From Antedon mediterranea (lineage: Eukaryota; Echinodermata; Crinoidea; Comatulida; Antedonidae), in NCBI RefSeq assembly GCF_964355755.1, contig NC_092671.1, positions 25,728,070-25,792,069 on the forward strand: 64,000 bases of DNA, given 5' to 3'. Position 1 is the stretch's first letter; every line of letters starts with the position of its first letter. Both the position numbers and the translations under genes were made by a program. Under the pieces are notes generated by a model. That model saw only the letters and a program-made list of their open reading frames with translations, was not told where the DNA came from and did no database searches. Shown piece after piece: positions 1-64,000 of this stretch.

Positions 1-904
1 AATATGTTCATATTACCCATTAATTAATTATTAATAATTAATAAATTAATAGAAAACTAGAGAGGGCATTTTTCGATAAGAAAATGAATGGTTTTTATGT
101 GCGTTATTATTCCGCTCGAGTTTATTCAATGTACTGTAATATACACTGTATACTATTTTATTGGGAAGTAATTTTTTGTGTGTGAATTTTCTTGGAGTTG
201 CTTGAATTGAAAACGTATCCGCTTACTTCTTTTCTTCAGAAAACATCTAATTTAGGTCTTAATTATAATTCAATTGGGCGCAAATTTCTTACTTTTTTTT
301 GTTTTTCACTTTTCTTTTCCAGAAATCAAACCACTTGATATCTTCGTTAAATACGTTATTCCATTTAAAATGCCTTTCGGTGGAATAAAAACATTATTAA
401 CAAAGTTAGAATAAACATCTTTTGTTGTCATCTTATTGTTGTTATATTGTTGATATTGTATTCCAGATTCACATTCATTGGTTCATATTTGGCATATTAT
501 GTTTAATTATACTTAACATATTCACCTATCCGTGCAAACGCGACTATACAGGTCACTATGTCGGTTGTTCGGTCGGTCGATAAACACTTAACTCAAATTT
601 GCGCACGCGACTGCAGCCATGTATGGCCTTGTTCTCAATACGTAATTGTTTAAGTATTCCTATAGGTTTCACGATTGAAAATAATTATATCTCCAATTTG
701 ATTAAAACCTGCATCTATCCAGTTCTTAAAGAACAATGGTTTGTTTCTATATTATTTAATATAATTATTACCCCATAAGTTTTGATTTTACTTCTTCATA
801 CTTGTTAATTGTATTTCATTATGTATATTATTCGATTCAACACAACACTTTAGAACATTATAATAAAATAAAATGATGGTATATTATCTAAACCCATGTT
901 ATTT
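1..904. other. AT-rich intergenic DNA, no gene seen
   Basis: I see no coding exon, RNA gene or clear repeat structure here. The stretch is AT-rich with several homopolymer T runs. Confidence 0.5.
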
Positions 905-1198
905 TTAGAAGTGATATTTGACATACTCAAAAATCAGTTGTTCATTTCCAAATTTATTAAAATAGTATAGTGGTAAGATTTTCCATCTTACTTGTATTCT
1001 ACCTCGTAATTTTCTTGCCCATATCATTTTCAGAGCGTTTATGTGTAGTGTGAATTCAGGCATACCTATGCCTCCTTTAATCAGTTTACCGATTAAAGTT
1101 TTTCTTTTTATTTTTTCCGTTTTTCCATTCCATAAAATGTTATATATCAATTTATTTACTTTAAAAATAACATCGTCCGGTACACTTCGATTATTCAT
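905..1198 (-). pseudogene. LINE reverse-transcriptase C-terminal fragment
   Basis: The minus strand encodes about 97 residues with the pattern found just after the catalytic domain of L1/Tx1-type LINE polymerases: a hydrophobic helix with LIYNILWNGK, then a basic KIKRKTLIG, a GGIGMPEF loop and ALKMIWARKL. In these families this segment (W-x-G-K ... R-x-T-L-I ... G-G-x-x-M-P) belongs to the thumb/connection region of the protein that copies the element's RNA into DNA at a nicked target. No endonuclease, YADD-type active site or 3' end is nearby, so it is an old 5'- and 3'-truncated relic. The upstream part beyond 1198 is out of frame. Clade assignment is by pattern memory only. Confidence 0.7.
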
Positions 1199-1410
1199 GC
1201 ATCATGCAAAGCTAAACTTTTTAAAATGGTAGGCTTAACTTTGCCAAAAAAGGTAAGGTTTCTTAGGCTTTCCATGTATTGAGTAGCATTCTAAGTTTGT
1301 CACCTTACTATCCCAGTCTAATTCACTGCATTTGTTCTCATTATTTCGCACATAAATACCCACAATCTTAATTCGTTCATCTTAAAAATAAGTTTAACTG
1401 GAAACTGAGG

Positions 1411-1595
1411 AAATTCGGATTAGGCCCTCCTCGGACCCACGGCAGCTAGCAGTGCAGCTCCTACCAGATCAGCACACCGGGAGATGATCCCCTACTCTTT
1501 TCGAATAGTGTACCAAGTTCTTTAACGTGAACTGTTAAGTACACGGGACCAACGGCTTTACATCCCATCCAAAGGACGAGACAATGAGAGTTTTT
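1411..1595 (-). repeat. dispersed repeat, partner of the 5S-like element at 16.2 kb
   Basis: This segment shares a body with 16,177-16,345: TTAGGCCCTC near the left end, CAGCAGTGCAGC-type sequence, ACGGGACCAACGGCTTTA-type sequence, then CCATCCAAAGGACGAG. The two copies are colinear in the same orientation, but this one lacks the 5S rRNA-like head seen at 16.36-16.42 kb. Strand is set by analogy with that copy. It is probably a truncated SINE-like element. Confidence 0.55.
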
Positions 1596-1597
1596 GG

Positions 1598-1712
1598 TTC
1601 ACCTGTACTTGATCTTCCTATAAATATTGAAGTTACATTCGATAGATTTTGTAAAGATTTCACCAAACGGGCATGGAAAAAGAGAAGGGAAATCAACAAT
1701 GAAAATGATTAG
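1598..1712 (+). other. possible terminal exon or coding relic
   Basis: An open frame ending at a TAG (1710-1712) encodes a basic, non-repetitive tail containing TKRAWKKRREI. The residue mix looks protein-like rather than random, but no start, convincing splice acceptor or family match is visible. It directly abuts the dispersed repeat on its left, so it could be transposon-derived. I do not recognise it. Confidence 0.2.
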
Positions 1713-1740
1713 TTCTTTGATTTTTGAATCCTGTATTACT

Positions 1741-2032
1741 TTGGTTAATGTTTTTTTTTAATATCTTGTACATAATTTATTTAAAGTTGCTTTGTACAGT
1801 AAATAGGCCTATTCTTAAATAATTTTTTTTCTATAACTTTTATTTTACTTACTATACTATCAACGCATTCAAGAAGTGTGCCAGCTGTTTCAAAAGTTTT
1901 ACTTTTGTTAATGTTATTTTTTTATATCTTGTACATAATATATTTTAAGTTTCCTTGTACTGTAAATAGGCCTAACTTTTATTTTACTTACTCTGGATGC
2001 ACCTTCATTCAAGAAGTGTGCCACTGTTTCAA
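1741..2032. repeat. two-copy tandem duplication, about 140-160 bp
   Basis: The block from about 1741 to 1895 is repeated at about 1900-2032. Both copies carry ATCTTGTACATAAT, then GTAAATAGGCCTA, TTTTATTTTACTTACT and ATTCAAGAAGTGTGCCA in the same order. The copies differ by small indels. No coding content is seen. Confidence 0.7.
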
Positions 2033-2349
2033 AAGTAAAAAAATATGTTTGATGGCCAAATTCAAAATTAAGCATGCTGTTCATCTAGAAGTAGAATTAT
2101 ATTTGAACAGAAAACAGCCTGCTACAGTATGGTATCATTATATATTAATTATGCATGTGTATTTTTATAATCATAGGGTCCACTAATAGGTTTGATAGGT
2201 GATAATAAAACATACTCCGAAAAAAGTGGGCCAAGCCATTATGATTTATAATGGTAATGGAAATGAACCTAGTTTGTTTTCTTGATAGATTCTTCTGATA
2301 ATCGGAAGCAAATTTCTAATCTAACAGACTATAAATTTCCATTCTTGAA

Positions 2350-2522
2350 CAAGAAGATATGGCTGGAATAAATTCCGGTGGATATACTAAAATTGAATTA
2401 ATTAATTTGAAACGATAAAATGAGGAAATCTGTTAGAATGAGAAAAAATCGCCCCAACCGAGATTCAAACCCGGACCTTCTGCTTGATATGCAGCTTTCC
2501 TAACCATTAGACCACTGGGGCT
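2350..2522 (-). mobile_element. tRNA-derived SINE (copy 1 of 2)
   Basis: On the minus strand the head (2450-2522) reads like a tRNA: acceptor GCCCCAG pairing with a 3' CTNGGGC-type end, an A-box region TGGTCTAATGGTTAGG and a B-box region GGGTTTGAATC. The loop between the CTGC/GCAG arms would give anticodon ATC, unusual for a functional gene. The downstream body (TTCTCATTCT, CAGATTTCCTCAT, TTATCGTTTCAAA, an ACCGG-containing end) recurs behind the same head at 35,116-35,290, which marks a SINE family rather than a single tRNA gene. Confidence 0.8.
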
Positions 2523-3091
2523 TTCATAGTAATGTTCAAACTCAGCAAAACAATAAGCAAATTTCTTTCTCCTAATTTAATGTTATTATCCTTCCGTTAT
2601 CCTAATAAGCAATTTTTGAAATTGCATACATTACCCACAACCATTGCAACATAGATGCGTCTGAATCAATTTAAAAATCAACAATTCCAACTTAGTTTTA
2701 TGTAGTTTAGGATAACTGTAACATACTGTAGTTTTAAATATGCATCATCAGTAGGCCTGTTGATGTAAATAGTTTTTATTGCTTCTCTGCTACAAACAAT
2801 AAATTAGAAAAACAAAATTCAAATTTGGTTTGGTTTGTTATCTTTGTCTTTCTATAATTTATACAGCACAATACACATATGTTTTTAAAGATATTTGTCT
2901 ATTAAACTTTAGTTAATCATGTTAACACACCATATCATACATCCGTCACGTATCAAATACTTAAACTTGGTATTGAAGAGCGAGTAAGACCATTTCAAAG
3001 TTTAAAGAATCTAGGATAGAGAAAGAGAGAGAAAATCAGAAAAAGATGGTTTGAAAAAAAAAATCGAATTTGTGATGAGATATTGGAGAAA
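2523..3091. other. no feature seen
   Basis: AT-rich DNA between the SINE and the 3.1-kb transposon. No exon or repeat structure was recognised. Confidence 0.4.
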
Positions 3092-3098
3092 GATAGAC

Positions 3099-4792
3099 CA
3101 TGGAACTATAGTTCCATGGTAGTTCCATGGGGACAATTTGCCGAATGCCATTTAGCCGACGGACAGTTAGTCGACAGGACATTTCGCCGACAACTATTTC
3201 GTCGACATACAATTGGCCGACAGACACCGGGCCGACAAGACATTTCGCCGACAACTATTTCGTCGACATAGGACATAATGCCGAATTGACATTACGAATT
3301 ATTAACACTTACGTCTATGGAACAAAAATCTGCCACTCAGAAGTAAGGTATAAAAAATGATAGCGGATCATTTTTTCGGGAGTCGTTCATTCGAGGGAGG
3401 CCTTGATATGATATAATACGATAACATAATCACATTAATTTCTCTAGATATAACAAAAATACAACACAAATCCTAAGAAGAGATAAAAGGTTTATTACAT
3501 ATGTCAGTAATTGTTTATATTTATTTGTTATTCTCTTCTTTACATTGACAGTATAGTAACACAGTAACACACACTTTAGGTTGGGTCTATTATTTGGCTA
3601 AATTAATGTCTAGAAAAGATCTTCGAATATTTTTGTAATTATTATTTTATTTCTCTAAAATTGTCTTAATGGACTATCTCACCCCATTTTTAGCCAAGCA
3701 CAAATTTATCTCTGTGGCATGTTCGTTTATCATCGGTTATTTATTCGCCTTCATGAAGCAGTTTCAATTTGCGTTTCCGACACAAATTAATTGAATATAA
3801 ACGTGCGTTAAAGGTTCACATTATTGTGCATTAACCATGCTGATGATTGTATTTTGTATGGATGTTTCTGTTTATTGTATTAGTATGCATTTATAATGTA
3901 CACATTATTATCTAACTTGCTTGTTTAATGGACCCCATTGGAATTAAGCTGTTTCCGCTTTATGGGTCATCCTGGTATTTTTGTTGTGTTTCTTGAGTAC
4001 CGAATAAAACAAACAAACAAACAAAAGACGTCTTATAGATAGTCAGTATTAATAGGCGTTGAAAATGCTGTTAAACAAGGGGTTACTTGAAATTAACATT
4101 ATTTTTTTTTTATTTTGAAACATTTTTTATGATGCCTATATAGAAATGTCTGCTCCCTTTTTAGAGACATTTTAGGTGACGTTTCTTTAGTCCCTCAGTC
4201 CTAGTTTCTCATTATTTATCAAGGGTTCTCTTCAATGATTTAGAATAGCAAATGTAGGTTAAAAACCAAGAGGTCAACGACTATATTATCTTCAAGATAG
4301 ACATACATCAAAAATGGATTATTATTTTTTAATATATTCTACTATAATGTGTTTCACTGAACTGGCGGTTTGAAATTGATAAAATCGATATATACTGTAG
4401 GCCTGATAACAGTTTAACTAAAGGCTAGTTTAACGTACTGTAGGCCTATAAATTGTTGTGTGTGAGTGGATTCGTTATATGAGTGTTTTTCATGCGAATT
4501 GGTATTATAAGGCCTACCAGATTTTTATTTTACTAAAGTGAAACGTGTTCTTTCATGTAACGAGACCGTAATGCAAACTTTTTAAATTCAATTCAAAACT
4601 CGTACATAAAAAAATATCGGCCGTATCCTGTCGTCAAAGTGTCTTATCGGCCAATAGTTTGTTGGTCAAATGTCTGTCGACCAATGTCTGTCGGCTAATT
4701 GTCTGTCGACTAAATTGTCGGTCGGCGTAGTCTGTCGGTCGGTAGTCTGTCGGCGAAATGGCCTTCGGCAAAATGTCCCGTCACCGTCCATG
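3099..4792. mobile_element. non-autonomous DNA transposon with iterated GCCGACA ends
   Basis: The ends are inverted repeats. The left side (from 3099) has CATGG...GGGACAATTTGCCGAA followed by spaced copies of GCCGAC/GTCGAC/GCCGACAGACA to about 3270. The right side (about 4615-4792) has the complementary series ending TTCGGCAAAATGTCCC...GTCCATG. Inner units recur every 15-20 bp, like subterminal transposase-binding sites. The host bases GATAGAC lie on both outer sides (3092-3098 and 4793-4799), a 7-bp target duplication. The left tip contains a perfect 22-bp palindrome at 3098-3119. About 1.3 kb of interior has no transposase, so it is non-autonomous. Superfamily is uncertain; termini and target resemble the 1300-bp elements at 28 and 31 kb. 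Confidence 0.8.
3900..4024 (+). mobile_element. LINE 3' tail with (CAAA)n
   Basis: A short non-coding segment ends in ACCGAATAAA followed by a run of CAAA units (about 4008-4024), the typical 3' end of a 5'-truncated non-LTR retrotransposon. No coding part is attached. It sits inside the GCCGACA element, so it inserted later or was captured. Confidence 0.45.
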
Positions 4793-5039
4793 GATAGACC
4801 TACTAAATCAGTACTAAACACTCAACAATAATTATTAATAGCTGGGCCCTAGTTTGAAAGTTTATTTGGGGTAAGAAAATGAATCTCCCCTCAATTTGGA
4901 CGTTTAAAATGTTTACCATGATAAATATTTGTTCATACATTATGATCAAACGAACAGTACTATATAACATTTTTCAAATGTGCTTCATAACACTTGAATT
5001 TTTGTATAAATCAAATTTGAATAATCCCGCCAATGAATA

Positions 5040-5218
5040 CCCTACTATCCAATCACAAAACAGTCCAATTGTCGCTCCTTCTCTCGACGACTACTACTAC
5101 TGCTGCGCGCTCGACTCGCGAACATCAGGTATATAGTGTAGTAGCAAACAAACATGCAGTAAACACTCAATTTCGAAAACACACGTCGTGCCGCGCCGCG
5201 GGGAGAGAGAAGACGATC
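5040..5218 (+). promoter_or_regulatory. GC/CpG-rich 5' flank of the tubulin gene
   Basis: In an AT-rich setting, this stretch before the tubulin start is locally rich in C, G and CpG (GCGCGCTCGACTCGCGAA, CGTGCCGCGCCGCGGGGAGA). It probably holds the core promoter and 5' untranslated region. A TATA-like TATATAG lies at about 5131, but no transcription start can be assigned from sequence alone. Confidence 0.45.
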
Positions 5219-5316
5219 ATGACAACTATTTACACATGTATTGGTCAGTGTGGTAACCAACTAGGACACCATTTTTTTAATACTGTTAATAACACCAGTG
5301 ATGAACAACATCAAAG
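5219..5316 (+). CDS. zeta-tubulin exon 1
   Basis: Codes residues 1-32 plus two bases of codon 33. It contains the N-terminal nucleotide-contact motif GQCGNQLG. Donor is CAAAG|GTAAAC, leaving phase 2. An upstream in-frame ATG at 5033 would add 62 low-complexity residues and is not favoured. Confidence 0.9.
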
Positions 5317-8300
5317 GTAAACCATAAACATCATCATTCTATAGTATAATAAATAGAAAGAGAGCGCATACCCTAGACTAGGCCTAGGCTTAGGCTAGCT
5401 AGAAGGGTATTCAGCTAGAATAGGAGACTGGAGGGTGAACAGACGATCGGGGCCATCATATAGAGATGATCAGGCCCATTTTTGTATGTACCTGATCATC
5501 TTAATTAATTAACACTTTGACTGCCAGAGGTTTTTCCAGTTAGAAACTGCCACCGCCAGTGTTTTTAGCAAAATTCGATGTTTTTATTAAAGCTGATTGA
5601 AACTATGTATGTGATCTGATTTATAAATTATATATAATTTAGACTAAAATAAGCATAAAGATGTTGGCTTTACAATGGTACAAGAACTCTGAACGATTTT
5701 CAAATCGCAATATATAAATCGTAATAGTAAAATAAAAGTAACCCACTTTTTTAGTTTTTCGTAGTTTCGCGCAAGAAAGTCGAGATATTCGCGATTTTGT
5801 GCAAGACATCACAATAACACAAAATGCCCGGTGAGATAAACAAACAACCAAAAAGTTACTAACACGGCACATATAGACCTATAAAAACAAGTTATCACTA
5901 TTGAAAAATGTATTCCATTTTATAAATCATAAATCTTACTTCAATGTTTCGCCAAAATCCACATAGTATTAGTAATGACACCAGGCCCAATTAACCAGGC
6001 CAAAAGTTGGTCCGGAACCATTTTATTAGGCCTAGGCCCAGGCTAGCATGTACTACTACTACTAGCCTAGTAAACTGATGATAATATCTATACCATTTCT
6101 AAACAAGTTTTTTGCGTGAAACCTGGTCACTTACAGTGAAACATCAAAACAATTGGGGTATACATACAATAAAAAAATTAAAGACTTCATATTGAATATG
6201 ACTCCATTATTTTTTATTCAGAAAACAAACAAACATGCCAATCCGCAAAAACCTTTGTAATGCTTCGGCGGCGCGACCGATACACAATGCGCCAAGCCAT
6301 CGGTCTACGCGCTACTGTGATGCGCGGTGTATGTTATTTCGACAGTCGTTTGTAACCAGATTAGTTACTTTCAAATAGTAAAATACTGACAGTCTAGACC
6401 GAATATAGTGTCCATATTTATAGAATATACCAACAATTAACCTATCTACCGGATTTCGTAAAAAAACGCGAAACACGAAGATCTTCGTGTTTGTTAGTCA
6501 AGCGTTTACCAAACACGAAGATCTTCGTCAAAGTCAAAGTGTTAAGCCTGGTTTCCTGTCGACGTAAGAACACCACTTTTGTTGCGATTACGTCGATTTG
6601 TTGTAAGAAATTTACAGGAAACTGATTACAATCGAAAATTTATAAAATCGACGCAACTTAAGAAAAAGGGTAACCACAATCGATTTTACAGAAAACCGAT
6701 GACCTAACAATTGTTGCGTAACGGTGTTTTCTTCCGATTTTACAGGAAACCAGGATTTTTTATCTTACGCTTGAATGAACGCCCTTGCGTTACGTTTCTT
6801 GCGTCTCTTAAGCCGATTTACCACTAGACGAATTTGTTCGTGCGAATGGAAAGCCTCATGCTCTGCGCATGCGTATTCGAGTTTCTGTCTGTCATACTCC
6901 CTTCTGCGACGAATTCTAGTTCCTTTATTTTTCGCTGCAGCAAAATTTACTAGTTCGAATTGTTTCTACTTTTTGCGAAGCGAAATATTGCGCAACCAAT
7001 CAGAGCTCAGGAAATGAACTATGACGCTTTCATGAGCACCAACCGAAATGCTCAGCAACCACGCGAGGAACATGAACGTCGCAGCTATTCGCTCATGTAG
7101 TGGAAAGAGAGTAGGCGATTTTTTACTCTTCGAAACGTTGGATTCGCGCGAACAAATTCGCCTAGTGGAAAATCGGCTCTATGAAAGTTGACTTGAAGTC
7201 AACTTTCGCAAGAGACGTAAGCACAATTGTGACAAGCAACCAATGAGCGACAAGAGTTATGATGTAATGTGTTGTATGACCTTTACAGTGAAATAAAGCC
7301 GGACAACAACAACATTTGTATGTACTGTAAATACTACTGTAATTTTAGCCCACGTTACGATGTTGTACATACTTTACAAATGCACAGTAGTTTCAATATA
7401 ATAATGTTCTAATCAGGGAGTTTACAAACTCATATCAAAATATAATACTCTTATTTATGGACAGCATTTTAAAGAAACCGACATTCTTCTGTTCTCCTTG
7501 TCGGTAGAAACGTCGCGGAAATGAACATTTGAAATACAATACAAAGCCCCTTTGTAAGCAATTAATATTATTATGTAACTTGATGAGTTTGACCAGCGCT
7601 GTACCCCACTCATTCATCAACATGCCTTCCAAGGTGGAGCTGGATCTGATGGAGACTGTCCAAAGCTATAGATGTATATATGACAAAAAAAGTCTTACAT
7701 ACAGAAATGGAAAGAGAGAAAAAAAATGCATGGGCGGCAGTCGCCCTGGCAATAAATAAGACCGCAGAATCTGTTCTCTTCTTAGTCGTCTTCTTCGCAA
7801 CATCCTATAGCAGGTTACCATCTTTGCTAGATATATTAATCATCTTTTATGACCAGCCTAGGCCTAGGCTATCTACTGAAAATAATATGTTAGTGTGCTG
7901 CACTGCTGCTGAGTAGCTACAGGTACAATAAAAAAATTCAACATTTCACGCGAAAAATGATAAAACCCGCTCTAAAAAGAAACACCAATCAGAGAAGTTG
8001 CTTCAAATACGTCATAAATCTGACCGACGTAAGAAAAAAATTTTAACTTACGTAACAACACTAAAATCGACATAAGCATACGGCGTTGTGTTTCACAGGC
8101 GAAATTTCAACTTTCGGGAGCAGCATAACCACAGATGTTTCTCTGCGGCCCGACACGATCTTGACTAAGGTCAACGACGTCCATTTTTTCTCAATTTTCG
8201 TAAGAGAAGTAAGAAACGCATAAAACGCAAGAATTGTTGCAAAATGTCGACAGGAAACCAGGCTTTAGGTGTTGGGCCCTATACTCTTAACATTAGGCCC

Positions 8301-11300
8301 GATGCGATAGCCAAGAGTATCATTTGTAAATCCGTCCCATTATAGTTTTTAATGGAGATCTTGGCAAACAATGTTTATGTTTATAATATTAATGGTACGG
8401 TAGTAGCCATGAAAATTTTTAGATCAATTAAAGGTGGCGTAAGCTAACAAAAAAACACCACATTTTGTCATCTGTGTCTACTACTATTGCAATTGTTGGA
8501 ATTGGAAGAGAGAGAAATTGAGTCCCTATTTTAGCCTAAATGAATTATTTGTTTTTTTAAATGTTATTGTTTGGTATAGAAAAAAAATGTTCTCTTAATA
8601 CTAATAGGGTAATCAATCATAATAATAATATTTTATGGTGAACAATAATTATAAATCCAATTCGTTTTTCGTGGACCCAATCGTCTAATTATGCACTAAT
8701 GACCCCCCGGTAGAGGTGCGTCATGAGTGCATCATTTACAAATAATTACTGACGCAGGGGTGGGTAAAAAAACCTGGATAAATAAGAACACGCCAATTGA
8801 CTTATCAAATATCAATGGATACAATATGTACACTTGTAATAGAGAAGGTAGAGTCGGTGGTGGAGTTTATCTATATTTAAAAGAACAAATCAACACCGTA
8901 ACACGTGATGATTTTGTATTTAATGATAACTCCATTGATTTTTTTTTCTAGAAATAATAAACACAAACGGCAAAAATACTATTGTAGGTATGTTGTATCG
9001 ACCACCAAATTCAAACGTCAACTCATTTAACTCTGATCTGGAAGAAATCTTACATAAACTTAATCGCGAAAACAAAAACTGCTATATCTTAGGAGATTTT
9101 AATCAAGACTTATTAAAATATGACATTCAAAAAACAACACAGGAATTCAAAAACATTATTTACTCAACATCTTTTAATCCATTAATTAACTTACCCACCA
9201 GAATAACATCGTCTTCTGCTACAATTTTAGACAATATTATTACAAATGATGATAACATTTCGCATTGTGGAGTAATAGTCACAGACATTACCGATCATCT
9301 ACCCATTTTCATGACAACACACCTGTCATTAAATACTAACACACAAGCTCCAATTACAAAACAAAAAATAATTAATGATACAACATTAAATAACTTACTT
9401 ATTGCTATTTCTAATGAGGATTGGGGTGAACTATATTTATGCACAGATACCAATACATCATATAACCTATTCATTAAAAAACTATCCAATCTCATAGATA
9501 ATAACATACCTAAAAAAGTAATAAGCCAAATGGTACTACAAAGAAAAAACCATGGATCACAACAGGAATTTTGATTTCAATAAAAAAGAAAAATAAACTT
9601 TATAAAGAAAAAAAAAATCGAGTGTTTGGCCAAATGAGGTAATTAACCATAGTAATAAAACTTTGGTATGTGATCTGACGCTTTTAATGACTTCTTCTCC
9701 AACATTGGAAATGAATTAGCAAACAAAATACCAAATTTAAACAATTCTGACTTTAAACAATATATGAAAGAGAGTCAATCCCAATCTATATTTTTCAATC
9801 CTACGAATGAAGAAGAGGTTATTGAAATAGTTAGTCAAATCAAAAATTCAAATTCAGAAGGTGTTGATAACTTAAGTAATCGCATTCTAAAACATCATAT
9901 TGCTGCTGTGGCATCTCCTCTTGTACATATCTTTAACCTCTCTCTTGAGACAGGCATCGTCCCTGATAGTATGAAAGTAGCTAGAGTAGTTCCAATTTTT
10001 AAATCTGGCAATAAAAGTGACGTCAGTAATTATAGGCCAATCTCTATTCTGCCTACCGCTTCAAAAATTCTTGAAAAAAATTGTTCAAATTAGAGTAAAT
10101 AAATATATCACAAAGTTTAACATCCTTAATAATGCACAATATGGTTTCAGAAAAAACAGTTCTACTTTTATGGCCGTTATAGATCTGGTTGAACGAATAA
10201 CCGATGCGCTTGATAAGAAAAAAAATACCATCGGTATATTTATTAATTTGTCAAAAGCGTTTGACACCATCAACCATGATATACTTCTAAAAAAATTGGA
10301 ACACTATGGCATAAGAGGCACGGCACTTAAATGGTTTAGAAACTATATTAGTGGAAGGAAACAATTTACGTCTATTGATAACACAAGTTCGTGTTTGATG
10401 GATATAAATTGCGGTGTACCACAGGGTTCAATTCTGGGGCCTCTACTATTTATTTTGTACATTAACGATGTATTTAATTGCTCAAACTCGTTATCTTTTG
10501 TTTTATTTGCTGACGACACAAACATATCTGCATCTCACGAAAACTTGGATACGCTCATAGATCTAGTTAATGGTGAACTAAAAAATGTTTCGGATTGGTT
10601 CATGTGCAATAAACTATCAATCAACGTTAAAAAAACTAATTACATAATTTTCCGCAATCAGCGAAATCCAAGTAAATTAGAGAATGTAAATATTTATGTC
10701 AACAATAAAAGAATAGATAGAGTTAAATCGACTAAATTCCTTGGGAGTACATATTGATGAATTTCTCACATATAAGAATCACATCAATGTTACAGCTAGG
10801 AAAATATCGCGATATGTTGGCATACTATATAAAGTAAGACATTTTTTACCAACCTACAGTATGCTCTCTGGACAATATACAAATCACTCATTGAACCAGT
10901 ATTAAATTATTGCAACATAATATGGTGTAGTACATTTCCAAGTTATCTAGATGAGTTATTTAAACTCCAGAAAAGGGCATTACGAGCTATAACATGGTCA
11001 AAGTTTAATGATTCAATGACTGAATATTTCTATAAATTTAAACTTCTTAAAATTGCGGATATCAATAGGTACCAAATTGGGCTCTTCATGTATAATGTTA
11101 CTACTAATCAGGACGTGCGTTTTTCATCGCTCTTTATTAAAAATGGTTTTTACCATTATTATAATACAAGATCTAAAGACAAAATGAGACTCAGAAAACG
11201 TAATCGTACTTCTACTAGTTTTACTGTGTCATGTGTGGGACCCAAATTGTGGAATGACTTGAATTACGAACTACAAAGTACCAAATCAATATATATATTT

Positions 11301-14300
11301 AAATCATTGTTTAAAGAACATTTATTATCATTTTACAAATAATTTTAAAATGATACTTGTTGCAGGATTTAGCTTTTTTTATTATTTATGTTTTAGTTTT
11401 TTAGGCTAGTTAGGGACGTAGGGGGACACAATTAATCAAGCTCTTTTGAGTTTTTATGTGTTTCCTTTTCATCTTTTTTTATGTTCTCATATATTGTTGT
11501 ATATTTTCATGATTGATGATGAATAAAGAATATTTGAATATTTGAATATTTGAATAGATGGTACGTCAAATCAATGACCAATGGTGTGTCAATGTCCGTC
11601 ACTTTACCACACAAAATATCATAAAAAACATGGTCCCAATGTGTCAAAATAAGTGCCTCGTGGTCACCTAAAGGTAAATCACATTATTGACGCATGGGTG
11701 CGTCATGGTATTCAAAGGTATGACGCACATTGGACAAATGACGTGCCCTCTCCCGGGGGTCGTATAGTGGGTCATACAATTGACAAGTGCATTTATATTA
11801 GATAGGCCCGAACGTCCACACAGTATAAGTATGACCTTTTAGTAGGCGGATAGTGTGCGAGAAATATGTCTGTAAAATCATCAATTTTTAAAGGATTTAT
11901 TTGGTACTTTTTATGTGATTCTCTTACGTACTAAGGACCGGTGTGGTATTCAAAATAAAGTTAGTTAACAAATTTGGGGTCAAAATACTGTACAACAAGA
12001 CAGGTGTGAAACAGAACTAGCGCCTATTTTATGATATGAAATGTTTATCGTGCAATTATGTAATATTAAAGTGTAATTATTCTTTTAGATCTCCATTTGT
12101 GTGTCAAGATAATAAAATTCGTTCATTGAATATAGATAGTGAAAACAAAGTTTTAAAACGTTTGATCAAGGATTCCAAGAAAAGGTAGGCCTAATTATCA
12201 ATTAATGTATGGCAATATGGAGTAATGGTACAGTTGCCTAGGACGCCAGTTCATTAGACAAGATGCCTCATCCTTCAAATGAGATTTAAATTTGTTAGTC
12301 TTGTGTACATATGGACGATAGAGAAATTTGTACACTATTCAAAGAGTGTCATGGTATGTGCTGCACTGTCTGTCGTTACAATTACCGTACTGACGTGGCT
12401 ATAAGCCCATAATCGACCACCCACGACTTTGACTAATTTTCATGCAAAATGTGGCACTCTGGTATAAGCTCACCCATTACTTCGAAGATCTACAGTAGGT
12501 GCCGTAATACATTATTTTGTATTTGGTAAAGACGAGTATTAATTTTGTGATGGTCGGCCCCACTGGTGACTTCCATACACCGCATAAAACCAAGCTAGTC
12601 CTGTTTTGTTTACCCTTCATCGCAGGCGAATATTGCTGCACACACTACGCTCGAATCACAAGTCGCCAAACGAAAAACCCCTATTTGGTATCGGCTGCCA
12701 TAAACAGGCTTATTAAATTTAAACTTTGGATTTATATACTTAGTTACAGTACAACACCTACCATGATCAGCACACCAACATTTTAACAATGTGATGTTAA
12801 ATAGAGTTTGATAGTTTACTACTACAATTACATTCTCTTAAACTCTTGATCTTTTATTGCTTTAAAAAAAGTTAGTAGTTGATATAATTTGAATTCTTTT
12901 TTATAGCCTGCTAAGGGAAGATAACATTGTATGCGGAAGAAAGGGAAGAGGTGCCAATTGGGCATTTGGTATGTGAACACCACTAGAGTAGAATCTTTTA
13001 ATTTGATTGGATAATGTTATTCTGTATTTAAAATTACATTGTCCAACCAACAGTAAATAAATGGTGAATTTAGCAAAAAGAAAGAGACAAATGTATACTA
13101 CATTGTTTTATTTTGTCATATGGCTTGAATGCACCTTATAGAACCCAGTGCATGTATCAGAAGAGAAGTGATATACTGGTGCATCTCGGTTACTGCCACA
13201 CTATTTGACAGGGAAGGAGCCTAAGGGCAGAAGAAAGTGTGTGCAACACTACAGCTACTACTAGTCAACTGCTTTTTACTGTAGAAATCATATTAATATA
13301 AATACAAACCCATTATCGCATTTTTTATTAATGTGTTCTTTTGTTTCTTTTCTAGGTTACCATGGTTTGAGAAATGATGAGGAGAACTTATTAGATTCTT
13401 GTTTAGATGCCTTTAGAAAAGAGGTTGAGAGATGTGACTGTTACACTGGTACTGTCATGATGCATAGTCTCTGTGGTGGGACTGGTTCTGGTAAAGTTCA
13501 TTCGTTATTAACAGCAGTAACTTTATAATCACTGGTTACTGGTTGTACACTGCAGTACATTAGAACTTCAAGTTTACCCGCCGTTCTGCTTCATTATAAG
13601 GGAGATCTTTTGCGACAGAAGCACAAATAGGTAAATGGAAAAATGTTCCTTGCCCAGAACAAACCTGTCGTTTATGTAATTTAGGGGAAGTTCATTATAT
13701 GAACATGAGAAAACATTTTATTCCAAATTATATATGTTTTAATTTTCTTAATTATAAGTCAAGAAAACCAACAATTAAGGCATTAGCAAATTTTATTGTA
13801 GTACAGTAGCTATAAAGAAATATTTTATTTGGCACACTAAATATATACTCTATAAAAATGAATTTAATTCATTGTGGACTTGTAAGGGCATTGTGGTGTG
13901 CTTCCTCGACAAAGTTTTAGTTTATTCCAGGTCCAGGCGACTATCGAAAAACACAACATTATTCAAACCTGTAGGTTGTGAGAAATCGATCCCTAATGCC
14001 ACATTATATACACAAGAACCAAAATTAAATTAATTAATAACAAATTGTTCCTACTAACACATGGTTTTGTTTATAATTCATTCATATTGTCAGTTGTTAA
14101 CCATTTCAAATATTTAATATGGTTAATGGTTTTAACTTTATAAAAAAAAAAAAATGGCATAAAATAGTATAAAACTTAAGTGTATTAGCTATGATGATCT
14201 TCTAAAATTGTTGATTGAAATATTGCAATCAAAATTGTTTTATATTGCAGGTTTTGGTTCACACTTGTGTGAAGCTATTCGAGATAACTATCCAATGGCT

Positions 14301-17300
14301 TACATCCAGTCAGTGGTAATTGCCCCATTCCAAACTGGGGAAAGTCCTTTACAGAACTACAATGCAACATTATGTATGGCTTGGCTACAAAGGTTTGTTT
14401 ACGTGCGTTTGCATTTTTTATTAACATTGAACAGTTAAAAGAACAGTACAATGTAAATGCCTGGTCTTATATAACACATTTGTTTTTTCAGGTATTCAGA
14501 TAGTATTTTTATGTACCACAATGAAGAGATACTGCATCGTTTGTCTGGACTGAATGTGTCTAAGGTTGTACGAGAGGAGGCAAAGGTCACAATTAAAGAC
14601 ATCAATGAACACATTGCCGAGAGTCTGGCTGGATTGTACAAGCCAGTTTCTTCAGGGAAGTAAGTATAAGTATACTGTATTTAGAAAAACATCTTTTAAA
14701 ATGTTAAATTAATCAATTGACATATAGTGAACTTTAGTTTGTAAACTTGATGAACAAGTTTGGCAATAAAAGTTTCTCATTTACACTAGAACGATACCGA
14801 TGAATGATATATAGATAAACATACATTTTTCTTACATAAAACAAAAGAAATTAAAAAAGTTGTTCTTTTTAGAACTATACAATAACCATTCATTGCGTGT
14901 TTGGTAAAAATAATATTTTTTAAAATTCTATAAAATGACATCATGATCCATAAGAACAATAAAATCATTCTATCATCACGATATTATTGCTCTTACTAAT
15001 AATGACATCATTTGATTGGATGGCAGCACAGATGGTTATTCTATAGTTCTAGGATGAACAATGTTTAGATTTCTTTTGTTTTTTGTAGGAAAAATGCATG
15101 TTTATCTATTTATCATCGATCGCTATCGTCCTAGTGTAAATGGGCTTTAAACCAGTAAACTACAGAAAACTAGTTTGTAGAAGTTATGCCATGCACTACT
15201 TGACAAACATGTAAAGTAGTGTATATGATCAATGTACAGCTTTTCAAACTTAATTGCACAATTAAAATTGCTTTTCAATTTCATAAACTCTTCATGGCTC
15301 ATGCCAACAGTACATCAATACTGCCCTCTAATGTCTGACTTTCACAATGTTAACCCACTTTGTGGTTAACCTGTGTTATTTAAGTATAGTATGTGATTTA
15401 TTGATGAGTTTAATCTGTGCAGACTACATCAGTTAATTACTCAACTCACTGATTTTGTAAGATAATCAAAATCTATGTTAAATTTCCATGGGAATGAGGC
15501 TGTATGTAACAGAGTGTATAGTGATCAATAATAGTGCGTTCAATTATTGCCAGCAATACCCTATTTAGAGTTTATTGTAATTCGCAATTCAGTTGACCCT
15601 TTTAGACACAGTGGACAGTCAGTTTCTTGCCTGGTTACAATTGATTGAAAATAGCAAAAAGCAACAATCATGACAAATTCCTCTAGATATGTAATTATTT
15701 TGTGAAAATATATGCTTGTATATAAAGTACTTGGTAATTTACCAATCCCAAGATGGTTTTGAAGCCTTTCCAGTACCAATCTGGTCATTTTGATACCCAA
15801 TGTTTATATGTACGTGCAATAGCAGAATACAAACAAACAAAAACATACATACACTATTATAATAAAGATATTGCATGCCAAATTGGACACATGACCTTTA
15901 GAGGAAAAGCATGTTATTGAAAAGGTTAACATCTAATCCATCATGAAATACTGAAGCGATATATCAATGCAGAATGTTAATGTTGTACATTTCAAAATGA
16001 ATTTAAGCCTACTCTGTCCGCTAACCCAGTTGGTTAGTGCTAGGGTTAAATACAACCCCATTTAACAACCAAAATAAAATGTATAACTTTTTTATATCTC
16101 TTTATTGTTGAAAGATTTTTCATACGTAAAGATAAAAAAGAAGCAAAAGTATCATTCTCAAGCTTAAAGTATATTTGAATTAGGCCCTCTACATACCCAC
16201 GGAAGTCAGCAGTGCAGCATCTACTCGATAAGCAGACCAGGATACACTTTTTCAATTAGTGGTCATATTTTAATATTCCACTAATATACACAGAACCAAC
16301 AGCTTAACGTCCCAACCGAAGTATGGGGCAATTAGAGTTAACGGTCTGGTCTATACAGCACCCGATGCAATATTCCCATATGGTCTCCCATCCAAGAATG
16401 CAACTTAACTTTGGTGATCTAAACCGTTTCAACGAAGTATGACTGTATTAGAAAACATATTTAAAAATTAGTGATAACAACTACAGTGCAAAAGGTTGTG
16501 CCATTGAGTCCCTAATCACATCAACATTACAAAGACATTAAAAAAGATGACAAGTGTTAATAATGTTTCAACAAGTAGTCAATTATGAAAATGCTGACTT
16601 CAATTTATCAGAACTGTGTTCACACAAAATCTGATGTGTTTTTTTCTAGAAGTACATCACATGGGAATGAACCTTGGGAAATATTGCAGTCTGTTTGTCC
16701 AATGCCATCGCATAAATTTGCTCATGTTATTCACACAAGTCAAACGTAAGTATTGAACCTATCCTTTATAAAACAAAGACTTCAGAAGTTGTTTCTTTTT
16801 ATGTGCTCTCCCATTTGATGGAAAAAAGAAATTATGAACTTTTTATATCGTCTAACTAAAACTTATTGTGTGCAGAATGATGTTGTAGGCTGGAATAAAA
16901 CAATTACAGTATGTAAGAATATAAATAAACAACGTTGACATATGGTCAAATAATATTGTATCGTAACAACAATGTCAAGTTAGGCTCTGTTTTTGCTGCC
17001 AATTGTTTGTGGATATATTATACAGTATATTTCAATATACACTGTATATTTCTTGCATCATTTTTGCTGTATTTCTATCTACCCATGACACAAGGTTTGT
17101 TGTGAATATATGGAACAGCTAAAATGTCATTGTAGACTGAAAATATAACTATATTTGCTATTCAAATCATGGTGAAGTGAAGTTAGGGAGGCTACAGGTT
17201 ACAGAAGATTTGGTGTTTTGTTGTTTACCAAGGCAAATGAACTGTAAAGCATAAAAAAACTGCACACAAACAAACAAGGACGATGACTGCAAGTCAGGTG

Positions 17301-20300
17301 GAGACAGGGCTATTACCAATCCCATGAATTGCTCAGCTCAACAGAGGTCATAGCTATCCCTCCCTCAATCCATACAGACAAAATGCATTTTTGGGTAATG
17401 AAAGTCAACTTTTAAATATTCCTCACACAATTAAGTTTCAGCAAAACAGGTCATCGTATTATATAGGCCTACCGTATATTATTACAGTATTTTTATTACA
17501 TATTGATTGATATCCAGAAGAAACAGGGCCTTAAAGGGAAGCAAATTCATGACATTCCAGAAACTGTGAAAGGGGTTGGAGTGGGCACTTTCTGTGCATA
17601 ACCTAGTCGACATTAGCAAACTTTACATACCTTTGTTGCAAAAGTTTTGGCCTCTGTTTCAAGTTTTTTTTTTACATGTACACTTAACGGGCTGTATTTT
17701 TTTCTATTTGAAGAGTCGTGTAGATACAAAGAGATTCAATAGTTAACAAACGTCATCAAATTAGTTTGACACGAAGGTGCACGGCCTAAAACTAGTTTTC
17801 TACAGTTTTCAATAGTTTGTCAAATGACACAAACAAACTTTTCTTGCCAAACCCCAGTTAGTAAAGTTTGCTAGTGTACTAGGCTTAGAGGTTAACAACT
17901 TATGTTTACACAGGAGTTTTAATGAAGTACTTTTTGATATAAAGTGATAATAATATGTTGGTGTTCTGAAACAACAGTACAATCTACCATATAACGTAAT
18001 TAATATGTATAGAGTATATTTAAATTATATAATATTATTCATAATGTTTCTTTCGGGAACAGTTAAGGTTAATCCCAGGTGTGTCATCTTGAGACAAAAT
18101 ATGCAAATGTAGTTGTCACAGGTGTGGGCAACATAACAGTTCTAAACATATGACGCCATAGTAGAATTATATTTGCACAGATACCTGTGTCTGCGTCACA
18201 ACAAAGACACTTTATGGATAAGTGTTCTTGGAAAAGCTTTTTGATATTCAACTTCACTATACGTTTTTTGTTCATAAATTTAATGTTCCATTAGCAGTCT
18301 ATATTTAGTTTGAATTCAACAACAACCAAATAATTTAATATACTACAATGTTCTCCTGAATCCGGAATATATTATATTAGCACATAACCAGAATTGAAAA
18401 TGGTGTAAAATATGTATATGTATATAGGGAGAGAGTATATTTTATAACATTGTTTTTATAAAGTACAAATTGACATTTTTGTATTTAGATTCGATACATC
18501 TTATATTGAATGTGGTACACTCGCTTATTACAGGATTTTGAGAACATGGTTTAGTGGCAATCAACATGTGGCAAAAAGAATACTTGATTGTAAAAAAAAA
18601 TGTATATAATATTTCTTATTGTTGAAGCATTTATATAAGATAATTGTTGCAACCAACAATTTTGACATTAGGCCTACCATAAAGATTTTTACTGACCATA
18701 CCAAAGACAAATGGCTAGAGAGATTAAGCTACACTTCCATTCACATCATGTGATTATAACCACTCATAGCAGACAAATTCTATGTTCTATTTACGTCACA
18801 TGCAATTTGTGTCTGTGTTTGAACTAATGTACCACAATCAATAACTCATTGCTTAAAAAGATTACAGCACTGATAATAGATGTGATATTTTCATGTTTCA
18901 AGATTATCTTTAGTCAATCCTTTCCATAAATTGCTTTTGATAAAACACAAAAATAATTAAACATGAAGTGCTTTGAGTTTCTTTTGGCCCTAATTGCTTC
19001 AAATTTTCTGAGTTTTTAAGAGCATCTAGACTTCTTGTTGTTGGGTACAAACTAATACCATGTCATCTTTTTAGTTTTCATAGTAACTAGGAGATATAGG
19101 TCCTCTGGTGTAGTAGCATGTACTGATTGCTTAACACATCAGCCTATGGATACATTACAGTACATACAGTACTGACTGTATTTATATCACCATGATTATA
19201 CTATTAGAATTGTATTACATATCTGACGACAGCTGATTCCCAAAACGGAATTCCGAATAGCAAGAAATAAATATTTCATGAAGTGATTCTATAGGTTTCA
19301 GAGTTATATCCTACAGTATGTAACATCTGATATGTATGATTGGACACACAGAACAAGATACACCACATGATGAAATAAATTCATGTTATTTATTTAATTA
19401 CTTTGAGAATTGTTCTTCGGAAGATAAACCAAGTAAAATTAGGTGAAAATTATAACAATGTTTTGCGAACACTTAGCTTATTCACATTCAGTTGCCATTT
19501 TACACGAAACTTTCACCAAATTTTGATTTAACTCCAATTCTCAAAATAAACAACATATTTATTTATTGTTATTTAAAACGTAGCTGTATTTCATTTCATT
19601 TTTCATCGTCAATTTAAAAACATGATAAAACAATACAAATATAAATAACAAAACCCATGACGGTGACATATAAAAGACAATTAAAATCAATTGAGTAATT
19701 TAAAAAAAAAATACAAGATAGACAATAAAAAGATATATATAAATATAATATAATAAAATGTAAAATTGTATTAAAACTGTAGTATCTTCCTTAATATGCA
19801 AATTGAAAATAAACCAATCAATTTTTTAACTTACCATTTTTCCATTTAACCATTTGCACTAATTAGTGATGAATTTCGGCTTTGGTAGAATACTATTTTT
19901 AGATTTGTCGTTTAAACTGTCTCTTTAATTTTATTTTTTTGCAGTAAATCATCTTGGGAAACACTGACTGGTGGTCTCCTGAGATCATTCAAGCGTTACG
20001 ATGAAGATGGACTAACTGTATCCTTTATACCATGTCACTGTACTATCATCAGTACTTTGTTTTCTGTGTCAACCATTTACTAAACTACAATTAACATACA
20101 TATTATAAAATATAGTTTCTTACTTAGTCTTTCAATAAAAAAGTTTGAGATAGTTTAATTTACGCATGTGAAATTCACAATTAATAGTTCCTATTTTAAC
20201 ATTGTATGTCTTGGGAAGGGAAATTGTATACTGCATTATTTAAATTATTTCCCTGGGGCGTTTATTGTTCAAGATGGTTTATTCATTTATTTTTTTTGGG

Positions 20301-23300
20301 TGTAAACTGTAAGATGGTAACATGTATAATCAAATAAATACCCTCTAGTTATGAAAAAAATACAAGATGATTATTATTATTAAGAAGTGGTAAAATAAAT
20401 AAAGATTGTATTACAATTGTAGAATTGCAATTGTAACAAATCTTTAATTTTGGTGTGCTCTGAACGGTTAAAATGAGAGGTCTCTGTCATATCAAAAAGG
20501 ACTATCAGCTCATCTGTATCTGCTGATCATACATTTGCAGGCAGATATGCACAGTTTTAACACATTATTACACAGTATTGCCCTTGTAAATTTTCTTTAA
20601 ACTTTTTTAAGGAAAGATTATGAAACATTTATAACATATTGTTTAGTTTTTTATTAATTTACGGTTTTGTACTTTGAACATTCATCAAACATTCCAAAGT
20701 ATCTTAGGAAAGTATAGAATGTCTGCTAGATTTTAGAGAGTGTGTTACCCTTTAAAACATTGAACTTTTAGAATATTAAATCTTTAGAATTCTAATATGT
20801 GTCTAGTCCCATCCCTGGTATGATCATCCATGGAGGAATTAGTTTGGTGTCAAAAAAGGAGTGCACATTCCACAGATATACAGTATTTCAACACATAAAC
20901 ATTTCATTGTAGGTTCCCATATTTATATTTTTGGCCTATGGTAGGCCTAGCTGTTGCAAATCCAGTACAAATCTGAATTTACTTTTTTCAAAGAACAGTT
21001 ATAGGTGATGTAATCCGCGTTTTAGAATCAAAATTCATAGTTTACTGCCATTTAATTGAAATTTTCATATTTATATTATAAGAGAAAAAAAGTTTGCTAC
21101 TGCACGCATCCATACTGTACACATATAAGGTATTAATATCAGATTTAGGAAAGTTTTTAAACTATATTTGAACAGCCCCCAGGTGGAAAGAGTTGGGGTA
21201 ACATATCAGCTTTTATTTTTTAATTATTCATTTTGATAGAATATACAACATTTTTTTAAATCATAAAAATGGCTAATGGATAAGAAGTTTTCTTTTTAGA
21301 TCTATCCTTGTCCTTGAAACATTGCTTCATTTTATTAGTGCTCATGTATTGTTTTAATTAACTCACTGTGATTTACATTAAGCAGAATTGAACAGAATTA
21401 ACTTTAATCCTGTAGATAGAAGAGAAAATTAGTTCAATCATTTCTAAAGCTTTCATACATAGGACTCTTCAACTTACTAGTTTTATGACAAGATGAGTGT
21501 TTTTACGTAAGATTAAAAAAAAAAATTGTGCAAAATTTACTTTGTGTACACCGTTATTTCCACTTTTCTTCATTGGCGAACTTTTGATGTTATAGTCTGT
21601 AGCCATAAATTTCACAGCTCCTGGTTATTTTTACCAAAAAGGGCACTTTTCCAACAAACACAGGGAAAAAATCGTCATAAGCTTGGTCCCCCTTTAGCTT
21701 TTGGCCTCTAGCGTTCATTCAAAATGTACAAGTACATAGCCAGGATTTTTGTGTCCTTTTACCCACAAAGGGAAACGTTTTTTTTTCTCATAAGTTAGAC
21801 TAGAAGCATATTTACCTTTTCTGCTGATCAATATTTTGGAAATGGGCACTTTAGGGAAAATGTATATTTGAACCCCCTGGCACGGACCACATTTAGACCA
21901 CTTTTGTAGTGTAGAAGTTACATTTATGTGTACTACATTATATAGTTTGGTTCCCAAACTGTAACAGTTCTCTTCATTGGCTAACCTTGCTGTTGCTCGT
22001 GGAGATAAAATGGATACGTTCAGCAAACATTCTAAGAGCATTGAAAAAAAAATCAAGGCAGCTTACAATTGTGTGAGGTGGAACCCGTATCCAGTTGATT
22101 TTTGGATAGGTATGTTGACATGAATGAAAAGAAATGTTTGTTTTTGTTTGTATGATTGATCATTATTTTTCTAATCATTATCGCATAACCATCTTCATTC
22201 ATTATCTTCATCACAACCATCATCATTCATCATCATTATCAGCATCGTCATCATGATCATCTTCATCATTATCATAATCAACTTCATCATTATCATCACC
22301 ATTGTCTTCTTCATCGATCATTATCATTATCATCATACATCATCATTATCATCATTAACTTCGTCATCATTATCATCATACATCATCCTACATCATCATT
22401 AACTTCTTCATCATTATCATCAACCTCATCATCATCATCATCATCATAATAATAATAATAATCATTTCATCAACATTTTACCATGATTATCATCTTCTAT
22501 CTATTCATCTATTATCATTTCTTTAATTCTTGACATATTTCATAAAATTATTTATATCTTAACCACAAAGCTAATAAATGTTTTAACAAAGATTAATTTT
22601 TAATTTAAATTAAAGAAAAGGTGATTAAGCAATTCCATCATCATGGCCATAACCACAGGTCTTTGGTAATCTCTATATTTGATTACAAAATGTATATTAA
22701 ATCTGTCACCAAGCCCCACACTATTATTCATTGGCCCAAAGCCACTTCCTGTCTAAGCATTACCATCTACATATTTTGACCTACTTTTTGATATTTTTTC
22801 AGGAAAAGATTCCATAAACGTGGCTAAATCAGGAACTGCCTCTCTGACCATCTGTGCCAACACAAGCAGAATAGTTGAGTATGCTGGAAATGTTCTCAGT
22901 AAAACTCGGAACATGCTGGAGGCAGGAGCCTATTTGCACCTGTATTTGAATCATGGCTGTGAAAAGGTATTCCCAAATGACCCAATTATCTATTGACCTA
23001 CTTTCAATGCTTCTATATACAGTACAGTAGAATCCTTATTTTAGGAAACCTCTATTCAGGGGACACCCCTATTAAAGGGACACTTTCCGGTGAAAAAAAT
23101 GCCTTATTCAGAACACACTTATTTGGGTCCAAAAGGTGTCCCCTTTGATAGGGCTTGTACTGTATAAATTATACTAGTTTATCTTGAAGATAGGCGAAAA
23201 CAATGATACATATCCTATTTCCCACCTCTCAAACCAGGATTCAACAAACAGATATATACATGATACAGTAATATTCATGAAACAACTAGTTTACTGATCC

Positions 23301-24262
23301 ATATGTTGATTGCAGGAGGGAAAAAAAGGCCGGTTTAAATCATTTGGAAATGATATGGTTGTCTAAAACTCAAAACTGTCATCACGCTAACAGAGTGTTG
23401 GCCCACTGGTGATAGGTAGTATCAAATGCCAAGTATAACTTATCCAAGTTTAAATGACAAGAATGACAGCCTAATAATTTCTAACTTAAGAATATTTAAA
23501 ATTCAGATTAATTTTTAAACAATTTAATGTATAGTATATATAAAATTTATCTCATCACAAAAAAGAAGTGTATATATAATTCAATACTGTACAGTTGAAC
23601 AAAAGTATAACATAATTCACAAGTCCAGTCAGTATTCAATCTCCCAAAGGGATTTATCTAAAGTGCTGTAATGATGTAAAAGCTATCTGTTATCACCATT
23701 TACTATAAAAAGTGTTTTCTCATTACATTCATGTTGTACAGATAATAATAAAAGTACATTGTGTTTGTAACATAATACTAACATAAATACTTATATCAAA
23801 ATTATTGATGGCCAGATACAGAGAAGATTAGTGACTTTTTTATTTAAACATTGCAGCATACGACTACGTAGGTAATGAGTGTAACGTTTCTTTTGCGCAA
23901 GCTTATGCTAGACTTGCCCCAAGTCTCTAGTTCTTGTGTCTTGTTTTTGTTTACGAGCGCCACCAGCATAAGACAAAACAATTTTTAAGTGATTTATCAG
24001 TAAAGAGAAAAAACAAAAGCTTTTCTCAATGACCCAATATACATGATTATCGTGGGAATTGAACCCACAAACTTACAATTGTCAGTGTGAATCGCCTTTG
24101 CACTCGGCCAGTCACTCAAAAAAGCTAATGTTAAATTAAATTACACAAACAGGCATTAAAGGCCCTCAACTTGACTCTTCTTTCTTTTCCTAGGGGGATT
24201 TCATTGAAGCCTATGACACTATGCAATGTGTCATCGATAACTACAAAGATGCAGTTAAGTGA
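5219..24262 (+). CDS. zeta-type tubulin, 11 coding exons, 414 residues
   Basis: This is a divergent tubulin GTPase. Exons, all GT-AG: 5219-5316, 12089-12184, 12907-12968, 13356-13490, 14251-14392, 14492-14659, 16650-16745, 19945-20017, 21968-22109, 22803-22966, 24194-24262; phases agree at every junction (1245 nt). Visible motifs: GQCGNQ (residues 9-14, nucleotide contact), GRGANWAFG (78-86), glycine loop CGGTGSG (125-131, first Gly replaced by Cys), YNATL (167-171), SSLAN (292-296), WNP (helix region), and C-terminal AGAYLHLYLNHGC. There is no acidic EEY-type tail, and the T7-loop N-x-D is N-E-P (240-242). The start is chosen because tubulins begin a few residues before GQCGNQ. Length is shorter than the usual 450, mainly before residue 80. 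The C-terminal pattern and WNPYPVDFW favour zeta over delta or epsilon. Zeta-tubulin is known from centriole and basal-body (basal foot) contexts. Confidence 0.88.
5509..6545. mobile_element. piggyBac-like MITE
   Basis: TTAA target duplications lie at 5509-5512 and 6542-6545. Immediately inside are inverted 10-bp ends CACTTTGACT (5513-5522) and AGTCAAAGTG (6532-6541). The left end continues as GCCAGAGG, a pattern seen in piggyBac-type transposons, which insert at TTAA. About 1.03 kb without a transposase makes it non-autonomous. It lies in intron 1 of the tubulin gene. Its right half carries a 22-bp palindrome repeated once. Confidence 0.75.
6471..6528. repeat. repeated perfect palindrome in the MITE end
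   Basis: AAACACGAAGATCTTCGTGT plus TT (6471-6492) is a perfect 22-bp palindrome. Eighteen bases of it recur at 6511-6528. They sit 4-70 bp inside the right terminal repeat of the piggyBac-like MITE and may be subterminal transposase-binding sites. Confidence 0.75.
6811..7178. mobile_element. 368-bp MITE nested in the Harbinger-like element
   Basis: The ends are long near-perfect inverted repeats: AGCCGATTTACCACTAGACG from 6811 and the complement of AGCCGATTTTCCACTAGGCG ending at 7178, with homology continuing through GAATTTGTTCG for about 37 bp. The interior has no coding capacity. Flanking duplication is unclear. Confidence 0.75.
7183..7207. repeat. 25-bp perfect palindrome
   Basis: GAAAGTTGACTT, a central G, then AAGTCAACTTTC. 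It lies 4 bp beyond the right end of the nested MITE. It is probably part of the surrounding transposon. Confidence 0.6.
7622..7766 (+). pseudogene. MADF-domain fragment, frameshifted
   Basis: From the ATG at 7622 the frame encodes VELDLMETVQSYRCIYD then KKSLTYRNGKREK. After an A-run near 7717-7726 the next frame continues NAWAAVALAINKT. Together these follow the MADF pattern (L-x-x-x-V then x-x-L-Y-D, a Y-x-N/D-x-x-x-R segment, then A-W-x-x-I/V-A), a DNA-binding fold common in arthropod transcription factors and in Harbinger-transposon partner proteins. The frameshift and missing remainder make it a relic. Its place between Harbinger-like ends supports a transposon origin. Confidence 0.55.
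8760..9572 (+). pseudogene. LINE endonuclease domain remnant
   Basis: Two frames broken by a stop near 8951 carry the endonuclease core: a KTWINKNTPID start, GGGVYLYL, GMLYRPPNS, GDFNQDLL with the metal/phosphate site asparagine, LDNIITND, and TDITDHLPIF corresponding to the catalytic S-D-H motif (here T-D-H). The N-terminal catalytic residues are missing. In living elements this domain nicks the target DNA to prime reverse transcription. Confidence 0.8.
9764..11342 (+). pseudogene. LINE reverse transcriptase and C-terminal domain remnant
   Basis: Overlapping frames (9764-10093, 10017-10757, 11016-11342) give the RT motifs in order: SNYRPISILP, YGFRKNSST, FINLSKAFDTIN, GVPQGSILGPLLF, LFADDTNIS and a WFMCNKLSIN helix, then the C-terminal YYNTRSKDK and LKSLF-like end at 11342. 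Motif A normally reads F-x-D-L-x-K-A-F-D; here the catalytic Asp is Asn, so the enzyme would be dead even if the frame changes at about 10085 and 10755 were ignored. Confidence 0.85.
12089..12184 (+). CDS. zeta-tubulin exon 2
   Basis: Codes residues 33-64 and part of 65. IRSLNIDSENKVLKRL occupies the place of the tubulin A-V-L-V-D-x-E-P-K segment, with Asn for the usual Pro. Acceptor TTCTTTTAG, donor AAAAG|GTAGGC, phase 2 in and out. Confidence 0.88.
12907..12968 (+). CDS. zeta-tubulin exon 3
   Basis: Codes residues 66-85 with parts of 65 and 86. It holds VCGRKGRGANWAFG, the equivalent of the G-A-G-N-N-W-A-K-G nucleotide loop. Donor TTTG|GTATGT. Confidence 0.9.
13356..13490 (+). CDS. zeta-tubulin exon 4
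   Basis: Codes residues 86-131 (both ends split). It contains RKEVERCDC and the glycine-rich phosphate loop CGGTGSG, completed by the next exon. Donor TTCTG|GTAAAG, phase 1. Confidence 0.92.
14251..14392 (+). CDS. zeta-tubulin exon 5
   Basis: Codes residues 131-178. It holds FGSHLCEAIRDNYP and QNYNATLCMAWL, matching the tubulin P-Y-N-A/S-x-L segment. Acceptor TATATTGCAG, donor CAAAG|GTTTGT. Confidence 0.92.
14492..14659 (+). CDS. zeta-tubulin exon 6
   Basis: Codes residues 178-233 and part of 234. N188 in YHNEEILHRL aligns with the guanine-contacting Asn of the D-N-E-A-L motif; INEHIAESLAGL follows as the D-L-N-x-x-V helix. Donor GGGAA|GTAAGT. Confidence 0.92.
16177..16424 (-). mobile_element. 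SINE-like element with a 5S rRNA-derived head
   Basis: The complement of 16,357-16,424 reads like the internal and 3' part of 5S rRNA: GGTGATC..., AACTTAACTT, then CTTGGATGGGAGACC and GGGTGCT-type sequence. On the plus strand this is seen as CAGCACCCGATG, ATATTCCCATA, GGTCTCCCATCCAAG and CTTAACTTTGGTGATC. The rest (16,177-16,345) is a body shared with 1411-1595. A 5S-type promoter head fused to a dispersed body fits the SINE3 class. It lies antisense in intron 6 of the tubulin gene. Confidence 0.7.
16650..16745 (+). CDS. zeta-tubulin exon 7
   Basis: Codes residues 234-265 with a split 266. PWEILQSVCPMPSHKF corresponds to the conserved N-M-V-P-F-P-R-L-H-F strand. The preceding GNEPW replaces the N-A-D-L T7 loop. 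Donor CAAAC|GTAAGT. Confidence 0.88.
16746..19944. other. tubulin intron 7, no feature seen
   Basis: This 3.2-kb intron is AT-rich with T runs and short ATA repeats (about 19,735-19,760). I saw no exon, RNA gene or structured transposon in it. Confidence 0.4.
19945..20017 (+). CDS. zeta-tubulin exon 8
   Basis: Codes residues 266-290, ending RYDEDGLT, which leads directly into the FSSLAN of exon 9. Acceptor TTTTTTTGCAG. The donor ACT|GTATCC is weak but is the only one that keeps phase 0 and the family alignment. Confidence 0.8.
20018..21967. other. tubulin intron 8, no feature seen
   Basis: AT-rich intron without recognised genes or repeats. Confidence 0.4.
21968..22109 (+). CDS. zeta-tubulin exon 9
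   Basis: Codes residues 291-337 and one base of 338. It contains SSLANLAVARG (the x-x-A-V-x-R-G strand), a Lys-rich helix and YNCVRWNPYPVDFW, the W-x-P segment that in zeta-tubulins carries P-Y-P-V-D. Acceptor AACTGTAACAG, donor ATAG|GTATGT. Confidence 0.88.
22190..22465. repeat. CAT/ATC trinucleotide-rich microsatellite
   Basis: Imperfect runs of TCATCATCA and ATTATCATC with CTTCATCATT spacers, ending in a short (AAT)n run. It lies in intron 9 of the tubulin gene. Confidence 0.85.
22803..22966 (+). CDS. zeta-tubulin exon 10
   Basis: Codes residues 338-392: a strand with LTICANTSRI (the N-S/N-T-x-I segment), a long helix and AGAYLHLYLNHGCEK, the C-terminal helix H11/H12 region (F/Y-L-H-W-Y in canonical tubulins). 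Donor GAAAAG|GTATTC, phase 0. Confidence 0.92.
23023..23163. repeat. dispersed repeat with TACAGTA/TACTGTA ends
   Basis: It begins TACAGTAGAATCC and ends CTTGTACTGTA, with inner segments GGGGACACCCCTATTAAAGG and GGTGTCCCC, giving partial inverted symmetry. The CTATTAAAGGGACACTT core is also the core of the 95-bp satellite that starts 1.5 kb downstream, so it may be the satellite's source. Confidence 0.5.
24043..24116 (-). repeat. tRNA-like relic (Ser/Leu type)
   Basis: The minus strand shows an A-box-like TGGCCGAGTGC and a B-box-like GGGTTCAATTCCC about 45 bp apart. The acceptor ends do not pair and the anticodon arm is weak, so it is a tRNA pseudogene or SINE head, not a working tRNA. Confidence 0.5.
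24194..24262 (+). CDS. zeta-tubulin exon 11
   Basis: Codes residues 393-414 and the stop: GDFIEAYDTMQCVIDNYKD, the final helix. There is no acidic C-terminal tail. Acceptor TTTCCTAG. No canonical AATAAA is evident in the 360 bp before the satellite. Confidence 0.92.
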   Translation, partial: GDFIEAYDTMQCVIDNYKDAVK

Positions 24263-24622
24263 CTCATTTCCGTTGCACGTCTCATGTTAATGATCATATG
24301 GTCTGCTGGGTGATAAGTCACTTAAGTGAGTAGCCCGAGGATGGCCAAGGCTCGATGGAAGGGGAGGAAGTAGTCGAGTGTGGTGAAGTGACTAGATGGA
24401 CAATCCTGCTAATTTGTATTTTATGCATACAGAATGAATATGGATTTTTAAACTAGGCAAGCTATTTAAACTGATTCTAGAACAAGGCTGCAAATTTGGA
24501 TTATGATTATATTACTAAGTACATTCCTGTCTTCTCGAGAAAGTTTACATTCCTACATAAATATATTTGATTATATTTTGTTCTTTACCATACAAAATAT
24601 ACTTTCTAGAAAAGTTTAATTT

Positions 24623-27600
24623 AAAGAGGTAGACAGAGACATGATAGATCACCTTATTTGAAAAATCCATATTAAAGGGACACTTAATATTGGGCATCCC
24701 TTATATATACAGAGTTTAAAGAGGTAGACAGAGACAAGATAGATCACCTTGTTTGAAAAATCCATATTAAAGGGACACTTAATATTGGGCATCCCTTATA
24801 TATACAGAGTTTAAAGAGGTAGACAGAGACAAGATAGATCACCTTGTTTGAAAAATCCATATTAAAGGGACACTTAATATTGGGCATCCCTTATATATAC
24901 AGAGTTTAAAGAGGTAGACAGAGACAAGATAGATCACCTTGTTTGAAAAATCCATATTAAAGGGACACTTAATATTGGGCATCCCTTATATATACAGAGT
25001 TTAAAGAGGTAGACAGAGACAAGATAGATCACCTTGTTTGAAAAATCCATATTAAAGGGACACTTAATATTGGGCATCCCTTATATATACAGAGTTTAAA
25101 GAGGTAGACAGAGACAAGATAGATCACCTTGTTTGAAAAATCCCTATTAAAGGGACACTTAATATTGGGCATCCCTTATATATACAGAGTTTAAAGAGGT
25201 AGACAGAGACACGATAGATCACCTTATTTGAAAAATCCATATTAAAGGGACACTTAATATTGGGCATCCCTTATATATACAGAGTTTAAAGAGGTAGACA
25301 GAGACATGATAGATCACCTTATTTGAAAAATCCCTATTAAAGGGACACTTAATATTGGGCATCCCTTATATATACAGAGTTTAAAGAGGTAGACAGAGAC
25401 ACGATAGATCACCTTATTTGAAAAATCCATATTAAAGGGACACTTAATATTGGGCATCCCTTATATATACAGAGTTTAAAGAGGTAGACAGAGACACGAT
25501 AGATCACCTTTTTTGAAAAATCCATATTAAAGGGACACTTAATATTGGGCATCCCTTATATATACAGAGTTTAAAGAGGTAGACAGAGACAAGATAGATC
25601 ACCTTGTTTGAAAAATCCATATTAAAGGGACACTTAATATTGGGCATCCCTTATATATACAGAGTTTAAAGAGGTAGACAGAGACAAGATAGATCACCTT
25701 GTTTGAAAAATCCATATTAAAGGGACACTTAATATTGGGCATCCCTTATATATACAGAGTTTAAAGAGGTAGACAGAGACACGATAGATCACCTTATTTG
25801 AAAAATCCATATTAAAGGGACACTTAATATTGGGCATCCCTTATATATACAGAGTTTAAAGAGGTAGACAGAGACACGATAGATCACCTTGTTTGAAAAA
25901 TCCATATTAAAGGGACACTTAATATTGGGCATCCCTTATATATACAGAGTTTAAAGAGGTAGACAGAGACAAGATAGATCACCTTATTTGAAAAATCCAT
26001 ATTAAAGGGACACTTAATATTGGGCATCCCTTATATATACAGAGTTTAAAGAGGTAGACAGAGACAAGATAGATCACCTTGTTTGAAAAATCCATATTAA
26101 AGGGACACTTAATATTGGGCATCCCTTATATATACAGAGTTTAAAGAGGTAGACAGAGACACGATAGATCACCTTATTTGAAAAATCCATATTAAAGGGA
26201 CACTTAATATTGGGCATCCCTTATATATACAGAGTTTAAAGAGGTAGACAGAGACACGATAGATCACCTTGTTTGAAAAATCCATATTAAAGGGACACTT
26301 AATATTGGGCATCCCTTATATATACAGAGTTTAAAGAGGTAGACAGAGACACGATAGATCACCTTATTTGAAAAATCCATATTAAAGGGACACTTAATAT
26401 TGGGCATCCCTTATATATACAGAGTTTAAAGAGGTAGACAGAGACACGATAGATCACCTTATTTGAAAAATCCCTATTAAAGGGACACTTAATATTGGGC
26501 ATCCCTTATATATACAGAGTTTAAAGAGGTAGACAGAGACAAGATAGATCACCTTGTTTGAAAAATCCATATTAAAGGGACACTTAATATTGGGCATCCC
26601 TTATATATACAGAGTTTAAAGAGGTAGACAGAGACAAGATAGATCACCTTGTTTGAAAAATCCATATTAAAGGGACACTTAATATTGGGCATCCCTTATA
26701 TATACAGAGTTTAAAGAGGTAGACAGAGACACGATAGATCACCTTATTTGAAAAATCCATATTAAAGGGACACTTAATATTGGGCATCCCTTATATATAC
26801 AGAGTTTAAAGAGGTAGACAGAGACACGATAGATCACCTTATTTGAAAAATCCATATTAAAGGGACACTTAATATTGGGCATCCCTTATATATACAGAGT
26901 TTAAAGAGGTAGACAGAGACACGATAGATCACCTTATTTGAAAAATCCATATTAAAGGGACACTTAATATTGGGCATCCCTTATATATACAGAGTTTAAA
27001 GAGGTAGACAGAGACACGATAGATCACCTTATTTGAAAAATCCATATTAAAGGGACACTTAATATTGGGCATCCCTTATATATACAGAGTTTAAAGAGGT
27101 AGACAGAGACAAGATAGATCACCTTATTTGAAAAATCCATATTAAAGGGACACTTAATATTGGGCATCCCTTATATATACAGAGTTTAAAGAGGTAGACA
27201 GAGACACGATAGATCACCTTATTTGAAAAATCCCTATTAAAGGGACACTTAATATTGGGCATCCCTTATATATACAGAGTTTAAAGAGGTAGACAGAGAC
27301 AAGATAGATCACCTTATTTGAAAAATCCATATTAAAGGGACACTTAATATTGGGCATCCCTTATATATACAGAGTTTAAAGAGGTAGACAGAGACACGAT
27401 AGATCACCTTATTTGAAAAATCCATATTAAAGGGACACTTAATATTGGGCATCCCTTATATATACAGAGTTTAAAGAGGTAGACAGAGACAAGATAGATC
27501 ACCTTATTTGAAAAATCCATATTAAAGGGACACTTAATATTGGGCATCCCTTATATATACAGAGTTTAAAGAGGTAGACAGAGACAAGATAGATCACCTT

Positions 27601-27959
27601 GTTTGAAAAATCCATATTAAAGGGACACTTAATATTGGGCATCCCTTATATATACAGAGTTTAAAGAGGTAGACAGAGACAAGATAGATCACCTTGTTTG
27701 AAAAATCCATATTAAAGGGACACTTAATATTGGGCATCCCTTATATATACAGAGTTTAAAGAGGTAGACAGAGACAAGATAGATCACCTTGTTTGAAAAA
27801 TCCCTATTAAAGGGACACTTAATATTGGGCATCCCTTATATATACAGAGTTTAAAGAGGTAGACAGAGACACGATAGATCACCTTATTTGAAAAATCCAT
27901 ATTAAAGGGACACTTAATATTGGGCATCCCTTATATATACAGAGTTTAAAGAGGTAGAC
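24623..27959. repeat. 95-bp satellite array, block 1 (about 35 units)
   Basis: Head-to-tail units of 95 bp starting AAAGAGGTAGACAGAGAC and containing ATTAAAGGGACACTTAATAT and CCCTTATATATACAGAG. Units are almost identical and vary at three positions: A(A/C/T)GATAG, CTT(A/G/T)TTTG and CC(A/C)TATT. The last unit is broken at GGTAGAC by a 1300-bp element. The start is only 360 bp after the tubulin stop codon. Confidence 0.97.
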
Positions 27960-29259
27960 CATGGATTAAAGAATAGAAGGATATGCATCGACGTGAGATC
28001 AAGGGTTCCTTGACTCTCGCCGACAGACCGCGGACCGCCCACAATGTTACAGTTTAATTAACCGCATGGTAACAACGAAACGGTCGCGTGCCTAATATAT
28101 TGTTTACTGCACATGTGCAACGACATTTAACCTTGTTGGCTACTACGCTTCTTTCGCGCGTTCTTTGGTGGCATGATGTTTGTAGATGGTCAACTATTGA
28201 CTATGTTGGTTTCTGCCGCGATTGATCTACGCTAATGATTTTTTATGATGATTAAAGTAGCATTTTATGACCTGTAGTAGCCCTACATCTGAGACAATAA
28301 CTATTAGTTGTCTCATTTGTTGTAAAATTACAAAATCAGCAAGAATGCTAGCCTAGCTAGGCCCAGGCCTTGTACTAACTAGGCTAAACTGGGCTAGTAA
28401 ACCCTATGATTTGCCGACATTGATACTGCCTAGGTAGGCCTAGGCTAATCTTAAATACTCACCGTTGTCTTACTTCTTGTGTGAATAATAATAGGTAGGC
28501 CTACTTCGTTTGTTCGTGATCAAGTTTGCCCTGCGTGTACTTTTCAAAACGACCGCTAGGTAACGAATCGCAACTATACATAGCCAGCCAATCCCGGATC
28601 AGGGATCGCTGTTTTCATTCAATTAGGCCCGGTGATTGGATGTGATGTGGATGACATAACCACTAGCCAATCACCAGGCACTACAGTTTAAATATAATCA
28701 CATCGATAATTAAGGAGATTTATGAAGAAACCACTGCTTAGCCATATATTAAAAAACACGATTGTTGTATGTCTGAACACCGGCCACGCTAACAACATAC
28801 ATGGTCAAATGCATAATTTAATATTCTATAGATTAACGCAATTTTTAATGACAGAAGATGGCAGGCAAATAATGATAATTCAAATATAAAAATGGCATAT
28901 TTTATTAATATTACCAACTACCTAAAATTACCAGTCGTAAGAAAGTGAACTTTTCGTAGTCCGATTGTGATGAAACTAAAACAGAATTATTCAGCAATAT
29001 ATGTTTGTTATCAATTAATCATCGACGCAGACATGTCAATAGAACATTCAGACTGCGCATACGATTTCTACATGGTTACGTTTTGGTCTCAAAAAATGTA
29101 ACAGTTGATTCGCAGCGTTTTACAGAGGGCCGCGGTTAGAGACACGGAGTTCAATGAACGTGTTTGTTTGATTGGCAGCAGTGCTTTAGTATAGGCAAGC
29201 GCGTTGTAAAATCGTTTGATGTCACCGTCGATGCATATCCTTCTATTCTTTAATCCATG
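27960..29259. mobile_element. 1300-bp inverted-repeat transposon in the satellite (copy 1)
   Basis: The ends are a perfect inverted repeat of about 34 bp beginning CATGGATTAAAGAATAGAAG, with weaker homology for another 10 bp. The satellite bases GGTAGAC occur on both sides, a 7-bp target duplication. No transposase frame is present; only a 61-codon chance frame near the right end. CATG termini and a target resembling the P-element preference (GGCCAGAC) raise the P superfamily as a possibility, but P elements normally duplicate 8 bp, so this is inference. Confidence 0.9.
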
Positions 29260-31356
29260 GGTAGACAGAGACACGATAGATCACCTTTTTTGAAAAATCC
29301 ATATTAAAGGGACACTTAATATTGGGCATCCCTTATATATACAGAGTTTAAAGAGGTAGACAGAGACAAGATAGATCACCTTGTTTGAAAAATCCATATT
29401 AAAGGGACACTTAATATTGGGCATCCCTTATATATACAGAGTTTAAAGAGGTAGACAGAGACAAGATAGATCACCTTGTTTGAAAAATCCATATTAAAGG
29501 GACACTTAATATTGGGCATCCCTTATATATACAGAGTTTAAAGAGGTAGACAGAGACACGATAGATCACCTTATTTGAAAAATCCATATTAAAGGGACAC
29601 TTAATATTGGGCATCCCTTATATATACAGAGTTTAAAGAGGTAGACAGAGACACGATAGATCACCTTGTTTGAAAAATCCATATTAAAGGGACACTTAAT
29701 ATTGGGCATCCCTTATATATACAGAGTTTAAAGAGGTAGACAGAGACAAGATAGATCACCTTATTTGAAAAATCCATATTAAAGGGACACTTAATATTGG
29801 GCATCCCTTATATATACAGAGTTTAAAGAGGTAGACAGAGACAAGATAGATCACCTTGTTTGAAAAATCCATATTAAAGGGACACTTAATATTGGGCATC
29901 CCTTATATATACAGAGTTTAAAGAGGTAGACAGAGACACGATAGATCACCTTATTTGAAAAATCCATATTAAAGGGACACTTAATATTGGGCATCCCTTA
30001 TATATACAGAGTTTAAAGAGGTAGACAGAGACACGATAGATCACCTTGTTTGAAAAATCCATATTAAAGGGACACTTAATATTGGGCATCCCTTATATAT
30101 ACAGAGTTTAAAGAGGTAGACAGAGACACGATAGATCACCTTATTTGAAAAATCCATATTAAAGGGACACTTAATATTGGGCATCCCTTATATATACAGA
30201 GTTTAAAGAGGTAGACAGAGACACGATAGATCACCTTGTTTGAAAAATCCATATTAAAGGGACACTTAATATTGGGCATCCCTTATATATACAGAGTTTA
30301 AAGAGGTAGACAGAGACACGATAGATCACCTTATTTGAAAAATCCATATTAAAGGGACACTTAATATTGGGCATCCCTTATATATACAGAGTTTAAAGAG
30401 GTAGACAGAGACACGATAGATCACCTTGTTTGAAAAATCCATATTAAAGGGACACTTAATATTGGGCATCCCTTATATATACAGAGTTTAAAGAGGTAGA
30501 CAGAGACACGATAGATCACCTTATTTGAAAAATCCATATTAAAGGGACACTTAATATTGGGCATCCCTTATATATACAGAGTTTAAAGAGGTAGACAGAG
30601 ACACGATAGATCACCTTGTTTGAAAAATCCATATTAAAGGGACACTTAATATTGGGCATCCCTTATATATACAGAGTTTAAAGAGGTAGACAGAGACAAG
30701 ATAGATCACCTTATTTGAAAAATCCATATTAAAGGGACACTTAATATTGGGCGTCCCTTATATATACAGAGTTTAAAGAGGTAGACAGAGACACGATAGA
30801 TCACCTTATTTGAAAAATCCATATTAAAGGGACACTTAATATTGGGCATCCCTTATATATACAGAGTTTAAAGAGGTAGACAGAGACACGATAGATCACC
30901 TTATTTGAAAAATCCATATTAAAGGGACACTTAATATTGGGCATCCCTTATATATACAGAGTTTAAAGAGGTAGACAGAGACAAGATAGATCACCTTATT
31001 TGAAAAATCCATATTAAAGGGACACTTAATATTGGGCATCCCTTATATATACAGAGTTTAAAGAGGTAGACAGAGACACGATAGATCACCTTATTTGAAA
31101 AATCCCTATTAAAGGGACACTTAATATTGGGCATCCCTTATATATACAGAGTTTAAAGAGGTAGACAGAGACAAGATAGATCACCTTATTTGAAAAATCC
31201 CTATTAAAGGGACACTTAATATTGGGCATCCCTTATATATACAGAGTTTAAAGAGGTAGACAGAGACAAGATAGATCACCTTGTTTGAAAAATCCATATT
31301 AAAGGGACACTTAATATTGGGCATCCCTTATATATACAGAGTTTAAAGAGGTAGAC
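29260..31356. repeat. 95-bp satellite array, block 2 (22 units)
   Basis: Continues the same 95-bp unit between the two inserted elements. Its first ten units repeat the variant order of units 10-19 of block 1. One unit has GCGTCCC for GCATCCC. Confidence 0.97.
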
Positions 31357-32656
31357 CATGGATTAAAGAATAGAAGGATATGCATCGACGTGAGATCAAG
31401 GGTTCCTTGACTCTCGCCGACAGACCGCGGACCGCCCACAATGTTACAGTTTAATTAACCGCATGGTAACAACGAAACGGTCGCGTGCCTAATATATTGT
31501 TTACTGCACATGTGCAACGACATTTAACCTTGTTGGCTACTACGCTTCTTTCGCGCGTTCTTTGGTGGCATGATGTTTGTAGATGGTCAACTATTGACTA
31601 TGTTGGTTTCTGCCGCGATTGATCTACGCTAATGATTTTTTATGATGATTAAAGTAGCATTTTATGACCTGTAGTAGCCCTACATCTGAGACAATAACTA
31701 TTAGTTGTCTCATTTGTTGTAAAATTACAAAATCAGCAAGAATGCTAGCCTAGCTAGGCCCAGGCCTTGTACTAACTAGGCTAAACTGGGCTAGTAAACC
31801 CTATGATTTGCCGACATTGATACTGCCTAGGTAGGCCTAGGCTAATCTTAAATACTCACCGTTGTCTTACTTCTTGTGTGAATAATAATAGGTAGGCCTA
31901 CTTCGTTTGTTCGTGATCAAGTTTGCCCTGCGTGTACTTTTCAAAACGACCGCTAGGTAACGAATCGCAACTATACATAGCCAGCCAATCCCGGATCAGG
32001 GATCGCTGTTTTCATTCAATTAGGCCCGGTGATTGGATGTGATGTGGATGACATAACCACTAGCCAATCACCAGGCACTACAGTTTAAATATAATCACAT
32101 CGATAATTAAGGAGATTTATGAAGAAACCACTGCTTAGCCATATATTAAAAAACACGATTGTTGTATGTCTGAACACCGGCCACGCTAACAACATACATG
32201 GTCAAATGCATAATTTAATATTCTATAGATTAACGCAATTTTTAATGACAGAAGATGGCAGGCAAATAATGATAATTCAAATATAAAAATGGCATATTTT
32301 ATTAATATTACCAACTACCTAAAATTACCAGTCGTAAGAAAGTGAACTTTTCGTAGTCCGATTGTGATGAAACTAAAACAGAATTATTCAGCAATATATG
32401 TTTGTTATCAATTAATCATCGACGCAGACATGTCAATAGAACATTCAGACTGCGCATACGATTTCTACATGGTTACGTTTTGGTCTCAAAAAATGTAACA
32501 GTTGATTCGCAGCGTTTTACAGAGGGCCGCGGTTAGAGACACGGAGTTCAATGAACGTGTTTGTTTGATTGGCAGCAGTGCTTTAGTATAGGCAAGCGCG
32601 TTGTAAAATCGTTTGATGTCACCGTCGATGCATATCCTTCTATTCTTTAATCCATG
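31357..32656. mobile_element. 1300-bp inverted-repeat transposon in the satellite (copy 2)
   Basis: Same length, same ends and apparently the same sequence as copy 1, with the same GGTAGAC flanks. The shared flanking unit with the unique CTTTTTTG variant shows it arose by duplication of the block (3397 bp offset), not by a second insertion. Confidence 0.92.
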
Positions 32657-33992
32657 GGTAGACAGAGACACGATAGATCACCTTTTTTGAAAAATCCATA
32701 TTAAAGGGACACTTAATATTGGGCATCCCTTATATATACAGAGTTTAAAGAGGTAGACAGAGACAAGATAGATCACCTTGTTTGAAAAATCCATATTAAA
32801 GGGACACTTAATATTGGGCATCCCTTATATATACAGAGTTTAAAGAGGTAGACAGAGACAAGATAGATCACCTTGTTTGAAAAATCCATATTAAAGGGAC
32901 ACTTAATATTGGGCATCCCTTATATATACAGAGTTTAAAGAGGTAGACAGAGACAAGATAGATCACCTTATTTGAAAAATCCCTATTAAAGGGACACTTA
33001 ATATTGGGCATCCCTTATATATACAGAGTTTAAAGAGGTAGACAGAGACACGATAGATCACCTTATTTGAAAAATCCATATTAAAGGGACACTTAATATT
33101 GGGCATCCCTTATATATACAGAGTTTAAAGAGGTAGACAGAGACACGATAGATCACCTTGTTTGAAAAATCCATATTAAAGGGACACTTAATATTGGGCA
33201 TCCCTTATATATACAGAGTTTAAAGAGGTAGACAGAGACACGATAGATCACCTTATTTGAAAAATCCATATTAAAGGGACACTTAATATTGGGCATCCCT
33301 TATATATACAGAGTTTAAAGAGGTAGACAGAGACAAGATAGATCACCTTGTTTGAAAAATCCATATTAAAGGGACACTTAATATTGGGCATCCCTTATAT
33401 ATACAGAGTTTAAAGAGGTAGACAGAGACACGATAGATCACCTTATTTGAAAAATCCATATTAAAGGGACACTTAATATTGGGCGTCCCTTATATATACA
33501 GAGTTTAAAGAGGTAGACAGAGACACGATAGATCACCTTATTTGAAAAATCCATATTAAAGGGACACTTAATATTGGGCATCCCTTATATATACAGAGTT
33601 TAAAGAGGTAGACAGAGACACGATAGATCACCTTATTTGAAAAATCCATATTAAAGGGACACTTAATATTGGGCATCCCTTATATATACAGAGTTTAAAG
33701 AGGTAGACAGAGACACGATAGATCACCTTGTTTGAAAAATCCATATTAAAGGGACACTTAATATTGGGCATCCCTTATATATACAGAGTTTAAAGAGGTA
33801 GACAAGAGACACGATAGATCACCTTATTTGAAAAATCCATATTAAAGGGACACTTAATATTGGGCATCCCTTATATATACAGAGTTTAAAGAGGTAGACA
33901 GAGACACGATAGATCACCTTATTTGAAAAATCCCTATTAAAGGGACACTTAATATTGGGCATCCCTTATATATACAGAGTTTAAAGAGGTAG
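32657..33992. repeat. 95-bp satellite array, block 3 (14 units)
   Basis: Final run of the satellite, starting with the CTTTTTTG variant unit as in block 2. One unit near 33,800 carries a 1-bp insertion (GACAAGAGAC). It ends at GAGGTAG|TATATAAG. Confidence 0.96.
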
Positions 33993-34270
33993 TATATAAG
34001 CCAGGAAAATATGTGATGATTCTTGATAGTACTTCAGAAAGTTTTTAGAAATTTGGTAAACTTTTGGTAAATCTGTCATCACCAGGTTTGAATATTGGGC
34101 GTCCTTTATATATAGAGATTCTACTGTAGTATATAAGCCAGGAAAAAATAATATATATATAAAAATATGTGATGATTCTTGATAGTATTTCAGAGAGTTG
34201 TAGACAAACTTTTTGTAAATCTTTTATCACCAGGTTTGAATCATATGTGTAAACTCTTAGTGGCATAAAC
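33993..34270. repeat. two-copy repeat bordering the satellite
   Basis: TATATAAGCCAGGAAAA, TGTGATGATTCTTGATAGTA and TCACCAGGTTTGAAT occur in the same order at about 33,993 and 34,130. Between them lies ATTGGGCGTCCTTTATATAT followed by GATTCTACTGTA, a diverged piece of the 95-bp unit in what may be its original single-copy context. Confidence 0.65.
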
Positions 34271-34530
34271 TGCATAGTAACCTAGTTAGGTCTAGACATT
34301 ATGACAGACAGGTTTGTAAAACTATATTAACAAAAGAAAATGAAAATATCTCCCAATTTTTTTCACGCTGGGCCACTTTTCACTGCCAGGTAGTGTCGAC
34401 TGAATACTGTACCATCTACTGTATCTACTCTCATGATCAATTTAATTTGTGCAATAGTAAATACATTTGAATTAATGGTACTGTAATGATTTTTTCACAC
34501 AGAAAGTATACATTTACCTCATTGTTGTGT

Positions 34531-34542
34531 GTGTGTGTGTTT
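34531..34542. repeat. short (GT)n microsatellite
   Basis: A run of about six GT units inside TTGTTGTGTGTGTGTGTG. Nothing else was recognised between 34,271 and 35,110 apart from a 9-bp-arm hairpin (CAGGGAGTT/AACTCCCTG) at 34,960-34,979. Confidence 0.6.
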
Positions 34543-35115
34543 GGAGTGTAGGGATTTTGGGTCATGCAATGTACAATAGTTTGAAGCTGTTTTGTAGGTA
34601 TATTTAAACTTAATAATTTATAGCAATATATAGTTGGTAAAGTGTATACACGTTAGATGCGGAATGTTATATGTCATTTAGATTGTACACGATATGATTT
34701 AAAACAAGGGGGAGATGATCTATAAGTTTTTTTCCCCTTTTTCTTGCACTTTATAAAAGAAACATGTACTTCGTAATGTTGTGCTATATAAACTATTGTT
34801 GGAAATAAATATTATATCAAATATGCCAATTGTCTAACTTTACCGTAACATGCAAGTGCTTCTATGATTAATGCTAAAGGACTGTTTAATAATAACAAAA
34901 ACAATGGTCATACATATATATCCTACAGAAAACAAAACAAAATAGAAACATGTTCACACCAGGGAGTTACAACTCCCTGTTCACACTATGAGGGCGTATC
35001 AATTTGATCTCTGGTGCGCGTGCGTACAACTGAGGACTAGTTGTATTCCAACCGTACCACGCCGAGAATGTTAAAGGGTCGTTATCCGATCGAGTTAAAG
35101 AACAATACCATGAAA

Positions 35116-35290
35116 GCCCCAGTGGTCTAATGGTTAGGGCAACTGCATATCAAGCAGACGGTCCGAGTTCGAGTCTCGGTTGGGGCGACTTTTTCTCATT
35201 CTCCCAGATTTCCTCATCTTTATCGTTTCAAAAAATTAATTAAATAATTTTCAGTGTATCACCGGGCGGTTTGGAATTTATTTCTATGCC
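35116..35290 (+). mobile_element. tRNA-derived SINE (copy 2 of 2)
   Basis: The head (35,116-35,187) has acceptor GCCCCAG/TTGGGGC, A-box TGGTCTAATGGTTAGGGC and B-box GAGTTCGAGTC, better preserved than copy 1 on the opposite strand at 2350-2522. The anticodon loop reads ATATCAA (anticodon ATC), with an A-A mismatch at the base of the stem. The same body follows: TTTTTCTCATTCT, CAGATTTCCTCATC, TTATCGTTTCAAA. Polymerase III transcription from the internal boxes is plausible. Confidence 0.8.
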
Positions 35291-35420
35291 TGTTGTGTGT
35301 ATAGTATAATCATTTATACAGCTTTCAATAATAAAAAATAATATTTTTAGAAATCCAATCAGATGACATTGGAACAGGGAATTGGCTATATTGATGAAAG
35401 AGTGCAACTAAGATATTCAA

Positions 35421-35525
35421 CTTGGCCTATATTCCATTTTAATGGTGGACGGTATCTTGGCCTATATTCCATTTTAATGGTGGACGGTCGCTTGGCCTGT
35501 ATTCCATTTTAATGGTGGACGGTAA
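35421..35525. repeat. 35-bp minisatellite, three units
   Basis: Three near-identical units starting CTTGGCCTATATTCCATTTT and ending GGTGGACGGT. The third unit has one internal change (CTGTATTCC). Confidence 0.9.
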
Positions 35526-35834
35526 CAACGGTGTTCCGGAACAAACGTATATCTTCATGCATTTATGCTGTTTTCCCGTGTGTTATAGATAACACGTTGT
35601 CATCTGTTGAAACTGTTCTGGTTTTATTTTGTCTCATAAAGACACCTTTAATGTCCACAGTTGCATTTGTATGTGGACATGCTGTTATTTCACTAGGTAA
35701 ATTACTTCACCAATATTTTAGCAATAATTCATTATGTGTATCGTTGGACGGACGTTTTTTTTTTCAACAATGACCCATTGACATGACACTCCCAATAATA
35801 TCTGGTCTATACGGATAAGTATCATTTTATCTTA

Positions 35835-36067
35835 AAGGCAATTTACACGACGAGCGGTCCTGGCGAGCGGTAACGACGGTAAGCGGGAAATTGCGTAGCT
35901 TGCTTGTCCCACGTACTAGTGACTAGTGTATCTATCCTGGTGCGGTTCTCCGCTCAACCGCCTGTCCGTCTGTGTAAATTGTAAAATGGCCATACGAAAT
36001 AACATTCTATATTTTTTTTTACCGCTCACCGTTTTTTACTATGTACCGCTCGTCTGTGTTTAGCCTT
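35835..36067. mobile_element. 233-bp MITE with TA duplication
   Basis: The ends AAGGCAATTTACACGACGAG plus CGGT and the complement of AAGGCTAAACACAGACGAGC plus GGT are inverted. TA lies on each outer side, as in Tc1/mariner-type insertions. The interior is GC-rich with further GAGCGGT/ACCGCTC motifs and no frame. Confidence 0.7.
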
Positions 36068-37671
36068 TAATATTTCAGTCCTTGATATATACACCCAGTT
36101 AAAAAATGTGTACAAATGGCCAGTTCATTAATTATGAACCCGATTCTCCCAACTGTATAATCTAACTTTCTTCTGTTAGATTATTTTCTGTATTCTCCGT
36201 GGTACAATGGTCGTCACATGAACTCGTGAATTGGTATTGCGATTATTTTATGTGTGACACTGTATTTTGGAATATTCTTGGACACGTGTTCTGTGCCATT
36301 TTGCCGAGAAAGGTCTCAAGCTATTGCTCGGCTGAACTTAATCGGATCCTAATCTACATATGTCGATGGTTTATAGGATTATAGTCAAAATTACCTTTTT
36401 AGCCTCTAAACAATTTATCATTTTCAAACTATTTAGATTGATTTAACAGAAACCCATCATGAAGCTTCCGTAATTCATGGAGGGAGTGACGAAGATTATA
36501 GAAGCATTTCATTTTTATTATAGAGACATTGGTTCCTTGTAGTCTTCAGACGTATTAGAAATATATGCAGATGTACGTAAATTAGGAATAGTTCGACTAA
36601 ATGCTCATTGTGTCGATGGTATTTAAAACCAGTTCTCGGTAAGTGTGTTGAATTCTTTTTTGATATTTCTTTTCATGTTTCAAGTGTAGTATTTTTTTTT
36701 ACACACTGTGTAAGCATCGGTTGACGATTTAAAAGTCAAATATACCGTATCTACGTACCACTAGTTAATCAATACATTACTACTGTACTAAATCAAATAA
36801 AAACCTAACTCCTGTTAATAAACTAAATACCCTCTGATAATCTCTTGCACTCCAAACATTGTACGGCCGAATTCTTTGGCGACCGTAGACGTACGGATAC
36901 CCGGTTATACAGCCGTTCTTGTAAACATGTTGAAATCAACTTTCAATGCGAGTAAATTTATTTTTTGATAAAACAGAAGAGTTTGAAATACAGTACCATA
37001 CCATACCATAGAACCCTTCAGTTGTTGGGTCCCGAAGATAAAGTACACTCGCATTATACATTGATTATACAGTAGGCCTATACAATACTTGATTCCAACT
37101 GTTAGTATTTTCTCTACCTCTAACTCATACATCTTTGATGATATATTTTCATGTTTCTTGATATACCGTAACCAAGGATACGGAAATCCACACAAGGTCG
37201 CTTTTCAAATAATAGACTTTCCCAGTATAGGCCTAACAATTCCGATACTTTTTATATGGATGCGTGCAGCGCAGTAGCAAACAAAAATATGCATGACAAA
37301 TAGGCCTATGCCTATTATAAGCATATTATGTGGTCCAACTGATAAGCCTAACTGAAAAAAAAATCGATAATTTAGACGAGTTTTTTTTTTGACGCAAAAA
37401 TTAACTCGTTAATAATTCTTTGGATCAACCGATAAGCGGGGTATCAGCCCAGACGAACCCGGATGTAGTTAGAAGTCACATTTCAATCCTAGGAACATTC
37501 AGTTTTGACTCCATAATCTATGTTTATACGCCGAGTTAAATGTAGTGCTTCAATCGGTTAAAAACGCTTGTTCAAAGTTGTAGGCCTGTTTTGGTCCTCT
37601 AAAATCAGAGTTATATGATATGTCGGAGGTACATCGGAGTTAGGCCTATATAACGAAGCTTACTCCGCGTT
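36068..37671. other. intergenic, no gene seen
   Basis: Apart from a short ACCAT microsatellite near 36,993-37,010 I see nothing supportable. Several frames of 60-96 codons here have no recognisable family pattern. Confidence 0.4.
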
Positions 37672-38585
37672 TGAACATCGCTTATAAAAGAATACCTTCA
37701 TTTTAAACATGTTGTAATCGTGTGAACATCACTTATAAAAAGAATACCATCATTTAAAAAATGTTGTAATCGTGTGAACATCGCTTATAAAAGAATTTCT
37801 TCGTTTTAAACATGTTGTAATCGTGTGAACATCGCTTATAAAAGAATACCTTCATTTTAAACATGTTGTAATCGTGTGAACATCGCTTATAAAAGAATTT
37901 CTTCGTTTTAAACATGTTGTAATCGTGTGAACATCGCTTATAAAAGAATTTCTTCATTTTAAACATGTTGTAATCGTGTGAACATCGCTTATAAAAAGAT
38001 ACCTTCATTTTAAACATGTTGTAATCGTGTGAACATCACTTATAAAAAGAATACCATCATTTTAAAAATGTTGTAATCGTGTGAACATCGCTTATAAAAG
38101 AATTTCTTCGTTTTAAACATGTTGTAATCGTGTGAACATCGCTTATAAAAGAATACCTTCATTTTAAACATGTTGTAATCGTGTGAACATCGCTTATAAA
38201 AGAATTTCTTCGTTTTAAACATGTTGTAATCGTGTGAACATCGCTTATAAAAGAATTTCTTCATTTTAAACATGTTGTAATCGTGTGAACATCGCTTATA
38301 AAAGGATACCTTCATTTTAAACATGTTGTAATCGTGTGAACATCGCTTATAAAAGAATACCTTCATTTTAAACATGTTTTAATCGTGTGAACATCGCTTA
38401 TAAAAGAATTTCTTCAATTTAAACATGTTGTAATCGTGTGAACATCGCTTATAAAAGAATACTTTCATTTTAAACATGTTGTAATCGTGTGAACATCGCT
38501 TATAAAAGAATACCTTCGTTTTAAACATGTTGTAATCGTGTGAACATCGCTTATAAAAGAATTTCTTCATTTTGAACATTTTAAG
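37672..38585. repeat. 51-bp minisatellite, about 18 units
   Basis: Units contain GTGTGAACATCGCTTATAAA and TTTTAAACATGTTGTAATC. The middle varies (ACCTTCATT, TTTCTTCGTT, TTTCTTCATT, ACCATCATT). These types repeat in the order ACCATCATT, TTTCTTCGTT, ACCTTCATT, TTTCTTCGTT, TTTCTTCATT, with a sixth AAAA(G)GATACC type, from about 37,735 and again from about 38,038: a six-unit higher-order repeat of about 306 bp. Because 51 is a multiple of three, long repetitive minus-strand frames (17-residue period) appear; they are not evidence of a protein. Confidence 0.95.
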
Positions 38586-39779
38586 GAAAAATGAAAATAG
38601 ACTATAGGTTCCCACACATTGGAAGTTTAATTACACTGTAGTTTCATTTACTCAATTTTTAAAATCGTAAATACATTTTATATTTAATTACAATCATTCA
38701 ACGTTTTCACGCTGCTGCTCTAGTAGCCCGCTACGTCCCATTAGGACTACTCAATCAGAAGCTAAAGCAAGCAGCAGTTATAGTTCTAAGGACGACAGTT
38801 TTGCGAAAATGGAAACTCAACTATAATTTATTGATTCCAGCTGCTACAGTAGACCCAAAAAAATTCTGGGAAAAGAGTCTATTAGGACATGTCATGCTAA
38901 AATTACAAATCCAACAGCATTTCTGGTATATTCACTGTCAGATATTCATTGAATTATTATCGAAACAGTCCATTAAAGTTTGTGTTTGTAATAGGATACT
39001 TCACACTTGAAATATCTAGGGTGATGAAGTGACCCCCAGACTTGACCTTAGCAATAAAATTAACTAAAGTGACAGAAATTGAGTATTCACTTCTCTAACA
39101 AAAAAATAATATTTATTCACATATAAAAAGAGAAAAGAAACCCAAAAACCATTGTCTGACAGACAATTTAAGTATTTGTTGCTTTAAATTACATTTTATC
39201 AAAATAAAAAAGAATAAAATAACTATTATGTGACAATAAAATGACACATTCAAAAACATTTGAAATACAAAATATTTTTCAATAAGCGAGCAGCGTTTTT
39301 TGTAAGAAATATTTCTTGTTTAATAGTGTATCGTTTTTATTCTGTCTTACACTAGTGTGACAAAAAATGTGTGATGTGCCCAAATATAGATGACGTCATC
39401 GTATCTATGGATACAGGTAGAGCTTTAGTTGACTCCTGCGCTGCTACGTAACACCAGTCAGTCTCTATAGTAAATATCCATCTACTCAAAAGGTGTGTCC
39501 GATTGTATAGTGCATAGTCGTAGCAATTGATAAAGTTCCATATTAATAATGTAGTGTTTATAACGATGAGCACAGATGGTTTAAGCATTGAAGAAACATT
39601 AACAATTTAGAATGATATTCAATTACATCATTTCGGATATACACATATCATTTTTTTTTCACGAATAAAGTTAACACATATCATACTATGTTTAATTTCT
39701 GTTTCCCCCAAAAAAATTGTTTTGATAAAAAAAATTTCATATTTAACATATATTTATGATATATTAATGAGAAAAACAC
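38586..39779. other. intergenic, no gene seen
   Basis: A 69-codon frame at 38,801-39,010 contains DPKKFWEKSLL, mildly reminiscent of transposon pol proteins, but there is too little to call. Otherwise AT-rich. Confidence 0.35.
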
Positions 39780-40330
39780 ACTCACACAGAGATATATAAG
39801 TAACGTACAATCAAATCGAATCATATTATTTTCCTTATTACGCCATTATAAAAGTCTTGGCCCATTTTTATAAAATGTTGTTTATTGCACAAAGACCACG
39901 CAATTATCAAATCGAATCAAAATTATTTTTCTTTTACAATATTGGTCCAAGAAATTGTTTTTAATAAAATATTGTTAACAAAATTACCACAGATGATTAC
40001 GAGGAAGAAATAAAACGAAACAATTTTGTTTATAACAAAAATACCACAAAATGATTGCCTGCAAGAAATAAAAATGAAAACAACAATAATTGTGTTTTGG
40101 TGTTTCACGACATTGGTCCGAAACATTGTTTGGATTAAATACCACAGTTGATTATTAATAGAAAGTATAATAAGTAATAGACATAGAATGTTTCGTAATT
40201 CTATAATAATGTTCCATCATTTTGTAACAGTTTTGACAATATTATTATCACTCATAGCTATTACACCAGTTTTGACAATATACGACATATTTACGACGGT
40301 TATTATCACTCTATAGCTATTACACGTCAC
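39780..40330. repeat. degenerate direct repeats
   Basis: ATCAAATCGAATCA occurs at about 39,810 and 39,907. A TACCACA...GATTG/GATTA...AAGAAATAAAA module occurs at about 39,985, 40,042 and, shortened, 40,140. CAGTTTTGACAATAT followed by TATCAC and TAGCTATTACAC occurs twice (about 40,229 and 40,268). It looks like old tandem duplication without coding content. Confidence 0.5.
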
Positions 40331-41035
40331 CAGGTTTGATTTTAAACAAAACAATTACCGGATATTAAATTATGAGTTTTATTAAATTCTGATTTTTGTC
40401 AAATGTTAGTACTCATTTTCCCGCTAGGCCTAGTAATGTAAACCAACATGCATTGCATTACTACGGCCTTGGGGTGACTCGTATACTTGTCAATACCGAT
40501 CAATGTATTGTCATATCGTATGGTGACATCATTCACCTACCGCTGACAACATCACATCGAATGTGTCATCATCTCTGACATAGGTCTTCAACCCACTCTC
40601 AAAACAGATAACTGTTAATGACATTAGCTAATGAAAGAAATCTCAAATCCATAAAACATGAAAACACCTTTTTAGGAACACACTTCAGTGTGAACATGAA
40701 TCAAGACTGGAAATAATTCTGCAATAGAATTAAAATAGTTAGGTCTAATGAAAGAAAACAAAGAAAGTAGACAAATAGATTTTAGCTTTTGTGTTTGAAA
40801 AGTACAAAAAAAGTATAGGATTATACAAAGCGATTGGGCATACTCTAAAAACATGCCAAGTCAGATAAAAACAGAGTAATTAGTGTTATTGGTGACTGTG
40901 AATATATCGATTCATAATTTCTAATTAAGATAATTTTCTAATTAAGATAATTGTAATAGCTAATTTTACCTACAAACCACTTTCGATAAGTTAGTGAGAT
41001 CACGATGTGACACGCACATGCACAATAAACCTTTT

Positions 41036-41225
41036 ACTGTTCCATCATTGTTTCAACGCGCTCGTACAAAAAAGCTACACTGTTTCATCAGGATTTGGAC
41101 GCGCGCGTACATAAAGCCGTATCGATTTATCAGCATTTGGACACGCGTGTACACAAAAGTTGTACCGTTTCATCAGCGTTTAGCCGCGCGCGTAAACGAA
41201 AGCCGTACTATTTCATCATTGCGGG
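41036..41225. repeat. CpG-rich tandem repeat, about 43 bp x 4
   Basis: Diverged units carrying TTTCATCAGGATTTGGACGC, GCGCGTACATAAAG and CCGTAT-type segments. The repeated GCGCGCGTA and ACGCGTGTA cores make this an isolated CpG-rich patch in AT-rich DNA. Confidence 0.75.
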
Positions 41226-42690
41226 CAGACCTTCTTTTAGACAAGGTTTAATAAGAGTTCATCCAACCATCGTCATTAGGGATGCATTGTCTCAATGTGT
41301 GCCACCAGAGATTTAATACACCACTGATTATCAGTATATTAATTTTATACTGAAATTTATTATACATGATGTGCACATGATTTAGGTAATCATAGTTTGA
41401 GGCAGTTCTACACAGCGAAAACAATCACCTGCATTAGTCTTCACTTTAGACTTCAGTAGTACTAGGTTATGCTTGCTTATATGCATTAACTTAACATGTA
41501 TTTAAATTAACAAAGTCTGTATATCACAAAAAAAAAACAATTAGTTGGATAAATGTTGTGCAATTTTGCTATATCCAATATAACTTTAGACCAAATAACT
41601 ATTAGACTAGACTAAATATTTTCAAAGCGTAAACGTGTTTGAATATTATTAAAACATGATTTAATATTAAACAGAATAAAAATCAATTTCTCAAAATTAA
41701 TGTTGTTGCATTGCATAATTTAGTCAGCATCTTCATCATTTATTTTTTACAATTGTGTCAATGATGGCTAATGATCTCGTCGGCTTTGAGAAGATCTTAA
41801 TTCTGTACTGTTGTACACAACTACTTTAAGTTCATGGGCCTTAAATACCATCTGTCAACTTAACAAATTTCATTATTTGGCATTCAGCTTTCATTGCCTC
41901 CTGTTTCACATAAACTTATGCTATCTACGTATCATCCAGAGGCATGACTCGAATAATATCTCCACTAGTATTAAATTCGTCTGTAAATTAGATAGTATGG
42001 TGATTAATTATTGCTTTAGTATAGTAATACATCCATATTGTATCAGGATAGTCAATGCAATTGAATATTGTCTATAATATATAGGGCATTAACGTTTACG
42101 CTCACAGTAAAGCAAGTGACTTTCTTAAATAAGTAGCTAATCAAATGTGAACGTCACTTTAGTCTATTAGCGATACTGCGTTTGTTTTACTTTGCTTAGA
42201 GTGATATTGTATATTTGTACAACAGTGTACTGTACGTTGAAAGTGCGTATACACTAACTAGTCCAAGCGCACATCATAATTTGTGATATTTAATTTGACG
42301 ATGGTTAGCTTTTATGATTATATGATTATGAATATTATGATTCGGGATGACCGGGTTGTTCGATATGCATTTTGAAAGTGTTCCCATTTACAATTGTATT
42401 GCCATAAATAGAATTTATCATAATAAAAGACGTTATTATAAAATAATGAAAGTTTATGTTAAAGGGAGAATGGTCATGGTTTGAGGGATTGACTGTTGAG
42501 AATAATCAGATGCACCACAGGAACAACACGAACCGTTCCCAGAATGTATTCCTATTATTAGCTATTATAAGTGGCACTTAGTTAATTAATCACCGCAAAT
42601 ATCATTTTATCGTCAACACAAGTTTGTAGAATGAACGTGTCTACTGAAATTAATGGAAGAAAGGATAGTAGATCGATTGATATCAATAAC
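41226..42690. other. intergenic, no gene seen
   Basis: AT-rich sequence with no recognised exon, RNA gene or structured repeat. Confidence 0.4.
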
Positions 42691-45093
42691 ACTATTCACA
42701 CTAAAAAAAAAAGGTGCAAATCTCTACCTAAAAAGGTGCAAACCGATGCAACAATAGCAGCTCCCTTTAAGGTGCACAACTGCACCTTTGACGGAAGGTG
42801 CAATTTTGAACCCTGATAAAGGGTGCTATAATGCTCCTTTGGAGTTCACATTTGCACCATATAAGGTGTAATTTTCTACCCTAAAAGGTGCAAACTAAAT
42901 GCAACAATAGCAGCTCCCCAAAGGAGCAAAATTCAACCTCTAAATAAAGGTGCAACTTTACACCCTAATAAAAGGTTCAATAATGCTCCTCTAAGATTCA
43001 AATTTCTGTTAAAAAGGTGCACAAATAAAAATCACTAAAATACAAAAAATATTGATTAAGCTTTGTATAATTTTATTCAACTTTAAAACATTACATTATT
43101 CAATTCAACTGCTGAATTAATGGATGGCAATTACCAGTCTCTGCACCTTAAATAGAGTGTGGCCATCTCTTCTCAAACCAACAATAGGCCTATTGTTAAA
43201 ATTATCTAATGATGACATCTTTGGCAGTATTCTCTTCTTATCCCCATATATCTGAAACAGTGTTCTTGATGTCTGGTTCACCTTTTCCGAACATTTTCAC
43301 CTGATTATGTACTTTCCTAAAAAGCATGAAATAGGAAGGGAAACTATTATATTAATATTATCATTAATATGACAACATCATACAATACATTATTGACATT
43401 GTTCTGATTTTTAAAGTCAAATTACCTTGACCACATGCTTCACATACTTTAAAGTATGTTCCTCTCCCTTTCCTCAGCTCGTAGTATAGTAGGCCCTGTA
43501 TACTAGAGTATTACAGTACATGTGGTCACATTTCTTTCTCCTTTTCTGAACATCTTTATTGCTGCTGATTAGAGCAGAGGTGCTCTTTCATGTTTTAAAC
43601 TTATTTTATCCCTCCATGACATCATGTAGGCTGTAACTATAATTAAAAATAATGATAATGTGTATAAGAATTTAATATAGGCCTAGGCCTAATAATACCC
43701 AGCTACTGTAATAACTAATATTAATAATTAGGCCCCTGGCCTGCCTAGCTAGGCCTATTATTAATTATAGGCCTAGCCGGCTAGCTAGGCCTAGGACTGC
43801 TTTTAATTAAGTTTAAGGTCTAGGCCTGGGCCTAGTAGGCCGCCGCCTACCTAGTAAATAACCTAGGCATAGCTAGCCTATTATGCCTAACCTACTAGCT
43901 AGACCCAGGTAAGTAGGCTAGGCCTGGTCTAGCCCCCGCCCGAAAGGCTACTGTAGGCTAAGTAGGCCTCTAGACTGCCTACTTTAGGCTTAACCTAGCC
44001 TAGCTAGGCCTAATAGAGGCCGCATAGATAGGCTAGGTAGGATCGGAGGCCTCTAGCTAGCCTTATTTATTTATTTATTTAGCTAGGCCTATCATTTTTA
44101 AGTTTTATTTAGGCCTAGGCCTAGCCTAGGCTTATAGGCCTGGCCCTACTAGCCTAGGCCCTATACAATAATTAATCTAATAAAAACAACCAAACTACAT
44201 TCCTATAAAGCTTCGTTACTTACTTTTAACAGCTATCCTACACTGGAGAGGTGTGGGAGCTAGGCCTAGGCCTAGTTTAATTTTATAGCCTGATTTTTTT
44301 GGGCGCAAACTCCTCAATTCAAACTGCATGTTTAACAACCGCACGCGCTTAAAATTATTGTTCAATTCCTGTTTCAAATAAATTTAGAACAGATGCCTAC
44401 ATTATGATATTAGATATTCTAATAATATTGTTAAATATGAAAGAAAAGTTTACTTATTCTAGACTTAAGCAAACCAGAGTAAATAACCTCTGAAATTCAA
44501 TATTTTAACAATTGTTTACAGACATCTTGCGTGCGCATACGGTACGAAACTTGTACAAAAATTGTACAAAAAGGTGCTATTATGCACCTTTTAACTGATG
44601 TTAAACCTTATAGGGTGCCCAGTTGAACCTTTGAATTTATCATGTTAAAGGTATTTAATTTTCAGTTACAAGCCAGCGACTTTCTAATGTTCCGTAAAAA
44701 AAAGATTTGTTCGAATTCCGATAGCTGTCCCCACCACAAACCTATCTATATTATTATTAATCTTTCTTATTTTTGTTTTAACTTACCACAATAATGTCAT
44801 TCTAAAAAAAATGTTCTTATCATCACCTTTTAAGCTTTTAGAAGCCCTAAGTTAAACATATCAAGAAGCGTTCATTAATCTAATAGGTCTTATTTGTCAC
44901 ACAGTCACCATGGCCTACTTGGGCCTTTGCGGTGCAGTTCTGCACCTTTTTATACTTGTCTGCATTTTTCGATATAAAAGGTGCAAAAATAAACCTTTTA
45001 TGAACTCTGCACCATTTTATGAGAAAAAGGCGCAAATTAGCACCCTTTTATAGGTTTGCACCTTTTATTGCACCTTTAGTTTTAAGTGTGTTG
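42691..45093. mobile_element. DNA transposon with iterated AGGTGCA ends
   Basis: The left end begins CACACTAAAA and the right end finishes in the complement of CACACTTAAAACTAAAGG. Both about 330-bp left (42,700-43,030) and 500-bp right (44,565-45,085) zones are packed with AGGTGCA/TGCACCT, interspersed with AGGAGC and AGGGTGC variants. The left zone also holds a tandem duplication around ATGCAACAATAGCAGCTCCC. About 1.5 kb between them has no transposase frame. Short inverted ends with dense subterminal repeats resemble CACTA or hAT elements. No target duplication was clear. Confidence 0.7.
43676..44290. repeat. TAGGCCTA-saturated patch
   Basis: Dozens of overlapping TAGGCCTA, CTAGGCCTAG and GCTAGCTAGG motifs. 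The palindromic AGGCCT motif occurs all over the window but is by far densest here, in the interior of the AGGTGCA transposon. No frame is present. Confidence 0.85.
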
Positions 45094-46734
45094 ATTCAAA
45101 TTCTCAATATGGAATAAGTTTCTATAGCCTACTTGTAACAGGATTTTCTTAAACACAATGGATTGTACACGCTCTCTTATTATCTTAGTTAAAAGTTACT
45201 CTTGTGGCTAGTATTTCGTTTTCTGTTATAAATATAAACCGTTCCTTTAAACCTATCGTGTATATACATTGGACTTGTATAGTTAACTATACGAAGGTAT
45301 TTTAGCACACGAGTACTTACGACCGGCGTTTCGGTTGAAATCTAACTTGGATGTGATGTGATTCGAATTAGCTTCGTGTGAACCCATCACCATCGTCAAA
45401 CCCAATTCACAAATCAACCTATCTTAATAAGGCAAGTAGTGTGTTTGCCTATCTTTATCGGCCTATATATATATTATAGTGAGCGTTTCTCTACATCGGG
45501 GTCTGGGGACTACCCCTATATTAACTCATGTAATGCACTCAAAATACAGGCAACAAACTACAAATGAAATTGTAACGTCATTTAGAAATCATAAAAACTC
45601 ATCCGATTGAGTTTGGTAATAATCATATCGCATTAGAACTCGTTAGCATTAACACAATTAATGCGGTCGTCACAGCTGATGTTATCTATCGTATTCACGT
45701 TAACATGGTAGCCACTATACCACATGGGCCTGTTTGATGCTCATGTCATTATCATACGCGAACTTCATATGAAGTCTCTTTTCTACTATACTTAGAATCT
45801 CTTCTTTGGAACACACCCTATTCTAGGAACATTCCTATTAAGGAAATGCTTACTAATGTCTTAATATTAGAAACTTTTTATTACGCAATAAAACGTCTAC
45901 TTTTAAAACGTCCTATTCCGGGAATCTCCTATTAATGGAAAAGAATGGAGGGAAAATTATGTCTTCAGCCAACACCTATTCAGAAGGAACCCCTATTCAG
46001 CGTTACCGTTCTGTGAAAAGAAAAATGGAGCAATGTTTTAAAACCCTGCACCCGACTGCGGCCATTATACGTATATTCAGAGGATACTTTGGGGTTCTAC
46101 AGGCCTATTTCAAAGCCAAGCTCCATCTAACCGATAATCTTAAACAATACAATAAATAAATAATATTTAAACAAAACGTTATGACCTACTCATCAACATA
46201 ATAATGGATAAAGTAAGTTCTTTCAATTTGTAAATACAAGCAGTATATTATTGCTATTACTAAAAAATACTGTATTTATACACTCATTATAATTGTTCAA
46301 AATTAAAGTGACGCTCATCTAGGAGATGAAACATAATTATGCTTTTCTATAATTTAACTACCACCCAAGAGAGCATTTTTATTTTTAATATTTCACATTT
46401 CAAACGGTCCAATAAGCATTCTTCATAAACTGTTCACTAAACCAGATAGTTCCATAATTAACATAGAACCATGTGAATAATAAATGTCACAATGACAATT
46501 TATAGAAACTGGGGACTTATTTTAAACAAATTCCATTCTTGCAGCAGACGTTTTAAGTAAAATAATAGTGAAGAGAAAATAATATGTATGTGAAGTTAAA
46601 CCGAATGTTAGTTACTTAAGTTAAGTCGAGTGCACGTTATAATGTTTTAAGATATAGGCATATTCTCCGACAGACATAAATAAAAATGGTTACATATTAT
46701 GCAGTTATAATTTTAATTATTAACCAAAACTGAC
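45094..46734. other. intergenic with one weak dispersed repeat
   Basis: About 45,815-46,090 contains CCCTATTCTAGGAAC, CCTATTAAGGAAATGC, TCCTATTAATGG and ACCCCTATTCAG modules, similar in style to the repeat at 23,023-23,163. No gene was recognised. Confidence 0.35.
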
Positions 46735-47216
46735 ACTTAAAGACTAACACTAATAATAGTCAATATCGGTATCCCTTAGATTACTACTAACACTGATCTC
46801 TATCGTTATTCTCCAGTTAAAGACTAACACCAATAATGGTCAATATCGGTATTCCACAGACTACCACTAACAGTGATCTCAATTGTTATTCTCCAGTTAA
46901 AGATTAACACCAATACTGGTAAATATCGGTATTCCACAGACTACCACTAATAGTGATCTCAATCATTTTTCTTCAGTTAAAGACTAACACTAATAATGGT
47001 CAGTATCGGTATCCCTTAGATTACTACTAACACTGATCTGTATCGTTATTCTCCAGTTAAAGACTAACACCAATAATGGTCAATATCGGTATTCCACAGA
47101 CTACCACTAACACTGATCTCAATTGTTATTCTCCATTTAAAGACTACCACCAATAATATCCATTATCGGTATTCCCCAGATTAACAGATGGCCTATCTAT
47201 TGTTATTCTACAGTTA
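46735..47216. repeat. foldback-like element, left arm (80-bp unit x 6)
   Basis: Six tandem 80-bp units, each with TTAAAGACTAACACCAATAA, TATCGGTATTCC, CTACTACTAA/CTACCACTAA and TGTTATTCTCC. The same unit, in inverted orientation, forms the array at 49,126-49,615. Confidence 0.92.
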
Positions 47217-47879
47217 AGACAAACGCTGATAACGGTCTGTACCGCCGGGTGAACAGGAGCGATTTTTTTCGGTACGGGTGTTCCTCCATCGGTTCGTTTC
47301 GCCTTTTGGTACAACGTAAACGTGCAAACCGTAAATATGATTGTTAGGTACGTCTAAGTTATAATAAGCCTACAATTTTTTTTTTGCGGTTAAATTGTCA
47401 ACAATTACATGACAAAAAAACAAACCATAAACACCAAAACCATAACATAAATCGGAATTATTATTTAATATTTTGAATATCAAATCTTATCATATTTTTG
47501 TTAATTTACATTTTGTATTACTTGTAATACGGCCAAGTTTAATAATTTCATCGATCTGTGTTAATGACCTAATTATGTATCCGTTTAATAAGAGGTTAGT
47601 GACCCTTACTTTGACTGCATTCATTAAAAACATGAATATTAATAAACGTTTCGCGATACATAGAGACAATTGATTTGGAAAATCATTCCGACTCAATTCT
47701 CTATGAAAAAGCATTAAAACAACGCTTCTTGCTACTTTTACCATTTTTGTAGACTTGCTTGATTTAGCTCTGGGCTGGATCAGTGCATATTTGGATTGGT
47801 TTTTATTTTATAATTGTCTTTGTTCCCTCGGTAGTTGGTGAACCATTTATCATAACACTTTGATTGCCATACTAACATA

Positions 47880-48300
47880 CGAAGCGTAAAGTTCGTCTAA
47901 CGGACACATCTACGAACAAAAATGAATTTAATTTCGTTCGTAGAGATATTAAATTTCTTGATCCAGTAAGAAATTCTATTCTAAAATGTTATTAAATTTC
48001 ATATTCATGTTTTATAGTTATAAATGTGATTTTGCCTAAAGGAAAAATAATATCAATGCTTCTATTAATTAAATTCTATGTAAATTATTCATACTACTAA
48101 AACATATGAAGCGACACGGACCATGTACGGAAAAAGTGAATTTCATTTCATTTGGAGGCGATTAAATGTTATGATCTAATCTATTCTTAAAATATTAAAT
48201 TCCATATTCATGTTTTATAGTTATAAATGTGATTGTGCCTAAAGGAAAAATAGTATCAATGCGTATAATAATTCAATTCTATGTAAATTGTTGGTGATAA
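47880..48300. repeat. direct duplication, about 200 bp
   Basis: ATATTCATGTTTTATAGTTA, TAAATGTGATT and GCCTAAAGGAAAAATA occur at about 48,000 and again at about 48,200, with GAAGCG...GAATTT modules ahead of each. Copies are diverged. Confidence 0.7.
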
Positions 48301-48600
48301 ATTTGTTAATGTCGTATTTAATGTAATTCTAAAAATAAAATAGATCAATTAGCCTAGTAATATCATCGATTTCATAATTTCTTCTGTGACTTATGTATTC
48401 GTGTATAACTTACATTGTATATGGTTCTATAATAAGGTCTATAGTCGTAAAACTAGTACTGAGAACATGAAAAATAAATAGGAATAAAATCAAACACTCC
48501 GCTATTATGCAGTTTTAACAAAAGAGAAACCAAGAAAACTAATGATTCAAATCTGACAATATAATTCCGGTTGAGTTTCCCTCTTAATACGGGTTATTTA

Positions 48601-49125
48601 AAGATGTATTGTCCCTTTAAACACAAAAAAATGAAGGTCAAAATATTCTAAATGTAAAGTGGCCATATCAAAGTAATATTAAAGTTATTCACTTTTAGTC
48701 GAAAATTTGAGCCAAAAACAACAAGTTTACGTAATTAACAGGTAAATTAGTTTGATTACATTTCATCTGGAAAATCGTTACGAGCGAAAGTAAACAAAGA
48801 TTTCAAACCATGAGTACGCATTATGCATATGCTAAATTAGGATTGTTTACAACTCGTCACGGTTAAGAAGGTATTTTCACACAGATCATGAGGAAGTTTT
48901 ATGATTATGCATACAGAGTAGCCAAACAAGCGCATTTCATTATGGGATATGTTTTGATTGAAAACTTTGACTGGAAGTCAAAGTTATTTTTTTAACAAAA
49001 AAACGTCTGTATTTTAAATTTTTGGTGATAGTTAATAACTATTATGATACTTCGAAATGACCCACCTTTTTTCGAAATCTTTTATTTTTTATTTTTTGGA
49101 ATTAGTCAAAGGGACAATACATCTT
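48601..49125. mobile_element. 525-bp MITE with TA duplication
   Basis: Starts AAGATGTATTGTCCCTTT and ends with the exact complement AAAGGGACAATACATCTT. TA dinucleotides flank both ends (48,599-48,600 and 49,126-49,127). This fits a Tc1/mariner-type MITE. It lies exactly against the inner edge of the right foldback arm. There is no coding frame. Confidence 0.8.
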
Positions 49126-49615
49126 TAACTGAAGAATAATGATTGAGATCACTGTTAGTGGTAGTCTGTGGAATACCGATATTGACCATTATTGGTGTTA
49201 GTCTTTAACTGGAGAATAACGATAGAGATCACTCTTAGAGGTAGTCTGAGGGATACCGATATTGAACATTATTGGTGTTAGTCTTTAACTGGAGAATAAT
49301 GGTAGAGATCACTCTTAGAGGTAGTCTGAGGGATACCGATATTGAACATTATTAGTGTTAGTCTTTAACTGAAGAATAATGATTGAGATCACTATTAGTG
49401 GTAGTCTGTGGAATACCGATATTGACCAGTATTGGTGTTAATCTTTAAATGGAGAATAACAATTGAGATCACTGTTAGTGGTAGTGTGGAATACCGATAT
49501 TGACCATTATTGGTGTGGAGAATAACAATTGAGATCAATGTTAGTGGTATCTGATGGTTACCGATATTGAACATTATTGGTAATGTTAGTCTTTTACTGG
49601 AGTAATCCAATATAG
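49126..49615. repeat. foldback-like element, right arm (80-bp unit x 6)
   Basis: Inverted copies of the left-arm unit: GGAGAATAACAATTGAGATC, GGTAGTCTG, GGAATACCGATATTGA and TTATTGGTGTTAGTCTTTAA. The last two units carry deletions. Confidence 0.92.
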
Positions 49616-50429
49616 TGTTACTTTAGAATACCAAAAGAGCATCAAACTACATAATTTTAAACTCAAAGCACAATTTATTAACTACACTAAGAAATGTAAA
49701 GCAATCAACTTAATTAATTAATCATGCGCAACTCGATATATTTTGTGCACACCAGAGGAGTGTGCTGTAGCTTAGACAACTTAGGCCTCACGAACTTGGC
49801 CAATATTTTAATTAGTGAACATAATCCTGCAAGTAGAAACTTAATAAACGATAGTTCGTATAACCATGATATATCTTATTTAATAAGGTACGTTTATCTG
49901 AGAGGCATCGTAATCAGAATCACAAAACGATCGTTTGCTAGCTCCACATATCATTCAAGCTCATATTTAAATGAATTAGGATCGCAAACCCAGTTACCAA
50001 ACGAACACTAATTGATTTATCTGCGAGAAATATCAACATAAATCACATATTTCTCCACATATAGAATTACATTTCTATCGTAATTCAACATGCAATATTA
50101 TTATGAAGAAATATTGACTTTTAGCTCGATGATTGTTTTCACTTATGAACTACCAACACAGTGTCACACTTTTTTAAACATTATTAAAATGTTAATAAAA
50201 ACCATTAATAAATAAAAACGACATCTAACCAATTCTTGGAAGACGTTTTTATTTATTGCCTATTGACACGATATGTCTATTGACCCGATTCTTTCTTTTG
50301 TTAAAAAAACAGTCAAAACTGTGCCCGGATGTTTTACGCGAATCACGGATGATGGAGCGAACAAAGCAAAAATCTTACAAAGACAATGAGTGGGAAATTA
50401 AACGTCGAGAAGACAAAGAAAAACATATG
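49616..50429. other. intergenic, no gene recognised
   Basis: A 95-codon plus-strand frame at 49,724-50,011 has no recognised family motif, signal or membrane segment. No other feature is seen. Confidence 0.35.
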
Positions 50430-50876
50430 AAGGTCTATTTATGATAATTATCATGATGGTCGTGATAATAATGATAAAGATGACATGGGGTAGCAATATT
50501 GTTACTGATAGGAAAGTTGTTGTTGGTGATGAATGTTGTTGGTGATGATAATGACAGTGGTGTTAGAATTACTGTTGATAACTGTGTGCTTTTTTGGAGG
50601 AATGTTATATATTTTACAGTACTGGTTGACCAGTCCTGGTCAATAATAATTATTTATGTCAGATTTTTAAAAAAATTAATGGTATTATTGGTGATGTTAG
50701 TGGAATAGAAATAATTTGTGATGATTGTACAGTTATTGAATATGATGATAATGATATTTGTTGGTGCCAGTGGCGGTGGTGGTAGACATATGTTGACAAC
50801 TGTAAAGTGTTGTTTATGATGACGAGGGTAGTGTTTGTTATAATAGCTGTGGTGGTATAGACACTGTTTATGAGGT
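50430..50876. repeat. GAT/GTT-rich simple sequence
   Basis: Imperfect GATGATAATGA and GTTGTTGGTGATG runs lead directly into the minisatellite and share its GATAATG and GGTGGT vocabulary, suggesting the array grew out of this tract. Confidence 0.6.
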
Positions 50877-53800
50877 GTCATCTCGATAATAACTGTAGAT
50901 GATGGAGAGTGTATGATGAAGGTGATAATGGTAGTAGTGGTGGTATGGACATTGTTTATGAGGTATCATCTCGATGATAACTGTAGATGATGGAGAGTGT
51001 ATGATGAAGGTGATAATGGTAGTAGTGGTGGTATGGACATTGTTTATGAGGTATCATCTCGATGATAACTGTAGATGATGGAGAGTGTATGATGAAGGTG
51101 ATAATGGTAGTAGTGGTGGTATGGACATTGTTTATGAGGTATCATCTCGATGATAACTGTAGATGATGGAGAGTGTATGATGAAGGTGATAATGGTAGTG
51201 GTTGTATAGACATTGTTTATGAGGTATCATCTCGATGATAACTGTAGATGATGGAGAGTGTATGATGAAGGTGATAATGGTAGTAGTTGTATAGACATTG
51301 TTTATGAGGTATCATCTCGATGATAACTGTAGATGATGGAAAGTGTATGATGAAGGTGATAATGGTAGTGGTGGTATAGACACTGTTTATGATGTGTCAT
51401 CTCGATGATAACTGTAGATGATGGAGAGTGTATGATGAAGGTGATAATGGTAGTGGTGGTATGGACATTGTTTATGAGGTATCATCTCGATGATAACTGT
51501 AGATGATGGAGAGTGTATGGTGAAGGTGATAATGGTAGTGGTGGTATAGACATTGTTTATGAGGTATCATCTCGATGATAACTGTAGATGATGGAGAGTG
51601 TATGGTGAAGGTGATAATGGTAGTAGTGATATGGACATTGTTTATGAGGTATCATCTCGATGATAACTGTAGATGATGGAGAGTGTATGATGAAGGTGAT
51701 AATGGTAGTAGTGGTGGTATGGACATTGTTTATGAGGTATCATCTCGATGATAACTGTAGATGATGGAGAGTGTATGGTGAAGGTGATAATGGTAGTGGT
51801 GGTATAGACACTGTTTATGATGTGTCATCTCGATGATAACTGTAGATGATGGGAAGTGTAAAATGAAGGTGATAATGGTAGTAGTGGTATGGACATTGTT
51901 TATGAGGTATCATCTCGATGATAACTGTAGATGATGGAGAGTGTATGGTGAAGGTGATAATGGTAGTGGTGGTATAGACATTGTTTATGAGGTATCATCT
52001 CGATGATAACTGTAGATGATGGAGAGTGACTGGTGATGGTGATAATGGTAGTGGTGGTATAGACATTGTTTATGAGGTATCATCTCGATGATAACTGTAG
52101 ATGATGGAGAGTGTATGATGAAGGTGATAATGGTAGTAGTTGTATAGACATTGTTTATGAGGTATCATCTCGATGATAACTGTAGATGATGGAGAGTGTA
52201 TGGTGAAGGTGATAATGGTAGTGGTGGTATAGACATTGTTTATGAGGTATCATCTCGATGATAACTGTAGATGATGGAGAGTGTATGATGAAGGTGATAA
52301 TGGTAGTAGTGGTGGTATGGACATTGTTTATGAGGTATCATCTCGATGATAACTGTAGATGATGGAGAGTGTATGGTGAAGGTGATAATGGTAGTAGTGA
52401 TATGGACATTGTTTATGAGGTATCATCTCGATGATAACTGTAGATGATGGAGAGTGTATGATGAAGGTGATAATGGTAGTAGTGGTGGTATGGACATTGT
52501 TTATGAGGTATCATCTCGATGATAACTGTAGATGATGGAGAGTGTATGGTGAAGGTGATAATGGTAGTGGTGGTATAGACACTGTTTATGATGTGTCATC
52601 TCGATGATAACTGTAGATGATGGGAAGTGTAAAATGAAGGTGATAATGGTAGTAGTGGTATGGACATTGTTTATGAGGTATCATCTCGATGATAACTGTA
52701 GATGATGGAGAGTGTATGGTGAAGGTGATAATGGTAGTGGTGGTATAGACATTGTTTATGAGGTATCATCTCGATGATAACTGTAGATGATGGAGAGTGA
52801 CTGGTGATGGTGATAATGGTAGTGGTGGTATAGACATTGTTTATGAGGTATCATCTCGATGATAACTGTAGATGATGGAGAGTGTATGATGAAGGTGATA
52901 ATGGTAGTAGTTGTATAGACATTGTTTATGAGGTATCATCTCGATGATAACTGTAGATGATGGAGAGTGTATGGTGAAGGTGATAATGGTAGTAGTGGTG
53001 GTATAGACACTGTTTATGAGGTATCATCTCGATGATAACTGTAGATGATGGAGAGTGACTGGTGATGGTGATAATGGTAGTGGTGGTATAGACATTGTTT
53101 ATGAGGTATCATCTCGATGATAACTGTAGATGATGGAGAGTGACTGGTGAAGGTGATAATGGTAGTGGTGATATGGACATTGTTTATGAGGTATCATCTC
53201 GATGATAACTGTAGATGATGGAGAGTGTATGATGAAGGTGATAATGGTAGTAGTGGTGGTATGGACATTGTTTATGAGGTATCATCTCGATGATAACTGT
53301 AGATGATGGAGAGTGTATGATGAAGGTGATAATGGTAGTGGTTGTATAGACATTGTTTATGAGGTATCATCTCGATGATAACTGTAGATGATGGAGAGTG
53401 TATGATGAAGGTGATAATGGTAGTAGTTGTATAGACATTGTTTATGAGGTATCATCTCGATGATAACTGTAGATGATGGAAAGTGTATGATGAAGGTGAT
53501 AATGGTAGTAGTGGTATAGACATTGTTTATGAGGTATCATCTCGATGATAACTGTAGATGATGGAGAGTGTATGGTGAAGGTGATAATGGTAGTGGTGGT
53601 ATAGACACTGTTTATGAGGTATCATCTCGATGATAACTGTAGATGATGGAGAGTGTATGGTGAAGGTGATAATGGTAGTAGTGATATGGACATTGTTTAT
53701 GAGGTATCATCTCGATGATAACTGTAGATGATGGAGAGTGTATGATGAAGGTGATAATGGTAGTAGTGGTGGTATGGACATTGTTTATGAGGTATCATCT

Positions 53801-54328
53801 CGATGATAACTGTAGATGATGGAGAGTGTATGGTGAAGGTGATAATGGTAGTGGTGGTATAGACACTGTTTATGATGTGTCATCTCGATGATAACTGTAG
53901 ATGATGGGAAGTGTAAAATGAAGGTGATAATGGTAGTAGTGGTATGGACATTGTTTATGAGGTATCATCTCGATGATAACTGTAGATGATGGAGAGTGTA
54001 TGGTGAAGGTGATAATGGTAGTGGTGGTATAGACATTGTTTATGAGGTATCATCTCGATGATAACTGTAGATGATGGAGAGTGACTGGTGATGGTGATAA
54101 TGGTAGTGGTGGTATAGACATTGTTTATGAGGTATCATCTCGATGATAACTGTAGATGATGGAGAGTGTATGATGAAGGTGATAATGGTAGTGGTTGTAT
54201 AGACATTGTTTATGAGGTATCATCTCGATGATAACTGTAGATGATGGAGAGTGTATGGTGAAGGTGATAATGGTAGTGGTGGTATAGACACTGTTTATGA
54301 GGTGTCATCTCGATGATAACTGTAGATA
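50877..54328. repeat. 82-88-bp minisatellite, about 41 units
   Basis: Units read TCATCTCGATGATAACTGTA, GATGATGGAGAGTGTATG, AAGGTGATAATGGTAGT and GACATTGTTTATGAGGTA. Length differs by loss or gain of GTGGTG-type triplets. Marker variants (GGGAAGTGTAAAATG at about 51,850, 52,620 and 53,905; GTGACTGGTGATGG at about 52,027, 52,797, 53,056 and 54,083) recur with neighbouring variants in the same order, so multi-unit blocks of roughly 770 bp were duplicated. Confidence 0.96.
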
Positions 54329-54334
54329 ATAGAA

Positions 54335-54652
54335 AGTGTGAAAAAATGTGAAAACAACCACAAATGTAAATACGTATCACCCAATGTGAAAAAAAGTACA
54401 ACAAATAAGAAAACGCTCATGTGTGAAAAAGCGCGCCCACATGTGAAAACGCCCACAAATGTGAAAACCCCAAATGTGAAAACAACCACAAATGTGAAAG
54501 CCTATCACCCACAAATGTGAAAACAACCACAAATGTGAAAACAACCACAAATGTGAAAACAACCACAAATGTGAAAACAGCCACAAATGTGAAAACAACC
54601 ACAAATGAGAAAACAACCACAAATGTAAAAATAACCACAAATGTGAAAATGG
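54335..54652. repeat. 18-bp minisatellite (AAATGTGAAAACAACCAC)
   Basis: About 17 units, irregular at the left (GCGCCCACATGTGAAAACGC) and regular from about 54,470. All frames are open because 18 is a multiple of three, giving repetitive Thr-Asn-Val-Lys or Phe-Thr-Phe-Val-Val frames that I do not regard as proteins. Confidence 0.93.
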
Positions 54653-55320
54653 TTGTCGTGTTGGTAGCAATAATGCTGTTATTGGTGTTGGTGATAATGG
54701 CTATGTTGGTCACAATGTTGACAATGGTACACAGCGTTGATACGAATGATAATTGTTCGTGATATGAGTAACAAAAAAATAGGCATAGACTATTTTTTTG
54801 GATGAAGGTTATGATTTTAGGTATAATATCTGTGATGCGTTGTAACGTTAAAGTTTGGGATAAATTTCCAGGTTTCATGTTGGCCATTAAATAATGGCTA
54901 TGTGGTGGCGGTGGTAATATGTTAATAATGTTGAAAAAGATAGTGATGAAGTCGTTGATGGTTTATTGTTGCCGGGAGGAAAGATGAGTACTGATAATCT
55001 AATTAGTATTATGTTGTGTTGTCATAGAGGCGATATGTTAGTTTGATCTAAATTCTTGACATTAGAAAGAACAGATTATGCCATCAATAAATTGCCACTC
55101 AGCACAGCAAGTTGTAAACAAGATCTGTTGCATATTATTTCAAACAGCTGATATTTGAAGTTATCCTGTTCATCTAAGTCCACTAGTTACATCTATTTTA
55201 TTTATCTACTGAAATTGAATGAAGGAATTTTAAATACGTATTTTCGGAAGTCCATGTGTAACGCAATTACTATAAGTACTGGTTATGAATTTCAATAATG
55301 TTTGCGTTCATTTCCCACCG
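54653..55320. other. no gene seen
   Basis: GTTGGT/GATAATGG-rich sequence to about 54,760, then AT-rich DNA. No supportable feature. Confidence 0.4.
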
Positions 55321-55410
55321 GCTATGAGGACAGCATGAGGGATGTAGCTCGGCACGATCTGCCGTGCTATGAGGACAGCATGAGGGATGTAGCTCGGCAC
55401 GATCTGCCGT
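55321..55410. repeat. 45-bp perfect tandem duplication
   Basis: GCTATGAGGACAGCATGAGG followed by GATGTAGCTCGGCACGATCT and GCCGT, repeated once without change. Confidence 0.95.
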
Positions 55411-56394
55411 GCTGATATATAATTGAACTAAACAGCTATACAAATGCGAAGTAGCCTTTGTATATAACATTATATAGACCTACCCACTGTGACTTGATTA
55501 TTATGATTGATTGGTCCACTTTAGGGAGAACACGCCCCCAACGCCACAGTAAAAAACAAACTGTCGTCCAATTTATGTATCATTCGGAGTCTTTGTGCTG
55601 ACGGGGTTTTAAATGCCATAAACGTGCTTTGCGACTGAGTTCAAAAAGGATTATTAAAGCTCTGCGGATATTTACATTCGTCATAAATAACATTTGTCGA
55701 GAGAAAAAAAAAACATGTATGAGTTATGATCTATTTAGATGTTCTGAAAAACTAAGTTTTAATTCTGGAGGAAAAAAAATAATATTGTGCATCGTTTACA
55801 GTTTTGAGTTGATGCGAACGTCTCTTGAACAAACATTTTGCCTGAGGATATGCGATCCATCTGTCAACGGCTGCCGGTGACATAGACGTTTTTTTTTAAA
55901 CTGTACTAGTCACGAATAATGCCATCATGCTAAGCACACGTACTTTTGTAAAAGTTGAGTTTACTTACCGACAATGACATATATAATTCGTAATAATAAA
56001 GGACACAAACGTGTACTACTGTAGGTATCTATACGGATATTAGGAATTTATTTTATGGATTTTTATGGTAGTAAAATTAAGCAGTGGTAAGTTGAATTAA
56101 TTATTCGTAAGATTCACGTGTAATAAGATAATATACTTATAATTATATATAGTATAATTGTCAGTATGACATTTACAGAGTAGAGTGCTGTCTGTTATTC
56201 AGTTTACGAGATACATTCAATGTTTTGACCGTTCTAAATTTAGATATCAAGTGTACATACTATACTTTAAAATAGTGTAGGCCTATAATGTGAATTTTTT
56301 GTTTTTGTTTTCACACGCATCATCCAACAGAACTAGTCAATTACCTAGGAGAGTTTAACTATTTTATATTTATTTAGCATGCTTATAAACTCAT
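55411..56394. other. intergenic, no gene seen
   Basis: AT-rich. The 83-codon frame at 55,629-55,880 is not recognised as any family. Confidence 0.35.
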
Positions 56395-56424
56395 TTGAGG
56401 CTTAGGGAGTGAAGTTACAACCCC

Positions 56425-56497
56425 CTGGAAATAGGTCAGATTTGAACCCTGGACCTAGGGATTGTAAGGCAAGCATGTCAACCTACAGCTTCACTAA
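56425..56497 (-). repeat. tRNA-derived relic
   Basis: The minus strand contains GCCTTACAATCCCTAGGTCC followed by AGGGTTCAAATCTG, an anticodon-arm and B-box pattern of tRNA-derived SINEs. The A-box side is decayed. Confidence 0.45.
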
Positions 56498-57330
56498 TTT
56501 GATGTTTCCTTTGCGGGTAGGCTTATGTTTAATCAGGACATAACACATACCGTAGTTTAAACATTCTACTGTACCTTATACTGTAATGTCAGATGTTTTG
56601 TATTGTACCGTATTACACATTATTAAAATAGATCGCCTGTATTCTTGCTACCCAACAATATGTTCCCTTAAAATGGCCTGGGTGGGCTGTAAAAGATATA
56701 CCGTACTTCTTCTCGTTCATTTCACGAGAAAGTGTACCCTTAACAGGTGTGTCTCCCGCATAAAGAAGGGGTTGAACTATATCAATGTGGTACTGATCCA
56801 ATCTTATGACACGCTAGTAGACTGGCAGGCGGAGATTGAAATGCGCCGTGCAGCATATTCCCCATACTTCCACAACCCCCTTCATATATTCTGCACTTGG
56901 CCTAGCTACTCCAGTTTTTATTGATTTAAACATGAAGAATGAACTTCACTTTCTCTTTAATCTAAATCAATTACCGTCTATACAGTTAATTGCAATATTC
57001 AGATTGAATGATGTATTTAATTGTTGTTGATGTATGTTGCTTTAAGAGCACAATTAGACCAAGGATTATCAATCATTCTATATCCATACACTGCACGTCA
57101 CTAATGTTCAGTATAAACATCATCCTAACAGCAAAACATATTTAGCTATCTCATCAAACGCTCACTCGGCAAACATTATAGTAGGCATGTTAAGATGCAT
57201 ATTTTAGGCAAATCCTTCAAATTGTGATAATATTTTGAAACTTTGCACAGTTATTCATTAGGGTGTCAAAAACATGAAATGGAAGGGTTGCACAAAATTT
57301 GGTCAGGGGAAAGCCGCCATTTTGGATTTC

Positions 57331-57910
57331 AAAATGGCGGACCCCAAATTTTCACTTTTCAGGTATATCTCTGCTAAAAAGGCACCTAGAGTTCTGATTT
57401 TAGGTGCAAATTATATGGTAGTGGGGTCACCAAACATATTGGTATAACTAACATTTTGATTGCATGGCGGCCATATTTGATTTCAAAATGGCGGACCCCA
57501 AATTTTCACTTTTCAGGTATATCTCTGCTAAAAAGGCACCTAGAGTTCTGATTTTAGGTGCAAATTATATGGTAGTGGGGTCACCAAACATATTGGTATA
57601 ACTAACATTTTGATTGCATGGCGGCCATGTTTGATTTCAAAATGGCGGACCCCAAATTTTCACTTTTCAGGTATATCTCTGCTAAAAAGGCACCTAGAGT
57701 TCTGATTTTAGGTGCAAATTATAATGGTAGTGGGGTCACCAAACATATTGGTATAACTAACATTTTGATTGCATGGCGGCCATGTTGGATTTCAAAATGG
57801 CGGACTTCAAATTTTCACTTTTCAGGTATATCTCTGCTAAAGAGAGTTCTGATTTTAGGTGCAAATGATATGGTAATGGGTAACTTCTTTGATTGCATTG
57901 CCGCCGGCGG
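57331..57910. repeat. 154-bp subterminal array, left arm (about 3.7 units)
   Basis: Units start at 57,331, 57,485, 57,639 and 57,794 with AAAATGGCGGACC. Each contains ACTTTTCAGGTATATCTCTG, AGTTCTGATTTTAGGTGCAA and TAACATTTTGATTGCATGGC. The ATGGCGGC core matches the YY1 consensus AANATGGCGGC. Confidence 0.92.
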
Positions 57911-58124
57911 CCATTTTGAACGTAGCTCAAACTGTACTGGCTTTACACTATTTGTTTATGTTTATAGTTACATGCATTTAACATGGACACTTATTGTAGG
58001 TCACATTTTCCCTGGCAACCACACAGCTCTGTATATCGTAAATCACTCTTTCTGCATTTACAGCGTCCAAGATCACAGTCGGTGTGTCCACAGCGAATTA
58101 AAACCTTTGTGACATCTGAGATGT
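57905..58124 (-). pseudogene. left-arm CXC tail of the transposon gene
   Basis: This is an inverted copy of 59,810-60,030. On the minus strand the region around 58,000-58,110 corresponds to the cysteine-rich tail (C-C-K-C-R-K ... C-x-x-L/C-G-C-Q-G) seen in the right arm. It is cut off from the rest of its gene by the SINE at 58,125-58,432. Confidence 0.6.
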
Positions 58125-58432
58125 GGAGCACTGTGGCGCAGTGGTTAGAGCATTGGACTTGCAATCAAGAGGTTGCTGGTTCAAGCCCGGTCGGTCACTG
58201 CAGTGTTGAGTCCTTAAAGCAAGATTCTTTATCCACATTGTTCCTCCTCACCCGGATGATAGAAATGGGTACCGGTATGTAAAAGGTACTGGGAACGTAA
58301 ATCAGACTCGTTTGTGCAGGAGGAGTGGCTTACCCCCACAAACATACACACTTAGTGGAGTCTGGCTCAAACGCTAAAGAAATGGAGATGGCACCACGGC
58401 CATTATCATTAGCTTAGGTCTCGACACTTTAC
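58125..58432 (+). mobile_element. tRNA-derived SINE with metazoan-type core
   Basis: The head GCACTGTGGCGCAGTGGTTA, then GAGCATTGGACTTGCAATCA and GGTTGCTGGTTCAAGCCC, has A and B boxes and a TGC (Ala-type) anticodon. It continues with GAGTCCTTAAAGCAAG, TTATCCACATTG, CACCCGGATGATAGAAATGG and GTACCGG, a block found after tRNA heads in SINEs of many animals. It interrupts the left gene copy of the palindromic transposon, and about 285 bp of that gene present in the right arm is absent here. Confidence 0.85.
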
Positions 58433-59091
58433 CTTACAGACAATGACATCCTATCGAAAACTGAAGTCATTCATGGCATCTTTTTCCAAGTCGGGTTAAA
58501 TGTAGCTTTACCTTTTCCTTGAACAGATGAAGTTGTATCACAACCGCTAAAGGAATGAAAGAACAAGTAAGCGGCTGATGCTTGTGGTCCAAGAGAAGAA
58601 ACAATCTCGTGTATTGGGATGTGCTTCCCCACTCCAAACTCGATCCAAAGCTCGTGGATCCTAGGTATTCTGTGGAAAGCTGACAATGCAATAACAATAA
58701 CATCACTGTCTACAGTCTTGACAAGAATGCGCGGAAAAATTTCAGCGGCATGTTTAACATGAACAAACATACATTCATCTGCCTCTATGTTACATGGCAT
58801 CAGCAGTTGTATATTTACAGACTGGTTTGTTGCAGCTCTGTCTCCTAGAGATCCTACAAACATTCCGTGATTTGTGTCAACTTCGATCAGTGACACGACT
58901 AGATTTGTTTTTCGATAGATAAATGACAGTTTAAAGTCTGGTACGCGTTCAAACCGCGTTTCTGGTGTAAGGAGGGTCGTTAAAGCCAGCGGGAGCATGC
59001 CCAACAATTGGACCACATTTTTTAGATTTGATGACAACAAATCAGAGTTGTTTTCATTTATTGTAACTGAAGTAGTAGAGAACATTGGCAC
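58433..59091 (-). pseudogene. PIN-like transposon protein, left-arm copy
   Basis: Minus-strand frame of about 206 codons: NHGMFVGSLGDRA, then EADECMFVHVKHAAEI, VKTVDSDVIVIALSAF, LWIEFGVGKHIPIHEI, LGPQASAAYLFFHSFSGCDTTS and GKGKATFNPTWKKMP. The E-A-D-x-x-M and T-V-D-S/T-D-V-x-V-x-A pattern with H-x-F-x-G-C-D is characteristic of an abundant animal transposon-associated protein with a PIN/FEN-like nuclease core; the acidic residues are probable metal ligands. It retains an N-terminal part (about 58,880-59,091) missing from the right copy, but loses its C-terminal half to the SINE. Confidence 0.7.
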
Positions 59092-59936
59092 AAATCACGG
59101 AATGTTTGTAGGGTCTTTGGGAGACAGAGCTGTAACAAACCAGTAAATATACAATCGCTGATGACATGTAACATAGAAGAGGCAGATGAACGTATGTTTG
59201 TTCACGTTAAACTTGCCGCTGAAATTTTCCACGCATTGTCAAGACTGTACACAGTGATGTTGTTGTCAGCTTTCCACAGAATACCTGGCATTCACAAGCT
59301 TCTGATCGAGTTTGGAGTGGGGAAGCACTTGAAGTACATCCCAATACACGAGAATGCTTCTTTTCTTGGATCACAAGCATCAGCCGCTTACTTGTTCTTT
59401 CATACCATTAGCGGTTGTGATAGAACTTCATCTGTTTAAGGAAAAGGTAAAGCTACATTTAACGAGACTTTGAAAAAGATGCCATGTATTACTCCAGTTT
59501 TTGAGAGGATGTCATTGTCTGTAGGGCTTGTTAGTGAAACAGACACAGATTATCTAGAACAGTTTGTTGTAAGTATGTCTACTGCAGAACATTTAATGAT
59601 GCAATACGATATCTTTTTACAACAAGAGAAAGACTATTGAAAATATCCACCAACATCTGCGGCATTAAGAGAACATGTGAAACGGAAGCCAGGAAGTGGT
59701 ACGACTGTCTAGATGCATTCAGGGTTGGACAGGACCCAGCGAACTGGGGATAGAGGAAGGAAGGCAACAAATTTAGTCCAGCTTGGAGTTCATTGCTTGG
59801 AGAAATTTCAGATGTCACAAAGGTTTTAATTCGCTTTGGACACACCGACTGTGATCTTGGATGCTGTAAATGCAGAAAGAGTGATTTACGATGTACAGAG
59901 CTGTGTGGTTGCCAGGGAAAATGTGACCTACAATAA
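59089..59936 (+). pseudogene. PIN-like/tesmin-CXC transposon protein, right-arm copy
   Basis: On the plus strand: NHGMFVGSLGDRAV, a frameshift near 59,143, then EEADERMFVHVKLAAEIF, LLSAFHRIPGIHKL, FGVGKHLKYIPIHE and FFHTISGCDRTSSV with a stop near 59,438. It continues beyond that with KKMPCITPVFERM, SAALREHVKRK and finally GCCKCRKSDLRCTELCGCQG, a tesmin/TSO1-type CXC zinc-binding tail. The VDSDV core motif of the left copy is degraded here (RLYTVML). Frameshifts and stops make it non-functional. The family pairs a nuclease-like core with a CXC DNA-binding tail; its role in transposition is not established by this sequence. Confidence 0.72.
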
Positions 59937-60019
59937 GTGTCCGTGTTAAATGCATGTAATTATGAACATAAACAAATAGTGTAAAGCCAGTACGGGTTGA
60001 GCTACATTCAAAATGGCCG

Positions 60020-60790
60020 CCATGCAATCAATGACGTTATACTAATATGTTTGTTGACCTCAATATTATATTATACTTTGTAGGCCTACCTAAAATTATA
60101 ACTGTAGGTACCGCACTGAAACATTTTGAGTTCGCCATTTTGAAATTCAAAATGACCGCCATGCAATAAAAATGTCAGTTAAATACCAATATGTTTGGTT
60201 ACCCATTACCATATAATTGGCACCTAAAATCAGAACTCTGTACCTTTTTAGCAGAGATACCTGAAAAGTGAAAATTTGAAGTCCGCCATTTTGAAATCCA
60301 AAATGGCCGCCGTGCAATCAAAATGTTAGTTATACCAATATGTTTGGTGACCCCATTAACATATAATTTGCACCTAAAATCAGAACTCTAGGTGCCTTTT
60401 TAGCAGAGATATACCTGAAAAAAGGAAATTTGAAATCCGCCATTTTGAAATCCAACATGGCCGCCATGGAATCAAAATGTTAGTTATACCAGTATGTTTG
60501 GTGACCCCACTACCATATAATTTGCACCTAAAATCAGAACTCTAGGTGCCTCTTTAGCAGAGAAATACCTAAAAAGTGAAAATTTGAAGTCCGCCATTTT
60601 GAAATCCAAAATGGCCGCCATGCAATTAAAATGTTAGTTATACCAATATGTTGGGTGACCCCATTACCATATAATTTGCACCTAAATTCAGAACTCTAGG
60701 TGCCTATTTAGCAGAGATATACCTGAAAAGTGAAAAATTTGGGTCCGCCATTTTGAAATCCAAAATGGCGGCTTTCCCCTGACCAAATTT
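60020..60790. repeat. 154-bp subterminal array, right arm (about 5 units)
   Basis: Inverted counterpart of the left array: GTCCGCCATTTTGAAATCCA, AAATGGCCGCCATGCAATC, AGTTATACCAATATG and AGCAGAGATATACCTGAAAA recur about every 154 bp (for example 60,283, 60,435, 60,590, 60,744). Confidence 0.92.
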
Positions 60791-61328
60791 TGTGCAACCC
60801 TTCCATTTCATATTTTTGACACCCTAATGAATAACTGTGCAAAGTTTCAGAATGTTATCACAATTTGAAGGATTGGGTCACTTAACAGGCCTACTATTAG
60901 GCCTAATGGCATGTTTCTACATTTAAACCAACATTATACATTGATGTATGTAATAACCCTGTGTTGTGGAAATGATATTATGATGGCTATTATGCGTACA
61001 TAAGGGTGAGGAAAAGAACTTGAAAAGTGTAAGTCCAAATCTATATTAAAGTTAGTCTATTGTTGTAGGATAAACAATATGAACCTACTGTATGGGCGGG
61101 AATATCTTAGATAGGATGCGCCACTTCTCTCTTCTTCGGGATACATACATGTTTGTTCTCTCTCCTCTATACACAACCCACTTGTATTTCATTCGATCTT
61201 TCAATTTTTTCATCAATGTTTTAAAATGTATAATATGCATGTCTATAAAATGTTTTAAATGTTTATTTATACCCTCAGGCCTACTCTATAAAAAATGTAA
61301 AGTAATTTTTTTTTTGAAAATTATAAGT

Positions 61329-61394
61329 AGTGGGTTACTTTCAAATCATATTATTATTAAAATATTAAACATAATAATTTGAAAGTAACTCACT
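61329..61394. repeat. hairpin with 18-bp arms
   Basis: AGTGGGTTACTTTCAAAT (61,329-61,346) pairs with ATTTGAAAGTAACTCACT (61,377-61,394) at 17 of 18 positions around a 30-bp AT-rich loop that itself has partial symmetry. It is probably a short MITE relic. Confidence 0.65.
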
Positions 61395-61639
61395 GAATGT
61401 TTAACTAATTTATTTGAATCTCACTGGAGTATTACAATGAAAAAACGAAGACTACAATCGTATGAATTTGTAATTTTTTATTTATAATCATTCATTTAGG
61501 GCTTGCTCGTCACAAGGTCTTTTGATTAATAAAATTTCTGTTTTTCATCTGACGTTACTTTTTGAGTTTTGCCCTCTTCCTTTCATTTTACAATTTATAT
61601 TGGATATTTGTTATTTTACTGTTAAAGAAATAAATGTTA

Positions 61640-61668
61640 ATTTGATTTGAATTGAATTGAATTGACTA
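61640..61668 (+). repeat. (GAATT)n tail, possible LINE 3' end
   Basis: AAATAAATG...TTTGATTTGAATTGAATTGA follows an AT-rich segment, as at the 3' end of some non-LTR elements. No coding part is attached. Confidence 0.35.
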
Positions 61669-62877
61669 TGATAAGGATCATAATGGAAATAAAGAACAAT
61701 TGAAATTGAATTGAAAAATGAATAAAACTCCCCAAAGAGGCCCATGTAAAAATGTTAACAGAAAAGTAAGGGGAAAATAGGATTAAGAGGAAAATTGTAT
61801 TGACACATCACAATCCTGCCTAAACAGAGCAAAATGGAATAAAATAATGGAAAGCGTCAGATGATGATGAGGTTTAATATCTGTTTTCTTACTTTAAAAC
61901 TTCTGGATTATAAAAATGATAAATTAACAGTTGTATTTCCTCACACAGCTGATATTCTCCTCATTGTGTCCATACGTGATTAGTAATGGGCATGATGCAC
62001 TTAACGACTTCAATCATGGATAGAGTGACTGAGATTGTTTACACAAAACGCGAACAAGGATTTAATTAAAACGACAGTTAAGATGCATTTATTAATTAAG
62101 GAAAATATCAGATGATCTTTGATCTGTAATTCAGATATTACCCTATAATGCTAAAATATATTTTTTAGGATCGTGCCGCCGCGGTCTAACAATCACCAAA
62201 GCAGCGGCGGTCGAGAAAGTGCCGCGAACCATAAAAGCCGCTGTTGCGCTTTTGACACGAACGCACACAAAGTGTGAACTATTTCATAACACAAGCCTAA
62301 TCTTGATTTGTAGGGGTTGCGGACAGTATAGCACTTTAGTGCTGACACAGCCCAATGTGTCAAATAAATGAATGACTAATATCATAACACATAGGCCTAC
62401 AATAAATAAATAAAATGACCTATTCACAGATTTTTAATTAATTTTTATTTTTCATGTTTTTGGGGTCTGGCAGTCAATGGGTTTTGGTTGAATTTAACCG
62501 TTTTATTTCGGTATTTTATAAATGACAATAATTATTATTTTTTTATGGTTATTTTTTTTTTTACGGAAGTGATTAATTTTGTTAAAACTAAAAGTGGCCT
62601 ATTCAATGTATGATTTTATTAATCTTCATCTTTAAACTAAATTATGTACAAAATATAAAAGTGACATAGGTAATACAGGATTTATAAAAAAAAATGAACT
62701 AAACATTTCCATTGTTGCTTTCCCTTATGATATAGTGTTGCTTCTTCTGACTATAACCGTCATCCCATAAGTTGGACACACACTATCTATTGTCATTGTT
62801 TGTAAAAGACAAACCATGTAACAGAATAGAAATGTCGAACCTTGTACATAACTGTATATGGCATCTCCTCACACTAA

Positions 62878-63013
62878 CACTAGAGACGCAAGACAAGGAC
62901 GTAACGCAACGTAAGTTAGTTGACCAATGACAAGCGATGGATTATTCAAACTGACACTTGTTATTGGTCAACACGCTTGCGTTGCGTTTACTTCCTTGCG
63001 TTACGTCCTAGTG
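62878..63013. mobile_element. 136-bp hairpin MITE
   Basis: The two halves are inverted copies over about 60 bp: CACTAGAGACGCAAGACAAG, GACGTAACGCAACGTAAG and TTGACCAATGACAAG on the left against the complement on the right (CTTGTTATTGGTCAAC, CTTGCGTTGCGTTTAC, TTGCGTTACGTCCTAGTG). The GACGTAACGCAA vocabulary also occurs at 6780-6810 around the nested MITEs in tubulin intron 1, so they may be related. Confidence 0.75.
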
Positions 63014-63645
63014 GGAACTAAGCTTTAGGCATGATGCCGTACGGACCACGCTTTGATCATTTACAGTAAATTTGGTTATAAATTTGACGAGTTTCTATAG
63101 TACATTTTTGTATAGTTAGGCCTACCCTAGATAGACCTACACAAGATCCAATATTTCTCCATTCCCATGGAAATGAATCACCAAAATAACATTCGTTATA
63201 TCCGATGCGAGGCAGGAAATGAGTAATTCACGAAGTTATAAAAAAACCCCATGATAGCCCCTTATACAACCCCAGGCCCGATGTTATTGACAGGCACAGT
63301 GTCATAACACAGTTGGTATTTTTGACTCATAAACTAATGACTGTTCTGTTTTTAATAGATTGACTCATCTAATAATGAAGTGTGAACTAAGTATAATCTG
63401 AATCTACCCGATGATTGCTGCTTGATGACTGCTGCTTGATGACTGCTGGTTGCATAGCTTTTGGATATACATGCTTTATTTCATTGCACTCATCAGCCAA
63501 GCAAAAAACCATAATTAAAAGCTGCTGATAGAACTCCAATACACGCAAGACAACATTATCTACAAATGTTATATTGTTACTCTTATTCTCGGCGATAAAG
63601 GCGTTGTGAGTTATACAAAAACAATTGACGTTATAGACAGATAAC
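63014..63645 (+). promoter_or_regulatory. probable upstream region of the right-edge gene
   Basis: No exon is recognised. GATGACTGCTGCTTGATGAC-type short repeats lie near 63,420-63,450. The region just upstream of 63,646 should hold the promoter and 5' untranslated region of the gene that starts there, but no core element stands out. Confidence 0.3.
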
Positions 63646-63898
63646 ATGGGCGCGGCAAATGGTAAGCCACGCCCCACAATAAGATCGGCTGTCGAAGTAG
63701 TTGATCAATCAGATGAGGAAATTGATATTATTGATTTGGAATATTCTGATTATTTTGACGATGTGTTTGAGGACAATGAACCGGTCAAACACGGAACACT
63801 CAGGAAAATACGATTGTGGGATTTTCCGTATTCGTCTCCAACTAAAAATGGAAAAAGAGCCGCAAGTGAAAGCGGTGGAATTGCATTCACAAGACGAG
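63646..63898 (+). CDS. first coding exon of an unidentified gene, partial
   Basis: ATG at 63,646 opens a frame that ends at a good donor, GACGAG|GTAATA (phase 1), coding 84 residues before leaving the exon. The protein starts MGAANGKPRP, fitting the N-myristoylation pattern M-G-x-x-x-G/S, so membrane attachment by a myristoyl group is plausible. Residues about 20-48 are very acidic (SDEEIDIIDLEYSDYFDDVF), followed by a basic RKIRLWDF and a Ser/Lys-rich stretch ending GGIAFTRR. I do not recognise the family. The rest of the gene lies beyond the window, so function cannot be assigned. Confidence 0.6.
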
Positions 63899-64000
63899 GT
63901 AATATACTAAAATTACATTCCAATAAGTATATAGGCCTATAAAAATGTATGATATCGGTTAATGACATACTAATGTTGTTGATCTAGTTTAGAGATGGAA

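Follow-up and report, generated by a model that had tools for sequence, protein, structure and literature searches.

Results

CATGG-ended insertions in the window

The window analyzed here, a stretch of 64,000 nucleotides of Antedon mediterranea (contig NC_092671.1), carries two kinds of sequence bounded by CATGG; all features below are given on the forward (+) strand. E2, a 1300-bp transposon with no recognized gene, lies in a satellite and occurs twice, at 27960–29259 (copy 1) and 31357–32656 (copy 2). It has a 34-bp perfect terminal inverted repeat, CATGGATTAAAGAATAGAAGGATATGCATCGACG. As the preliminary description had reported, each copy runs from CATGGA to TCCATG between 7-bp target duplications reading GGTAGAC, which are placed at 27953–27959 and 29260–29266 for copy 1 and at 31350–31356 and 32657–32663 for copy 2. 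Copy 2 is identical to copy 1 (0 mismatches in 1300 positions, at an offset of 3397), and both are 4 bp shorter than the commonest copies in the genome (1304 bp). Because of this identity and common shortening, they were taken as one insertion that was duplicated when it was carried with the satellite, and on its sequence we take the window to hold two insertion events rather than three. E2 is a young transposon.

The other sequence is a 1.7-kb region rich in the GCCGACA repeat, called E1. GATAGAC is present at 3092–3098 and again at 4793–4799, CATGGA begins at 3099, and TCCATG ends at 4792, all as previously described.

Target duplications and target motif of the E2 family

Exact 21-bp E2 ends occur 237 times genome-wide; 100 of these were listed, and the typed termini used below were drawn partly from those listed. 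The 7-bp duplication length proposed for the family was borne out in other copies, since 32 of the 33 with both ends read in one stretch had an exact 7-bp duplication. Seven of the first 20 copies read lacked a right end in the stretch and were not counted on that reading, and two (L006 and L009) were read again as L021 and L022. L034 is an E2-family copy without an exact duplication; L007, read in two pieces and not among the 33, has ATTGAAC exact on both sides, and in two related elements the 7-bp duplication is imperfect, with 1 mismatch in L097 and 2 in L122. A 5-bp duplication with CCATGG ends, which would give the inverted repeat one more base, fits the window sites and was excluded by the other E2 copies. 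By eye, L022 also carries an inserted reverse-transcriptase-like frame.

Analysis of 42 target sites gave the degenerate motif T-nn-RTTNAAY-nn-A, with T at -2 in 35 and A at +10 in 32. It is thus a palindromic target of the GTnnnAC type that reaches beyond the duplication. The target preference that had been suggested earlier survives as this weak palindromic motif and not as GRTAGAC. That heptamer was found at none of the other 42 sites, and the close match between the two window targets therefore reflects no strict preference. Because the motif is degenerate, we regard the likeness of GATAGAC and GGTAGAC as a coincidence within it. Two other sets of sites agree less well with the motif, namely those of P elements resident in the genome (T at -2 in 4 of 7, A at +10 in 6 of 7) and those of the CATGGAACTATAG scars (5 of 6 and 3 of 6, respectively).

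CATGG palindromes elsewhere in the genome

A pattern search of the genome detected two-sided palindromes of the form CATGGATTA...TAATCCATG at 86 loci, compared with 0 loci for a reversed-pattern control. Because the pattern requires at least 9 bases per side (17 in the search for further ends), shorter retained stretches could not enter the distribution. A longer interior between the two sides was seen at just 2 loci, both compound. Fifty of the 86 loci were listed, and 32, chosen among those listed and not at random, were read. Exact 7-bp duplications flanked 21 of the 32 (19 of 30 once L084–L086, which have common flanks, were merged), and 11 had none. Wrongly paired flanks gave 6 matches in 992, the number that the L084–L086 triple contributes by itself.

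The inverted repeat kept on each side stops at 18–19 nt. In the 50 scars listed of the 86, 22 of 100 sides keep 18–19 nt and none keeps more, where each retained-prefix count may include one base matched by chance. Among further or overlapping ends, 17 break off after 17, 18, or 19 nt (2, 6, and 9 ends, respectively), and 7 further ends continue as element ends. One-sided forms also occur, with 18+0 nt at L127 and 18+6 nt at L131. Overall, these CATGGATTAA scars are 19–45 bp long, retention per side varies from site to site, and filler is present.

Palindromes of a second kind, resembling the 20-bp CATGGAACTATAGTTCCATG, were found at 12 places in the genome, and the 20-mer is exact at 8 of them. 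Exact 7-bp duplications flank such palindromes at 5 of the 10 loci read; at L058 the flanking repeats are inverted, not direct. No parent element with a CATGGAACTATAGTTCCATG-type end was found in the assembly, and the isolated end CATGGAACTATAGTGCCA at C4:3717449 is unpaired within 4 kb. A simple microsatellite origin, an idea raised by a pair of overlapping copies at C4, was ruled out by the 7-bp duplications in the flanks.

The exactness of the 20-mer, its exact duplications, and the failure to find a parent in the assembly would also suit minimal mobile elements of 20–36 bp that transpose in trans through their CATGG ends. We consider such elements improbable: the varied lengths, unequal and missing sides, filler, and 18–19-nt ceiling of the CATGGATTAA palindromes are expected from repair and not from the copying of a unit, and the uniform CATGGAACTATAGTTCCATG 20-mer would be the expected product of plain annealing of a self-complementary tail, CATGGAACTATAGTTCC(A). 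The short CATGG palindromes are most probably scars left by excised elements.

P elements and the enzyme that moved E2

The preliminary description had proposed a relative of the P superfamily as the source of the CATGG ends. Two members of this superfamily in Drosophila duplicate 7 bp: 1360 (Hoppel), with the target GTTNAAC (PMC3276498), and Galileo (rarely 8 bp), with the palindromic target GTANTAC in a motif that extends past the duplication, and with functional copies numbering 0 of 191 (PMC4168063). The 1360 target fits the RTTNAAY core of the CATGG family, and the two have equal duplication lengths, in a comparison confined to these two traits. Galileo resembles the CATGG family in its 7-bp duplication, in a palindromic target reaching past the duplication, and in that no functional copy was found, whereas its inverted repeats are unusually long and foldback-like (PMC3688188) and those of E2 measure 34 bp. 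The Drosophila P element starts with CATG as well, and its excision junctions are described as duplication-CATG...CATG-duplication with microhomology, filler, and 17-nt tails (PMC2895639), the same layout as in the scars. However, it is reported to duplicate 8 bp, with the target GTCCGGAC (PMC3276498, PMC7776569), and to cut with a 17-nt stagger (PMC7776569), compared with 7 bp and a ceiling of 18–19 nt in the CATGG family. The 8-bp duplication of hAT elements, reported for hobo (PMC3276498), also differs from the 7 bp of the E2 family.

P elements reside in this genome. The P-transposase profiles PF21787 and PF21788 matched at 35 and 12 places, respectively, and L047 has a 794-aa frame of the P-transposase type (PF21787, 3e-26; PF21788, 6.5e-18; P transposase structure PDB 6p5a, 1.5e-14), in which no THAP domain was found. 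Exact 7-bp duplications flank all three of the elements L047–L049, which have CTGAGACAACAATC ends. Scars from such ends, of the CTGAGACAA type, were detected at 74 loci, of which 50 were listed and 20 read. Eight of the 20 have exact 7-bp duplications (4 independent), and in 9 the 7-bp flanks differ at 2 or more positions; one of the 9 has an exact 8-bp duplication instead. In the 15 scar strings examined, up to 17 nt of the inverted repeat is retained. These resident elements are like the CATGG family in their 7-bp duplications and similar scars but unlike it in their end sequence, which is unrelated.

No CATGG-ended copy encoding a transposase, of the THAP/P type named in the preliminary description or any other, was found. 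The nearest P-transposase place lies 18 kb from any CATGG terminus, as measured between 35 places and an incomplete list of 154 typed termini. For the 5-kb copy L029, five of its six frames were searched against Pfam and had no match, and as judged by eye none of the longer copies (L021, L022, L029, L030, L031, and L094) contained a P transposase in its open frames. Around the P-transposase places L050–L053, L095, L096, and L098–L100, no inverted repeats with 7-bp duplications had CATGG.

The failure to link any transposase to the CATGG ends would be in keeping with a cut-and-paste superfamily other than P that makes 7-bp duplications and long 3' tails, with the resident P elements merely resembling it. 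This, too, appears improbable, because the target core matches that reported for 1360, the scars match the published P junctions, and the resident P elements agree with the CATGG family in duplication length and resemble it in their scars. Moreover, a long stagger between the cuts is reported to be an uncommon feature by which P differs from the other characterized cut-and-paste transposons (PMC7776569), and remnants of the inverted repeat such as a long stagger would leave are present in the junctions of the 86 scars, with the ceiling at 18–19 nt in the 50 listed. Thus, by mechanism, the assignment of the CATGG family to the P superfamily is well supported through its duplications, target, and footprints and through the resident P elements.

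A GCCGACA element within an older scar

The preliminary description had treated 3099–4792 as one element with the same ends as E2. Taken in this way, the region has an inverted end match of just 6 bp. None of 14 other GCCGACA loci read has CATGG at a visible end, and CATGG ends with a 7-bp duplication are not a trait of the GCCGACA family. Instead, the relatives end GGTACTAGGACATTTTGCC / ...GTCACC (also written GGTACTA.../...GTCACC), with duplications of about 8 bp at 5 of the 6 loci having both ends in view (boundaries by eye; L070 is unclear); no clear end is visible at L069. Because other GCCGACA loci share these ends and duplications, we reset the bounds of E1 to 3131–4785, with the ends taken from L026, L027, L066, L067, and L068. 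So defined, E1 is a GCCGACA-repeat element with inverted arms that runs from GGACAATTTGCC to GTCACC. It lies between the 8-bp duplications TTCCATGG (3123–3130) and GTCCATGG (4786–4793, placed from the GCCGACA relatives), which pair with one mismatch. A Pfam search with one of the six E1 frames gave nothing.

Outside E1, CATGGAACTATAGTTCCATGGTAGTTCCATGG (3099–3130) represents the left portion of an old palindromic scar, 31 bp in length, that E1 has split, and the two GATAGAC copies (3092–3098 and 4793–4799) are the left and right 7-bp duplications of that scar. Base 3130, the last of the CATGGAACTATAGTTCCATGGTAGTTCCATGG stretch, belongs to the 8-bp duplication of E1. The 20-bp core of the scar was found at 11 loci, the window included, and at the 10 other loci with this CATGGAACTATAG core there was no GCCGACA element in the 240–260 bp read around it. 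E1 had thus been misbounded: it is a GCCGACA element nested in an older GATAGAC-flanked CATGG insertion of 31 bp, whose remains supply the CATGG ends. An E1 that is itself CATGG-ended, with GATAGAC as its 7-bp duplication and with mobilization by the enzyme of E2, would account for the motifs at 3092–4799 but is very improbable in view of the ends and duplications of its relatives, which E1 fits too, and of the CATGGAACTATAG loci that lack it.

Discussion

We propose, with a probability of roughly 0.85, that E2 was moved by a P-superfamily transposase of the 7-bp type, that the CATGG palindromes are excision scars, and that E1 is nested in one of them. E2 would be a non-autonomous DNA transposon mobilized in trans by an enzyme like that of 1360 or Galileo, and its insertion would duplicate 7 bp at the weak palindromic target T-nn-RTTNAAY-nn-A. 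On excision, the cut would fall at the element edge on one strand and about 18 nt (18–19) inside the element on the other, so that each donor end keeps a 3' tail of about 18 nt starting with CATGG. We infer that such tails are end-joined with trimming, microhomology, or filler, which would leave a scar in which the two duplications enclose up to 18 nt from each of the two ends. The scar at 3092–4799 was later entered by the unrelated GCCGACA element with its own 8-bp duplication, and this nested insertion mimics a CATGG-ended 1.7-kb element.

It is also rather probable, with less confidence than for the proposal above, that the genome is an archive of well over 100 natural P-type excision repairs, with cuts 18–19 nt (CATGGATTAA) or about 17 nt (CTGAGACAA) inside the element, and that the CATGGAACTATAG family is known from its scars only. 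The size of this archive is based on the 86 and 74 pattern loci, not all of which are independent. If the reading is true, cutting with a long stagger would be ancient in the P superfamily, including its 7-bp branch. The long P-type cut, described from Drosophila (PMC7776569), seems readable here from sequence for 7-bp families, and such a reading in another genome makes its generality directly testable. The scars could be used to count excisions and could show how breaks with long 3' tails are joined in this crinoid, and a family seen through its scars alone would document lost transposons in an unusual way. Among the papers that the literature searches listed, no title or abstract opening describes a genome-wide set of palindromic P-type scars. 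Annotators should be aware that a short CATGG palindrome may be the scar of a transposon and that a later insertion into such a scar can be mistaken for a new element, its ends being false.

A degenerate footprint of the CTGAGACAA type (P element) also lies within E2, at 28289–28315. It is preceded by CCTACAT, and the right-hand CCTACAT is absent in the window copy. At L117 and L120, apparently the same site within E2 as judged from flanks matched by eye, the CCTACAT duplications are exact.

The E2 family and its probable excision scars

E2, a 1300-bp CATGG-ended transposon (window 27960-29259), has a perfect 34-bp terminal inverted repeat with GGTAGAC on either side. A second copy (31357-32656, offset 3397) lies in the same 95-bp satellite (24620-33992). 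Because the copies are identical over 1300 bp and share a length 4 bp below that of the commonest copies, we take them as a single insertion, probably duplicated along with the satellite. We searched the genome, which comprises 354 Mb in 18 contigs and includes the window as C2:25728070-25792069, for exact 21-bp E2 ends and found 122 and 115, with none for the reversed pattern that served as control. Among 33 copies with both ends inside one stretch (two sets, 13 and 20), sizes spanned 1273-5072 bp and exact 7-bp duplications flanked 13/13 and 19/20, the exception being L034. The family is judged young because 10 of 13 compared copies showed 0-1 substitutions relative to the window copy (the other three were aligned in the wrong orientation). 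Elements with related ends had exact ATACATC duplications (L094) or duplications with one (L097) or two (L122) mismatches.

The main discovery was a rich record of excision, in the form of scars, short palindromic remnants of the inverted-repeat ends between target duplications. The E2-type pattern CATGGATTA-N(0-30)-TAATCCATG occurred at 86 loci (control, 0); the same ends with N(31-61) gave just 2, both compounds of N(0-30) scars. Flanks were read for 32 scars, with an exact 7-bp duplication in 21 and at most one mismatch in 24. L084-L086 had common flanks, and merging by eye gave 19/30 exact (20/31 with a script using a stricter key). Wrongly paired flanks matched in 6 of 992 cases, a number explained by the L084-L086 triple alone. 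The absence of exact duplications in 11/32 scars may reflect age or deletion.

Across the 100 sides of 50 of the 86 scars, the inverted repeat kept per side was 16 nt in 25, 17 in 1, 18 in 11 and 19 in 11, and never longer. A 17-base search returned 24 ends, some overlapping the 86 loci; 7 continued as element ends and 17 stopped after 17 (2), 18 (6) or 19 nt (9). Overlap, blunt joins and filler were all present at the joints; L127 consisted of duplication, 18 nt and duplication, and L131 was an 18 + 6 scar. At L140 (G000:C5:19989528-19989672), a 35-bp scar preceded an incomplete repeat of its own sequence, with TTTAGAC outside both, an arrangement suggestive of templated filler or of more than one excision.

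A 5-bp duplication plus one extra inverted-repeat base fitted the window sites equally well and was excluded by other E2 sites. The target logo proposed in the preliminary description was built from 42 distinct sites (copies and scars with exact duplications; position 1, first duplicated base). It was palindromic and extended past the 7-bp duplication, with T at -2 in 35/42, A at +10 in 32/42 and RTTNAAY between. The motif was weak and degenerate, so the GRTAGAC flanks noted earlier, GATAGAC and GGTAGAC, are two draws from it. Excerpts from PMC3276498 give natural targets of 7 bp, GTTNAAC, for 1360, 8 bp, GTCCGGAC, for the P element and 8 bp for hobo; an excerpt from PMC4168063 gives 7 bp, GTANTAC, for Galileo.

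E1 and the insertion beneath it

The preliminary description was partly right overall. Its proposal that E1 shared CATGGA...TCCATG ends with E2 around unrelated interiors failed for E1. The GCCGACA arms of E1 recurred at 14 other loci read (L025-L028, L064-L073), none with CATGG at a visible end (L069 had no clear end). Their ends were GGTACTAGGACATTTTGCCGAA on one side and ...GTCCCGTCACC on the opposite side. With boundaries placed by eye, duplications were about 8 bp in 5/6 loci showing both ends (L066, GCTTAGCC; L067, AAATTTGC/AAGTTTGC; L026, CCGAAAAAG, 9; L027, TATCAGAA/GATCAGAA; L068, TTCATTACAG, 8-10), L070 being ambiguous. The E1 duplications, TTCCATGG (3123-3130) and GTCCATGG (4786-4793), agreed with these relatives, whose ends and duplications ruled out a single CATGG element at 3099-4792. 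GCCGACA elements, including that at window 3131-4785, carried repeats of about 15 bp in inverted arms.

Removing E1 left GATAGAC-CATGGAACTATAGTTCCATGGTAGTTCCATG-GATAGAC, an insertion older than E1. A genome search for CATGGAACTATAGTTCCATG gave 8 exact matches and 4 carrying a single mismatch. Two of these 12 overlapped, leaving 11 loci including the window, where GATAGAC flanked a 31-bp form. The flanks of the other 10 loci were read by eye. Exact 7-bp duplications abutted the ends in five (L054, TTATTAC; L057, GTCCATA; L060, GGTCTAT; L062, ATCATAG; L063, TTCAGAC). L055, L056 and L061 each had a single mismatch, and L061 looks like a duplicate of L057. At L059, GCTATAC flanked a 33-bp form. 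The older window insertion is thus one of a class of CATGGAACTATAGTTCCATG-type insertions. L058 (G000:C5:26270964-26271203) had inverted, not direct, flanks (TTGAAT...ATTCAA), forming a 32-bp perfect palindrome.

A search with the first 18 nt of the CATGGAACTATAG family (at most one mismatch) did not find its parent element; of 25 matches, 24 were at the CATGGAACTATAGTTCCATG loci described here and one had no partner within 4 kb. A self-complementary tail is predicted for this family, and its plain annealing would yield a uniform 20-bp palindrome without need for a mobile 20-mer.

Resident P elements and likeness to P excision

Pfam PF21787 matched at 35 places and PF21788 at 12. Three 5.5-kb P-element copies (L047-L049, about 99% alike) carried CTGAGACAACAATCAAAGAGATTGG ends, each copy flanked by an exact 7-bp duplication (CGGACAC, GCTAGCT and GTTTATA). 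The 794-aa transposase frame of L047 (G000:C1:2820800-2827200, 1581-3965, + strand) matched both families and PDB 6p5a P transposase and showed no THAP domain. A 323-aa frame in the same region (4065-5036, - strand), without a Pfam match, converges on it; Drosophila P has a single transposase gene.

Scars of CTGAGACAACAATCAAAGAGATTGG-type ends occurred at 74 loci (control, 0). Among 20 read, 8 had exact 7-bp duplications (4 independent loci by flanks), 3 had one mismatch and 9 two or more, including L108 with an exact 8-bp duplication. The retained inverted repeat was at most 17 nt in 15 distinct scar strings examined. Outer target bases at P sites agreed in part with the E2 motif (T at -2 in 4/7, A at +10 in 6/7). 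A degenerate CTGAGACAACAATCAAAGAGATTGG-type scar located within E2 suggests activity of both groups in a single lineage.

According to an excerpt from PMC7776569, the P element is cut with a 17-nt stagger. In PMC2895639, its 17-nt tails are non-complementary, and sequenced Drosophila junctions (acccagac-CATGATGAAATAACAT...ATGTTATTTCATCATG-acccagac) contain microhomology and templated filler, with polymerase theta reported as important for such junctions. The scars here look like those of P excision; the tails for E2-type scars would be 18 or 19 nt, against 17 nt in Drosophila. The earlier P-superfamily idea is right in kind. A transposase frame was not seen by eye in six longer copies (L021, L022, L029-L031, L094), nor was there a Pfam match in five of L029's six frames. 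Among the termini and copies examined, no autonomous CATGG-ended copy coding for transposase was found, and 154 of the termini listed were at least 18 kb from all 35 P-transposase places; the P-superfamily assignment therefore rests on mechanism, not gene.

Other repeats in the window

Two 80-bp tandem arrays (46737-47180 and 49122-49516), about 2 kb apart, have units that look mutually reverse-complementary by eye and are possibly arms of a foldback-type element. Arrays of 154 bp (57316-57880 and 60117-60769), about 2.2 kb apart and apparently inverted by eye, are candidate foldback arms. GC skew is very strong over the 85-bp satellite (50849-54339), with values of 0.52 and 0.67 for the pair of 2-kb windows covering 50001-54000.
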